This document shows, piece after piece, positions 1 to 64,000 of a stretch of DNA of 64,000 nucleotides. The notes under the pieces were generated by a model. That model saw only the letters and a program-made list of their open reading frames with translations, was not told the DNA's origin and made no database searches. Position 1 is the first letter of the stretch. The number at the start of each line of letters is the position of its first letter. The stretch lies in contig JARUPZ010000026.1 in assembly GCA_031213475.1 (NCBI GenBank), positions 186,001-250,000 of the forward strand, written 5' to 3'. The DNA is from Nereocystis luetkeana. Taxonomy: Eukaryota; Sar; Phaeophyceae; Laminariales; Laminariaceae. The translations under genes and the position numbers were made by a program.

Positions 1-106
1 AGGTTCTTCGTACGGATACCGTTCGTACTCGAAGGGAGACAAAAGGGCTCCTTCATATTTGGCGCGGTGCTAATCACAAACTCGCTTTTGCTCGTAGTAT
101 AATAGT

Positions 107-163
107 GGCAGTCGTGTTTGCCCTAGGCAGTCGTGTTTGCCCTAGGCACTCGTGTTTACCGTA
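107..163. repeat. 19-bp tandem repeat, three units
   Basis: Three back-to-back units of GGCAGTCGTGTTTGCCCTA; the third has diverged. No function is apparent. Confidence 0.85.
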
Positions 164-164
164 G

Positions 165-637
165 GGAGCATCATGGGCATGGCGTCTAACAGCGGTGAAT
201 AATCTATCGGCTTACATGCCCTGCCTTGCGTCTGCACCAGGTTGTCACAGGGTGCCACGGCAAGCCTCGAGCCAGAGGACTGGCTGCGGCTTTAAGGTAG
301 GGTGCAGCTTCGTATGTACAGTAGTACGTTCATATTGTACACGTGTCTCGTTCTTAGCTGAAGACCGGGATACTTTCAATTGTTGCTTGGTAGTCTACGA
401 ATGTACCTGGTGCTGCTAAACACAAACCCGGTTTATCGCGTTGGAACTCAATCAGTTGTGCTTGCACACGCTGATGAATCATGCGAGAACTACATTTTGC
501 TCGTCACCTTGGTTGCATGAGGGTTACGTTGGATTGATGCAGGCGCATTAATTGCCGGCGAAACGATGATGACGCGGCATTCTATATATTATTAGTAGAC
601 ACCATTAAATCAATATGGCCACCGATTTCCCCTGCAG
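165..637. other. No gene recognised
   Basis: Mixed-composition sequence with short open frames only. A 74-codon + frame at 195-419 has no recognisable motif. Confidence 0.5.
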
Positions 638-838
638 ATAACCGGACGATGGCCTCTTAAATGCCTGGTGAACAAGCACCCCCGACTGACGACGATGGTG
701 CTGGAGCACGGGCATGAGGTAGACAAAGCGGCGATGGACGTTCAGGACCAGATGAGGGCGCCTCTGTCATCGCCAATGAAGGCTGAGGCGGCGAAACTCA
801 CAGGCAGGTGGCGTGTAGAGAGTTTTGTCAAGCTGTAG
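638..838 (+). CDS. Exon-like segment, unknown protein
   Basis: An open frame of 66 codons follows a good acceptor (TTTCCCCTGCAG, ending 637) and closes with TAG at 836-838. It has no ATG at its head, so it would be a terminal exon. It encodes an ordinary charged sequence with LKCLVNKHPRLTTMVLEHG and KLTGRWRVESFVKL. I do not recognise the family. It may belong with the exon-like segment at 2099 or be a relic of a transposon gene. Confidence 0.3.
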   Translation: MTGRWPLKCLVNKHPRLTTMVLEHGHEVDKAAMDVQDQMRAPLSSPMKAEAAKLTGRWRVESFVKL

Positions 839-2098
839 CAAAGCTTACGATAGTGGCTTGGCATTTGGCTTTTCTTTGCCCTTGCCGACGCTGTTAGGGC
901 TCGTCCCAACGGAGCATTTTGAGGCTAAAAATCAAAGCTATGTAGAAACAAAAAGCTAAACACAAAAAAAAGCGACGATGAGATATGAAGATGCACTCGT
1001 TCTGGTTCGCCAAATTAAAAAAAATGAGGGCCCAAGAGACCGGCGGATTTTATTGTAGCTTCTCCATTAAATTAATAATTTTGGAATTAAAATTTTATCT
1101 AGAAAGCAAAAGCTAAAACGAACTACTCAGTCACAGGTTATACATGTTGAGGTACTCAGTCAGTGACTGTGTAGCTCAACAGGTATAACCTCGTAACAAA
1201 CAGCGAGGAGCGAGGCCGTAGCGACACCCACAGCTACGAACGCCCCGTAGACTAGACTAGACAGCCAGAAGACAGAGAGCAGACAATACACAAGTAACAT
1301 ACCCCTGGTGCCGTCATTGCTGTTCTGAATAAAATCGTATGTTCTAGCAAGTGATGCTGCTGTTTGAACAGCACCCGTACTTTATCGAGCGCAGATCTCG
1401 CGCTTCAGGATGCCGGCGCCCTTGCAGCAGCAAATAGTAATATATCGTGGACTAGCCGTGTGGGCACACTCCCCTATTTTTTTCAGGGCTGTGCGCCGCC
1501 TCTACCGCAGCTGGATTGTGAATCCGTGCTGGTGCTCCACCACGACCGTCGTCTCTATTGCGTTTTTTATTTTAGCTTTTGTTTTTCACGCGTGTCCTGC
1601 GTTTGTACTCCATTCTCTTGTGTCCCAAAACGAGCAAATTTCGTTTGTCTCTTCAGCTTTTGTTTTTAGCTTTCGTTTTTCTTCGTTTGGATGGGCCCTT
1701 AGTTTCATGGTGCGGCTGACGCCGGTAGACTAGAAAGAGCTACGTATTTTCTCGTAGATATCATTCATGTTGTGAGGCTCTATATCCCGTCAGCTAACGA
1801 GTAGAAATCACGAGTTATTCGACAATTCCCTGCCATTGGTCAACTACTGATGTTTCGGGGTGTGTCATTGGTCCGAAAACACACACACTTTCACAGAAAC
1901 ACGCATGTTTGCACCCCTCTCCCGTTTGGCCCCCTGATTCCATGCTACCTGGCACCGTGATCCCACGCCGACGAAATCGAGCGTCTGCGACAGCGAATCG
2001 AGCGTCGGCCACTAGCAGCAAACAACCAAATCTGTCGAATAAGTGGTAAGCAACCATCGGCTTAACACCACCATTCTCGTATTGCACCCCTCTTGCAG
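839..2098. other. AT-rich, no gene recognised
   Basis: A-rich and T-rich tracts (about 955-1110 and 1480-1700) with short overlapping frames rich in Phe, Cys and Ser, typical of chance translation. If the 2099 segment is a real exon, this would be its intron. Confidence 0.5.
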
Positions 2099-2577
2099 AT
2101 GCGGGACTTGCACCAGCCGTCCAGGCCAAGGTGTTGGAAGCCTTGCACGATCGTAGAGTCAACACTAAGGCAGTCCAGAACGCTGCATCCCAGCGTAGTG
2201 GCGGGGAAAACCTGTATGATGCACAGGAGCGTAGTGGCGAGACCATTGATTCTACCCTAGTGCGAATGAAGGAGCACGGGCCTACGGTACAAGACCGTCG
2301 CAAGTTGTACGTAGATCTCCTGAAGAAAAGCACAGCAATCGTGGCGAAGGGGGTAGACACTGTGGACCCTGAAACACTGCGTCACATGTTCGCGACATTT
2401 GAGGCCCAAGTAGAGCAGGCAGCAAGGATCGGGTCGGGGACGGGAGTTGTCGTGGGCAACCCGGACACTGTACGTTTGCCCGCGGGGAAGAGACTTGGCA
2501 GCAAAAGGCATAAGTCGAGCGTGGAGGCGCGGTATTCAGCTGCCGGGACCAGGAAGGCCAGTCAATCGTACAAGTAG
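2099..2577 (+). CDS. Terminal exon-like segment, possible MULE/FAR1-type transposase C-terminus
   Basis: The frame is open from an acceptor (CACCCCTCTTGCAG, ending 2098) through about 158 codons to TAG at 2575-2577. The predicted segment is helical and charged (KVLEALHDRRVNTKAV, RRKLYVDLLKKSTAIVAK). It ends with NPDTVRLPAGKRLGSKRHKS. An NP, basic GKR-type stretch and KRxKS just before the end resembles the tail after the SWIM finger in MULE/FAR1 transposases. No catalytic core or SWIM cysteines lie nearby, so this is either the last exon of a longer gene to the left or an isolated remnant. The family call is an inference from a short motif. Confidence 0.4.
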
Positions 2578-3440
2578 TAGTCTCCTACCCCCCCTGCTAG
2601 TATTACTGTAGTACTACGGTTTTTGTTGCGGCCGGCGAGATCCTTCGGTATCAGTACTCCATTTTATTTATTTGTGTGGCCGGAGACCCGTTGTACTCTG
2701 TCCCACCTTACTACTAAGGGCACGACTAGGGATGCGACGACCTCTCATGCTGGCGAGTACATGATCATGAGTGCATTCCTACGATTTTGTCGTAAGGTTT
2801 ATCGTGACCGCGTTTGGTGTGCGGTACCTGGTACTTGCTTTGGCGGTTTCGTGTTTAGTTGATATTTACGAGGTAGTACTGTAGTCCATGCCCGAAGGCA
2901 CGCGACAAGAAGAGGAAACAGCACACGACAGAATGGAAAACAAAGTGTTGTCATCGATAACTGGACGAAACACAAAATAAAATATTGGGATGTTAATTTT
3001 CATTTGCTTTTAGAGTATTCCCTGTTAATAGCCCCGGGGGGACTTCTGAGTGAAGAAATAATGTCGAAAAACGTTGATTATTGCAGCAGCATCGACCAAC
3101 TGTCCGGGCTGTTGGGGTAAGGGGTGTGTCGGAACTGCAATACTAGGAGCTGTGCGACCGCGTGCAGATTTATTATTACATTATACTAGTACGAGCGTCT
3201 GCTGTACGCTCGTACTGCTGTACGCTCGTACTGCTGCACGCTCTTCCTATCATTAGTCGCTTGATAACATGGCAATCGTCGATGCCTTATTTTTTGCTTG
3301 GTAGATTCGTACACATAAACCATAATAACCCCCGAAAAAAAGCAATGTCATTGAGGACAAACTTGTAGTAGTAAAAAAGTTTTTCACCTTTAGTTTTGGT
3401 CCACCCTCGGTACAAGTAGCACAGGGCACCTATTAATTAA
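2578..3440. other. No gene recognised; GTA-rich micro-motifs
   Basis: It contains TACTGTAGTAC (about 2607), TACCTGGTA (about 2825) and TACTGCTGTAC/CTCGTAC words (3190-3245), members of the short interspersed motif set described under findings. Confidence 0.5.
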
Positions 3441-3587
3441 TAATAAGAAACAGGAATTATGGTCCAGGCTGGATTTCTTATTCGAGATAGGGTGCTTGCC
3501 CCCCTATAATTTCAAGATGACGACTCCATAATTTCTCATTTTCCTCAAAATCTCAGCCTGGCTTTCTTATTAGCCTGTTTCTTATTA
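3441..3587. mobile_element. Small MITE, TIR TAATAAGAAACAGG
   Basis: 147 bp with perfect 14-bp inverted ends at 3441-3454 and 3574-3587. It contains a second inverted pair, CCAGGCTGG and CAGCCTGG. A related diverged copy lies near 24406-24540, and similar words occur near 24765-24870. Superfamily not assigned. Confidence 0.65.
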
Positions 3588-4090
3588 GGCGTCTTGTACC
3601 TGTATATATACATGTTTGCTCTTTTGCTGTGCCCTTGTATGTCGCTTGGCGGCCTGCCCGAAATGCATCATGGCCCCGGGATGGCCTCGCACAACGGATG
3701 GCCCACTTGTTTTGCGTGCAGCACTACGACAGCAGCAGTACTACTGCTGCTGTACAGCAGCACTACGAGTACTCTTCGCAACCTATCACAATCGCACAAG
3801 ATAAATAAATATGGAACAGAGTTTGTATCATCAGCGCCAGGCACCTCAGCACCGCCGTACCCGCTAACCAGTATCTGCGGCGGATCTCCTGCTGTGCGTG
3901 CCTTGTGCCTTACGTCGAGACCTGGTGCTGGTCTACTGCTGCTGTGAACTGTTGTGGTCTAACTGCTGTTTTGAGGGCTTCTTTGTGTGCGGTGTTTCGT
4001 ATTTAAAAATGGGTTTATAGTGGATTGGTTCTCGAGGCGTTCGGCGCCTGCACAAATATTTTTGCAGGATGCGCCTGCACATAGCGCGCG

Positions 4091-4155
4091 CCCTCAGATC
4101 CGGGGTCACATAGTGACATAGCAGGCTCTTCTCCCCCCTTCCCGCTACGGTACAT
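4091..4155 (-). mobile_element. SINE2 fragment
   Basis: It matches the inner part of SINE2 (AGATCCGGGGTCACATAG, then CCCTTCCCGCTACGGTAC). Compared with other copies it carries an extra TGACATAG next to GTCACATAG. Confidence 0.6.
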
Positions 4156-4364
4156 GCAACCGATGATGGTTTCCATTTATGTACTGGTATGTTTTTTTAC
4201 GAAACAGCAGCAAAGGATATCATTTACGGCTCCCATCTCCATGCGCACGAGCAGCGAGTATCGCTTGTCGTGGCAAAAACAGACAGGAGACAGGAGGGGC
4301 AGCCAAATGAAAGGGGTTGTTTTTTGTGGTTGGGGTGTTGTCGCGCAGCTGGTTTTATAGTTAT

Positions 4365-4935
4365 CATGTGTGTGGTGTGTGATCACCTGCCTGATCACGT
4401 GACAGCGCCAGAAAGATGAAGAAATGAAATTAATACACACTGGACAGAAAGACAACACAGAGGACGACCTGCACAGAGGACGACCCGGAGCTCTGTACCC
4501 ACTACGTCCTCCTGTACCAGAAACCAGAAGACTTGGGAGTTTTTTTAGAAGTATCAAATTTGACTGTTGATTCTGTTGATTCTTCTGCCGGATCCATCCA
4601 TGTCAAATATGAAATTCACAAAAAAAACAATTTTGTTTCCATCAATTTTCAAAGACTGAAGAAGTGCCAGTACCCAGTAGAAGTACTCCATCTTGTCTGC
4701 TGCCTGCCGCCTGCTCCTCGCGGCACATTTCTCTCCAGAGTATATTCGTCATGCTCGACAAGCACGGTGAGACAACTCTAAAACGCCATGGGAGGGCAGG
4801 CTAGCAGGCTAGAGTCGGCTAGGTGTTTGTCGGTGTGTGTTTGCGCTCCGGACACAATCTCGTCTCCAATCACCGTTTGTTTGTCCATCACCCCGAAAAA
4901 ATACCGTACCAGGTATAATAATAGACTACACACTG
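4365..4935. repeat. Repeat R1, copy 1
   Basis: About 550 bp related to 26275-26790. Shared blocks include CGCCAGAAAGATGAA, GAGGACGACCT, CGGTGAGACAACTC and GGCTAGCAGGCTAGAGTCGGCT. No coding frame is shared between the copies. Confidence 0.7.
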
Positions 4936-5044
4936 CTGCACACACTAAATTACTTGATTTTACCCTGTGTTCTGTCCAAATTTCTATCGTAGAGGGTAGA
5001 ATTTCTTTACCAGAATGAAGCTTGTCATCTGCTGTTGTTGTTTT

Positions 5045-5205
5045 GTGCTGTACGTACAGCTTTTCGCGCAACAATAGGCCGGTGTTCGAAGCTCGAAGCC
5101 CGTACTGCTGCTGCTGCTCTCCGCTGCGTAGCCTATAGCCTATACATCGCGAAATGGACCTTCTCCGTTGTTGATGCTCACACGAGTTTGGTGGCACCGT
5201 TTTAA
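5045..5205. repeat. Repeat R2, copy 1 (split by a MITE and a SINE)
   Basis: It matches 27880-28045: GTGTTCGAAGCTCGAA, CTCTCCGCTG, ATCGCGAAA.GGACCTTCT and GAGTTTGGTGGCACCGTTT. The match resumes weakly at 5309-5343 and clearly at 5560-5700 (AGAGCTCCAGGAAACGTC, TCGGGACGAAC). A piggyBac-like MITE and a SINE2 copy therefore landed inside this copy. Confidence 0.65.
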
Positions 5206-5304
5206 CCTCTTTAGAACTCCCGTCCCGTTTTGGAGACAAGGCACTCAAATTCCAAGTAATTTGTCCCCAATTGTCCCCAGAACGAGACTGCGGTCCTAAA
5301 AGGG
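5206..5304. mobile_element. piggyBac-like MITE with TTAA on both sides
   Basis: 99 bp with inverted ends (CCTCTTTAGAAC and TCCTAAAAGGG) and GTCCCGTTTTGG/GACTGCGGTCC inner words. TTAA flanks both ends (5202-5205 and 5305-5308). A TTAA target and ends starting CCC or CCT are known for the piggyBac superfamily. No coding capacity. Confidence 0.7.
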
Positions 5305-5356
5305 TTAAGCCCGTCTTCTTACTCTTACTATTTTACTATTATTAATACTGCTGTAG

Positions 5357-5559
5357 GACAATTCGATGCGAGTCGACGAGGGAAGAAAAGGCTGAAATCT
5401 TCTCGCGATAAAAAGGAAGGCACGTACTGTAGCGGGAAGGGGGTAGAAGAGCCTGCTATATGACCCCGGATCTGAGTTACGAGTGGGAAGGAGAGAGAGA
5501 AAAAGATGTGCAAAGATAAATCTCCGGAGTAAATGGGATGAGCAAAAAAAAAAAAAAAG
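5357..5559 (+). mobile_element. SINE2, 5'-truncated
   Basis: It lacks the tRNA-like head. The body (ATTCGATGCGAGTCGACGAG, then GGCACGTAC, then GGGATGAG) ends in an A-run at 5544-5559. It carries CTCCGGAGAT near 5520, which the copies at 27114 and 33779 lack. Confidence 0.7.
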
Positions 5560-5899
5560 TCCCACAGAGCTCCAGGAAACGTCTCTCACGTACCAGCATG
5601 TCTTCCCTTCCCGCGAGTCCCAAGTCCCAAGCGTCAGGTCTGCAAGAAAATTTCCCAAGATTTCCGTTACTTATCCTCGGGACGAACATCTACCATTGGC
5701 CGTACGAGCTACCTGGAACAACAGGGTATCTGGTAATAATAGTTGGTTACTTATTATTATTTCTACCGGTATATGCTTGGGACTTGTTACCTGTGGTCCT
5801 TGGTATTGCTGTACGTGCTGCTTGTACGAGTATGTATGCTGGTATGTCCCTCGTCCACACGGGTGGGCCGAGGAAGTCTGCCAGGACCTGCAGCGGTCT

Positions 5900-8800
5900 A
5901 GCGACAGTCACACGAACATCGAGCTTCGGACTACGTAGGTAGGGAACCTTGCGCGGTCCGGCTGGTGGCCTGCTCGCTTTAAGGACCGCGTGGGGTGGTG
6001 GTGATGTTTTTTCTTCTTAACCCCGACGCCGAGGAGTTCATCCCTCAGGCGGGACGGGTACATCACCACAGCAGAGAGCGCTACGTGGGCAGCCGGTGGA
6101 GTGGAGAGGCTGGCCACAGCGTGGGTATGCATGCACGACAGGAAGGATGGGATTGTCGGCGTGGGTTGGGACGGCTGCACCCAGCCAACGGGAACCAAGG
6201 CGCGTACCGGGCTACGAAACGGAGAGCCACTTTCGCCATAGCGAAAAAAAAGAAACAAAAAAAGAAAAAAAGAAGGCGGGGACGAGCCTCACGTCGGCTG
6301 GCAAAGAAAGCAGCACGCGAGGCTCGTAAGAGACAGAAGGAGGCACTTGTGACGGTAGCGACCTACAATGTGCGCACCCTGGCTGTAAAGGGGAAGAACG
6401 GGTACGGACATGACGAGCGGGTACTGGCGAAGGGACGGCAACTCGGCTGTGACTTCATTGGCCTGCAAGAAACTCGGAGGTCCGGCAGCACGACGTTCCG
6501 TGCGGCAGGGTATCGTGTTTTCTGTTCAGGACAGGAAACAACAGCCACCAGGCAAGGGCTGTACGGAGTAGGCCTAGCTGTCAAGGAATCGTTGTGCAGT
6601 AAGTCTGTGTATACTCATCAGTTCGTTGACGAGCGGCTAATGTCTATGCGCTTTGAGCTGGCTGGCAAATGCGAGGCAGTCAATTTCGTCGTTGCGTATG
6701 CTCCAACTGATTGTACCAAGGACGCCGAACTGAAAGGTATCTTCTGGCAGAAGCTGGAGTACTTGGTGAAAAAAATCCCGACGAAAGAGTGTCTGTTTGT
6801 ACTGATGGATGCCAACGCGCGAACTGGACAGAGGAAGGAAGGGTGCGGTGATGATGAAAGCAGAGTGCTGGGAGCGTATGGACGTGATGTTCGTAACGAT
6901 AATGGCAGACGGCTCCTGTCGTTCGCCACCAATTGCAAGTTGGCTCTCACCAACACGTTTTTCAGCACGCGCAAGGGTGGGATATCGCATACTTACAACG
7001 GCACCGGCCCGAATGACCGTAAGCGGATTGACTACATCCTAACCCGTCAAGTCCATCGACCTAGAGTACAAGATGCGAAAGTCGTCCCACAGCCTCCTGC
7101 CCCAGCTAAGGCTGACTCAGACCACAACATCTTGTATATTAAAGTCCGACTCGGTGGTCGTTTTGCGCCCAACAGACAAATACGTAGACCGACGAAACGC
7201 CGAGAGTTCGACAGGCAGCTTTTTATGTCCGATGGAAATTGTCGTGAACGAGTAGTCTCCAGGATCATCTCCACTCTCAACCAGCCTATCCAGCCCCGTA
7301 ATACGTCTGGTATGGTTGAGATTTTCACTGCGGCTGTTATTGATGCGGTCGAAAAAGAGGTACCACCCCCTGCACGTCGCCACCGCAGACATGGATGGTG
7401 TGAGTCTGCCGAAACCTTGGCCGCATTCATGCCAGCATGGACAGCGAGGGAGGATGCACGACAATTCTTGCGTGCCCACCCCCGGGACAGAACCGCGTGG
7501 AAGACCCTGAGATCTGCGTGTGCGAACCTGCAGAAGGTGATTGCCGCAGGACTGCATGCGTACTTCGAAGCGTACCTTGCCGAAACCGAACGACTCCTAG
7601 CGAACAACGACCAAAGAGGCTTTTACAAGCACCTTAAGAGTACGGTAGGATTGGAAGGGACTAAAGCGAGGAGCGAACAGTTCATTAGGGACGAGGATGG
7701 CACGATCCTACGGGATAAGGTGCGAATTCGTGAACGATGGGCGGGGTTTTATCACAAACTCTTGAACACGAAGTCGCTGAAACTCGATCCCACGATCATC
7801 GACCTCTTGCCACCGCGACCGCCTAAACTGTCGCTTGAAGATGAACCATCCATAGACGAGATGACCGAAGCACTGAAGGGGATGTCGAATTGGAAAGCTG
7901 TCGGGCCAGATGGTCTCCCGGTCGAACTCCTAAAAATCGACCACCCGGCATTCGCCCAGCGCTTTCACAACATCCTTGTCAATGTTTGGTTAACAGGAGA
8001 AGTCCCTCAGCAATGGAAAGATGCGATCATCAAGGTCCTTCACAAAAAGAAGGATCGAACTGACTGCAACAACTATAGAGGGATCTCGCTTGTTGCCCAC
8101 GCAGGCAAAGTGTTGTTGAAAATCGTCGCGTCCCGCCTCAGCAACTACTGCGAGACCGAGGAACTACTCCCCGAGGAACAGTGCGGCTTCCGCCCCGCAC
8201 GATCAACGATTGATATGTTGTTCGTCGTGCGCCGGCTGCAAGAGCTCGGACGACAGAGGAAAATCCCCTTATACGTGTGCTTCATCGATCTGCAGAAAGC
8301 GTACGACTCTGTCGACCGAGAGCTGTTATGGAAGGTACTCACACGCTTTGGCGTACCAACCAAGATGCTGAGAATTATCCGTAATTTCCACGATGGCATG
8401 CGGGCTCGCGTGCGTACTGATGACGGCGAGCTCTCGGAATGGTTTGATGTCACGCAGGGGCTGCGGCAAGGCTGTGTACTGTCACCGTTACTGTTCAACG
8501 TGTTCTTCGCTGCTGCGTTACACGTCGTACTAGTACGCTTCAGCCAAGACGAAGCCATTGTAAGGGATTTGGTCCAACTCTTGGAAGCTGGAGTAGTTCG
8601 AACAGGGAAGGAGGAGCCATTGGCGTGCGTGCGAAGGTCTGTATGGGGCATGTTGTACGCCGACGATGCAGGAATTGTCTCGAAGTCGGCTGAAGGGCTC
8701 GCAAAAATGATGACAGTCATCGTGACTGTCTTCGAAGCAGCAGGCCTCACGGTGTCGGAAAAGAAGACTGAGACAATGGTCCTACAAACACCAGACCGGA

Positions 8801-9815
8801 CAACCCTCGCACCACCGCTCGTCATCGAAGCGGCAGGTCAGAGGTATAAGCAGACGACCCAGTTCTTATACCTAGGCGGCGTTATCCACGAAAACGCTGA
8901 CCTCTCGCTCGAAATCGACCGACGGATCCGCCTCATGCGAGCATGCTTCAAACGGTTCGGCCCGGAGTTGTATGATAGGACGACCGCCCCCCTTAGCCTT
9001 AAAGTCCGAATGCTGAAGGCCGAGGTGATTGAGACCCTGCTGTACGGGTGTGTGACGTGGACCCTCAGAGCGGAACACTTTGCCAAGCTTCGAACGGCTC
9101 ACCACCAAGTCCTGTTGCGAGTCATTGGCTTCCAGCGCCGACTTCGTACTGACCATGCCACCCTCTCGTACGCGAAGGCCCTCAAGATGACACGTTGCGA
9201 GAGCATCGAAACGACCATTCGCAAACGGCGGCTCTTCTTTGCGGGGGGCGTGGCACGGCAAAGCAAGGAGCGATTACCCAATCGGGTAATGCTCGGGACG
9301 ATAGCTGGTGGGGAGAACCCGAGACCAGGCGGACAGTGTAAGACTTGGCATAGATGCATAGTCGAAGACCTTAGGGAGTTCCGAGCCACCGAAGGGTCAA
9401 CGGAAGTTGCCCCCTTGGTGTTTGGAGTTGAGACCGCGTTGTGGTCCACAGCAGCCAAAAAGGCGGGGAAGTGGTACCGGGGGATCCTTGAAGCAGCCGA
9501 ACGGTTCATGGTGAGGTGGCACGAGGCTGAGGCTGAGATGAGTAGACAGCGCCGCGCATCCGCCGTGGATGGTGCCCAAAGGAACGGGGGGGGAGGGGGC
9601 AACAGGAGAAGTGGCATAAAGCCCGACCGAGTGAATGCGGAGAGGGGGGGGAACAGGAGGGGTAGAAGGGAAACGGCGGTAGACGAAAGTAGGAAGGAGA
9701 TGGCAGACAGGGTAGCAAGGCACCAAGTCGACTAGGAAGTAGAATATGACCATACTACTAGTGCTACCAACTGGTGCAGCTGGCTCGAACGTGGTCTTCC
9801 CTTGTCTTCTCTTTT

Positions 9816-9854
<39 letters not shown>
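5900..9854 (+). mobile_element. Apparently complete LINE (RTE-like)
   Basis: It comprises the LINE ORF, about 80 bases of 3' UTR and a T-run of about 37 bases at 9818-9854. The 5' boundary is not clear; sequence before about 5700 belongs to another repeat. No target duplication could be assigned by eye. Confidence 0.7.
6004..9735 (+). CDS. LINE ORF: APE endonuclease plus reverse transcriptase
   Basis: A single uninterrupted frame of 1243 residues from the first ATG. Residues about 65-115 are very basic (KKKKQKKKKRRRG), which suggests nucleic-acid binding or nuclear import. An apurinic-endonuclease-like domain follows: TYNVRTL (120), LQETR (154), LMDANARTG, RIDYIL and SDHN (372). The reverse transcriptase has WKAVGPDGLP, FIDLQKAYDSVDRELLW (760), RQGCVLSPLLFNVFF (823) and catalytic YADD (885-888), then a C-terminal region with LLYGCVTWTL. 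This order (EN, RT, no RNase H seen) fits the non-LTR retrotransposons; the closest style is RTE-like, though the clade is uncertain. No stop or frameshift is present, so it is young or recently active. Codons upstream to 5995 are open but lack ATG. Confidence 0.93.
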   Translation: MFFLLNPDAEEFIPQAGRVHHHSRERYVGSRWSGEAGHSVGMHARQEGWDCRRGLGRLHPANGNQGAYRATKRRATFAIAKKKKQKKKKRRRGRASRRLAKKAAREARKRQKEALVTVATYNVRTLAVKGKNGYGHDERVLAKGRQLGCDFIGLQETRRSGSTTFRAAGYRVFCSGQETTATRQGLYGVGLAVKESLCSKSVYTHQFVDERLMSMRFELAGKCEAVNFVVAYAPTDCTKDAELKGIFWQKLEYLVKKIPTKECLFVLMDANARTGQRKEGCGDDESRVLGAYGRDVRNDNGRRLLSFATNCKLALTNTFFSTRKGGISHTYNGTGPNDRKRIDYILTRQVHRPRVQDAKVVPQPPAPAKADSDHNILYIKVRLGGRFAPNRQIRRPTKRREFDRQLFMSDGNCRERVVSRIISTLNQPIQPRNTSGMVEIFTAAVIDAVEKEVPPPARRHRRHGWCESAETLAAFMPAWTAREDARQFLRAHPRDRTAWKTLRSACANLQKVIAAGLHAYFEAYLAETERLLANNDQRGFYKHLKSTVGLEGTKARSEQFIRDEDGTILRDKVRIRERWAGFYHKLLNTKSLKLDPTIIDLLPPRPPKLSLEDEPSIDEMTEALKGMSNWKAVGPDGLPVELLKIDHPAFAQRFHNILVNVWLTGEVPQQWKDAIIKVLHKKKDRTDCNNYRGISLVAHAGKVLLKIVASRLSNYCETEELLPEEQCGFRPARSTIDMLFVVRRLQELGRQRKIPLYVCFIDLQKAYDSVDRELLWKVLTRFGVPTKMLRIIRNFHDGMRARVRTDDGELSEWFDVTQGLRQGCVLSPLLFNVFFAAALHVVLVRFSQDEAIVRDLVQLLEAGVVRTGKEEPLACVRRSVWGMLYADDAGIVSKSAEGLAKMMTVIVTVFEAAGLTVSEKKTETMVLQTPDRTTLAPPLVIEAAGQRYKQTTQFLYLGGVIHENADLSLEIDRRIRLMRACFKRFGPELYDRTTAPLSLKVRMLKAEVIETLLYGCVTWTLRAEHFAKLRTAHHQVLLRVIGFQRRLRTDHATLSYAKALKMTRCESIETTIRKRRLFFAGGVARQSKERLPNRVMLGTIAGGENPRPGGQCKTWHRCIVEDLREFRATEGSTEVAPLVFGVETALWSTAAKKAGKWYRGILEAAERFMVRWHEAEAEMSRQRRASAVDGAQRNGGGGGNRRSGIKPDRVNAERGGNRRGRRETAVDESRKEMADRVARHQVD

Positions 9855-9984
9855 CTCTCTTGCGCTGACTCTCCGTGATTTTCATTTCATTTTTTCTCTT
9901 CCTCTTCCTTTTCTGATTGATAAGCCGTACTCAAGGAGCCGTGTGGCGTGGTTGGAAGACGAACCTGCTCTGCTCGGCTCGTAT

Positions 9985-10265
9985 TGTCTGACGCCAAGGG
10001 GCTGGGCATAGTTGACGAACGCAGGGCGGAGACGGCAGTCTGGGTAGCAAGGTACCAGGCGGATTAGCAGGGAGAACCTGGCTATACTACTCGTACCACA
10101 AGCTGCTGCCGCCACCTAGAAGGTGCTTTGGGCTTTGGTCTGCCTGTTATTTCCCCTTTGTTATTTTTCCTTGTTACTTTCTCCTTGGTTCTTTGTCTTA
10201 CTCTGTTCACAAGCAGTGGTGTCTTTTGTTATTTCTTCTTTTTTCCAGCTCGTTCTTTTTCAAGT
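9985..10265 (+). mobile_element. 5'-truncated LINE copy (3' end only)
   Basis: Positions 10012-10110 align with the end of the LINE ORF and its 3' UTR (9678-9775). Shared words include GGGTAGCAAGG and ATACTACT.GT. T-rich sequence follows. It lies head-to-tail behind the full LINE and keeps only its last bases, as expected from incomplete reverse transcription. Confidence 0.65.
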
Positions 10266-10384
10266 GTAGGCCACCTCGCCTGCGGGGGGGGGGGCACGAC
10301 AGATTGTTTCTCTTAGATTTTGCTTTCATTTTTCTTCTTTTTCTTTTTCGACTTGTCTACCTTGTTTTGTTTTCTCTTTGATTG

Positions 10385-10870
10385 TTTCTTTTCGTTTCAC
10401 TATTTCATAGATTGCGTATGTCGTGCCTGTCGTATCTAGTATGATGACATGGCTTTGCATTGCCCACTGCAGTTCACACTGCACACGTGGCAACGTAGTA
10501 TCTCTGTGGCGTAGCTTTGTGACCACAGAACTTGTATCTCTTCTAGGATGGAAGAATCGGCACGGACACTGGTTGTGCTGGATGTCGACGGGTAGAAAGA
10601 ACGGTTTAATGTGAAGAACACACACACACACACACAGCAGCGCAGGCAAGGCAAGGTGCAAGGCAAGGCTGAAGGTGTGTGTTCTTGAAACCAAACCGTT
10701 CTTCTTCCTACCCGTCGACATTCGAGCATTCCAGCACAACCAGTGTCCGTGCCGATTCTTCACAGCTGACAGCTGACGTATTTCATAATTTTATAAAATC
10801 ATAGAGCAGGGAGACGTATCATCATACCAAGCTGTGTGGTCACAAAACTACGCCACAGCAGAGATAATGC
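10385..10870. mobile_element. Foldback element A, pair 1
   Basis: Left arm about 10385-10620, right arm 10677-10870 inverted. Each arm has CGGCACGGACACTGGTTGTG, GTCGACGGGTAGAAAGAA and an inner CA-repeat. The outer part has TATGATGACATGGC and TGTGACCACAGAAC. The inner spacer is GCAAGGCAAGG-like. It has no coding frame. The two arms could fold into a long hairpin. Class and transposition enzyme unknown. Confidence 0.7.
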
Positions 10871-10884
10871 TTTGTTCCATATAA

Positions 10885-11478
10885 GCAGAGTGGGTACGTG
10901 AAAGGTGACAGGCCAGTTTGATCTTCTTGACGCTCATTGCCTCATTGCATTCTGTAGGCACACTCCAGCTACGTTTCCTATGTTTCTGGGCTCAATTCAA
11001 CAATTAGTTGCGTTTCTTATACAGTAGTTCATTTCTTTATGTTTCTATCAATCGCTGCAGCTTCTTATCCCAGCGAATTGTCAAAAATGATCTCTCCTCA
11101 GGCTGTTTGTCCGCTCTCATCTCATCCCAGACCAAATACTAAATTAATTAATACGACCTGGTACCTGGTATTAATATGGCGCCGTCCGTGGTGGCTTGGT
11201 AGGTGGTTGGTCCGCGTCCCCATCAAGATCAATTTCGTGGGTTCAAGTCTCACCGATTGCATGCTCGTAGGGGCTTTTTCTTGCATAGAAAATTGATTGT
11301 TAATGGCGGAAAGCGCAAGAGCGTGAGTTATTAGGCTGGAAAGTAACAGTGACTGATTAAAACAAAAGAAAAAAGAAAAAAAAGTAGGGATTTTTCTGAG
11401 CCGTGATATTTAATAGCTGGCGATTGTTTTTCCATCATAGAATTGTGTGCATGAGAATTATAGGGATCATCTCACATC
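10885..11478. repeat. Repeat R3, copy 1 (host of a SINE)
   Basis: It matches 28945-29300: CGCTGCAGCTTCTTATCCCA, GCGAATTGTCAAAAA, GATCTCTCCTC and TCTCAGACCAA. The match is interrupted by a SINE1 copy (11179-11384), then resumes with GAGCCGTGAT and TTTTCCATCAT. Position 12215-12370 may be its continuation beyond a hAT insertion. Confidence 0.65.
11179..11384 (+). mobile_element. SINE1 (tRNA-derived), shortened copy
   Basis: The tRNA-like head has an A-box-like GTGGCTTGGTAGG (11191-11203) and a B box GGTTCAAGTCTCACC (11239-11253). The body lacks the central domain seen in other copies. It ends in an A/G-rich tail. The sister R3 copy near 29215 has no SINE here, so this is an insertion. A pair of CCTGGTA words lies just upstream. 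Confidence 0.75.
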
Positions 11479-11485
11479 TCAATAC

Positions 11486-12097
11486 TAGAGTTGCACCCCG
11501 GCCTCGAAATTTGGAACCGGGTACCCGACCGGGTGGGGGGCGGTTGAGGCGGAACCGGAACCGGGTACCCGGGCCCCGGAAGACACGGGTACCCGGGTAC
11601 CCGGGTTACCATACACTTTTTGCCCCCCTTTTAGCGTTTCAGCGGCGGCGGATGAGGCGGACAGGGGTATCTGGGTACCCGGGTACCCGAGTACCCGGGT
11701 TACCATACACTATTTGCTCCCCTTTTTGCGTTTGAGCGGTGGCGTGGTAAGGCGGACACGGGTACCCGGGTACCCGGGTTACCATACACTATTTGCTCCC
11801 CTTGCAGCTTTGGAGCGGCGGCGTGGAAAGCAAGGCAGCTAATTAATAGGGGTATTCTCTATTCTCGGTCTGTAGTCTGCAGGGGCGAGAGGCGAGAGTC
11901 TAGACGCACAGCCACTGCAGTGTAAATCAACGTATACCCCAGTCTGGGCCTCCGTATAGAACAATTGACGGGTGCCCGGGTACCCGGGGTACAAATACCC
12001 GCGGTTCCGTGAGTTGGACCGGGGCGGTTCCGGTTCCGACGGTTCCAGGTACCCGCCACCGGGTACCCGGTTCTCAGTCAGACGGGGTGCAACTCTA
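11486..12097. mobile_element. hAT-A, non-autonomous hAT element, copy 1
   Basis: 612 bp, ends TAGAGTTGCACCCCG (11486-11500) and its inverse ending at 12097. A perfect 8-bp target duplication CTCAATAC lies at 11478-11485 and 12098-12105. Terminal TAGAG and an 8-bp duplication are hAT hallmarks. The interior holds tandem units of about 90 bp with CGGGTACCCGGGTACC, TTACCATACACTATTTGC and GAGCGG.GGCG. It encodes no transposase. Confidence 0.88.
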
Positions 12098-12214
12098 CTC
12101 AATACCGTACTGCTAGCTGTAGACACATTCAAGGCTCCGCTTACGTACGTACCGGGTAAGCGTCATGTTTTCCCAAAAGAAAGTAACTATTGAATATCTA
12201 AAATTACAGAGCCG

Positions 12215-13870
12215 CATTTACGGCGATGTCTAAACCTCAGCACAACCGGTTTCTTTCAGGCAGAAACATCGAGAAATGATGTAAGAAATTGGATTTACAG
12301 AGTCTATGGTTTCCTTGATCAACGCGATAATTTCATACAGCGGGCAGAAATCCACCCCAGAAAGGTGGAAGGAGATGTGGAAGATTGAATAACAGAGGAA
12401 GTATGGGGTTTGTGGAGAGGTATTGAATCGTTGGCATGCTTGAATAGAGGGGATGTGGCAAGAGGGTGGTAGAGTTGTTGACGGGTGGGTGCAGTTTAGC
12501 TGGTTGAACTGGGAAGACAGAGGCTTCGAAGGGTTGAAACGGTAAGGAAGAAGACCATCTATTTCTCTGTTGTACTCCTGCTCGCGGTGTGTAGGAGCAG
12601 GGGTTTGGCATGCGGCAAGAGGTCGGCGAGTTGGAAGAAGAAGACTGCAATGGCAACTGCTGCTGTAGACGCGGAGCATGGTGCCGGGGCAGTCGATCGA
12701 TGCAGATGCTATTGATAGTACGGAGGCGGAGAACGCCGCTGCTGTTCTTGTTGCGGCTGCTGCCGGCGAGGACGTGGCGCTTGCTGGAGGTGAGGTCGAG
12801 GGGGATGGGGCAAATGTAGCCATTGGCGAGGGTGCAGGAGCAAGGTTAGGGTGGGATAGGGGGTCAGCAGGGTGGTGTCGCCGGTTTCGTTGTTCGGATA
12901 CGGATACCGATACCGGCGGTAGATCAGACCCAAGAAAATTCCCTCCGCATATCTACGATCATCGAACAGCTCGCGGTTGCTCTTCCAGCGAATCAAGGGC
13001 TGCCTAAGCGAGTCAACGCTTTGCAACACCAACAACCTGGAGTCGGAGTGGGAGCTCAACAGGCGGGGGGGGAGGCCGATCTCAGGGGGACGGGATGGTC
13101 GTCTTGTCGCATGGCCACCGAAGAGAAAGAGGCGGCAAAGCGACGCATTAAGGGCATGGGGCAAGGATAGTACATCTGGTGGTGAACGACGTTGTGTTAG
13201 AAGATTTTGGCAACGCACTTGCGCACGGGGTCCGCATCGATCAGTTCGTGCCGAAGAAGGGGGTTTGGGGGGGTTCGGTGGAGAAAGGGATGATGCCGTC
13301 GGCGGTGAAGGTGTTTGTGGGCGTGGCATAAGGGGTCGGAGACGTAGCTGCCGCCGTCGGTCCGCCAATGCTGGGTCAGAGTGTTCCAGTTTTGGAGACG
13401 CCGGGATTTCCGAGGGCTCGCTCTGCTATTGATGGAACTATTAATAGGGGGGTGCAGCAAGAGGTGGTGTTTCGTTTAGTGACGGGGGGAACAACAACAA
13501 AAAAGAGGAGTGGAGGCGCAGGAGGCCCGCCGGGGAAGGAGTGCTGTACCCGCGGCAACCGGCACAAGCGACACAAGCGCGTCGGTATTCAACGAGAGCA
13601 AGAGAGTTGACAGCGTCTGGATGCCAACGCGGTACGTGCATTTAACAGCACTGCCAAGGGGGGGCGGGTGGCATCGGCCGGTTTCGCGTCTGGGGGTGGT
13701 TTCGGACGACGTGGAGGAGGGAGGGAGCGGAAGGGGAGCGGGAGGGGGGGCGACGTCAGGGTATTTTTTCGGTTCGGCTCCGTGGTTTTTTGGTGGCCGG
13801 GAGCTGGGTGGTATTTTTTGAGGATGAGGACACGGGCTCCGTTTCGTTTACTTGGCAAACAACGAGACGA
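12215..13870. other. Decayed coding-like region, possibly an old retroelement
   Basis: GC-rich from about 12600, with several overlapping frames of ordinary protein-like composition. Its left end (12215-12370) is shared with 29430-29600, and 12340-12620 resembles 14880-15120, so the region is repeated. I do not recognise a domain. It could be an old, broken retroelement or a transposon gene. It looks broken in several places and is treated as a fossil. Confidence 0.35.
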
Positions 13871-14556
13871 CTAGCAGGAGATGTACTGCAGGGGGGGAGA
13901 TGGGGACCAACGTGGAGAACTACTAACTTGGACGGATCGTCTAGGTCGTTGGAACACCCGGGTACGCCTTTCCCAAAGTCTCTTCGCCGGGGGGTGTGAT
14001 GGGTGAGTGGAATATTACCAGTATACCAAGTATTACTTGTGATATACTACCTGGTAAACCGGTATGTTTAACATCCTGGAAGAGTGAACGACGATTCGGA
14101 ACAAAAAAAGGGATTGGATGGTGGTTTGTTTTTATTCTTGGTTTGTGTAGTGACAGTCTTTTTTTCTTCTTCTGTTGATTTTTTCATGGTGGTTTTATCA
14201 GGAACATGGGTTTTCAAACGGCTGAAAATACGAGTTCCTCGCTCTCGTCTGCGGTGTTTGCCTCAGCTTACGGAATACGTGAAACAATTGAACAGCAGCA
14301 GCAGCAGCACAGCAGGGCTTGCTTGTCCCCGAGCCGGACTAATCTTCAACGTTCGGAATATCTGTAGGCATTCGTTTGGGAGGCATTATGAAGTTGTGCA
14401 CCGCAACTCGTGTGCGATGTCGGAAGCTTTCCTGCGACAGGCTGCCGATTATACGTGAGGCTGTCGGTTGGGTCAGTTGTGCTGGATGCCCCTCACCGCC
14501 ACCGGCTTTTGCTGCTCTTGTAGGGTGATGGCTGTCAGTTCATACTACGCCGAGAA

Positions 14557-14578
14557 GGTTAGGGTTAGGGTTGGGGGT
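14557..14578. repeat. Interstitial telomere-like TTAGGG repeat
   Basis: It contains GGTTAGGGTTAGGGTTGGGG. Similar tracts occur at 15688-15720 and 20697-20720. These are too short to be a chromosome end. Confidence 0.7.
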
Positions 14579-15687
14579 TTAGAATCTAGCACGACGCTTC
14601 TGCTGCAGATCTGTGGCTGCTTCTGCTGCTTGCTGCTGCAGAGTTTGGCTGTATGTTGGGCGTCCTTGCTGGACCAGAATGTGCCACAATATGAACATGA
14701 CAACAAAATGCCCGGAATCTTACTGCCAAGTAATATCATGCGTGCTTCGTCCGAAAAGTGCCCAAGTACTTATTTTGGGGGAGAACCTATTTTTCGCTGA
14801 ACGTGACATCTGACATCTGACGTATGACATCTGACTTAATATTAAGGAAAGAAAAGGATGGGCTCTAAAGAATTGGGTTTTTCACCGAAAACGTGAGAGA
14901 TTGAACGGAGGAAATCGGGGGTTTATCGAGAGGTGTTACATCGTTGAAAAGAGGGGATGGGCAAGAGGGTCATAGAGTCGACGGGTTCAGATGGTTGAGC
15001 TGGGAAGACAGAGGCGGGAAAGGCTTGAGATAAAAAGGATCACGACCGTACGAGCATAGTACGGAGGTCTACTCGTGGGTGTGGACGAGCAGGGGTCTGG
15101 CGATGGGTATCAAATATGTCAGGAGACATATCAAGCAAGGCAAAACGTGTGCTGTCAGGGGTGTAAGGCCGAGTGTTCCACACTAAAAGCTACTAGCTTG
15201 GTGTCAGTCGAGGCATGTCAAGGCGAAAGCTGCTGTCTGGCAAGGGGTGAAAACCCTGTCTCCTGACATTTTTTGCTGGGTAGAGAGGTCGTCGAGTTCA
15301 TAGAAGGTGGCCGCGAGGAACATTGATGCGGCGCGATGGTGGGACGGTCAAAAACACCCGTAGACCGTAGACTGCTCAGTATGCTCCCCTTCGTTTTCCA
15401 AGAGTTTTCTTGTCTTGAACATCACTTCTCCGTTTCTGCAGAGTTGTACAGCAGCAGTAGGATGGATGACTGTTAGTCCATATTGCTAGTTCTGATAGTA
15501 TCACGATTTTTCACCAAAAATCTTCGAAGATCCTGTTTTCTGCCCCGGTTATGTTTCTGACTTAAAAATTGCTTAGCGCGGTCTGCACTTCGGAACCGTG
15601 GTCCGTTGTTGAGAAATTGCCTGGTTCGATGCTATCGCGGCGCAACCGCGTTCATGGCCAGTTTTGGACCGTTTTGGCTGCGGTTTG

Positions 15688-15720
15688 GGGTCAGGGTCAG
15701 GGTTAGGGTTAGGGTTGGGT
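15688..15720. repeat. Interstitial telomere-like TTAGGG/TCAGGG repeat
   Basis: GGGTCAGGG words change into TTAGGGTTAGGGTTGGG over about 33 bases. Confidence 0.7.
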
Positions 15721-17150
15721 CTTCGCCGGTACCCTGATCCCAACAGTATCCAAATTACCTGAACAGCCTATCAACCTGAAAATCCGAGCTCACAGATTGT
15801 AATGGGACATCCCCGGTTCTAACAATCTTATTTTTGACCCTCCAGAGAAAAGCGATTGGCAGCGCCAAAACTCAAACTGATGTCCTGGAGAAACTGTAAA
15901 CTGCAAGAAAGCTCTCGGAGAACTTGAGGGAGCATTCTGAGCAGTCTACCGGTGTTTTTGACTGTCCCGCCGAGTAAAACCCGTAAGTTCGGTCTAAATA
16001 CTCAGTTCCTGGAGCCCTTAAATATTTTCACATATTATTAGCTGGTCCAAGTACTTCTTTTGGCGTCGCATAAGACGCGATCGACGTTTTTTTCTGGTGA
16101 TCTTCCCTAAATTTGCACCAAGTACAATTTTGCAGTGTTGAGTGTCTGTTATGTGCTTCTGATTTTGGAAACTGGTTTTGTATAGCATTGGTCGGTCTTG
16201 TCTGTCTCAAAGGAAACAAAGCCAACGCGCCCGCCGCGGCGCCGCGAGCGTGGTCTCGGCACGCAAGTTTGGGCGTATTTTCGCCGGCGACGTCGAATCG
16301 CTGCTGCTGCTGCTGCTGCTATCGCTTCCATGTGAGGGAGAAGCCATACGTTACACGAGCGCCGTAGCCCGCAGCTACAGCTTGGCGCAGGTGTGATGCT
16401 TGGACCTTGGTGACGAAGATACATACTCGGCACATTGGCATTGACAGCAGGGCTACTGGTGTTGTGGTGATAGTGCACGGCATTCGAGTAACATTTCAGG
16501 TACTGGAGGGACGAGAGACCGCTGGGAACCGGGCTCAGTTCTAAGAGGATTCGCTGATTTTTCGCGCCTTATTTAGGAACTGAATCCAACAATCTGAACG
16601 ATTTCCTGTCCCATACTACACAGATGATTCTGTTTTTTGGGCTTCGGAGATCGATGTAAAAGCCAGAAATCACGGCGCAATTTTTTCCCGTAGTTGTTGG
16701 TCTCAGCGAAAATTGTGTGTGTGTGTGTGTGTGTGTGTCGCACCGATGTATAATGTCGTAGAAGCCGACGGGCTCCCTGCGTTGGGCATCTCGCGTGGAA
16801 GATTCCGAAACCTCGCTGGTACGCCGATGACGCAGGGCGGCGGCGGGTCGCATCACCCCCGGAATATGAACAGAGTTTCCACAAAAAACGGCGGCTGGCG
16901 ATTTTGGGAGCAGGGGACTGGATACTGGATATATGCGACTGAAGGACGTTTGATGACAACAACCCAGCCAGGAATCTCCGCATTGCGGGAGGAATTGTAC
17001 GGTATAGTGCCTTTCTTGCTTCGTTCGGCGTTTCCGAATCGACCTCGTTCCTTATCTCGAGTTAGCGTCAATTGTTGATGTTTCTTACGTTGCTATTTTT
17101 CATTTTGTTGGCCAGTTTGAGCTGTTCTTCTTCAATCGAAGTCCTTATTT

Positions 17151-17266
17151 TTATTACGGGGGACCGTATCAAATAGGACCTGCGGTGCATACGAAAACCT
17201 TTATATTTCGTTATTTTTACTATTATTAGCAATATTTGGTCCTATTTACTGTGGTCCCCCGTAATA
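17151..17266. mobile_element. TA-flanked MITE, copy 1
   Basis: About 116 bp with inverted ends TATTACGGGGGACC and GGTCCCCCGTAATA, and inner AATAGGACC/GGTCCTATT. The interior is AT-rich with AATATTTGG. TA lies at both ends, which fits a Tc1/mariner-like or other TA-targeting origin. Confidence 0.75.
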
Positions 17267-17322
17267 GCAAAATGTCGAGCCTCAATTTCTCACCGACATA
17301 GTTCTCATCAGCGGGGCCCTAG

Positions 17323-17416
17323 CCCTTTTAGTTAGTACCGCAGTTCCGTTTTAGGGACAAACCGGTCAAATTCTAAGTATATTTTCCCCTGGACGGGACT
17401 ACGATCCTAAAAGGGT
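17323..17416. mobile_element. piggyBac-like MITE, copy 2
   Basis: Inverted ends CCCTTTTAG and CCTAAAAGGG, inner GCAGTTCCGTTTTAGGGACA and GGACGGGACTACGATC. The flanks are not clear TTAA. Confidence 0.6.
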
Positions 17417-17679
17417 CTACAAGAGTGTACGGCCAACCACTCGCAACGTATTGTACTCGCGTACCTGGTATTCTAGTATACGCCGCGCAGCACAGAGTAG
17501 TATATTGGCTGGTATTATACATGATACATGCTATGATCTTTACCGTCATGGCCTCACAGCAGCCACGTGACTATCTGTCGAAGCATACCAGATATAGAGT
17601 ACTGCTGTAGTGGGCACTTGGTACTGCTTGTAGCTCGGAACCACGTGCACAACCCGAAGGGCCGGGCAGGAGATGTTCA

Positions 17680-17962
17680 ACATCCTCACGGGTCAGGTCG
17701 GGTCGGGTCAAGAATTTTTCAATTTTCGCGGGTCGAGTCGGGTCGAGTCGGGTCGGGTCGAGTCGAGAGATCTGAAAATCTCACGGGTCGGGTCGGGTCG
17801 GGTCGGGTCGGGTCGGGTCAGGAGATTTTCAAATTCCGCGGGTCGGGTCGCTTCAGGCAGGAGGTGTTCAACATCTCATGGGTCAGGTCGGGTCGGGTTA
17901 AAAGGTTTTCAAATCTCGAGGGTTGGGTCGGGTCAGACTCGACCTGGCCTGGCCCGTGAGGT
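17680..17962. repeat. GGGTC short-word cluster
   Basis: Dozens of GGGTC/GAGTC words, separated every 60-75 bases by AATTTTC-, GAAAATCTC- or TTCAAAT-type spacers. The right edge runs into AACGGCCCTG (17978-17987), which reads CAGGGCCGTT on the other strand and looks like a hAT-type end. A matching left end was not found. Confidence 0.6.
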
Positions 17963-18189
17963 TTTCTTGATCCGCGAACGGCCCTGGTAGTTACGTCATT
18001 ACGTCATTACCGATTCCAGCTGAATGTCACGACCGCTCCCCATTGCCGCTACCGAAAACATGGCAAGGCTTGTAAACGAAGGGGATACATGCTTGTCATC
18101 CCCGGTCTAGGAAAATCGGTGTCCTTTTGTATATACCAGGTACTGAAGCCGACGATTCTGTGATTGGAGAATGAAACAGGATTTGCCAG

Positions 18190-18605
18190 CACCTTCCCAG
18201 ACTTTTCCTCCCGGGGACGCTAAAAAATGTCATAACACCTTCCCAGACTTTTCCTCCCGGGGACGCTAAAAAATGTCCCCTGCTCTCTCCACGAACTGTT
18301 GCTCAATTTTTTAGAGGGGTCTCTATGGGATTGACCGACTCTGCAGGCCCGGAATCGAACGATGGCCGACTGGCCCAGTTTCGTTTAGCAGTCCGATTTC
18401 TGGTCATCGTACAACTGAACGGCTTTGGTCAAAGTATCGAAACTGGGCCAGTTCGCCGTTGGTTGGAAGATCGCTGGAAGTTCGAGCCTGAAAATCGACC
18501 AATCCCACAAGATTATTGTCGAAAAATGTCCACTAGCTCGTTGAGAGAGCGGGAGACAGTCTTTCACGTCCCCGGGAGATGAAGACTACGAAGGTCTTGA
18601 CAACT
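18190..18605. mobile_element. Foldback (inverted-repeat) element
   Basis: Arms of about 150-170 bp pair with each other. CTGGCCCAGTTTCG (18370-18383) is perfectly inverted at 18438-18451. Outward from there GGGATTGACCGA, CTGCTCTCTCCACGA and TCCCGGGGACG all have inverted partners by 18590. The left outer end is duplicated as a 46-bp tandem (CACCTTCCCAGACTTTTCC at 18190 and 18236). No shared coding frame. Confidence 0.65.
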
Positions 18606-18734
18606 TCCGTTTCTTCTTCCGATCCCCTAATTGCCGGCCTGAACACCAATCAAGGGATCAAGGAGCTTTTGTTCTGTGTCACCCGCGCGCGGGAAATTAA
18701 ACAATATCTACTGTAATACTGGGACGCAAATATG

Positions 18735-19130
18735 ACGGAGTGTGTTCGTATACCGGTACCCGGGTATGTTTTGTGGTCGTACCGAACTTACCGAAGTGAC
18801 GGGTACTGATATTGATCGTAGCGAACTTCCCGGTATCGAGTTGTTTCCGAACCGAACCATACCGGGGTGTTAAATAGGGTATTGACTGGACCACTTCGGC
18901 GCAGTAAACACCCCCGCTATACCCTTACCGGCATACCTGGTATCGGGTATTGATGTTGAGGTCGTACCGAAGTTACGAAAGTGTCGGATACCGGTATTGA
19001 GGTCTTACCGAACTTAACGAAGTGCCGGATTCCGCAATGGACTTCGTACCTAACCGTACCGGGGTGTTCGGTAGGGTGTTACGGCCGTACCGAGCCTTTC
19101 CGAAGACTTGGGTAGGGTGTTCACCGGGAA
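18735..19130. repeat. TACCGAACTTACCGAAGTG short-word cluster
   Basis: Irregular repeats of GTACCGAACTTACCGAAGTG, GGTACTGATATTGA and GGTGTT-type words. It resembles the other short-word clusters in organisation but uses a different word. Confidence 0.55.
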
Positions 19131-19754
19131 AATATCCCGGGCGTACTTTTGGTACGTACCTTTACTAGCAGAGCAGACCGTTGCAGAAATATATACAGAC
19201 GACTTGGTAGACATAACGACAAGGCCGGTCTTGCACAGTCATTCGTAGGCTGTGCGTTACTATACAGCAGGTATATATATTTTTTTGTGATAACGGAGTG
19301 CTCCAATGTTGAAGGTTCATGCAAGCACATTCTAGATGCCGGTAGAACAAGTGCGAAACATCGGATCGAAAACAAGGAAACAGGTGCTGAAAAGTGTCCC
19401 GGATTCTGACTGCAGCACGGCCACACCAACGAACGAGAATACCACATTTCTCCTGCCAATCTCGAGGACGCGAAAGACAAATCGCCAGGGATTCCCAATT
19501 TCAATGGAGGCGTTTTCCTATGGGGAATAGGTGAATGCATCTTATTCAGAGCCGTTCTTTACGAACAAAAAAAAACATCCCGATTCGTGACTTTTTGGCA
19601 TGACAAACTACAGCAGTATCACGATTCCGTGAAATTTCAGTTAAAACGAAAAAAGCTGAGAAAAACGTCGCGTTTCGTGATATTTTCAAATTGGAAAAAT
19701 TCCGATATTTCAAATCCAACGGTTTCGGCGGGTGGAGGCAACTCTTGCGAGTGA

Positions 19755-19930
19755 GACACGGCCAGGCCGGGCCGGGCCGACCGCGCCTGGCCCGGCCCGT
19801 GGTTTGTTGGAATCACGGGCCGAAGCCCGACCCAGCCTGCGAAATTCCAATCTTACCGACCGTCGGCCAAGGCCAGTTGGCGAGATTCCACCTCGCAGGC
19901 CGTCTGCCCGACCTGGCCTGCTACATTCTC
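19755..19930. repeat. GGGCCGGGCC short-word cluster
   Basis: GGCCAGGCCGGGCCGGGCC words and their inverses lie within a wider region (19547-20310) whose flanks repeat ACGATTC/GATTCGTGA words. CAGAGCCGTTC at 19547 and GAATGGCTCTTG ending 20313 are rough inverses and could be element ends. Confidence 0.45.
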
Positions 19931-20696
19931 AGATCATTTTCGCTATACTGTCTTCGGCCTGTAGCTCCTCCTGCTTCAAATTTCGAGACCACAACGCGCT
20001 CGTTAGCCCGCGCCCAGCGGTGTCTTTTAATTTCGAGACCACACATTGCCCACCAGCGGCGTACGAAGCAGAGTCTGCCATGCCCCTGGAACTACCTTCG
20101 GATACCGTTGGTGCGCGCGGGTTGCGTAGTGCCTTGATCAGGCGTATTTCGAGACACGACGAAAGTCACGGATCGTGTTTTTTTTTTTTTGTAGCAGGGA
20201 AGGGCTAAAAATATTGGGCCATGATTTGTGAGTTGTTTCTTCACGATTCACGACTGAAAAATTACGATTCCAGACCAAAAGCTCACGATTCGTTTTTTTC
20301 GGAATGGCTCTTGTAAGACGAGAACGGGTAGGTCAACACTGTTACTGATAGCGTTCCTTTCCTTGTGCTTCACAACAGGTCGGAGGTTCAAATCTAGGAA
20401 AGCTATTGTGTGTGCGTTTTTTTCGGGTGGCATTTGTTACCCGGACCTATAGCGGGTAAGACACCACTTAAAACACGGTAAAAACACGCTCCTGCTGCTC
20501 CAGCTACGGTACTGGTCTGAAACGTCGGCACTCCGGTCGTTTTGTGCGTGGCATCGGGTACCTTGTTAACAACGTTGATTATTAGTTTATTTGCCATGCG
20601 ACAACGTACGTGTACAGGGTGTGAAGAAACGTCAATTTGGTGTCCAGGCTCAATGTCCTATTTTTTCCGACCGTAATCTGTCTGTATTGTGTACCA

Positions 20697-20720
20697 GGTT
20701 AGGGTTAGAGTTAGGGTTCC
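20697..20720. repeat. Interstitial telomere-like repeat
   Basis: Three TTAGGG-type units (one TTAGAG), immediately after an ACCAGGT word. Confidence 0.6.
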
Positions 20721-20829
20721 ACTACTGGACCGTTGTTGGGCTGCTTCTCCTAACCCGATTTTACTTTTATTCGTGCAAATCTGAGCTTATAATTAATGTT
20801 TCCAAACTGCGGGCGCCCACTGCTTGTTG

Positions 20830-20944
20830 TATTTACGGAGGACCATACTAAATAGGACCGACCTACGGCACACACAAAAAAACTTTGTAAATACTTATTT
20901 TTACCAACAATATTTGGTCCTATTTACTACGGGCTCCCGTAGTA
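20830..20944. mobile_element. TA-flanked MITE, copy 2
   Basis: Diverged ends TATTTACGGAGGACC and GGGCTCCCGTAGTA, with the conserved inner AAATAGGACC and AATATTTGGTCCTATTTAC. Confidence 0.7.
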
Positions 20945-21349
20945 TTAATTGTGCCTTTACCAATCACACCATCCACATCTATTAATGGGAGGGACTCCGG
21001 AACCCACTGACCTCACAAATAGATGTGACCAATCAGACGTGAGTATCTGAGGAAACTACAGACAGACAGACAGACAGCAGTAGCAGTAGACCGAAAACGC
21101 GAAGCCCCTTTTGAATACCTCTATATATATACTGCAATCACGTCTACCCCCCTTTTCCTAATCTGCCTGTAATTTCCGCCCCCCCCCCTGCACCTTCTAC
21201 CCTCTGACACCTCTTGCTGCACGAGCCAACTTCTCTCCGATCAAATTACAGACAGCAGTCCGCTGTGTTCGTACTAAATCGCCCGTTTTGACTGCAAAAA
21301 CGCGCAGCAGGTTGTGCGGTCCGGCTGCGCAATACCTGCCACTGCTTTT

Positions 21350-21438
21350 CCCTCTTAGGACCGCAGTCCCGTTTTGGGAACGATCTAGCTGGAATTTGAC
21401 TGGTTTGTCCCTAAAACGGGACTGCAGGCCTAACAGGG
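21350..21438. mobile_element. piggyBac-like MITE, copy 3
   Basis: CCCTCTTAGGACCGCAGTCC at the left and GGGACTGCAGGCCTAACAGG at the right. TTAA flanks are not preserved. Confidence 0.6.
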
Positions 21439-21568
21439 TTGGCGTACCCTTAGTAGCAGGAGGGTCCCCCCACACCGCCCTGCTTCCTCTGTAGCGGTAT
21501 TCGCTCTTCACCTCACGCCGTGTACCTATCACGCCGTTATCAACTCACCGCAAGATAGTTGTATTTTC

Positions 21569-24374
21569 CAGGGATCTGTACGGCTATCCGTCCGTGCACG
21601 GTGCGGTTTTTTCTAATCCATAATCCTACGGTCCGGTTCGGTGCGGTTTTAAATAATCGGAAATCTTAGGGTGCGGTTCGGTGCGGTTTTCAGGTATTGT
21701 AAATCCTACGGTGCGGTTCGGTTTTGAGATATATCCTACGGTGCGGTTCGGTGCGGTTTTCAAAAATCGGAAATCCTACGGTGCGGTTTGGTGCGGTTTT
21801 CAGATATTGTGAATCTTACGGTGCGGTTTGGTTTTGTGATAAATCCTACCGTACGGTTCGGTGCGGTTTTCAAAAATCGAAAATTTTACGGTGCGGTTCG
21901 GTTCGGTTTCAGAGAATCGGAAATCTTACGGTGCAGTTCGGTTTAGTGATATATCATACGGTCCGGTTCGGTTCGGTTCCCCGTTGAATCGGTTTTTCTA
22001 CGGTGCGGTTCCAATCCCCGTAGGGAAAACCGTACGACACACGTTTTTCTCCACGGTGCACCGTATATATAAACCGTACTAAAGCGCGGTTTCGTACGGT
22101 TCTCAGGCTTTTATCGGGGCACTATAACGAAACCGCTGTTTCTCTACGGTGCACCGTATGAATGAACCGTACGAAACCGCGGTTTCGCACGGTTTCTGAC
22201 GCTTTCTCGGGGCTCTACGTAAAGCAAGCGAGCGCTGCTGCACAAGCAAGCTCTGCTGCAAGCAAGCGCTGCCGCAAGCAAACGCTGCTGCAAGCAAGCG
22301 CTGGCGCAAGGAAACGTTGCTGCAAGCAAGTGCTGCTGCAGGCAAGAGAGCCACCTCAAGCAAGCTCTGCTTCAAGCGCTGTTGCAGGCGCTGCTACTGC
22401 TTGCGGCTGCTGCTGCTGCAAGCGCGCGCACCCTTGCCGCCACGCTCCTGTGATGTTCGCCGCTCCGATCCCTTCTCAGGTAGAAAGGACAACCGAGAAG
22501 GAGGGCCGATATTCTCGTTGTGGCGGCGTTGCTTACACAGTGAGTATCGAGGAGTGCAAGTTAGATCGCACGTCTGCCTGTTGGTGCTGGCTGCTGCTTA
22601 CTGCTTCTGCAGCTTGCTGCTGCTGCTGTGCTGTGCTGCACAGGTAGGTACTGCTGCTTACACGCCTTCTGTTCTGCTCGTTGGATGCTGCAAAAGTGCT
22701 GCCGCTGCTGCAAGTGTGTATTTTTCAAACATGAGTATCCAATATTGTGCAATTTTTCGTCTCCGATTATGCGCATGGCGGCAAAGGCTTTCGATTTTGA
22801 CTATGTCTCCGACGGAAATCCTTGATACACAAAAATATTATGCGCAGGCACTCTGATGTTTCTGATAATTGTTTTCAGTTTTTACAGATACCCAATTTAT
22901 TTCCGGTATTTGAATATGACTTATTTCCTATTTTCCGGCAGGTGTACCTCCGGAGATTCGGAGTATACCAGGTATAATATATCAGAAATATATAAATATA
23001 AACACCTTAGACCTATGCCAATGGTACAGCGAAGTTGCAATAAAAAGTTTGAATTTCAAAGATACCCGCCAAAAAAAATCAGAACACGCTTCCTATGGGC
23101 CACGTAAAAAAAAAAAAAGTTCCTAACTTTTGGAAAAGCCCGAAAAAACTAATCTGGGGCCGATGTTGGGCCAACATCGGCTTGAGAAAAACTCAGGCCG
23201 ATCTTTGGTTCGAAGCGGCGAGATTCCGAGCCCTCGACAGACATCGATCAACAAAACCAACGATTGCGTCATGAATTCTGAACGGAGTGCGCTCGTTAGG
23301 GGCTCCGACCCACCCTAGGGTCACCGTCTTCACACCAAGGCCGGTGTCATGTGGCGGCAGCTGACCAGGCGTGTGATAAAAAGACATTTGGCCGCTGGTT
23401 TGCACAAGACAGAAGACAAAACTTCTCCATCCGTCTCGAATGGCAAAAAATATACTTTTTTTCAGGTTTGGGAGGATACCGTAGGACGCCGCCGGCAAGC
23501 TCTCACCCCCTAGACCATGGATCCTCCTGATATCTTCGAGGCCGTCATCTATATTCGTTGGGCTTGCCAGATACCGAGTGGGTTGGCCGTGGGCTGAGTC
23601 TATGTGGAGATCGAGCGTCGATCGTCGCACGAGCTCGTTTCGATCACCGTGTTGACAATTTGCGACCAGAAAAACACAAATTGCGCCGCCTGCAGCCGTT
23701 GGGGGAAAAAAAAGAAAAAATCAAACTTTTTTCTCTTTTTTTCCCACAGCGGCGGTACGAGAAATTTTTCGGCTGTTTTTTTAAAGCGATATATTTGAAA
23801 AAAAACTTTTGAACTTCGCGTTTCCATTGGCATACAGTAACCTTTTTTTGGTGTTTCAACCACAGAAATATTCAACATATGAAATACCATAAGACCAACC
23901 AAGCCAGCGGGATCACTTTTGACACGAAACCGTGCCGAAACCGTCATGAGCCGTGCGAAACCGTGACCCTGTTGCACCGTTCCGCGACCGATGGAACGGC
24001 GGTTTTTCTACGGTTTCAAGTTAACCGCACCGTTAAATAAACGATCGAAAGGTTTTTGGCACCGCCTCTTGACGCACACGGTGCGGTTCGATTTTGTGAT
24101 ATTTCCTACGGTGCGGTTCGGTGCGGTTTTCAAACATCGGAAATGCTACGGTGCGGTTCGGTGCGGTTTTAGAAACTCGAAAATCTAACGGTGCGGTTCG
24201 GTTATTTTCGAAATCCTACTGTCCGGTTCGGTGCGGTTCTCCTATTTCGTAAAACCTACGGTGCGGTGCGGTGCGGTGCGGTTTTCCAGGAGGCAAAAAT
24301 CATACGGTGCGGTGCGGTGCGGTTAACCGAACCGCACCGAACCGATAGGAAAAACCGCACCGTAAAGAACCCTG
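21569..24374. mobile_element. hAT-B, 2.8-kb hAT-like element with subterminal repeats
   Basis: Ends CAGGGATCTGTACGG (21569) and CCGTAAAGAACCCTG (ending 24374) are inverses with few mismatches. Flanking 8-bp sequences GTATTTTC (21561-21568) and GTGTTTTC (24375-24382) differ at one base, as expected of an old target duplication. Both ends carry arrays of CTACGGTGCGGTTCGGTGCG words (about 21600-22030 and 23930-24360). The interior has GCTGCTGCAAGCAAGC triplet-rich DNA (22215-22460) and one 145-codon minus frame (23193-23630) without recognised domains. No hAT transposase is visible, so it appears non-autonomous. Confidence 0.8.
22215..22720. repeat. CTGCTGCAAGCAAG-rich low-complexity region
   Basis: Repeated GCAAGCAAGCGCTGCTGCAA and CTGCTGCTG words inside hAT-B. 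They produce long but meaningless Ala/Ser/Cys-rich frames on both strands. Confidence 0.75.
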
Positions 24375-24405
24375 GTGTTTTCTTCGTATACAAAAATTAC
24401 AAAGA

Positions 24406-24545
24406 GTCAGTAAGAAACAGGAAAGCTGAGAATGGGTGCGTTTCTTCGCTGAGAATGGGTGCGTTACGCATTGATTTCAATATCGCAACGAATCCCGAAT
24501 TTCAATTTTTCTTGTTGATCTCAGCCTGCCAATCTTATTGCTCGT
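24406..24545. mobile_element. Diverged relative of the TAATAAGAAACAGG MITE
   Basis: It begins GTAAGAAACAGGAAAGCTGAGA and ends with TCTCAGCCTGCCAATCTTATTG-like sequence, mirroring the 3441 element. A 17-bp word, GCTGAGAATGGGTGCGT, is repeated inside. Confidence 0.45.
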
Positions 24546-25085
24546 TTCCCGTGCTGCTGTACCCCTACAACTATTAATACGTACCAGGTACTAGGTATGT
24601 ACGAACTCGGTATAGCTCAGCTGTGTTTCGCATTATATTGTATACCAGGTATACAACAAAACATGTGTATATGCCGGTAAATACAATACCAGGAGTAGTT
24701 TATAAATTTCCAGAATCAACGTACAGTATAGGCAGGAGACGTGAAAAGAAACAAGATTCCTGGCCCAGGTTGGATTTCTTACTTGAGGAAGGGGTCGCAT
24801 TATCTACTGATTGCAGTAGAATAACTCCCGATTTTCTTCTTCTCCCGTTAATCTCAGCCTTCATTACTTAGTGTTCGTTTTTTTATTATCTATAGGTACC
24901 CTGCATTACTTAGGCATGTCGGTTGACGTGTGTGCCTGCTCGTAGCTGTACTGCTGCGAACGTACCAGGTACGTACAGCTGGTACTGAATATCTCAATCA
25001 AGTACTTTGATGGTGTTTTATACGCATGACCTGATCTTATTCTCGTATACCAGGGTTTATTATTTATGGAAGGGAGGTAGACTTG

Positions 25086-25714
25086 TAGAGTTGCACCCCG
25101 TCTGACTGAGAACCGGATACCCGGTGGCGGGTACCCGGAACCGTCGGAACCGGAACCGTCCCGGTCCAACTCACGGAACCGCGGGTATTTGTACCCCGGG
25201 TACCCGGGTACCCGTCAATTTGTGCTATACGGAGGCCCAGACTGGGGTGATACGTTGATTTACACTGCAGTGGCTGTGCCTCTAGACTCTCGCCTCTCGC
25301 CCCTGCAGACTACAGACCGAGAATAGAGAATACCCCTATTAATTAGCTGCCTTGCCTACCACGCCGCCGCTCCAATTCTACATGGGGAGCAAATAGTTTA
25401 TGGTCACCGGGTACCCGGGTACCCGTGTCCACCTTACCACCCCGCCGCTCGAACGCGAAAAGGGGAGCAAACAGTGTATGGTAACCCGGGTACTCGGGTA
25501 CCCGGGTACCCAGATACCCGTGTCGGTCTCATCCGCCGCCGCTCAAGCGCTCAAAGGGGAGCAAATAGTGTGTGGTAACCCGGGTACCCGGGTACCTGGG
25601 TACCCGGGTACCCGTGTCTTCCGGGGCCCGGGTACCCGGTTCCGGTTCCGCCTCAACCGCCCCCCACCCGGTCGGGTACCCGGTTCAAAATTTTGAGGCC
25701 GGGGTGCAACTCTA
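25086..25714. mobile_element. hAT-A, copy 2 (opposite orientation)
   Basis: 629 bp with the same 15-bp ends and interior blocks as copy 1, inverted. Its flanks (TAGACTTG and ATATCTAG) do not form a clear duplication. The number and order of GGGTACCC units differ from copy 1. Confidence 0.82.
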
Positions 25715-26027
25715 ATATCTAGTGCATGGGTTTCCTCTTGTTTCCGAGGTTTTGTTCTTTCAGGAAAGTGATGAGTGGTCAATGATGAAGATCATGCTGC
25801 ACATTGTCGGATGGCAAGGGAAATAATAAAATATTAATACTGCTCTTGTTGCCGTGCCCCCTATCAGGTATATCCCCCAGGGAGGCCTGCGGTCTTTGAT
25901 CGTTTGTGGTTATCGTTGATCGAATCATCGAAATACATACCAGTATATTTTTTCGGTTCGATTCGATAATTGTTTTTTTCATCGAACGATCTATCGAAAG
26001 TTTCGGTAGGACATTGAACAGTGAAGA

Positions 26028-26240
26028 ATCGGTACGGACACTGGTTGGGCTGAATGAGTGTCGACGGGTCGTGTGTGTGTTTTTTTCTTTCTACCCGTCG
26101 ACATCCAGCACAACCAGTGTCCGTGCCGATTCTTTAATCCTAGTAATAGAAGATACAACAAATGCTACAAGTTCTGTGGTCACAAAGATACGCCACAGAG
26201 ATAATACGTTTAGAAAGGAAGAACACGCACACACAACACG
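26028..26240. mobile_element. Foldback element A, pair 2 (compact hairpin)
   Basis: The left arm is shortened to about 26028-26072 (GAAGAATCGGTACGGACACT, then GTGTCGACGGGT). The right arm runs 26090-26240 with the usual TTCTTTAATCC and TGTGGTCACAAAG blocks. The arms are separated only by a GT/T-rich loop. Confidence 0.65.
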
Positions 26241-26274
26241 TGCACACATTTGCTGTCAGCGGTTGTGATGCGCA

Positions 26275-26790
26275 GGTGGCGTGTGTTATCATGTTGATCA
26301 CGTGATCACAAATCGCACAACGCCAGAAAGATGAACGTTCTGTCACAGGACAGAGGACGACCTCCGCGCTTCGACCAGCACCCAGAAGGCTCGAGTCTTT
26401 CATGAAATAATTTTCATAAATAATACCACGTACCAGGTACCTAATTTGACCGTGATTCTGCCGATTCTGCGTTCATCAAATTTAATATTCCATCACAATT
26501 CACATTTCTAAAAAAACATTTTTCATTGTACCACACACATTGCATGGTGCCTGCTGCGGCTGCCTGCTGCTCGCGGCACTTTTCTGTCCCAAGCATGTTC
26601 GTCATGCCCGACAAGAACGGTGAGACAACTCGTCTACCCCAACGGAACTGCAGGCTAGCAGGCTAGAGTCGGCTCGGTGTTTGTCGGTGTGTGTATGCGC
26701 TCCCGAACACGGTCTCGTCTCCGATCAGCGTTTGTCCATCCCGACGAAAAACGACTATTAATAGTAATAAACTACACACGGCTTGTCTCG
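26275..26790. repeat. Repeat R1, copy 2
   Basis: Sister of the 4365 copy in the same orientation. It carries TACCAGGTAC near 26433 where copy 1 has none, and ACTATTAATAGTA near 26758 where copy 1 has a TACCAGGTA near 4909. Confidence 0.7.
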
Positions 26791-27085
26791 TTTGTTTTTG
26801 TTTTCTCTTCTCTTTGTTTTCTTTCGTTTCTCTATTTCATAGAATGCGTATGTCGTGCCTGTCGTACCTAGTATGATGACATGGCATGGCATTGCCCACT
26901 GCTGTGCTTACTGCGTACTGGTACGTGGCAGCGTAGTATCTCTGTGGCGTACCAGGTAGCTTTGTGACCACACTGCACATAACTTGTACCCGGTATCTCT
27001 TCTAGGATTGAAGAATTGGCACGGACACTGGTTGTGCTGGATGTCGACGGGTAGAAAGAAAATAGCACACACACACTGATCTCTT
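26785..27085 (+). mobile_element. Foldback element A, pair 3, left arm
   Basis: Close to the 10385 arm, including ATTTCATAGAATGCGTATGT. It contains extra CCAGGTA (after GCGTA, about 26950), CCCGGTA (after TTGTA, about 26988) and CTGGTA (about 26922) relative to that arm. Its partner arm is at 28078-28156. SINE2, SINE1 and repeat R2 lie between them. Confidence 0.7.
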
Positions 27086-27113
27086 GATTTTTTCTCTTGG
27101 TTTTCTGTCCAAG

Positions 27114-27461
27114 TTTTTTTTTTTTTTTTTTTCTCATCCCATTTATTATCTTCGCACATCTTCTTCTCTCTCTCCTTCCAACTCGTAACTCAGATCCGGG
27201 GTCACATAGCAGGCTCTTCTCCCCCCTTCCCGCTACGGTACGTGCCTTCCTTTTTATCGCGAGAAGGTTTCAGCCTTTTCTTCCCTCGTCGACTCGCATC
27301 GAATTGTGCCTACCCACGCTGCAAGGCGCTCTCAACAATTGAATCCTTTTTTATTTTTATTTTTGCAAATAAAGTCAAAGTCCGACCCTTCTTGGGCTCG
27401 AACCCAGGACTCAAACAAGTAGAATTCGAGGTTAACCACTTGAACCACCGGGGCGACCGGC
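27114..27461 (-). mobile_element. SINE2 (tRNA-derived), full-length
   Basis: On the minus strand it starts GCCGGTCGCCCCGGTGGTTC with an A-box-like TGGTTCAAGTGG (27430-27447) and a B box GGGTTCGAGCCC (27394-27405). The body has ATTCGATGCGAGTCGACGAG and GGCACGTACCGTAGCGGG, and the A tail is read here as a T-run at 27114-27132. These are internal pol III promoter boxes of a tRNA-derived SINE. Confidence 0.8.
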
Positions 27462-27503
27462 TATTTCCCATCAAATAGAGTACAATTAATGAACCAGAAT
27501 GAA

Positions 27504-27838
27504 GCCGGCGTCCCCGGTGACTTGGTAGGTGGTCCGCGTGCCTATCAAGATCAATTTTGTGGGTTCATGTCTCACCGAGTGCATGCTCGTGGCTTTTTCT
27601 TGCAAAAAGGAAACTGATTAGCGGAAAGCGCGAGACCGTGAGTTAGCTACATTCGATGAAAATCGACGAGCAGTGGCAATGCTGAGCCCTATGCGCGACA
27701 AAAAATCAAGGCACGTACTGGGGGGGAGAAGGGTGGACACCTGTGACCACGGCTTGTCCAGAAGCTCGTTGGGGGTAAAACCTCCCATGAGTAAGGCGGG
27801 AAAGTAAAAGTGATGTTGAAAAAAAGAAAGAAAAAAAG
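27504..27838 (+). mobile_element. SINE1 (tRNA-derived), full-length
   Basis: The head is GCCGGCGTCCCCGGTGACTT with A-box-like GACTTGGTAGGTGG and B box GGTTCATGTCTCACC. Its central domain ATTCGATGAAAATCGACGAG then GCGCGACAAAA and GGCACGTAC is shared with SINE2. It ends in a GAAAAAAAG-type tail. It lies back to back with the SINE2 copy. Confidence 0.8.
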
Positions 27839-27879
27839 TGAAGCTTTCCTGTTTTGTTTTTACCTTACTGTCCTACTCT

Positions 27880-28078
27880 GTACGTGAAGCTTTTCGTACG
27901 GCAATATGCCCGTGTTCGAAGCTCGAACCCCGTACTGCTCCTGCTACTCTCCGCTGTTTAGCCTGTAGTATAGCCTTATATCGCGAAAGGGACCTTCTTC
28001 TCCGTTGTTGACGCTCGCTCGAGTTTGGTGGCACCGTTTACCGTGTCCATCTTATTACTCTTATTACTGCTGTACTAC
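27880..28078. repeat. Repeat R2, copy 2
   Basis: It matches 5045-5205 (GTGTTCGAAGCTCGAA, GAGTTTGGTGGCACCGTTT) but has no piggyBac-like MITE. It resumes at 28157-28262 after the foldback arm. Confidence 0.65.
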
Positions 28079-28156
28079 TGCTGTGTGTGTGTTCTTCACA
28101 TTAAACCGTTCTTTCTACCCGTCGACATCCAGCACAACCAGTGTCCGTGCCGATTG
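28078..28156 (-). mobile_element. Foldback element A, pair 3, right arm (partial)
   Basis: It contains GTGTGTTCTTCACATTAAAC and the inverted CTACCCGTCGACATCCAGCA block, ending at CCGATT inside repeat R2. Confidence 0.65.
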
Positions 28157-28278
28157 TCCCCCAGAGCTCCAGGAAACGTCGCTCAAGTAGAAGACGGCAT
28201 GCCCAGGATATGTTTGCAAGAAAAATCTCCCAAGATTTCTGTTACATCTCGGGACGAACGTGTACTATACCGATATCA

Positions 28279-28614
28279 TTTTTTTTTTTTTAATCATCAC
28301 TTCCACTTTCCAGCCTAACTCGTAGGAGGTTTTACCCTCGACGAGCTTCTGGACAAGCCGTGGTCACAGGTGTCTACCCTTCTCCCCCCCGGTACGTGCC
28401 TTGATTTTTTTGTCGCGCATAGGGTTCAGCATTCCCACTGCTCGTCAATTTTCATCGAATGTAGCTAACTCACGCTCTCGCGCTTTCCGCTTATCAATTT
28501 CTTTCATGCAAGAAAAAGCCCTTACGAGTACGAGTGCACTCGGTGGGACTCGAACCCACGCAATTGATTTTGATAGGCACGCGGACCACCTACCAAGTCA
28601 CCGGGGACGCCGGC
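28279..28614 (-). mobile_element. SINE1, full-length, minus strand
   Basis: Head GCCGGCGTCCCCGGTGACTT at the right end and T-run (A tail) at 28279. An extra TACGAG word lies in CTTACGAGTACGAGTGC near 28532, compared with the copy at 34852. Confidence 0.8.
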
Positions 28615-28786
28615 AGGTGTACTGTTTATTATATCTTACAAAAGGAGGTAGACATAAAAGGTCGATAGACGTGGTGTATAGGTTTCCTCCGTATACGGAG
28701 ATTTCGAGTTTTATTTCTTGCAGGAATGTTTTGATTGATCAACGTGAAAGCTCATGCTGCACTTTGTCGGATGGCAAGCCTAACCC

Positions 28787-28790
28787 TAAC

Positions 28791-28831
<41 letters not shown>
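28787..28831. repeat. AAT trinucleotide repeat
   Basis: About 14 AAT units following CCTAACCCTAAC. Confidence 0.95.
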
Positions 28832-28944
28832 GAGCCGAGGGTACCGGTAGATTATGGCTACGTACAGCAGTAGTAGATTGCTTACAGATTTATGTCTGGT
28901 ACTGCTGCTGTACTGGTGCTACGAGTATGTGCCTGGTCTACGGC

Positions 28945-29300
28945 AGTATTAGGTACGTGACAAGTCAGCTTGATTTTGAGGCTCAATGCCCTAATTCCGT
29001 GGGCTCACTCCAGCAGTATTTCTTGAAGACGTTTCCTATTTTTCTGGTCTAACTTGAACAGCGGCAGTTGCGTTGTTTAAGAATGGCACAGCAGTTCATT
29101 TTTAAAGTTTCTTTTATCAACCGCTGCAGCTTCTTATCCCAGCGAATTGTCAAAAACGATCTCTCCTCGGGCTTCTGTACACTCTCATCTAATCTCAGAC
29201 CAAGTTCTAAAGTAATCTATAGTACGGATTTTGTTTTGAGCCGCGATTGCTGGCGATTACTTTTCCATCATAATTTTGAGGTTCCAGAAGTATATGCTTG
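28945..29300. repeat. Repeat R3, copy 2 (empty SINE site)
   Basis: Uninterrupted sister of 10885-11478. It runs on to about 29600, where it shares CTTGATCAACG and CAGCGGGCAGAAATCC with 12310-12355. Confidence 0.65.
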
Positions 29301-30900
29301 ATAAATGAGCACCATCTACTATTTATACTGTAGACAACATGTAAGACTCCGCTTCCGCGTTCCCTGTCGTGTGTCTTTCCTGAAGGAAGAATAAGGCCAT
29401 AAAATTTGATACAATAGGGCCGTGTATGACAGTATGACAATGTCTAACACTCAGAGCAGTGGTCTCTTCCCCAACGCAGAAAAAATCGAGAAACTTTGGA
29501 GCTACGAAGAGTCGGTGGTTTTCTTGATCAACGTCATAACATAATTAATACAACAAGAGGATTAATTTCACACAGCGGGCAGAAATCCCCCCCAAAAACT
29601 CAAACATATACATATACCTGGTGTCAAACATATTTGCTGAAAAAAACGCGGCAACAAGATAGTTACCTCCGTTCCCCTCGCTGCCTCGGCAAGGAATGCT
29701 GCGAGGCATGCCCTATCAGGCTTATAGCGAGTGGGGTAGGTCTTTCTGGCGGGTGTAAGGCCGGACTCACCCTCAAGGAGTGATACCTTCTTGCTGCTGC
29801 CTGTGGCCGCGAGGCTCAGGCGGCAGTAGAGTTGGGTCGTACGTGGTGCGTCAGGCACGGAGACCTACGATTCGCGCGTCCTTTGTAGGCAGCTGCGGCA
29901 GAGCAGCAATGCTCAATCGGGGTGTCCGTACGCGGAGGCAGGCGCCACCACAGGCCACACTACGGCACAGTCTATTGCGCCGGTAGGAGGCTGGATTCGA
30001 CGACGAGGGAGGAGGGAGACTGAGCGTCGACGCGCGGGGAAGAGACGGATTGACCTCCCCCTGCGCGAGAATTTTTATTTTTCAGATCAGAACCGCAAGT
30101 GCGAGGAGCATTTGTTTTTCAGGATGACGGAGAAAGGAAATCGACTGGAAGGGAATGGCAACGAGTGCACGCGCAAAGGAGCGGGTGGATTGGGCCAAGG
30201 CGATGAGGCGGCCATGGAGAGCGGCAGGAAGACGGTGCACGGAGACCCATGATCTGCGCGCACACTATCATCACGAGAGAAGCAGTCATAGTTTGTTTTT
30301 TCCTGGTATTGTTTTTCACGAGGCAGAATAGTATCTACCGGTACTTGTTATTAACGTCGTCACTGGTCTTTGTAGTTTAACGAGTTGTATACCCTCCATG
30401 GGGAATAACCTACGCAATTATCAGGGACGTGGTATCATAACTGTGCTGCACCTTTTTGTGTCAGACAATCCAGGAAGAGATAGCGATCGTTGATATTCGT
30501 GTGGTAGTAAGGTTCGATTGCTCTTTTTTTTCACTTGCATATCCGCGAGTCTTCACTCTGACAGCACTCCAAATAGCAGGCAGGTATGCTCATCTTTCGT
30601 TTTCACGACTACCGTGCGTTTCGTACGGTGCAGGCAGCACTTCAGACAGCATCCGCTGTAGTCAGCAGCCACGAGTTGGTTAGTGGTGGGAACGGGGGTA
30701 CTCTTCTATATTATAGTTGAGAGGATATACCGGTGGCCATTTGGTTCAGTTTTGCACATTGGTTTTAGCTTGTGTGCGCTTTTTTCGTCTCGTGTATTTT
30801 GAGGCAGTGGAATTTTCGTTTTTTTTTTCGTTTTTCGGATCTTCCTAGGGCTCCAGCACCTTTTGTGTGACCATGGACTCCTTCGTGAGAGTTAATGTGA
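29301..30900. other. No intact gene recognised
   Basis: Positions 29430-29600 are related to 12215-12370. The rest, including the GC-richer 29800-30060, has short frames without recognised motifs. Confidence 0.45.
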
Positions 30901-31040
30901 GAACAACAACAACAACAACAAATACGTTTAGCCGTATTATGCCATACCCTGGTACGTTTGTGTTGTGGTTATTGTTGTGGTTGTTGTTGTGGCTGTTCTC
31001 ACGTTGTTGTGGTTGTTGTTGTGGCTGTTCTCACATCAAC
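30900..31040. repeat. CAA and TTGTGG simple repeats
   Basis: A CAA run at about 30902-30921 is followed by GTTGTGGTTGTTGTGG-type repeats at 30960-31030, roughly the complement of the first, so a local hairpin is possible. Confidence 0.75.
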
Positions 31041-31204
31041 TCATCGCCCCGACGATACAAGGCAGTCCGTCGTCGCAGGACAGCAGTACCCCAACAACTC
31101 TATTAATAGAGCGGAACAATACTTCGAGAAGAAATAAAAATAAAAACAAATCATAATCCGCATGTGGTGGATGGGTGGTGGTGTCCAAACGACGCACGAC
31201 AACC

Positions 31205-31266
31205 CATGTCTATTTTATTACGACAACCATGTCTATTTTATTACGACAACCATGTCTACTTTATTA
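31205..31266. repeat. 23-bp tandem repeat
   Basis: Units CATGTCTATTTTATTACGAC + AAC start at 31205, 31228 and 31251; the last is partial. Confidence 0.85.
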
Positions 31267-31269
31267 TGC

Positions 31270-32875
31270 CGGGCGGAACACCCCGCTCCTCTCTAGCGCC
31301 ATCCGACCCCCGCGATCGCCCGACCATGTACCATTGCTGCTGCTGCTGCGCTGCCCCCCCCCACCCCCCGCGATTTCTTCGGAAGTTCAAAGGGCTCCAG
31401 CATCCTTGTTTGACCACGGATTCCTTGATTTGAGAGTTACTCCTTGATTTCAGCGGTACTGTTATAACGAAAATAACCACAGCAGCCCTTGGTGTCCCCG
31501 GCGAAAGAATGGGTGACGCCTCTAAAATCAGCGAGCGGGGAGGCGTCGAAAGGTACCCCCCCGGGAACTGGGTGCTTGGTCCCCGGCATCGGGGGGGATA
31601 CCCGGGGGGTGGGGAGTTTTTTTTTCAGTCTGGAGAGGTGTATGTTCCTTTTTTTTCGTGTCCCCTGTTTCGGGCTCCCGTACCACGAGCCGTGGCGGTG
31701 TCCCGGCCCCGCTGGCGTAGCAGGGGTCGTACAAGAACTAGTCTACGGTTGGCCCTTACAACAGCATCACTGGAAGGGGGGACGGGGGGCATATTATTTG
31801 AACATATATATACAAAACAGGTATATGAAGGGTGCCTCCGTTGGAGGTGTCGGCCTTTTGGGCCAGCCGAAGCTGCCGCCGCGGCGTACAACTTGATGCT
31901 TTTCTTCTTTCCCAATACTAATTATATTTTTTTCAAGCTCAGTAATAGTCGACGCCAATATGAAAAGTGCCTCCATTGGTCTCCGTTGGAGTTGTGTTCG
32001 TGTTGGACGGGTTTGGCGACGGAGGCCTTGACGTGCACGTTTTCTTTCGTGATATGTGGCAACGAGGTGCCTCCACAAGCCTCCCCCGCGCCCGCTCCTC
32101 GCAAGGAGAGAGCTTGCAGAAATTGTGAGAGTGCGGGTACTTCTCCGAAGGGTTAGGACCTCCCTGGCGCGCTTGGACTTCATGGCCTGAACGTCAACCA
32201 TTGTGAAGGTCCATCAGTGATGGCGGATCTCATAGACCGGGCATTGTTGAACGTATCTTCATGGTTGGCATTTGTGATCGGAGATTGACGGTATCTACGT
32301 ACCCTGTCCTCCACAAGTACAGCGTGTCGAAGAAATCCAAAGCACGTGTGGGCGGGGTAATATTGCTAGGACAGAATCCCAGCAGACAGGAAGAAACACA
32401 TGGAGTAAAAACCTAAAATCAGAAACGAAAGCCAAGCAGAACGGCCATAAATACGCACGACTCATTCCTTAGCAAAAAATTGGCAGGATTCGGGAGTTTT
32501 GTTCTGTGACGGACGGTGGCCGAGGCTTGAAGTACCATACGTGTTTGTTCCGGAGGTTCTGAAGGTTTCGCCGACGATGCCCATTTAGCTTTGTTGTACT
32601 TACACGTTGTTTCTCCGAAGGGAGGTTAGCCGGGCAGGGAAGTCTGAGCATCCTCCGCTATCCACACGACACCTTGTTTTTGTTTTTTGTAATCGTATAC
32701 CAGGGTACGAGGTATTTAGTTTGTTTTTTATATCTTTCGGTCGTTTTGTTTTGTTTTTCATCCGATTTAATACATTCGCCCGTCTTTTTCTCTCCCTCCC
32801 ATACATGAATACTCGTACTATTAATAGTACGTAATTAAAAAGGCGGGGTCACAACCTGGTACTGAGCTACAAGCG
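31270..32875. other. No gene recognised
   Basis: G/C-rich homopolymer-containing sequence. A 215-codon + frame at 31509-32156 and its neighbours on both strands look like chance frames, with no domain and low-complexity Gly/Pro/Arg content. Confidence 0.45.
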
Positions 32876-32939
32876 AGCGAGGCACACATGTACGATGACG
32901 ATCAGAGTCAGGCCTCTATCTCGGACCCCCCGCCCCCAC

Positions 32940-33545
32940 GTATGATGACATGGCATTGCATTGCCCACTGCTGCTGTGCTTGCTGCATGTAACGCGGCAA
33001 CGTAGTATCTCTGCTGTGGCGTAGCTTTGTGACCACAGAACATGTATCTCTTCTATTAATAGGATTGAAGAATCGGCACGGGCACTGGTTGTGCTGGATG
33101 TCGACGGGTAGAAATAATAACGGTTTAATGTGAAGAACACACACACACACTCATTGGTGTCGACGACCTGATTTCTACCACACTATTATCAATAGTAGCG
33201 TATATGAGTACTATTAATATTAATAGGCACACATCATGACGATGATGGGCAGCGAGGCACACATGCCGTAGATGATGGCCAGAGTGAGGATTCCATCTTG
33301 CGCTGGACCCCCACCCCGTGCATTGGTGTCAGCGGCCGGTGTTTCGGTTGCAGCCTCAACCTTTGCGTGGCGCCCTGCCGCTCTGCGCACCCCTCTCCGG
33401 GTCATGCCGTCTCCGCATAACGGTTCCTGCTCCGCCTTCGACCCGTGTGCCCGTGTTGCGTGTGTGTGTTCTTTCTACCCGTCGACATACAGCAGAGACT
33501 ATCAATAGTATCAAGAATCAATCAATAGAGACAGCCCATGTCCGC
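32940..33545. mobile_element. Foldback element A, pair 4
   Basis: Left arm 32940-33152, right arm about 33460-33545 and shortened (TTCTTTCTACCCGTCGACAT). The left arm has TTAATA inserted within CTAGG near 33054. Related 70-bp blocks (CGAGGCACACATG) occur just outside at 32876 and inside at 33247. Confidence 0.65.
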
Positions 33546-33698
33546 CCGTAGTGCCAATAAAATACCCCGAGTGTCAAGTACCTGGTACTTCGTATAACTT
33601 CAGGTGGAACAGGTCGTGCCGGTCGTGCGCAATACTGCGACAGGATGAAGGCGAAAGTTGAACCGTTAACCCGAACTGTACGATATCATGTTTTTTAT

Positions 33699-34079
33699 TA
33701 TTACGGGGGACCATAGTTAATAGGACCAAAGTTTGTCAGTAGAAATTGTTAAATATATAGTTTTGTTTATGCAAACATTTTTTTTTTTTTTTTTTTTCAT
33801 CCCATTCATTATCTTCGCACATCTTCTTGTCTCTCTCCTTCCAACTCGTAACTCAGGTCCGGGGTCACATAGCAGGCTCTTCTCCCCCCTTCCCGCTACG
33901 GTACGTGCCTTCATTTTTATCGCGAGAAGATTTCAGCCTTTTCTTCCCTCGTCGACTCGCATCGAATTGTGCCTACCCACGCTGCAAGGCGCTCTCAACA
34001 ATTGAATCCCTTTTTTTTATTTTTGCAAATAAAGTCAAAGTCAAACCATAGGTCCTATTAACTATGGTCCCCCGTAATA
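33699..34079. mobile_element. TA-flanked MITE, copy 3, split by a SINE
   Basis: Ends TATTACGGGGGACCATAG and CTATGGTCCCCCGTAATA are near-perfect inverses. A 5'-truncated SINE2 (33779-34045) is inserted between them, so the SINE arrived later than the MITE. Confidence 0.75.
33779..34045 (-). mobile_element. SINE2, 5'-truncated, inside a MITE
   Basis: It lacks the tRNA-like head and ends in a T-run at 33779-33797 (A tail). It is nearly identical to the body of 27114-27461, so both copies are young or were recently copied. Confidence 0.78.
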
Positions 34080-34282
34080 ATAATAGTTTTTTCCGCTGCA
34101 CTCTGTAATAGGAGTTGACGGTGCCTGTCCACCCCTAATTCCAAGCCTTTTCCCCACAAAGAATCATCTGGTACTCCTGCTATACGTAGTTGGATGGGGT
34201 ATCACAGGTATTTGCTACGTACCATGCGGAAGGGTTTTGTAGTTCGCCCTTTCTATTAATAATATTAATACGAGTATATAAT

Positions 34283-34400
34283 ACTTTCTACCCGTCAACA
34301 TCCAGCATCCGTAGTAGCAGCATTTAATCATGTAATAGTGTCCGTGCTGATTCTTTATCCCACACCTGAGGTACACGCTCCGGGGTCACAAAAACACGAC
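34283..34400 (-). mobile_element. Foldback element A, decayed single arm
   Basis: It has CTTTCTACCCGTCAACATCC, then GTGTCCGTGCTGATTCTTTA and GGGGTCACAAAAACACGACA. No partner arm was found. Confidence 0.5.
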
Positions 34401-34851
34401 ACAAGAGAGGCCACATTGATCTGCAGCAAAGGACAGGCAGTAGGCAATGCACCCCTTAACCGAGGACGATTAATAAGATACAATTTCTCTTTTCACCTAT
34501 TTCTGGTACCAGGTATTGTCGTAACCTGTTCTGAACATGATATCAATATTGGCAATCCTGACATTCCGTATTCCGTATATACGAACGAGGTACTTGTTTG
34601 TCCACGCGTTGAGAGCAGGGCTCGTACCTCTTTTTGCAGCTTTCAGCCGGTCGTGTTTTTACCTCTTGGTAGTGTTGGGACTATTACTTCGTACTACTCT
34701 GTGTGTCTGTCAATATAAGAATCGTTTTTACATCAACATAGAGACCAAGCGGTCCTAATATTCCCTACCAGAGTATTACTGCGGTAAAACTACTGCTCGT
34801 AGAAGTATTTAGTCATAGTAATATTATTAGGTGCTTTCGCATATATGTATA

Positions 34852-35168
34852 TTTTTAATCATCGCTTGTACCTTCCAGCTTAGCTCGTAGGAGGTTTTAC
34901 CCTCAGTGGTCTTCTTGACAGGTAGGTGTCGTCCCCCCCCCCCCCCCGGTACGTGCCTTCATTTTTTGTCGCGCATAGAGTTTATTCAGCATTCCCACTG
35001 CTCGTCGATTGTGATCGAATGTAGCTAACTCACGCTTTCGCGCTTTCCGTTAATCAACTTTTATGCAACAAAAAACCCCTTGCGAGTATGCATTCGGTGA
35101 GACTTGAACCCACGAGATTGATCTCAGTAGGCACGCGGACCACCTACTAAGCCACTGGGGACGCCGGC
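34852..35168 (-). mobile_element. SINE1, nearly full-length, minus strand
   Basis: Head GCCGGCGTCCCCAGTGGCTT at 35168 and the central domain at 34965-35030. It has a C-run of about 15 near 34934 and a short T-rich tail. Confidence 0.78.
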
Positions 35169-35189
35169 GAGACACGTGATGTGTATGTA

Positions 35190-35965
35190 CGTTGGACATT
35201 TTTCGCCGAAGCACGCAAAGTTTAAGGGGACGCTGGCACCCAAGCGTCTCCTGGTCCCCGGGTTTTCGGTCACTCTAATTCGGAAGCGAAAAAAAAAACA
35301 TCGCTATCTTGACAATCTGGGTTTAGAACTTGGGCTGGCTCGTGCCTACCAGAGAGCGATGGTGATTTGAAAGAGGTTCATTACAACAGCTTGTGTTTCT
35401 CTCGAGATCCATCCCCCGCAGGATGTTAACAGAGGACTACACCTCGATTAAGAGGTGCTCCAGTGTTCCAAATGGGTGGAAACCTGGGGTGCACAAAATT
35501 AGACGAAAGACAACCCCCAAGTGAACAGTTGCACATACATCACTTGCGGACAGCTACAGTACAGCTCCTCACAGAAGAATACAGCCCGCGAAATGGAGGT
35601 ATGCCCATGATGGGGTCTGTGAGGTCTTTGAGGGTATCGGGTGCACCAGACGGCAGTGGTAGGCAGCGAGAAACGACTTACGAGGCGTTTTCGTGTAGTC
35701 AAAGTTGCGCGCAAGTAGCCCAAAAAGCTAAAAAAAACGCCAAAAATGTTTCATTTCAAGCAAAAAAGGGAGCACAGCACAATGGCTGCATCACTGATGA
35801 ACACATGGCCGCCACTAGAAGATTGCTGTTCTCCAGGCGGACGCCAAATCTCGTTGGGACTCGTCGTCGAAGATGCTGCTGGGCGCCCAACCACGTTCCC
35901 ATGATGGGTACGAGTACGAGTATTGATAGTAATAGTAACTTATTGGGCCCAGCGAAAGTGCAAAA
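35190..35965. repeat. Repeat R4, copy 1
   Basis: About 770 bp related to 57940-58665 in the same orientation: CTGGCACCCRAGCGTCTC, GATTGCTGTTCTCC, CAGCTCCTCAC and TTATTGGRCCC. The 223-codon frame here (35463-36134) is not kept in copy 2. Copy 1 has CGAGTACGAGTA inserted after GGTA at about 35909. Confidence 0.75.
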
Positions 35966-35999
35966 ATGGGCTAACAAGCTCAGGATTCGAGTCGCATAT

Positions 36000-37394
36000 T
36001 TGCGTCAACCATTCTACAGCCAGGAAATACGTACGGATCTTGGTTCCAAACCTCTTTTTTCAGCTCTTATTCCAAGTCGGATATTTATGTTTGCCGAAAC
36101 GCCTACGCGCGGGGACTTGACGACGCATTCCTGAGCGTGCTAGCGTCCCCTCAATTATAGATATAATACTTTCAGTAGTATCAGCTTTTCGCTACTTCGT
36201 TTGTATACAATGAGCTTGAATGTTTCCCCGTACCAGCCGAGCGCAAGCCAGCGCTCATTTCTGGTGCTGACCGGTACATTTATCTGGTTGTCGCTCTATG
36301 AATGGCACCCCAACCGAAATCAAATTCGGCTATCGAACTCGCTGACAAAAAAAGTGCATGCGAGTAGCAGCAGCTCGCCGAAGGTTATGGTTGCCGGAGT
36401 ATCGTAGGCAACACTGATGGGACTGGGGAACGGAGGGGACGCCAACACACAGAACAAGGAGATGCTTTGGGAGAAGTCGAGGCTCGCTCTGAAAAGTCGT
36501 CGATTTGGTGTATACTATCGCCTCGTACTGTTATTATTACGATCATCTGCTGCTGCGCGGTATTACGGGGGAAGCTGCGAGCAGTTGCAGCGGCGGCAGC
36601 AGCTCCAACAATATATAGCGACGGAAGCAGCAGCAGTGAGAGCAGTAGCAGCAACAGCGGCAGGCTTTCCCTATTAACAGCGTTGCCTTACGTTTTGGGG
36701 ATGCTGGTGCTGGTGCTGCTTCAGTCAATTACTACTGCTGTGTTTTGCGGGCAACGCAATGAGAAACAGCCGCAGCAGCGGCAGGCTACGTACTGGTAAG
36801 TTTGTAGACTACGTCCTGTTGTTGTGACACACTAGTGCTGTTGTAGCCTGGCTACTGGCTACGGACTGCTGGCTACTGGTAATCGCGATAGGGTGACAAC
36901 TGAGAAGGTAACCGCTTTGAAAAATCAGAGGGGATGTTGAATGCCAGATCGAAAATTTCGATATATCACACCGGGAACGTGGCTTGCCCTCCATCCCCTG
37001 GTATCTCTGTGTTTTCCCGCAGATATCGAACGAAGGATTCGGCGCATACAGTGTCGAAGTCGTGTCGAGTAGTTATTTTGTCGAGTAGTCATTTTGTTTA
37101 CTCGTATCGACATCGTTTCGAACCCGATTCCGATATCAATATCCAATATCCAACACTACATATGTTTTTTCCCCCTCAAAACTTGATGGCGATCCGAGCA
37201 TCGACCGCACGAAAAGCTTGGAATGGGCCGCTGGGCTGGGAGATTCGTCTCTATACATGGTACCGTAGCAAGACGTACCACACGCTCGCAGCATGCTATT
37301 AATAATAGGTTCACGTTTGCACGGTTTTCCTTGCAGGTATGCACATTTTTTTTTTTTTTCCCCCCATTTCGATTTTGTCTTACTGGTTTACCTG
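36000..37394. other. No gene recognised
   Basis: It contains CAG/GCAGCAG-rich DNA (36585-36665) that yields Ala/Ser-rich chance frames, and no splice-supported coding segment that I can defend. Confidence 0.45.
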
Positions 37395-38302
37395 GTATGT
37401 TTTTATTTTGTTTTTCTCTATTTCATAGAATGTATATGTCGTGCCTGTCGTATCCAGTATAATGACATGGCATTACATTTTCCACTACAAAGTAGTTATG
37501 CTTGCTGCATACCTGGTACGTGGCAACGTACTGACTGTTGTAGTATCGCTGGGTCTTAGTTTTGTGACCACATAACTTGTATCTCTGTAGGATTGAAGAA
37601 TCGGCACGGACACTGGTTGTGCTGGATGCCGAGGAGTAGAAAGAACGGCTTAATGTGAAGAACACACAAGCGAGTGGCAATACCCGGTTTTCGCCATGCC
37701 AGTATGTATCCGTTTGTTGACCCTTTCAGTACTGCACTGCTGTCCACGTGCCTAAATATGGCTCTAACTCCCAAGCATTTGCCCCCAAAACGGGACTGCA
37801 GTCCTATTCCTTTCAGGACTACAGCAGTCCCGTTTCAAAATTGGAATGGTTTGTCGCCGAACCGGGACTGTTCCCTTCTACTCGTACGGGGCTGCAGTCG
37901 TGAAGGGGTTAAATATGTCGCTATATATGCTCACTCGCACGTAGGTACCGGAAGGGTAACAGAGGCATGCATAATAAGGGTGGGGCGTGACCAATGCCAG
38001 GCTGGCGACGCACGCGCCCTTCAACCTACAACGCATACTAACAAAATACGCAAGAGGTGTGCGTATGTTCTTCATACTAAACCGTTATTTCTACCCGTCG
38101 ACATCCACTCAACCAGTGTCCGTGCCGATCCTTTAATCCTATTATAGAGAGGTACTCGTCCAAGTTCTGTGGTCACAAAACTACGCCACAGTAGTATTAA
38201 TAGTAGACATACGTACTATTAATACGTTGCCACGTACCAGGTATGTATGCAGTAAGCACAGGCAGTAGTAGACAATGCAATGCCATGCCATCATACAAAG
38301 AA
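37395..38302. mobile_element. Foldback element A, pair 5
   Basis: Left arm 37395-37672, right arm 38055-38302. Both arms have TACCTGGTACGTGG (or its complement) at the same place. The loop of about 380 bp contains a composite piggyBac-like MITE at 37721-37908. Confidence 0.7.
37721..37912. mobile_element. piggyBac-like MITE, composite of two copies
   Basis: It starts CCCTTTCAG and ends AAGGGG followed by TTAA. In the middle AAACGGGACTGCAGTCCTA meets TTCAGGACTACAGCAGTCCC, so two related copies lie nested or in tandem. It also holds CTACAGCAGTC and TACTCGTAC words. Confidence 0.55.
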
Positions 38303-38373
38303 ACAAAACAAAAAACCGTCGGGCCTCCCCGCAGGGGATGTGGCAAACACTTGAAAAGAAAGAAAAGACACAG

Positions 38374-38875
38374 GAGAAGGGTGGGCCGGGGAGCGACCCC
38401 CCTGGCGGGGGAGGGGCCGCCGGGTCGGGGTCTCCCGGGGGGGCTGCCGGTGGTGGGGGGGGCGGGATGGAAGAGGAGTCAGACGGTGTCGTTTGGGATG
38501 ACGCTTCATCCTTGTCTTGTCCGCAGGGGGCCCGGCCTGTACGGCAGGCGCGCCTTTTTATCCCACACGAGGTCTCGCTTCTCAGCCTCCGTGTAATATG
38601 TGCAGTCGCGGGAGAAATCTACCGCAGATTCTTGCAGACCCGGGACTTGCGCAGCGCGTGCAAGTTGGTGTACGTAATCGACTTTTTGTTGCGGAACTTG
38701 GATGTGCCGACGAAGTCATGCTTTCCGGACTCGCATCACCGGTCCAAGTGTCCGTCTGCCTCCCCTTGCATCCCGCCCCCCCCCACCACCGGCGCCCCCC
38801 TCCCCGGAGACCCCGACCCGGCAGCCTCCCCCCCCTCCCCCACCGGCCCACCCTCCTTCTGGCTTCGCGCTCCGC
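38374..38875. mobile_element. GC-rich inverted-repeat element
   Basis: The left arm (38374-38490: GGGTGGGCCGG, GCCGGGTCGGGGTCTCC, GGTGGTGGGGGGGGCGGGAT) is inverted at 38757-38860 (ATCCCGCCCCCCCCCACCAC, GGAGACCCCGACCCGGCAG, CCGGCCCACCCTCC). The centre of about 225 bp is less GC-rich. Frames crossing it are Gly- or Pro-rich and probably not coding. It lies next to foldback A pair 5. Confidence 0.65.
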
Positions 38876-38879
38876 CATA

Positions 38880-41800
38880 GCTACATGTATCGATGCGCTC
38901 GCGACACGGATAATTCCAGCATCGTCGTATTTGCTAGTGACGCACCGCGAAAGCAGTCTGCACAGCGGGACCGCCTGTGGCCCGGTCTGTACACACTTGT
39001 TTCCTTCGTCCTCTTACGTGGGCCGTATCCAATGAAGCCTCGTTTTCTCACTGTAGATACATTGATTTGACCGCAGAGATGTGCTCAGGGTCGCCTGTTG
39101 TCTACTAAAATCCCGCACATTTGTCAGTAGTACGCTGCGCGCCATACGCGGTGACAACTAATTGTGAAGTTGATCGTCGATGCTAAAATTGACGTTTCCT
39201 CTGGGGTGCCGTCTGTAAATCTTTTCATCACACAGAAATGTAAAAACGAATTAAATAGTTTGAGATATCGAATACCACCTATGTTGCAATTCGAGTATCG
39301 GATCGAAACACGCTTGGCCCCCTATCCCCAGTAAATGGCATGCTTTATGCGTAGGCTATGCTGCTGTATACCTGGTAACATGCACCTCGTACACTTGAAA
39401 AAAACATACCAGGTGTACTGGTTACTATCGTTAGAACCGGTATGGGATAACACTGCTGCACCAGACGTTTTGGACATATCGACTATATCTTGAACTCCGA
39501 TCGATTTGATTTTCCTCGTATCTTTTATTATTTTAGGCTTGCCATCCGACAAAGTGTAGCATGACCTTTCACGTCGACCAATTAAAACATTCCTGAAAGA
39601 AGAAATCTTCGTATACGAAGGAAACCTATACACCAAGCCTATCTACCTTCTATGTCTACATCTTTTATGTATCATCTACGGTATCGATGTCATCTCGAAA
39701 CCAATTATCGTTCGGTATCTAACATCCATCATACGATCTGCTGTTACAATGTACTATTTAATCATGCCTGGTATTAATAGTTAGCACAGGAACGTTAAGC
39801 GCGACCGAATTACATACTTCAAATCGACAATTTACCCCTACATGCTTGGAAGTACACGAGTTCAACTTGTGCACAATTTTAATTTTGTTTTTAAAAAATG
39901 ACGAACTTGTTCGAATTTACAGCTGACGACGTATCTATGCGGCCGCTGCTGCTATGCTGTGGGTTCTGCAAATTCCTCGTAACCGCATCATACGAGTGCT
40001 GTATATATCGCCTATACCAGGTACCTGGTATAGGCGATATATTACTTAGGCTAAATACAGTAGTACCTTGTATTCTACATTGCCAGTAGATACTGCTGTA
40101 TACCTGGTACCAGGTACCCGGGATATAATATCCAAGATAATGTATACTACAGTAGATCATGTATACTAGATAATGTATACCAGTTACGCGTTTTATGTTG
40201 TCGAATACCTGGTATCAAGTATGTCATGATGTTGAGGTCGGCTGTGAGCCAGCGAAGGGTGTTTTTTATGCTCGTACGTACCAGGTAGCATGCTTTGAGC
40301 CATTTTCGATCTACTGCTGTTGCTCTCGATGAGCTTCGCCAATCGGTGCGCTGGTTCCTGCCCGTATATCACCTCGCTCGCCCCTCCCGACCCTACCAGG
40401 GGCAGCCTCGGCCGTGATTTCCGCGTGTCCTGGCGAGGCGTGGTGCTTTTTGTCGAGTAGAAAAAAAAAACTGTTCGATATCGAGTGCATGCGTGTACAT
40501 ACGCAATTTCAGAAGATCTGTATATATGCAAGATGTTGTGTGATCCAGCAGATAGTTTTTGTCCATGACGTTTTTCATGAGACGATTCAAAATCCCGGTG
40601 TGTCTCCGTTTTTTATTTCTTCGTGTGGCATTTTTTTTTTTTTCGCACCGTATCTTTTTGCTATGATGCTGATCCTGTTTGTTGTTGAAACCGAAGCTAT
40701 TTTTTGACGTTGTATGATGTATCTTATGGATCTTATGTATGGACCCTCTTCGGGATGAGGTTGACTTGGAATCCCGGGTGCGTCGCAAGGTAAAAGGGTG
40801 AGCATCCTCATCGAGCGTTCCTGTTTACTCCGAGTACATGACAGCATGAGGCTCGACGATGTCTGTGTCTGATTTCCAATTCGTACGAGACGTGGAATGC
40901 TCTGTCATGATTGCATCAATGTCCCGGTGAACAATACATAGCTGCCTGCCCACATTGAAAAGCACCGTCGCTGCCACAAAATCCCGGAGGCTGCAGAGCG
41001 GGTGCTGTTGTACCGGTTGTACCCGCTGCTGTCGAGTGTGGACGGTAGCTGCGCGATTAATTTTGAGATTTGGATGCAGTGTGGGATAATGTGTTCGCTC
41101 CTTCTCCCTTTCATAGGACGACAGGAAACGTGACATCCAACCGCACACCAAGAGAGATATAATAGGCACTCTTCGCGGCAGTCACGAAGAAAATATTTTC
41201 ATGTGCGACTGCTGTTGATGTACCGTGGCTTCCAAGAAGTAGAGAGCTTGAGGGCTTCGGGGGCCGACGTGATACAGATACAGCAGTATGATAGCAGCAG
41301 AGAGAAGAGGCTAAACATGCGAGTTTTCCGTGGTCCTGCGAGGCTCGGAGAGGCGGTACGCAATCCCTTGAAAAGTGCTGCAGCTCGCCCGACGATGGAC
41401 GCCCAGAGCGCCGGACACGGAGACCTGCCCGGCCCGTAGTAAGGTGTGCTGTTGTTCGCTTTACTGTTCCTAGCGGAGCTGATGGGTGCCCGGCAAGTGG
41501 AAGCGCGAGAAAAGACTTGTGGCCGACAAAGACGGGCATGCAAATGTGCAAAAAAAGTGCATTTGTTTGGTACTCACATCAAGGTTTCCCTTCGGGCGGT
41601 GGTTAACTTGAAATCCTGGGGGTCGTCGTCAGTTGGAAAGGGGGTAACAGAGAACACAGGCGTTTCTACTGCTGTGTGTATATGAGCCTATGTGAGGGCT
41701 GGCTGTTGTTTGTACCAACTGATGCTGCTGCTGATGTTTTACCGCGGCTGTACTGCGCGGGTGCTTGTGAAATTCAGAAGGAGTGCGGGTAAGAGTTGTC

Positions 41801-42880
41801 CGGCTCATTGTGTTCAGGATGGCACACTCATAGAAACACACGCATACTTTGGCATCAGTTTGGTCCTCTGCGTGTGACGCTGCAGAAGTAACGGGTTTAT
41901 ACAATCCAGGTACTTTCCTGTACAGTCGTAATAGCTAACAGGTACTTGAAGTTGAAGTACGTACGAGTATTAATAGTACGAATCGACACTGCGTGTTTTC
42001 CTATCTTCTCGCCGGCACCAATGCGGAAAGAGCCGTTGAATACGAGCACGTATCAATATGTATGCTGCGGGTATGCGAAGGCACAAGCTCTCCTGCTAGT
42101 AGCAGTGTTGATGCCGATGTTTTACGTTCATGTTCCGGTAGGTAACAAGGGCACCTTGAAGCAGGCCCAACTGGGGGGGGCGGCAAGGGAACCAGATGAG
42201 ACCGATACATGACGGTATACTAGTATTCGCAACGTTTGAGTTGGCGTTGAGCCCTACGTCGTGGTCAACTACTAACTGTACTTGTAACGGTCATTCTTGT
42301 CGGAGAGCTTTTCTCCCACAATTTCCATATCTTTTTGGCGCAATTTTTTAATCTGACAAAATTTCATGATTTTTTTTTTTCTTCCAAATATTTAAGTTTC
42401 AGCTTTCCTGTTTGTTTTTGCTTGTGGAAGTTTCACGAGTAGTGACGGAAAGCCTCGTTGTCTTGATTGATACATATCTACAATTATTTCCAAAGTTTGG
42501 AAATTGTGGGGAAAAAACCTTTCCGATACAAATGGGCGTAACTTTGCGAAATACTTTGAAAATAGAAAAAAGGGTTTTACACGTTTGTTTGTGCCGGATG
42601 GCAAAATGTGTGCCGGACCGCAGCATCAACGTTTGTTTTTTCCTCGCTAATTTTGACTCTGACTCCAGGGTTTCATTTCTCTTTACTCCGGCAAGATGCT
42701 CAAGAATGCTTTAGTTGTACGCCTTGGCCGTGCTGTCGCATTTACGGCCTCGACACGCCTCCATCCTCGGACACATTTGTACGTGCATGCGCAGCGGAAC
42801 CAAGGCTGGCGTCAGCTCGCCCCGGCGAATCCCCCCTTCCTTTGATACTTAGTGGAGAATGGTTTTACGTATGGTTTTAC
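38880..42880. other. No gene recognised; dense TACCTGGTA words
   Basis: Positions 39365-40280 hold many TACCTGGTA/TACCAGGTA words, including back-to-back palindromes near 40016 and 40105. The sequence upstream of the sulfotransferase gene has no clear promoter motif. Confidence 0.45.
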
Positions 42881-42883
42881 ATA

Positions 42884-43052
42884 ATCCAGTTTGGTTTATT
42901 TTACCATTCATGTCTGGTAAATACACATTTGTACCACATGCAGCTTGCAAAGATGGTACTTACTGAGTATGGTTTGCATACTCCAGTATGGTTTATTTTT
43001 ACATTCATGTCTGGTAAATGCACATTTGTACCACACGCAGCTTGCAAAGATG
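42884..43052. repeat. Two-unit tandem repeat of about 95 bp
   Basis: GGTTTATTTTACCATTCATG, TCTGGTAAATRCACATTTGT and CAGCTTGCAAAGATG occur at 42884-42955 and again at 42981-43052. A fragment recurs near 49545. It lies about 360 bases before the sulfotransferase start codon. Confidence 0.8.
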
Positions 43053-43412
43053 AGTTTCGACGAAATCCTCGCGACCTCGCAGCTATTGTGTAAAGGCGGG
43101 TGTGGAGTTTTTCAACCATCTGATGGTACACGAGTTACAACAGTCACATTGCCCAATAGTCAACAGTCTTGAGCCGTTCTTGCCCCCGATTCGAACGGAT
43201 GATGCTAACATTGCAGCCGCCCTCCCTCCCTCCATCCGTCCCGTCCCCCTCCCAACCGTGACGCTTCTTATCCGTATTCTTGACGTACGAAAAACTATTC
43301 TGGTATTCATACGTACTCCACTCCGCTCTCAGGTAAGGATGTCACCAGTCATCAAAGCCTGTTGGCGCGGAATGACAGCAGGTCCAATGGAAAAACATCC
43401 ACCAACGGGCAA

Positions 43413-44027
43413 ATGACTCCCGACGGACACGAGCACCAACGGTTGGCTCCCGCCTCCTGCCGCCGATTCTCCCGCCAGCTTAGAGTCGTCGCGGCCTTGC
43501 TGACCTTCTGCTCAACGGTTATATTGGGCTCGGTCGCGCTCATGCACAACAAATATAACCGTTGGGTAGTTTTCGGCTTTTCCAGGAGAATAACTGATAA
43601 GGTGGAATCCGAGGCGGGGACGCTCCGGATTGTCCCCCCCGCGGAACGACCGGTGCTTTCGTCGGCGTTCCCAGACTATTTGGGATCCGGTTTCAAGTCG
43701 AAGAGTAGCAACCTGAAGACGAGCAGCCCGGGCAGTAACAACCCGAAGAACAACCCGAACAGCAACAACCCGAAGGGAAACGCCCCGGTCCCGAAGCGGA
43801 ACAGCCTGAAGCGGAACAACTCGAAGAGGAGCTTGCACGCGCTGGACACGTTACCTCGCGCCGGGGACATCGTGAACGGCGACGAGGTTGAGCGTACTCC
43901 GACCCTGTTGTTCATGCATCTGTGGAAGTGTGCGGGGTCTTCTCTGAGGCATCTCCTTCGGGAATGGGCACAGTTGGAAGAGCAGTCGATCGCGATCGTC
44001 GTGAGGTGCACCGACGTGGTCACTCAT
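43413..44027 (+). CDS. Sulfotransferase exon 1 (membrane anchor, stem, 5'-PSB loop)
   Basis: It encodes the anchor, a stem with repeated Asn-Pro-Lys and Ser-Asn words, and the KCAGSSLR loop. The donor used here is GTAAGC at 44028. An alternative GTGAGG at 44001 would shorten the protein by nine residues without changing frame. Confidence 0.8.
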
Positions 44028-45089
44028 GTAAGCCGGCGTTTGGGCATGGGATGCTTCGTTGAAGGGGGTGCTGGAACGGGGTCCAGGGAGGGGGGGGGAT
44101 AGTGAGCGTGGGAGGAGGGAGGGGTAGGGGGTGGGGGGCGGGGGGCGGGGGGGGGGGAGGGGTGAGCGGGTTCGCCGTGTTGGTGTGTGATTAGCGCAGC
44201 CCGTAGGGCCATTTCTGATTTTTTTTTTTCTGGCGTTCCTGGCCGAAGCGTATTTCAATACCAGGTACTATTGTAGCAGGCATTCGTTAAACTGAAAAAT
44301 GAAAATAATACGGTAGGTACGGAATGCTGCAAGCTGCTAGATACTTCCGGGGGGTGAAAAGGGGCGGAAGGGGGGGGGGGGGGCGCATGGAGGTGGAAAT
44401 ATCTAGTATTGCACCCGAATATTGTAGAAAACCGTCCAAAGTTAACGTGTTCACCGAATACCGACGAATAGATGATTGAGGTATAGGGCGGGGTTGGCGT
44501 CGTTGGTGTCGAAGCTGAGGCAGTAGCGAGGACGGTGGCGGTGTGGGATCGATGCCGCGCTCACGGGCTTGTCCCGCGTATGAATTGGTTGCACACCGCG
44601 CAGCACGCACAGAGCACCGCGTGCAACACAGGCTGGGCGTAATTCAGTTTCCACACCATCCGCGCTCTACATGTAGTATATACTTCGTATATGCCAACGG
44701 GAGGTGGGCAAGGTGGCTGTGTTGAGTAACCCCCCCCCCCCTCCCCGCCCCCCCCCCCCCCCCTCCGCCTCGTCTCGTCATCCCTGCACCCCACTTTCTC
44801 GCTTTTGGATGCGGCCTTTCTCGCTCTCTTTCAGGGTGAATCGGTGTGCCTGCAGGACCATCACTTCATCGACGAGAAAATACAGGGGGCGCGGGTTCGG
44901 GAGAGTGAGGTCGTCGGGGGGCACTTCACATGGGGTGAGGATGACACTTGCCTTGTACCAGGTGGTCGGCATCGGTAGTGATGCCCTTGGGTAAACACAC
45001 CAATAACCGTGTCCAGCAGTGGTCCCTCTGTAGTTCCGGTTGAGCAGGATCGGCTGCCTGGTATATATATATATACCTATACTACCAGG

Positions 45090-45120
<31 letters not shown>

Positions 45121-48100
45121 AATACATGTATAAACTCGTTTGCTCTGGACGGTCGCTGTGAGGGCGTTTCGGTAACCTTTCGCAAGATTGTCAACCATGA
45201 TTCGCGAGAGCTTTGAAGTTTTCGCGAGTAGACGGATTTTTTTCAATATATATATATATATACTTCGAAGTATACGTAGTGCCTGCGATATCGCTTGGTA
45301 CACATGCAGATGGCAATAACCAGTGTGATGTATCGTGTGCTGAGTAGATAGTGGCGGTTGTCGCTACATGTAGTGCCGGTGTTGTTGACAGGCGCATATG
45401 ATACCGCCACTATATAGGGACCATTGCCAGGTATACCTGGTATATCATTACACCAAAATGATCAAATGCTCACGGTATCAACATCATTGTATCAAGTATC
45501 CACATCGATACTTGATTGGAGCAAGCTCTACTCATTGTCAACTGCCAAACGGACTAGTAATATAGAACCACTTGCTTAGATCTCAATCCCTGAGCGTGCT
45601 CGGTTGGTACATCCCTGGCCTCTCAGAGCTCCCACTTCGAAACCGCCTCCTTTTATTACCTGCCGGACCTTTCCAGCGGTTCTTTGTTTTCTCGGTCCTT
45701 TCTCTTTTTTTTTTCTTCTTTCGTTTCGTGTGCGTGCGTGTACTCCGAGCACGGCACCGCGGGAGAGCCCGGCGCCGTCGCGGGTGTCAGCGGGTGCTGG
45801 CGGGTAGAGGGGGAGTTGCAAGGAGCGCAGTCGCCGCTTTCGTGTCTAGGCGTCGCGTGTGCCTCGAGACACGAGGGATGCAGGAACGGACTCTGCCTGG
45901 CCCCCATTTGTGATTTTGGATGGAGTATCTACGAGATAGACCTTTCCAGCGGTTTTTTGTTTTCTCCATTTCTCTTGGCACTCTCGGTCCTTCCTTCCTT
46001 TTTTTCTGCTTTCGTTTCGTGTGCGTGCGTGTTCTCCGAGTACGGCACCGCGGGAGAGCCCGGCGCCGTCGCGGGTGTCAGCTAGTGCTGGCGGGTAGAG
46101 GGGGGGTTGCAAGGAACGCGGTCGCCGCTTTCGTGTCTAGGCGTCGCGTATGCCTCGAGACACGAGGGATGCATGAACGGGCTCTGTCTTGGCCTCTATT
46201 TGTGATTTTTGATAGATTACGTACGAGGTATAAGGGTCGTTCGATGTTGCAAAGTAAGCTTCAAGCGGTGCTTATTTTTGAGACCACGTTGCAAGTTGAA
46301 AGAGGGAGCTGCGAAGTCTGAGGACCAACTTTGTCGAGCTGGCGAGCGACGGCCACGGTGAGCACCGGGCTTCACGCGAGGCGGTCGACGGGGCTGACTG
46401 TGGCGATGAGTTACTAGAGTGTTTTGCGACAGAGGAAAAAAAAAAAAACTTTAGTTGCGCTAGAAAAAGTGAGTTTCCTTCCCTTCCCGATTCCGGTGTG
46501 TTTCCGAGTGAGGTAAAACAAATCCTGCAGGCGACGCCTCCGAAAATAAGAAGGGAAGGGGGGAGGTGAGGCAAACGCGGCAATGGCAGCCCAGCAACGT
46601 TTCGGCGGCAGAGTTGACAGCGGTGCCACCACTGCCATCCCACGACTGCAAGCAGCAGCACAGCAAGCGGCAGCTAGAAAGCGCTAGCCGCAGCTAGGGG
46701 CAGCTTGATCAACAAAAATAAACAGCGTCAGCACCAGCACCAGCAAGCACCAGCACCAGCCAGCTTCCCTTTTTGGATTGCCTGCTGCTCCTGCTGCTGC
46801 TCTACGCACGCCACAGCGCCGGCGGGCTCCGCTCCGCCGCCACTGTCGCGGCCGCTGCTGCCGCTGCTGCCGCTGCTGCTGCTGCTGCTGCTGCTGCAGT
46901 GTGGTGGAATCGAAATGATACACGAGCTGTCGCGCTCTGTGCGAGTACGAGTGCGAGTACGAGTGTGATTACGAGTCCTTTTTTGGAACGGAGCATCTTC
47001 CACGTCGTCACGAAGTAGGCGAAATCGTGTACCCTACGTAGCAGCGGCAGCGGCCCGCTGGCACAATCCAACGCCGCTCGTGCGCGCTATACTCAAGCAA
47101 CACCTCTCGAGCCTCTGCGCTCACAGCGGTTGTCGTGATGCGTACAGCAAGCAGCATGGTGGCATGGAAGATGCTCGGTGTTTTGATCCTTCGAGATTCA
47201 AAGATTTGAGATGATGCGTTCTGCGTGGGGATAATGCTCGGTGCGTGTAGGCCAATGAAACAGACAGCCAAAAGTTACCGCAACTTTTGACGAAATCCTG
47301 ACTTCGCTGAATAATAGTTTTTTTCGCGTTTTTTCCAGAAATTTACCTCAAAAAGTCACCTCGGGAGAATTTTTGGAGAAGTAAAAGTAAAAAAACACGA
47401 AATCGCAAACACTCCAGTGAGGAAAGCTTTACCCAGACCCAATCGGTGGCGAGGTGGTCGCGAGAGGGGCGGGCGGCGTACGAGACTGATGAGAGAATCA
47501 TTGATGCTCGTTTTTATTCTTTTTAGACCGGTGCGGACCTTTCTAGCAGCTCTTTGTTTTCTCCATTTCTTTTGCACTTTTCCAGCGGGTTTTACTTTTC
47601 TCCATTTGTTTGTCTTGGCACTTCGGTGTTTTTTTTTTTTTTTTTTTTCTTTTGTTTCGTGTGCGTGCGTGTACTCCGAGCACGGCACCGTGGGCGAGCC
47701 CGCGCCTTCGCGGGTGTCAGCGGGTGCTTGCGGGTAGAGGGGGGGTTACATGGAGTGCGGTCGCCGCTTTCGTGCCTGGGCGTCGCGTGTGTATCGAGAC
47801 ACGAGGGATGCATGGACGGGCTCTGTCTGGCCTCTATTTGTGATTTTGGATAGAGTATGCACGAGTTATAAGGGTCGTTCGGGATTGCAAGATAAAAATC
47901 GAGCGGTGCTTATTTTTGCGACCACGCTGAAGTTGAAAGAGAACCCTCCGCGCAGTCCGAGCACCAATGTTATCGAGCTGGCGAACGATGGCCACCGTGG
48001 GCACCGGGATTCACGCGAGGCGGGCTACGGGGCTGACTGTGGCAGATAGTGAGGAAAGCTTTACCCGGACCGAATCGGTGGTGAGGTGGTCGCGAGGCGG

Positions 48101-51100
48101 GCGGGCGGCGTACGAGGTTGAGAGAGAAGCTCTGCTGTTTAAAAATAACTAATATTTTTTGACCGGTGCAAGGTGTTCCAATCAGGCAGAAATATGAGGG
48201 AACGCGGATTTTGTTTTTTCTTTCCTATTTTTTGGGTTTCATTTTCGTTGGTTTTTCGGTGCTGCTGTGAGGTGCTGTGCTTTCTCTTTCGTACATACTG
48301 CTCCACAGCAAGCGCATCAAAAGAGGAAAATAGGTACCCTAACCCTTAATAATACCTGGAGTATCTAAGTACGTATGGCATGTGAGCGAGCGTAGCGGGC
48401 GGACCCATTCGCGACGCGAAGCGTATGTGGCGGCCGAGCTGTTTTTTCCTGAAGCATGGCGGCGGGGCTCTTGGCATTATCAAGTCGCCAGTTTGCGGCT
48501 ACAACCATTAAACATCTACCAGGTACCTGGTATATTTAATCAAAGAGCCTCTGTCCGCTTCGCTTAATTTGATGCGCTTTTCCTTTCTGAGCAAAGCGCC
48601 TTATATAAGTTACTCGTATGATAGATCACTCGTGGCAACCTACGATCTGACCCAGCCGTGAAGCGGACAATCAATCATGGAGTCGTATCTCGTGAATCAC
48701 TTTGCGAATTAGGACTTGAAATTTGGAGGCACTATTAATAGTGACCCTGACATCAGTGCGTATGCGAAAAACTTGAGCAACGAAAATGTTATGACACGTT
48801 TATAGTTCGACGCGAATTCGACGAGATATCGGTGAAAACTCACAAACACCAACTTTTAACGCTAAATTCCTCCTAAATTCAGTAATAAAATAGCCGTTCC
48901 TGGTCAAGGCGAAATTCGGTGGAGACGTTACTGGGGGTAGAAGGAGAAGCTCGACACCAGTTTCATTGCCTAACTCGTTGCCCATATAGCGAGATATGGC
49001 CAAGAACAATATTCCATACTAGAATCAAGTGTAACGAGAAAAAACTATTTAGTGGGATGCGGCGCTCATTTTTGCGATTTTCGATCTGAAATTTTGACAC
49101 CGTCTTTGCGACGCCCGTTCAAAATTAAGGCATTCCTGGCTTTTTGATTTTTCGCTTTTTATTAGAGGTATTTCAGTCGTGTTGTTATTTTTTCGTTTAT
49201 TTTCAGTCATTAAAAAAAAACCCCTCGCACGTCACGTTTCGGTTGTGGTGCATGGACAACACCGTGTCAAAATTTCATGTCACCTGCGTAAAATTGGGCG
49301 CTGCATGCTGCAGGCTTCATGCTGTATATCCGACGTCCTGAATCGACGGGGTCTTAGCTGGCCCAGCCCGTACGTGTAACCTCCGAAAAAATGTTTATTT
49401 ATTTCTTAAGTATAGACACCCCCACCCCTTGACCTCTGCAGCTTCAGATTTTGTCTTCCTCGTATACGGACTGCTGTAACACTGTAACACTGCACGAGGC
49501 CACATAAAACCCGTAGTACGTGCCATCGAAGTATCATGCATGTACCACACACAGCTTGAAGTATGAGTTCGACGAAACGCTCCATCTCATAGCTGTTGTT
49601 TTTAATTTTATAGATACATCTACTGCATGAAAGGAGTGGTATCGATCACTTACCGCTACTACTACAGTTGTACGTACTAAAACATACCGGCTACAGCAAT
49701 AATACTATTGCGGGGGACCATAGTTAATAGGACCGAATATTGTCTGTAAAAATCGTTAAATATATACCTGGTAGGTTTTTATGTATACCAGAGGTTCTAT
49801 CATGGTTAATAGGACCAAATATTGTAAAAATCGTTAAATGTATAGTTTTTTATGTATACCATAGGTTCTATTAACTATGGTCCCCCGTAATAGTATGTTG
49901 TATCAATGCCATTTTCAGAAGCAACGTGAAAGTCAATATCAGCGTAGCTGATACCGGTATGCAGCAGCAAGAGAGGGAATCAAAAATGCACATACGAGTA
50001 GGACAGGTGAGTTGTACGGACCTCGTGCCAACAGAGGTTGCAGAAAGAGGATCAAGCCGTTTGGGTCTGAGTGCGCTCTAGTTGTGGGGACTCATCAGAA
50101 ACAGAAAATAGCCAGAGAGCGGCAGTTAGAACTGGTCTACAAGCTGGCGCGCTTGCTCCCTGCTTGAGCTCCTATTACATTTCCTGTGAGTGCCGTCCGG
50201 TACCTTTCCCGATTTGTTGGGCCTTGCGCCGCGGATGACGCCGCCGCCACTGCTGCTGCAGCTACTGCTGCTGTTTCGGTTGCTGCTGGCGATGTTTCTA
50301 TTTGCTGCTGCTGTTGTTGATGCTGCCGCTGGTGCTGGTGCTTGTGCTGTATCTACTGCTGCTATTGTTGCCATCGCTCCTGCTGCTGCTCCTGCTGCTG
50401 CTGCTGCTGCTGCTCTTACTATTGCTGTTGCTGCTGCCGCTGCTGTTGCTCCTGTTTCTATTGCTGCTGCTGCTGCTGCTGCTGTTGGTGATGCTTCTAT
50501 TGCCAGTGGTGCCGCTCCTATTGTAGTTGCTGTTGATGCCGCTACGTACTGCTGCTATTGTTGCCATCGCTCCTGCTGCTACTGCTGTTTGTTTGACTGT
50601 CTCGCAACCCCTGCGTCTTCCTTTGCTACTGCTTCTGCCGCTGCTGCCGCTGCGACCACTGGTGCTACTGGTGCTGCTACTACTGGTGCTGCTGCACCTG
50701 TCGACAGGGTTTCAAAACTACGTTCAGCAGCCCTACGTGATGTTCACCACGCTCCGGAACCCGCTGGAGCTGTTCGTGTCCGGGCAGCAGTACAAGCACC
50801 GGAAAAAAACGCGGGTCATGAGCAAGGTGGGGCTTCCCGCGTAGCAATCCCACACCGCCAGTTTGCCTTATGTCATTGCGTTGGGTGGCATTGAGCGGTG
50901 AGCTTGGCAGGTCAGTCGAAGTCTAAAGAAAACGCGACCAATGGGCAAAGTCAGCCTTCGCGTGCAGCGATTCCACGACAAGTCAGTGTAAATCGATCCA
51001 GATTTTCTTTTCCCACTTGCGTATCATCCTATCGGCGGAACAAAGCCTGATTACAAGGAACCCACCACAGCGAAGGTAAGGTTCGGAGAGCCGTTTGACA

Positions 51101-54100
51101 ACGGACACGTTCGGTTGCCCCGTGTAACTCTGGCGACGCGTAAGGCTCGACGCGGGTTTGTCTTTCACTGTGTTTGCGTCGCATCCATTTGGTAGACAAA
51201 CCTCTAACTGCATTAGCCTCACGTCAGAAAGGCTTGGGAGACCCGTTGGTACACGCGTTCGCGAGGTGCCACGTGGGGTTGGTCGGCGTGACGTAGCGAC
51301 GGGTGGGATTCAACCCATTCTTCTCATTGTTTTTGGAGTCGCATATTGTCGGTGGACCAACCGTGAACTTGCGTCAGCCTTGCGACCTCGACGTTCGGAG
51401 AGCCGTTAAGAGTCGTGGATAACGGGCATGTTATGGTGGTCCGTGTATGCCGTTCGACGTGTCGGACTCGACCCACAAATTGCCGCACCTGTTTTCAACA
51501 GTCGGTAATACCAACCTCTACAGCTATTAATACTGTTAACCTTTCGACGATGGGGTTTTGAGAGCCGTTGGCCACGGCGGCGTGGATTGGTCCCTATGCC
51601 GAATGGTCGGTAGGTTACTGTCGGCCTGTAACCGTAGACTGTATGCGCCGGTAAACACGTTGCCTGTTTATGCCGCAAATCCCGCGAAAGCTGACCGTGC
51701 GGACCTTGCTCTGTTGGGGACCGTACCAGTCGTTGGTGGGGATGGTGGTCTTTGGGGTGGAGTCGATGTCGATGTTGATGATAGTTCTGGTCCTGGTGTT
51801 GGTTTTTCTTGGAGGTGGCGGTGTTGATATCAGATTGGGGTGGTGGAGGCGGTCGTAGGTAGGGGTTGTGGTGGGAGGTAGTGGGGATGCATGCTCGAAA
51901 CAGGTTAGAACGGTCTTAACCCCCTCTGGAATTTTGACGGAAAAATTACGATTACGTTTACCCGGCCACACGAAGCTGCCTGCGCTGAGGGGTCACGAGA
52001 TGGTTCATGTACTGTCTGAACTACGAGGTACCAGGTATGCCATTATCGTTCCGCCGCATCCCATCTCATCCCATCCCGTCCCATCTCGTCCCACCCCGTC
52101 CCGTTCAGTCCCATATTATCCCATTCCATCCCGTTGCGCCGTCTCTTTCCCGCCCACCACACCCGTGGCGGATCTCTCTCGCGCGGTCTCCCTGTATCTG
52201 TTATGCAGGCGGCGGGCCTCGTGGAAAATACCATGATGGCCGCGCTGGAGCACCATCGAGCCCGCTTAGAGTTCGGGTCCACCCCTGGTAACGACGAGGG
52301 TGGGTTGGTGCTGCCGCAAGGGCAGGGTGGCAAGGTGGTCGGGTTCATCTTCCGCTTGGTAGACCCGGAGGTATGGGTATGGTATGGTGTGGGGTGGCGT
52401 GTTGTGGTGTGGTGACAACTGATATGTGCTATGGCATGTTCTGATATGGTATGGGACTGTATTATGGAATTACATGGTGTGGTTTGGTGTTGTATCATTT
52501 AAGAGCCCCTTAATTTCGGCCTGGCTCAAGGCCCTGGTCGTAGTTCGTTTGTGTACGGACTATGATTACCGACCGCACTCGGCGAATCACATACCGCCAT
52601 CACGATACGTCCAAACAGGCACAGGCAAGTGTGCTTGTGGGTAATATTTGCGGGAGTGGGGGTGGGGGAATTCGTCAAGAGATGTCCGCTGTGATGGGAA
52701 ACCTCCCTTGGAGGCGCACAGCAGTAAGGCTGTCTGTCATGCCGGCGCGGCGCCACCTCTGGATCCAGTTTTTGCTTTGTTTCGTTTTCATGATGAATTC
52801 CCTCAAGGTTTACGTCTGTACAGCAGGGTCCAAACCCACCGTATATGCTGGAAAATATCAGGTCGTCGAACGTGGTTTCTTGGTAGGGTGTTGCGTTATG
52901 TGCGCCGGACCGCGATGCCTCCGCACGCGCGCGCAGCATATCGTCACAGTGTGGACTTGTAGCCGGCCGTTCCGGCGACTCTCTCAGCCTTGTTCGATTC
53001 TTCTCGGGATCGTTATTCTTCTCTGACGCGCCCTTTGTATATGCCCTATTATTAGGATTAACGTGGCGTTATCGGTAGCATCACACCACACGATGGCCAG
53101 AATTCATGTAATTATGTACCGAATCATGCACACCACCATAACATCAAATCATGCATACCGTGACACCTCAGCATGACACTATAACATCGCATTCATCGGA
53201 CGGTTGGCCGCTCTCAATGGCGCCCTCCCAGCCCGATTTCCCTTCCCTTCATGTCCTATTTACCCTTCTCTGACGTCCTCGGTGCACTTCCTATGGGTAG
53301 GTGATGACCACCAAAACGCTCAACGAAGCGACCGAGGACGCGATAAAAAACCTCGACACGTTCTGGTTGGTGGGGGTGGTGGAGCAGTACCAGGGGTTCA
53401 TGGCGGTGCTGCAGTCCATGATGGACCCCCTCAGGCGGTGCGTGCTTCTACTTCAGCTCAACCACTGATCAGCCGTACGGCGGCACCCACACTATGCTGA
53501 TTCTTTATTTGCACGCTTCCCGCAGATCCGATATTGACCCCCCCCTCCCCGTTCTATTTTATCTAGGTTGGTTTGTCGTCGGTTAGCAACGACACTGTAA
53601 AACATGCCGCTCACTACTTACGCTAGACAGCCAGGGTACCGTTTTTTTTTTTAATTTTATTTTTGGCGGTCGGTCACAGCTGGTTGTCGAGTTACATCAT
53701 ATGTGCGAGGTGAACAACCTTTACTCCGCGCGAGTGGGAATGATCGTATCACGTAGTGTTCATGGGAAGGCACCCAAGAGGCAGTTACATAGCACTACCA
53801 TTGGTCTTTCTGGATGTGGCTACACCGGAAATTTAATTAACTCATTGAAGCTGTCATCCATACGCAAATCCGCCTCACAAACGTTTCTTGGTAGGATGCA
53901 GCTTAACCTTCATGCGACTCGCCAGACACCTCACGGCGCTTCACGCTAGGTGCAACCAATGTCTGCCTGGTCGGTGAAAACCCGACATGCTCCGTTCTGG
54001 CATTGTAGGGATGCGTGGGTCTATGGTCTTACCACTACGGCCATGCATGAGATCGAGTATATCTCTCCTATCGAGTACCCCCCCCCTCGAATATGCGTGT

Positions 54101-55704
54101 GTTGTCACAGCCGATCACCAGCACTCGCCTTCGGTTAGTTGTTTGCCCGCTTGCTTCAGATTTGATGACGCCCGCCTCGCCACTCCGGTACTGTATTGCA
54201 TTGTATTGTAGGGATGCGAGGGTATATGATCATACGACTAGCGCCGTGCATGATATCGAGAGTACGCCCCCCCTTTGTTGGCGGCCTCCGCGGCTGGCGG
54301 CCGAGTTAGATCCGTTGTGCGGGGTGGAGAGTGTTAGCTCCGCACAAGGGGAAGTACTGTATCCCGTAGTGTATATATGGCAAGGAAGTACTACAAGGCA
54401 GTTACATCGTATACCCACACAATAAAACAGATCGATCCGTCGAAGCTGTCGTCCATTGCAAGTCCGCTTCTCAGACGTTATTGTTTTTAGCAGTATAGCA
54501 GTATGCAGCTCACCCTTCATGTGGCTCGCCCAACACCCCACGACGCTTCACGCTAGGTGCAATCGCAATCAATGTCCGCCTGATCGGTGAAAGCCCGACG
54601 CGCTCCGTCCCGGCATTATAGTGACGCGAGGGTCGGTGGTCGTACGGCTACGGCTATCCATGACACGAGTGCACACCTCCCCGCCGCACCGGAAATAATT
54701 TAACGCATTGAAGCTGTCATCCATGCGCTAGTCCGCCTCACAAGCGGTTCTTGGTAGGATGCAGCTCACCTTTCATGCGACTCGCCGGACGCCTCACGGC
54801 GCTTCACGCTAGGTGCAACCAATGTCTGCCTGGTCGGTGAAAACCCGATGTGCTCAATCCCGGTATTGTAGGGATGCGAGGGTCTCTCACTATATGGTCA
54901 TACGACTACGGCCATGCATGATATCATGTACCCCCCCCCCCACCGACTACCTCCATGCCTGATAATGGGTACCTCCCCCGCCCTTCCCTTGTTGCCGCCG
55001 CTGCCTTGTTGCCTTACCGATGGCTCCCTTGAACATGGCAGCCATGCGGGTCTGTGGGAGAAATACGCGGTGGGGAAGTACAACGCCTCCCCCAACAGCG
55101 CCGAGAAGGTCTTAGGAGCGATAGATCCCGATCTGGTGCAAGAGTTCAACCAGACCCTGACACATCAGTGGGACGTGTACAGCCACGCAGTCGGCCTGTT
55201 CCAGCAACGGTACGGCTTATCTGGCCTGGCCTGGCCTGGCCTGACCTTGATTTGAATTGTTTTAGTCGTTGTCTTGTCTTTGGCTTGTTGTGTCTCCCGC
55301 CCTCCGCATGCAGACCTCCTCGATAGCCCCGTATGTTTGTGGCTTGTAGCAGCAAGGGGTAACTGATGCGTGGCTGCTATATAGATTAGTGGTATTTTAC
55401 GTGTGGTACTTCATGTATTGAGTCATTGATCCATGTATTGACTTTTTGATTCGTTGGTTGGTTATTCGATCGATTAATTGATTCATGGATTTGTTGATCC
55501 GATTCATGTACTGATTCGTCGTGTGCCATCCCACCTCCCCACACGCCATCGACTCGCTCGCGTCCTCTCCGATGCAGCTGCCGCAACACCATGTCCGAGG
55601 GAGACCTCGCCTTCTGCGACATACCCAGCCCCGCCTCAGTTTACACGCTTACCGACCTGGAGAAGGAAGAGCTGCGCAAGCAGGTTGACGACGTCCACAG
55701 CTAG
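43413..55704 (+). CDS. Golgi-type membrane sulfotransferase, seven exons
   Basis: Predicted PAPS-dependent sulfotransferase, likely acting on glycans in the Golgi lumen. Proposed CDS: 43413-44027, 44835-44934, 50708-50826, 52209-52370, 53301-53437, 55042-55209 and 55578-55704. The total is 1428 nt (475 residues plus stop), and every junction is GT-AG and phase-consistent. Residues about 22-44 are one hydrophobic segment after a basic N-terminus (type II anchor). A Ser/Asn/Lys-rich stem follows. Then come LLFMHLWKCAGSSLR (5'-phosphosulfate loop), GGHFTWG across intron 2, and FTTLRNPLELFVSGQQY (3'-phosphate site). The later exons give FWLVGVVEQYQGF and HQWDVYSHAVGLF, typical of the C-terminal half of such families. 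The start is the first ATG in frame; an AG at 43331-43332 suggests a 5' UTR intron. Exon 1 could instead end at 44000 (GTGAGG donor), also phase 0. The motifs are seen directly. Substrate and Golgi location are inferred. Confidence 0.85.
44085..44165 (+). repeat. G-rich tract in sulfotransferase intron 1
   Basis: Many runs of three to eleven G just inside the 5' splice site, able to form G-quadruplexes on the sense strand or transcript. Another G-run lies at 44350-44384. Confidence 0.85.
44730..44765 (+). repeat. C-rich tract near the 3' end of intron 1
   Basis: Almost pure C for about 35 bases, 70 bases before the exon 2 acceptor, complementary to the G tracts upstream. Confidence 0.85.
44835..44934 (+). 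CDS. Sulfotransferase exon 2
   Basis: Acceptor CTCTTTCAG ends at 44834 and donor GTGAGG starts at 44935. It enters in phase 0 and leaves in phase 1. It encodes GESVCLQDHHFIDEK and ends inside GGHFTWG. Joining to exon 3 restores the family pattern of GHF-x-G shortly before the RNP site. Confidence 0.8.
45062..45118. repeat. TA dinucleotide repeats with TACCAGGTA words
   Basis: Two TA arrays separated by ACCTATACTACCAGG, in intron 2. A further AT array is at 45246-45262. Confidence 0.9.
45665..45935. repeat. Intron 2 duplicated block, unit 1
   Basis: About 270 bp shared with 45942-46230 and 47528-47860: ACCTTTCCAGCGGTT, TGCGTGCGTG, GAGCCCGGCGCCGTCGCGGG and GAGACACGAGGGATGCA. T-rich tracts vary between units. 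Confidence 0.8.
45942..46420. repeat. Intron 2 duplicated block, unit 2
   Basis: Follows unit 1 directly in tandem. Its extension (46225-46410: AAGGGTCGTTCG, GCGGTGCTTATTTTTG, GGGGCTGACTGTGGC) is shared only with unit 3. Confidence 0.8.
46710..46912. repeat. CAG/CTG and GCC triplet-rich tract
   Basis: CAGCACCAGCAAGCACCAGC, then CTGCTGCTGCTG runs inside intron 2. It gives Ala- or Ser/Gln-rich frames on both strands that are not genes. Confidence 0.85.
47418..48130. repeat. Intron 2 duplicated block, unit 3, with direct-repeat flanks
   Basis: Unit 3 lies at 47528-48050. It is bracketed by an 80-bp direct repeat (GAGGAAAGCTTTACCC and GCGGGCGGCGTACGAG) at 47418-47500 and 48050-48130. Confidence 0.75.
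48130..49700. other. Intron 2 sequence, nothing else recognised
   Basis: AT-balanced DNA with scattered TACCAGGTACCTGGTA (48518-48533) and no repeat or coding segment I can support. Confidence 0.5.
49705..49892. mobile_element. TA-flanked MITE, copy 4, with internal duplication
   Basis: Ends ATTGCGGGGGACCATAG and CTATGGTCCCCCGTAAT. An inner unit of about 75 bp (TTAATAGGACC, TGTAAAAATCGTTAAAT, TATGTATACCA) occurs twice. The first unit has a 7-bp CCTGGTA that the second lacks. It lies in intron 2 of the sulfotransferase gene. Confidence 0.75.
50235..50705 (+). repeat. GCT/CTG-rich tract before sulfotransferase exon 3
   Basis: About 470 bases of imperfect CTG/GCT triplets end one or two bases before the exon 3 acceptor. 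They must supply the polypyrimidine tract. Poly-Ala, poly-Leu and poly-Cys frames here are artefacts. Confidence 0.9.
50708..50826 (+). CDS. Sulfotransferase exon 3 (3'-phosphate-binding site)
   Basis: Acceptor GTCGACAG ends at 50707 and donor GTGGGG begins at 50827. It encodes FQNYVQQPYVMFTTLRNP followed by LELFVSGQQY, the Arg/Ser/Tyr arrangement of the PAPS 3'-phosphate site. It follows directly on a GCT-rich tract. Confidence 0.85.
51030..51620. repeat. Intron 3 degenerate tandem repeat, unit about 160 bp
   Basis: Four units with TCGGYGGACCAACC-like starts, CATTAGCCT/CGTCAGCCT middles and GGAGAGCCGTT (or GGAGACCCGTT, TGAGAGCCGTT) at 51085, 51237, 51395 and 51561. Confidence 0.65.
52058..52135 (+). 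repeat. C-rich decamer repeats upstream of exon 4
   Basis: CCCATCTCAT/CCCATCCCGT units repeated about eight times, 70-150 bases before the exon 4 acceptor. Confidence 0.8.
52209..52370 (+). CDS. Sulfotransferase exon 4
   Basis: 54 whole codons, phase 0 at both ends, acceptor TTATGCAG and donor GTATGG. It encodes AAGLVENTMMAALEHHRARL, then a Gly-rich loop, then VVGFIFRLVDPE. As a symmetric exon it could be skipped without a frame change. Confidence 0.75.
52371..52497 (+). repeat. G/T-rich pentamer repeats downstream of exon 4
   Basis: GTATGGGTATGGTATGGTGT-type repeats begin at the exon 4 donor itself. They are partly complementary to the C-rich tract before the exon. Confidence 0.75.
53301..53437 (+). 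CDS. Sulfotransferase exon 5
   Basis: Acceptor GGGTAG ends at 53300 and donor GTGCGT begins at 53438, phase 0 in and phase 2 out. It encodes TLNEATEDAIKNLDTFWLVG then VVEQYQGFMAVLQSMMDPL. The FWLVGVVEQ segment matches the late conserved region of such sulfotransferases. Confidence 0.75.
53860..54960. repeat. Intron 5 tandem array, large units
   Basis: Three main units (53860-54110, 54455-54690, 54720-54930) and a partial one at 54195-54260 share CGCTTCACGCTAGGTGCAA, CTGGTCGGTGAAAACCCGA, TTGTAGGGATGCGAGGGT and CTACGGCCATGCATGA. Unit length varies from about 265 to 595 bases. Confidence 0.75.
55042..55209 (+). CDS. Sulfotransferase exon 6
   Basis: Acceptor CATGGCAG and donor GTACGG, phase 2 in and out. 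It encodes EKYAVGKYNASPNSAEKVLG and then the conserved QTLTHQWDVYSHAVGLF. KYNASP contains a potential N-glycosylation site, in keeping with a lumenal domain. Confidence 0.75.
55578..55704 (+). CDS. Sulfotransferase exon 7 (terminal)
   Basis: Acceptor GATGCAG ends at 55577. Phase 2 entry gives RCRNTMSEGDLAFCDIPSP and the frame ends with TAG at 55702-55704. The acidic C-terminal tail (TLTDLEKEELRKQ) is likely soluble and lumenal. Confidence 0.7.
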
Positions 55705-55979
55705 AGCCCCGAGCAAACATTCCCGTGCGAAGGCCTTCTGGGTATAGCAAAAAAACATAGTCACGACGACTAGTCTGTGGGAGCTGACTGGTGCGCTGGA
55801 GGGTACGCCTGCGGCGGGAGGTGTGAGTCACGAAACCCCTTAGTCCCGGGGATGGGTCCTACTTTCCTGGTATCTCCATAGTCATGGTCGGGATTTATAT
55901 CTTGCCTACGTTGTCCTGGTCCTCATTCCCTGTTCTAGTTATAGCCGCGGAATATTATTTCATGCTCGTCACTTGACAG

Positions 55980-56132
55980 GGTTTCGACCGCACGGAGGCG
56001 TCCAAGGCGTGGCTAACTAACGACCCTAGCGCTTTACATCCTGTATTTGGAGTGGCTAGAATCGAGCTGGAACCGCGTATAGGCAAGAAAGAAGAGGTGG
56101 CGGCGTGTTTTTGGTTGGTTCGACGAAGGTGA
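55980..56132 (+). CDS. Exon-like segment, unknown
   Basis: Acceptor ACTTGACAG ends at 55979, then an open frame of 50 codons to TGA at 56130-56132 with FDRTEASKAWLTNDPSALHP and GVARIELEPRIGKKEEV. It lies only 275 bases past the sulfotransferase stop. It could be an alternative 3' exon or part of the next gene; direct joining from exon 6 does not give a long frame. Not recognised. Confidence 0.3.
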   Translation, partial: GFDRTEASKAWLTNDPSALHPVFGVARIELEPRIGKKEEVAACFWLVRRR

Positions 56133-57600
56133 TGCTTATGTGCTTAGGAACACTGCGAGAAACTCCTATTAATAGGAAAGGAAGTTTCCCAAGCAATCCG
56201 GGAGAGGCTTACCCAAGCTTTTTCCAGAGGCGATTCTCTCGGTGCTCCCATCTCGCCAAAAACACACGCTGCCGACGGGATCGTGATGTGCACGGGGTTT
56301 AGTAGACGTAGAGGAGCGTGTTTTTACAGGCTTGGGTGTAGATCCGGTACAGGTGTCTCGCATGACTTTCTTCGTCGGACTAGCCTTGTTGTGATTGACT
56401 GGCAGCTCTTACTGTCGCCGGGTTCCCGTTGGCCATTGCGAGCGGCAATTCGCAATGTCTCGATTCGCGCGCTGTACAAACGATACAATAGCGGTACGTT
56501 TGGCGTCGGCGGAGTACTTTTACTCCCCGTTTTTTTTTTTGGTTGTTTTTGTGCGTGTTAGGTTAAGCCTGTGGTCGGATGTAAATTAAATACGTCGCTT
56601 TTGGTAACTTTTCTTGCGAACAATAGCTTTATGTTGTATTGTTGTATGCTACATGCTACCTGGTACATTGTTTTTTTTTTTAACGTGTTGACGCGATGCG
56701 CGACCTAATTTAAGCCTGCATGGAGACTTGGGTGAGAGAAACTAACCAAACCATGTGACAGCTATATATATGATATACCAGGGTATATGTATATATATAT
56801 AATATATATATATATATGCTATATATATTATACGGCACCGGCAACACAAATTCCCGTCTGCTGGGATCGCTTCGTAGTGGGTGCTTAATTTAGCGCTGGA
56901 GCTACAATGTGAGTAAACGCACTGCACGGCACGCGCGAAGGGTGATGCCGATCGCACTACTCTTGATCGGTCATCGCTTGCTGAGGCCGCTCTTATTTTT
57001 TATTCTGGTTGCTATATCATACCAGGTATGCTTGAAGTATACCAGTAGCCAAGTAGATCGGGTTATGCCGACATTGAGGCCTCTGTAACGCCGCAGGTAT
57101 TGTTTTTTTAAATCTCTCTCCCGGGACCACTCTGGCCGGGAATATAGTAAACGTTTAGAACCTGAATTCAACATTGAAATGTTTTTATTTTCCTGGCCAG
57201 AGTGATACCAGGCATGCACTAGGTGGAGGAGGGGGGAGGTGAACGAGCCCTCCTACTACGAAGTATGAGGTATTAGCTACCCAGCAGCTTATCTTCGTTG
57301 TTCAGCTTGATTCGATTCCTGCTTGCGTCGTTCGAGGTTCGGTTGAGAGCCTGGCATTCGGTGAATGAGGCGTTGTGACGCGTTCTACGATAGAGGTATA
57401 TCACATTTCCGCTATTATATTTTCTGAATGACGGGGTTCCTTAACCCAAAATCGTCGGATGGCCAATCTTGTTTCGAAAAATGACGGTTTTGTAGACTGG
57501 GGCATGGGATTCATAGGGATGCAATTTGCTTTTCGCTGAAGTCAGTTTTCGGGTGAGGTATGGAATTCCTCAAGTGAGGAGCTTCAGAATTTTTAGGGGG
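56133..57600. other. No gene recognised
   Basis: It contains TA arrays with TACCAGGGTATA (56760-56830) and an inverted CTGGCCAGAGTGATACC/CACTCTGGCCGG pair (57127 and 57193), but no supported coding segment. Confidence 0.45.
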
Positions 57601-57643
57601 AACCTCTATCGTAGAACACCTCTTGTTGTGCCCTCTTATGCAG

Positions 57644-57730
57644 GCGTTGATTGTGTCCCTCTTGCAAGAGGATGCTTCCGCCCCTCATATGCAGAAGGCA
57701 CAAGGCGAGGCGAGCAACAGCTACAACCAA
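57644..57730 (+). CDS. Exon-like segment, unknown
   Basis: 29 whole codons between an acceptor (CTCTTATGCAG) and a donor (GTACGC), encoding ALIVSLLQEDASAPHMQKAQ then GEASNSYNQ. Balanced composition and both splice sites argue for a real internal exon. The family is not recognised. Confidence 0.3.
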
Positions 57731-57939
57731 GTACGCGTACGTGACATTCTAAAGGACCCGCAACATCACACGAGTTGTTTCAAGCCTATCACGCATTTTT
57801 TTGTCGACCCCGAACGCCGATCGCCACATCTAGCTACTCGAATTTCACGTTAGGTGATACCATACTGGCCGCCTTCAACAGCGGAAGAGGGTGACGTAGC
57901 CATACTTTTAATTTAAGTCGTCCTAGAGCTGGCGCTGGC

Positions 57940-58665
57940 GGTGAAAATTTGTCCCGACCAACGACGGACAGTACGGCCACTCTGGCACCCGAGCGTCTCG
58001 TGGTCCGTCGGTGTTCGGTGCATTTAATACCTGGTGGATGTTTTTTCTCAGAGAACAAAAAAAAAACATCGATTGTTTTACACGCTTTGCGTTTAAGATC
58101 TTCGGCTGGCTCGTTCTTGCCGGAGAGCGACGGTGATTCGGAAGAGGTCTATCACAGCAGCTTGTCTTTGTCTCGAGATTGCTCTCCCGCAGGTTCTCAA
58201 TAGTGGTCGAAGTTGATAGAAATTTGGGGTGCTCCAAATGAGACGAAAAACAACCCCTGACTGAACGTTTGCACACCACTTGCAAACGGTTACAGCTCCT
58301 CACGGGAACCTACAGCCCGCAAATTTAGAGGGATGCTCCCGATAGGGGGTGTGTGAGGGCGTCGGGTGCGCCAGACGGTAGTCGCAGCCAGCCAGAAACG
58401 ACTCACTAGGTGTCTTCGTGTACTCATAGTTGCGAGCGAATAGAACAAAAAAAAACCCAGACCTCTAAAATATGCGTTTCACATAAATGATGATAGCGCA
58501 ATGGCTACATCAAGGATGGGGAAATGGCCGTCACTAAAGGATTGCTGTTCTCCCGGGCGGATGGTCTTTTTCGAGTCGTCGCCGAAAATGCTGCGGAAGG
58601 CAAAACTACGTTCCCGCGAAAGGTATTAACAGTAAGTTATTGGACCCTAAAAAGGGCCAGAGGCC
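57940..58665. repeat. Repeat R4, copy 2
   Basis: Sister of 35190-35965. At the site of the CGAGTA units it reads AGGTATTAACAGTAAG. It has a TACCTGGT word near 58028, where copy 1 differs. Confidence 0.75.
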
Positions 58666-58809
58666 TGAACGTGGGCATACGTGTTTGGTCGTCGGAAGTT
58701 TTGGATGTCTCAAGACCGAAATACCCAAAACACGCAAAAACGGAAATCTCTGGCGGAAAAAAACAATCAAGAAAACCCCGTTCCGTAGTGGGTTACAGGG
58801 GTTCATGAA

Positions 58810-61800
58810 TCATGTGTGACAAAATTCAGGGTCCATCTCCAAAACAACGGCGTGGGAATTGGAGGTGAACTCAGTTTGGGGTGTGGTATAGGCCTGAACC
58901 AGCCCGTAGTCTGTCCTTAGGTCTGCAGATTGCTACCTCATGTCTCAGCACTGGACTCATCTCGGTGTGTGTCGTTTCTGGGCTTTGTCCGCTCGCTCAA
59001 CCTTGTTTGTTGCTTTGGGCGAGTTAGTTGGCTTTTTTGGTTCTCGCGGTGGTGACTGATGGATGTGGTCGTTAGGAGACGCTCTCGGGGTAGATGTCCG
59101 GGTCTCCTAGGTTTACTGTAGTTCCACTTTTGACCTAAGGAAGTATGCGCGCTGTGGTACCCGCCCATCGTCCCGCGCGCCTCGTGATGAGACTGGCGAC
59201 GCCAATATATGTCAGCGTATCGTGGAGCAATCCCCGCCTTTCATCTTGTCGTGGTTCAGATGTCTCCGCGCTCGGCACTTGCGTAGACGCCAGCCCAAGA
59301 GGGCCTCCGTCATACGTACCAACCTCGGCACTAGCAAATATGAATATCGCTGTTCCGCATTCACTTGAGCTCCGTTACCAGGCCTTAGTTCCGTCCCTCC
59401 ACCTACCGCTGCCGTTCGCTTAGGTTTGCTCCACCCCTCACCTGCTTCAAACTAGCCCGACGCTACAAGCGTCTTTGCCACTGCCGTCCAGTGATCCAAA
59501 CAATCAGCGATACATTGTTGCTCTGCTGCGATAGACACGTCTCGCCTGTGACCCTCGTCGCCCTAGCCTCTCTACCGCTCACAAACATCAAGACGATGAT
59601 TGGCCAGATCCTTCGCAGGAGTGAGAACTCTTCTTTGTACCATGTTTGGTTCCGCGCCGCGGTTTCTCCGACCTTTCAAGATCGCCTGCCTGCCACCGCA
59701 CGCAATACAGACGCTCCAAACGCAGTTTCCATCATGCTAGCCTCCATCACTACACGGCCGAGCTTGGCTGAATGCAACTCAGGCGCCCCTGCCCAGCTAC
59801 TAGGTAGCATCTTTGTCCTCTGCTGGCGTATTGTTGGTGGTGGGTGGCGCGTCGCTCGACCACTTGATTGAATGATGCCGTCGCGCAGCCACGGCTCCAT
59901 GACTCCGGCGAGCTTAGTCACCGGGGTTCAGGCTATGCGTTTTTTCGGCGCGGTCGCAAGCGACACGTGTCCTGGAAGCACCGCCGCAACGACTGCCCGG
60001 TACCCATCAGAGGTCTGAGGCAGGAGATACGACACTATCCTTTTTTGTTCCTTGATACGGCATGCCCCCCTCCCGCTGAACCGGCTTGTCTACGCCCGGA
60101 ACTTCTCAACGACCACCAGCTCTTACCGCAGCAGTAGCAACCGCATTCGCTAGTGCGGACCGCATTCGCTAGTGCGGTGCAATGCCTCTGGAAGGCGAAG
60201 GCACGACCGTTCAGGCACTCTCTGCTTTGAACGAAGAACTCCCAACCGTTACGGGGAAGGAGGTCGCACCAGTGGCATAGCTCCCCGCCGTCTATGCAGC
60301 CGCAAAATAAGAGTTAGCTCCAGCTCGAGGTCAGAGATAGACCCATCGGGCACCAGCAGTCGAATTCATGGTCGGCTTCAGGTGCGTGCGCTCAGGTCTT
60401 CGCCCGGGACATCATTATTGCTGGACGGTGTCGCAACGCCCAAGCCTCCCAGACATGAGACACCACGTCTAGTGGACGACCCCCAGCACGCGCATATATA
60501 TGTCTACCTTATGGGTGCTGATTGACGACGACGTCGTCCTTGAGTTAGCGTGCATGCGCACCAAACCACGGACTATTCCGTTGCACCATATCGCAAGCCC
60601 GCCCGTGCTGCCGCCATCCTGGTCGCATGAGTCTATATTGGTCCCCGCCGGACGAAGGCTACGGTAGAGGGGATCGCTTTCGCGCCTTTCGTCTAGCGGC
60701 TCAGACCCACTCGGCGGAGATGTTACACTACCTGGTACTACTTAGATATTTAGATATGCGTTTATCACTAGTTTTGTTTGGTGATATGCCCCGCCATTGA
60801 ATGGTGTGTTATGCTATTCCCAAACACACAAGCAAGGTCCGACTTTGGGTGATAACCAGAGCGACTGGCCCGAGTGATCTATAAACGCGGTAGGTAGTGG
60901 AAATGGGGGTAGCTTCCCTACCACGGCACGGGTCGGGGCAGAGCACGTCTCGCTCCTGTCATTTATCTTTCGCTCGACAGAGTCGATGCCGCCCAACAAT
61001 TGGCGTGAATCATCCACTCCCGCTTGCCGGCTTGATGCTTCTTGCGAGCGACCATTTATAGGGCTCGTGTTTGGGAGCTACCGCTTCGCCATACCAGGTA
61101 TTTTGTTCCTTCCCTATCGTGCGCAACAAACGCTCGGTCGTCGACCTCGCCTGTGTCTTCACAATGAGCAGTTAGTTCAAGCAGGTAACGCGGAGCCTTG
61201 ACAACATAACTAGCACGCCCAACGCGTTTCAGCTGCTGCTGCACCTCCTAAGGTGATGGTCGCAACGCAATATCTGCTAAACGACACAAGCCATTTAGTG
61301 GAGCTTGGGGCTCCTGTCGCTGACGATTTCCACGCTTCCAGTGTTTAGTTGTTCGAATGTCTGCGCCAACGACTGCATTCTGCCCCCGTACCTTGCGATG
61401 GTCTTATTTACACATATCCCAGATCAGCTTGATTGAGCACTTAGTTCCCTGGTCTCATGAATTAACTAAAGTGTATCCGGTTAAAGTTCGCCGGCTTGTG
61501 ACCCCCACTTTTTCTCGCTAATTTTTAGAGTTATAAGGCGAAACAACGTCGGCAGGAACCGGGGTTGAGAGTAACTCAAATCCGGTGTCAACTTATCGTT
61601 TGAAAAAATGGGCCACTTTCGAGAAAAAATGGCCCGGATTTGGGAGGGGAAAAAAACTCGACTTTTTGCATGTGTTTTCTTCCCTGTATGTGGTAACATA
61701 GAATATCTACCTGGTACAGGGATGTATCATAATTAGTGTCACCCTCTCCAGCATGACCAGGTTGCTGCGCACCTCCAGGGGGAGACGGTGGTGTATGTGG

Positions 61801-61920
61801 CTCCGAATCGATTCTTCCGCAGGTGGAACAAGTCTCGAGAACCGTCCACCAGCTACTCTGCCGCGCGCTTAGCCTTGGCACCCCGAGGACGCCCATCCCT
61901 CTTCATTGGCTTGTGTTTGT
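58810..61920. other. Unidentified, possibly decayed element
   Basis: GC-balanced sequence in which several frames look protein-like for short distances without intact ORFs. It includes a tandem 20-bp hairpin word (CCGCATTCGCTAGTGCGG at about 60138 and 60158). Family and age cannot be assigned. If it is an old element it is broken in many places. Confidence 0.3.
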
Positions 61921-63660
61921 GCATGGGTGTGTTATAGAGTGTGTTGAAGGGTGTTTATGTCTGTACAGCCAGTAGTTTGGCTCTCTCTGTGTCGCTCTGA
62001 AACTTGGAGCGGCGATATCTCGCTCATATTTGTTTTTTCACAAAATGTAAAACACTCCCATGGGTGCAGGTCCCATTGGCCCGATTCCGATGAGTTTTCG
62101 GGATCGTATGGTCAGTTGTTTGCACATAAAACGAAACACATTCCTCCCCATATTAAGGTTTTCTGTCATGTTCTCTGCCAAAACCCGGCAAAGAAGAAAA
62201 CTTTTCACTTGACATAAACCTGGTCGGCGACATCTGTTCGAAGCCGGCCTGAAAAACAAAAAATGGACCCCACGTCAAAACCAAACAAAATCACCGAAAA
62301 CATTCACTGATAGTGCGAATATCTCGCCAGCAACAACAAAAAACGATAGCTACAAAATATCCGCCTGAAACAGAGCATTTAAGAGGTGTATCCCATGACA
62401 CCAAAGGGGACGTTCTGTCGTCCAGGATAATTTCTTACTATACGTATGGTGAAATGATGGCAAACACTTAACCGGATGGACCATACAGTCAGTATATACG
62501 TATACACCGGGCAATTCATCTACAACGCCGAATTCCTTTGGATCGACGCTACGTAAATAACCTTATCTATCTACTGTAGTCTTTCAAATAATAAACTTCC
62601 CACTGTGCGCGGCGAAACCTAGGTTAAACCACACCCCTCGCGGACGTCCTGTGGTTCGCTGTACTTTGTAGTCAGCACTACTTCTTTCACACGTGTCCTG
62701 TGTCCTTGCTCGGGGCCTTGGTTGCGAGTTAATATGTATTCGACGAGTCGACAACAAACATGCTGCTTGCCGATAGTACACCCAGCATCCCATCAAGCGT
62801 ATGGGGCGTAAGCTCAATGCCCTCGCAACACGGGACACACCTCTAATCTAGACCACCACCAAGATGCACCACACTCTTTGTCGATCAACAGGTTCAGCCC
62901 AAAGCGCGTGTCACGGTGGGGGTAGCACCTACCTGTTGTTTATGAGGCTCTCACTTACTTCTCACCTGAGGAGCTTCATGCTTCGCCCAAAAACTGACGT
63001 TTTGAGGACATATTTAACCCGACCACCGATTCCACGGCCTTGGTCTAGCTGCTAGATCGAATCTTACTCTGCAACACAAATGAGATACGGTGTACTTTAA
63101 TTCCTCTGTTGAGGAGCTTCGTCACTCTCAATCACAATTATTTCGGCAAAAACGTGCTGCCCGTCATTGCAAAGTTCTCCCATCGTAGCACGCGCCGGAA
63201 ATCAAACAGTCCCAGTCGGAAATCAGCCGGACAGATTTCAAACTCCAGTCGTTCAGGCGTTGGGCCCCCCGTTTGTTCTAACCATTTTGGATTGGACCAA
63301 ACGCTGCCATCGATCAACCGCATCTCCGACCAGCCTGGGAAAATTCAAACTTCTGGACCTTTGTCGAACCGCACGAAATAGAGTTGTCGCTCATTTAACC
63401 ACCAGCACCTGTCACGCGGGCATACACTGGTAGAGCCATACGGCGGAGCGGCAACCTTGCCCCCCAGCGTGGCATGACGGTACTGTACTGTGGGGAAATT
63501 CGAGTTCCCTAGAATCGATGGTTGTGTTGGCTCAAAATTTCTGCCATTATTGTGAGTGAGTGCGCAAGGGGCTGACGGAAGTAGTCCCCACGTACATACA
63601 TACCTGTCCCGCTATCCGAACACTGTCACTACGCGACATCACTAAATGGGAATTCATAAT
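61921..63660. other. No gene recognised
   Basis: Short frames only, without recognised motifs. Confidence 0.4.
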
Positions 63661-63665
63661 TTCAG

Positions 63666-63793
63666 GCTCGAGTGTAGACGAAGAAAAGAAAGCGGTCAAT
63701 GTTGTACTGAAGTTGGAGAAGGACACCCCGTCTTGCATATTTTTAGAGCCTGGCGCACCCGAGCTCGGAGAAACCCCGGGAAGCTGTAGATAG
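63666..63793 (+). CDS. Terminal exon-like segment, unknown
   Basis: Acceptor TAATTTCAG ends at 63665, with an open frame to TAG at 63791-63793: SSVDEEKKAVNVVLKLEKDT then PSCIFLEPGAPELGETPG. It could be the end of a gene starting near 56-58 kb. Not recognised. Confidence 0.3.
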
Positions 63794-64000
63794 AGTTTTT
63801 TTTTTATTGTCGAACAGGGGCAAGCCGATACGGGCACCTGGCCCGCGTGGCTCGATACCGAAAACGTATCAAAATGACGCCATATACCAGGGTATCGCAA
63901 TGCGTGGCCCACCTCACAGTATCGAGCACACATCAAAGTCGGTACGTAATATCCATGACACTCGACCAAGGTTCAGAGCCTGCGAATAATACAGTAAAAG

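Follow-up and report, generated by a model that had tools for sequence, protein, structure and literature searches.

Short TA-flanked words in a 64-kb stretch of the Nereocystis luetkeana genome as probable excision footprints of TA-target transposons

How do the same few short words come to lie between two TA dinucleotides at dozens of places in one stretch of DNA? The question was raised by a first-pass annotation of 64,000 nucleotides of Nereocystis luetkeana (contig JARUPZ010000026.1, positions 186,001 to 250,000), here called the window, in which TA-CCWGG-TA was said to recur dozens of times. We found TACC(A/T)GGTA at 37 sites in the 64-kb window (TACCAGGTA 19 times and TACCTGGTA 18 times), a density of about 0.6 per kb; the 15 positions given as examples in the annotation are all confirmed, with offsets of no more than 2 bp.

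The TA-CCWGG-TA word and its relatives

An order-2 Markov model predicts 0.71 TA-CCWGG-TA sites, or 0.60 if it is built with these sites masked. In 60 order-3 simulations the mean was 0.7 and the maximum 3, and the top count reached by any TA-N5-TA word across all 60 was 6. The excess of CCWGG depends on TA at both sides: words of the form XY-CCWGG-XY number 37 when XY is TA and never more than one for any of the 15 remaining dinucleotides, and CCWGG counted regardless of its flanks comes close to its expected number (155 against 131). The centre base between TA flanks is W in 37 cases and S in two; the 19:18 count of A and T centres is uninformative, the orientation being arbitrary. One-sided remnants are in larger excess for TACCAGG (23, against a simulated 8.4, sd 2.6) than for TACCTGG (10, against 5.8, sd 2.3), which fits an element whose end is CCAGG. 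The sites are listed below with two related words; lines without a remark come from the word count, and a strand is given where one was assigned.

2825..2833, TA-CCWGG-TA
4907..4915, TA-CCWGG-TA; sister 26756 has TA-TTAA-TA at about the same place
11162..11170, TA-CCWGG-TA, chained to TA-TTAA-TA
14048..14056, TA-CCWGG-TA
17462..17470, TA-CCWGG-TA
18134..18142, TA-CCWGG-TA
18934..18942, TA-CCWGG-TA
22966..22974, TA-CCWGG-TA
24582..24590, TA-CCWGG-TA
24643..24651, TA-CCWGG-TA
24963..24971, TA-CCWGG-TA
26431..26439, TA-CCWGG-TA
26950..26958, TA-CCWGG-TA, absent from 5 of 5 aligned sisters
33579..33587, TA-CCWGG-TA
34507..34515, TA-CCWGG-TA
37389..37397, TA-CCWGG-TA, absent from its 1 aligned sister (weak, T-rich alignment)
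37510..37518, TA-CCWGG-TA, absent from 2 sisters, shared with 2 (one as CTGG)
38235..38243, TA-CCWGG-TA, same repeat position as 37510
39369..39377, TA-CCWGG-TA
40015..40023, TA-CCWGG-TA, first of nested pair with 40022
40022..40030, TA-CCWGG-TA, second of nested pair with 40015
40101..40109, TA-CCWGG-TA, first of nested pair with 40108
40108..40116, TA-CCWGG-TA, second of nested pair with 40101
40206..40214, TA-CCWGG-TA
40279..40287, TA-CCWGG-TA
44259..44267, TA-CCWGG-TA
45083..45091, TA-CCWGG-TA, inside a TA repeat
45434..45442, TA-CCWGG-TA
48517..48525, TA-CCWGG-TA, first of nested pair with 48524
48524..48532, TA-CCWGG-TA, second of nested pair with 48517
49765..49773, TA-CCWGG-TA, inside a MITE
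52029..52037, TA-CCWGG-TA
56657..56665, TA-CCWGG-TA
57020..57028, TA-CCWGG-TA
60729..60737, TA-CCWGG-TA
61092..61100, TA-CCWGG-TA
61708..61716, TA-CCWGG-TA
26987..26995, + strand, TA-CCCGG-TA; other copies there have TA, a CGAG-type word or a 10-base word
26141..26148, TA-TTAC-TA (GTAA on the + strand); 33054 has TTAA at this position of the repeat

Further words had been proposed to behave like CCWGG. Besides CCWGG, three words are enriched: TA-TTAA-TA (21 in the window, 0.40 expected), TA-CGAG-TA (14 against 2.0) and TA-CTGCTG/CAGCAG-TA (8 against 0.2), which combined with CCWGG give 80 words in 64 kb. The data do not establish CTATTAATAG as a 10-bp word of its own; where a sister copy is informative, it is TA-TTAA-TA in a C-TA-G target. 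Sisters of the carrier read CTTCTAGG and the carrier itself CTTCTATTAATAGG. The TTAA sites favour T-A-C 5' and G-T-A 3' of the TA (23, 25 and 24 of 42 flank positions). In a one-sided test CGAG stays below significance (TACGAG 45, simulated 34.9, sd 6.2), and one-sided CTCG numbers 28 against a simulated 30.9. None of the eight CTGCTG sites has a sister copy, and these words may be partly derived from CTG microsatellites. Two AT words, TA-TTAT-TA (29) and TA-TATA-TA (34), are microsatellite at least in part. The word TACCCGGGTA (9 sites) was dropped as evidence, since two copies of a single GC-rich repeat account for 8 of them.

5340..5347, TA-TTAA-TA, chained to TA-CTGCTG-TA
11169..11176, TA-TTAA-TA
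13439..13446, TA-TTAA-TA
24572..24579, TA-TTAA-TA
25832..25839, TA-TTAA-TA
26756..26763, TA-TTAA-TA, word count and sister comparison
31101..31108, TA-TTAA-TA
32819..32826, TA-TTAA-TA
33054..33061, TA-TTAA-TA, several sisters with plain TA
33212..33225, TA-TTAA-TA-TTAA-TA nested pair
34254..34270, two TA-TTAA-TA, then TA-CGAG-TA
37297..37304, TA-TTAA-TA
38195..38202, TA-TTAA-TA, word count and sister comparison
38217..38224, TA-TTAA-TA, sister comparison
39772..39779, TA-TTAA-TA
41968..41975, TA-TTAA-TA
48733..48740, TA-TTAA-TA
51525..51532, TA-TTAA-TA
56167..56174, TA-TTAA-TA
3764..3771, TA-CGAG-TA
5825..5832, TA-CGAG-TA
10088..10095, TA-CGAG-TA (CTCG on the + strand), scored common to its sole sister
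28523..28530, TA-CGAG-TA, absent from 2 sisters, tie with 1
28920..28927, TA-CGAG-TA
32810..32817, TA-CGAG-TA
34269..34276, TA-CGAG-TA
35909..35922, TA-CGAG-TA-CGAG-TA nested pair
37099..37106, TA-CGAG-TA
37879..37886, TA-CGAG-TA
41962..41969, TA-CGAG-TA, chained to TA-TTAA-TA
48611..48618, TA-CGAG-TA
49993..50000, TA-CGAG-TA
3213..3222, TA-CTGCTG-TA, within a short tandem array
5346..5355, TA-CTGCTG-TA
17600..17609, TA-CTGCTG-TA
19609..19618, TA-CAGCAG-TA
28065..28074, TA-CTGCTG-TA
28863..28872, TA-CAGCAG-TA
40091..40100, TA-CTGCTG-TA
41279..41288, TA-CAGCAG-TA

Insertion or inheritance in sister repeat copies

An alignable sister copy is available for 7 of the 37 CCWGG sites. The first-pass annotation had described the words as additions of about 7 bp with TA on both sides, and had named equivalent positions in all copies as the mark of inheritance; none of the seven is common to all its sisters, with 45083 uninformative in its TA repeat. 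In the aligned cases the carrier usually has the word and one TA in excess, and at least one sister shows a lone TA there. Across the different words, the presumed additions measure 6-8 bases. The carrier at 26950 reads TA+CCAGGTA, the five sisters lacking the word, and the word at 49765 is missing from both of its aligned sisters. At the 30 sites that have no alignable sister, insertion is suggested by the word itself. Among TTAA sites, 33054 is absent from four sisters and common to two, and 38217 is absent from 2 of 2 aligned sisters.

Much of the comparison involves one repeat, F1, of which six copies were compared.

10395..10634, + strand, F1 copy without words at the compared TAs
26779..27060, + strand, F1 copy with CTGG, CCAGG and CCCGG words
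32940..33153, + strand, F1 copy with a TTAA word
37401..37668, + strand, F1 copy with CCTGG and a 10-base word
38057..38296, - strand, F1 copy with several words
26082..26210, - strand, F1 copy with TTAC and a 10-base word

At one F1 TA (TTGTATCT), plain TA stands in three copies and the other three differ from one another, with CCCGG in one, a 10-base word in another and a CGAG-type word in the third, which implies separate events. Similarly, TTAC in one F1 copy lies at a TA where another has TTAA, and within the repeat pair 4907/26756 one member has CCAGG and its partner TTAA. Four sites were scored as shared with their sole sister, namely 10088 (CGAG), 18989 (CCGG), 26756 (TTAA) and 26762 (TTAC); for 26756 and 26762 this sister has CCAGG. 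An unguided count of indels between repeat copies (46 events: TA 6, GT 7, TG 7, AC 5) gives TA no special place, being blurred by tandem duplications and by the placement of gaps. Among these indels are several tandem duplications and two TA-flanked words of 10 bases.

Candidate parents and known systems

A TA-flanked MITE family with ends starting TTAC, TA-TTACGGGGGACC...GGTCCCCCGTAA-TA, is present in the window.

17152..17266, MITE, candidate parent of the TTAA/TTAC words
33699..34079, MITE copy, ends as in 17152
49706..49892, MITE copy, ends as in 17152 with one left mismatch, in ATAC-TA...TA-GTAT

Five of the ends match TA-TTACGGGGGACC exactly and one has one mismatch. The self-annealing word set predicted from these ends at an overhang length of 4 is seen 28 times against 1.66 expected (17-fold), and at lengths 2, 3, 5 and 6 the ratios are 2.3-, 2.6-, 2.0- and 1.1-fold; for TTAC/TTAA, the presumed retained bases match the element ends. 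Of the three copies, only 49706 has the TAC/GTA flanks that TTAA sites favour. For a second TA-flanked inverted-repeat family (ends GAGTTGCACCCC) the predicted words are not enriched at lengths 4-6, and element ends predicted the word in one of the two testable families.

TA-anchored inverted-repeat pairing (12 of 14 bases, at most 4 kb apart) revealed no CCAGG- or CGAG-ended element in the window, the 23 TACCAGG and 45 TACGAG not followed by TA have no shared continuation by eye, and no parent of the CAGCAG word was seen in the window. In a Pfam scan at E up to 0.01, at which weak transposase relics could escape, no transposase domain was found in 9701-54702 (six frames), 1-15000 (one frame) or 54701-64000 (one frame). 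This result, which covers the DDE/D transposase of the Tc1/mariner superfamily, weakens the superfamily assignment only. The only Pfam domains in the scanned parts belong to one LINE, whose frame is open over 1250 codons, and the GC content of the window is about 50%.

The first-pass annotation named no described element that fits the words, which is right in part: we could match the 5-base CCWGG form to none. The footprint word of Minos, which we take to be CGAG plus TA, equals the TA-CGAG-TA of the 14 sites here, but no common inverted-repeat continuation was seen by eye past the 45 TACGAG in the window. Minos, a Tc1-like element of Drosophila hydei, leaves a 6-bp footprint (PMC10992017). 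The Sleeping Beauty footprint is described as an overhang flanked by target duplications, C(A/T)GTA, and Sleeping Beauty and Frog Prince share with our words a TA target and a self-annealed overhang with an A/T centre (PMC3878927). Unlike their three bases, CCWGG has five, and the window combines about 0.6 scars per kb with no CCAGG-ended element or transposase. Tc1/mariner footprints retain 2-4 bp (PMC7913693), a range that includes TTAA and CGAG (4) and is exceeded by CCWGG (5). In Ectocarpus, many copies of non-autonomous Tc1/mariner MITEs are described, which resemble 17152, 33699 and 49706 in being short, TA-flanked and bounded by inverted repeats; the main text of that paper does not use the word footprint (PMC12477816). 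A cut-and-paste element associated with the letters TTAA is piggyBac, which targets TTAA and is described as excising without a footprint (PMC3878927); it was rejected as the origin of the TTAA words, whose empty sister sites read CTTCTAGG, without TTAA.

Probable excision footprints and other readings

We conclude that several families of cut-and-paste transposons with a TA target, acting in the manner of Tc1/mariner elements, probably left these words as footprints on excision. Duplication of a TA target is indicated by the preference for TA over 15 other dinucleotides and by plain TA in alignable sisters. An inserting element would duplicate the TA, and at excision the transposase would cut 4 or 5 bases inside each terminal inverted repeat, so that either flank keeps these outermost bases as a 3' overhang. 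If repair proceeds as for Sleeping Beauty, the two identical overhangs could anneal imperfectly and be sealed by end joining to give TA-overhang-TA. Self-pairing would involve 4 of 5 positions in CCAGG, the two outer positions in CGAG and the central TA in TTAC, where loss of the mismatched C at the 3' end followed by fill-in would yield TTAA. Such footprints would restore or create TAs, in or beside which later elements could land, and this would give rise to the chained words and to the nested ones (CCWGG-CCWGG three times, CGAG-CGAG and TTAA-TTAA). Of the two sources first suggested, excision footprints are the better supported, with TA flanks, polymorphism among repeat copies at a limited number of sites, differing words at one TA and a MITE that predicts one word in their favour.

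It is unlikely that the words are instead complete insertions, in which a transposase or another enzyme joins oligonucleotide-sized pieces such as transposon tips or abortive products into TA, mostly with no large element ever involved. The 37 CCWGG scars with no visible parent in the window, and words landing in each other's TAs, would suit such an activity, but nesting is equally expected from repeated visits to a TA, a full-length MITE with the predicted ends exists for TTAA, and footprint formation is an established process that calls for no novel enzymatic activity. It is very improbable that drift or selection spread a conserved binding motif or microsatellite-like word without insertion: CTGCTG and the AT words do overlap microsatellites and four sites are scored common to their sole sister, but plain TA at the same position in sister copies and three words at one TA speak against it, as do the sisters of 26950 and 49765 for CCWGG. 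Slightly less credible still are two further readings. If germline DNA bounded by TA were eliminated imprecisely, in a programmed or somatic process like that of the internal eliminated sequences of ciliates, TA boundaries and a very high density would be accounted for. As a rule such removal leaves a single TA with no fixed word, unlike the constant words here, and a GC content near 50% with an open 1250-codon LINE frame would be unexpected in a processed ciliate genome. Transposon-independent templated or microhomology-driven insertion in break repair, or slippage, the other source first suggested, could produce the 10-base words and tandem duplications, which resemble ordinary repair products, but would not predict the same few words at dozens of TAs, nor CCWGG between TAs only.

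Under the footprint reading, the unusual feature is the density: the commonest scar occurs 37 times, no parent of it is visible, and scars far outnumber visible transposons in the window. It is possible, though we regard it as doubtful, that scars are a dominant dispersed repeat of this genome, about one per 0.8 kb, left by a few very mobile, rare TA-target families over a long accumulation, at least one of them with an unusual 5-base stagger; in the boldest form of this idea, TA-CCWGG-TA arises by insertion of a 7-base unit with no full element. The five bases of CCWGG would suggest a transposase whose cut lies that far inside the element end; should it have no parent, the 7-base unit would represent a novel type of insertion. 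If such a density is genome-wide, the scars would provide a readable tally of past excisions, unobtainable from element copy number, would account for many 6-8 bp indels between repeat copies or strains, and would be a natural record of how the host joins identical overhangs.

Abundance of the TA-flanked words

The first-pass annotation had proposed that short TA-flanked words are scattered through this DNA as micro-insertions, and its observation was right: the nine-base word TA-CC(A/T)GG-TA (the CCWGG word, W being A or T) occurs 37 times in the 64-kb window, against 0.71 expected under an order-2 Markov model (0.60 with the sites masked), and all fifteen coordinates that it named are no more than 2 bp away from an actual site. 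In 60 order-3 simulations the word averaged 0.7 occurrences, with at most 3 in any run, and the highest count for any TA-N5-TA word was 6, so that Markov expectation and simulations together rule out chance as the origin of the excess. The enrichment is tied to the flanking TAs: CCWGG regardless of flanks is near expectation (155 seen, 131 expected), and between repeats of each of the 15 other dinucleotides it is found 0 or 1 times apiece. The centre of the TA-flanked word is A or T in 37 cases and C or G in 2. On the forward strand it is A in 19 and T in 18, a ratio that was considered as a sign of mismatch repair and dropped because orientation is arbitrary. Single-base variants of the word number 37 against 13.7 expected, suggesting that recognisable scars, as words left by an excising transposon may be called, are on average about 6% changed, though some variants may be alternative footprints; such change would imply that the scars formed over a long time. 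Variants with one extra G were seen as TACGAGGTA (2867, 32706, 46222 and 52022) and, elsewhere, as TACCAGGGTA (four, including the reverse complement).

Also present in the window are TA-TTAA-TA (21 seen, 0.40 expected), TA-CGAG-TA (14 seen, 2.0 expected) and TA-CTGCTG-TA (8 seen, 0.2 expected), which with the CCWGG sites make up the 80 words. The evidence for the CTGCTG word is weak, since CTG microsatellites are common in the window. Other AT-only words are frequent between TAs, partly in microsatellites (TTAT/ATAA 29, TATA 34), and TTAA (19 where flanks are at most 67% AT) is not unique among them, since ATAA/TTAT (17) and TATA (11) persist with such flanks. Two further candidates were rejected: TACCCGGGTA, for which 8 of 9 sites sit in two copies of one GC-rich repeat, and CTATTAATAG as a 10-base word in its own right, on comparison of repeat copies. 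A short tandem array at 3190-3243 alternates CTGCTG and CGCTCG, each TA-flanked, in a 16-base unit, and arrays at 21597-22011 and 24078-24324 are built of CGGTGCGGTTCGGTGCGGTTTT-like units.

Insertion into repeat copies and distribution

Several repeat families were found by self-comparison of the window; the two features below concern the dispersed family F1 and a LINE.

Near 10395, 26082, 26779, 28082 (last part of the repeat only), 32940, 37401 and 38057: copies of F1
5983-9732, + strand: LINE reading frame, 1250 codons with no stop, endonuclease and reverse transcriptase domains

In F1 copies the words are present as additions of word plus TA. The TA of TTGTATCT carries CCCGG in one copy, a 10-base word in one and nothing in three, while another copy has a CGAG-type word with its first TA read as GA; this comparison left out 10763 (minus strand), a more distant copy that differs there. 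At CTTCTAGG, TTAA, TTAC and a shortened TATAATA are each carried by one copy, and three copies have a wordless TA. In the repeat pair 4907/26756, CCAGG in one copy is matched by TTAA in the other. TA-flanked additions of 10 bases also occur in F1 copies at 26165 (minus-strand copy) and 37529, both ending in TGTTG before TA.

Alignable sister copies are available for 7 of 37 CCWGG sites (one uninformative), 4 of 21 TTAA sites (26756 counted as shared, its sister carrying CCAGG), 2 of 14 CGAG sites (10088 scored as shared) and none of the 8 CTGCTG sites, so a fairly small set of sites, mostly within a single repeat family, supplies the direct evidence for insertion. The first-pass annotation had set against insertion the case of words at equivalent positions in all copies. 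At informative sites this is not so, the CCWGG word at 26950 being missing from all five aligned sisters, and inheritance of a single ancient word position is ruled out for these sites. An unguided count of indels (46 events) did not single out TA, being blurred by tandem duplications and by where gaps were placed.

Among the 80 words, 15 of 79 neighbouring pairs are no more than 40 bp apart (TAs picked at random in 2000 trials: mean 4.8, maximum 14), and three are CCWGG within CCWGG. One nested CCWGG pair forms the centre of a 38-base palindrome (40004-40041); the flanks mirror one another, a symmetry that a simple footprint leaves unexplained. The 3.75-kb frame of the LINE is free of all 80 words; no relatives of its protein were confirmed among viral contigs. 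The LINE and the repeats suggest that the DNA is eukaryotic. A dispersed repeat, SINE-like in look and with an A-rich stretch at one end, lies at 27504-28614 (two copies facing each other), 34852-35168 and 11177-11330. Its B-box-like stretch gives what we take to be a tRNA-derived look; ARAGORN found no tRNA gene in it, and searches for tRNA genes and Rfam families gave none.

Candidate parent elements

A scan of the window for TA-anchored inverted repeats gave the following.

17152-17266: MITE, ends TTACGGGGGACC, TA on both sides
33699-34079: MITE, ends TTACGGGGGACC, TA on both sides
49706-49892: MITE, ends TTACGGGGGACC, TA on both sides
20831: more distant relative of these MITEs
11486-12097 and 25086-25714: TA-flanked elements of about 0.6 kb, ends GAGTTGCACCCC, inverted relative to each other, 92% alike

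Of the six MITE ends, five match exactly and the sixth differs at a single base. A 4-base TTAC overhang remaining at both flanks would pair with its like at the central TA only; TTAA would then result once the mismatched 3'-terminal C was trimmed off and the end filled in. The words predicted for this overhang length (TTAC, GTAA, TTAA and GTAC between TAs) number 28 against 1.66 expected. Longer overhangs give 13 against 6.5 (length 5) and 4 against 3.7 (length 6), and shorter ones 121 against 53 (length 2) and 15 against 5.7 (length 3), both blurred by AT microsatellites. TTAA sites prefer T-A-C upstream of TA and G-T-A downstream. The MITE at 49706 is flanked ATAC-TA...TA-GTAT, and those at 17152 and 33699 do not have the full preference. 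The MITE end had no match among viral contigs. Words predicted from the GAGTTGCACCCC ends are not enriched at lengths 4 to 6, and this family might not excise; GGGTACCC arrays lie inside its elements.

The window showed no CCAGG-ended element, and the 22 matches listed for larger insertions between repeat copies include no insert with such ends. Repair losing one side would leave a tip reading as the element's own end. TACCAGG without a following TA occurs 23 times (100 simulations: mean 8.4, sd 2.6, maximum 15) and TACCTGG 10 times (mean 5.8, sd 2.3, maximum 12), a difference with p = 0.035 in a two-sided binomial test devised post hoc; since TACCAGG remnants are the commoner, the parent's end is probably CCAGG. 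For CGAG the same comparison of remnants fell short of significance, at 45 against 28 (p = 0.06), where simulations gave 34.9 and 30.9. A brief TTAGGG-like stretch at 20692-20725 adjoins a TACCAGG.

With the LINE as positive control, no transposase domain was found in six frames of 9701-54702, or in a single frame of 1-15000 and of 54701-64000. The F1 core had no match among viral contigs. The nested word TACCAGGTACCTGGTA had one, in contig L001, taken as chance because that contig has 35% GC and the only TACCWGGTA in the 10,409 bases examined are the two overlapping sites of the match.

Words as probable excision footprints

The Minos footprint consists of CGAG plus TA, which would equal TA-CGAG-TA here. 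Its size is given as 6 bp in PMC10992017. In Tc1/mariner elements generally, the footprint is the overhang left between target-site duplications after end joining, with C(A/T)GTA of Sleeping Beauty as a standard case (PMC3878927), and the words in the window have the same anatomy. At five bases, CCWGG falls outside the 2-4 bp stated for Tc1/mariner footprints in PMC7913693. Given this length, and no transposase in the parts scanned, we describe the process as operating like Tc1/mariner excision, without classing the CCWGG parent as a member. Literature searches turned up no account of TACCAGGTA/TACCTGGTA as a footprint; among the matches listed, papers containing either string, or TACGAGTA, looked unrelated by title.

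The excision footprints suggested in the first-pass annotation are the best reading. The commonest scar, CCWGG, is without a visible parent in the window. The surprise is one of quantity: 80 words of four kinds, with a single family of three clear MITEs and a distant relative to set beside them.
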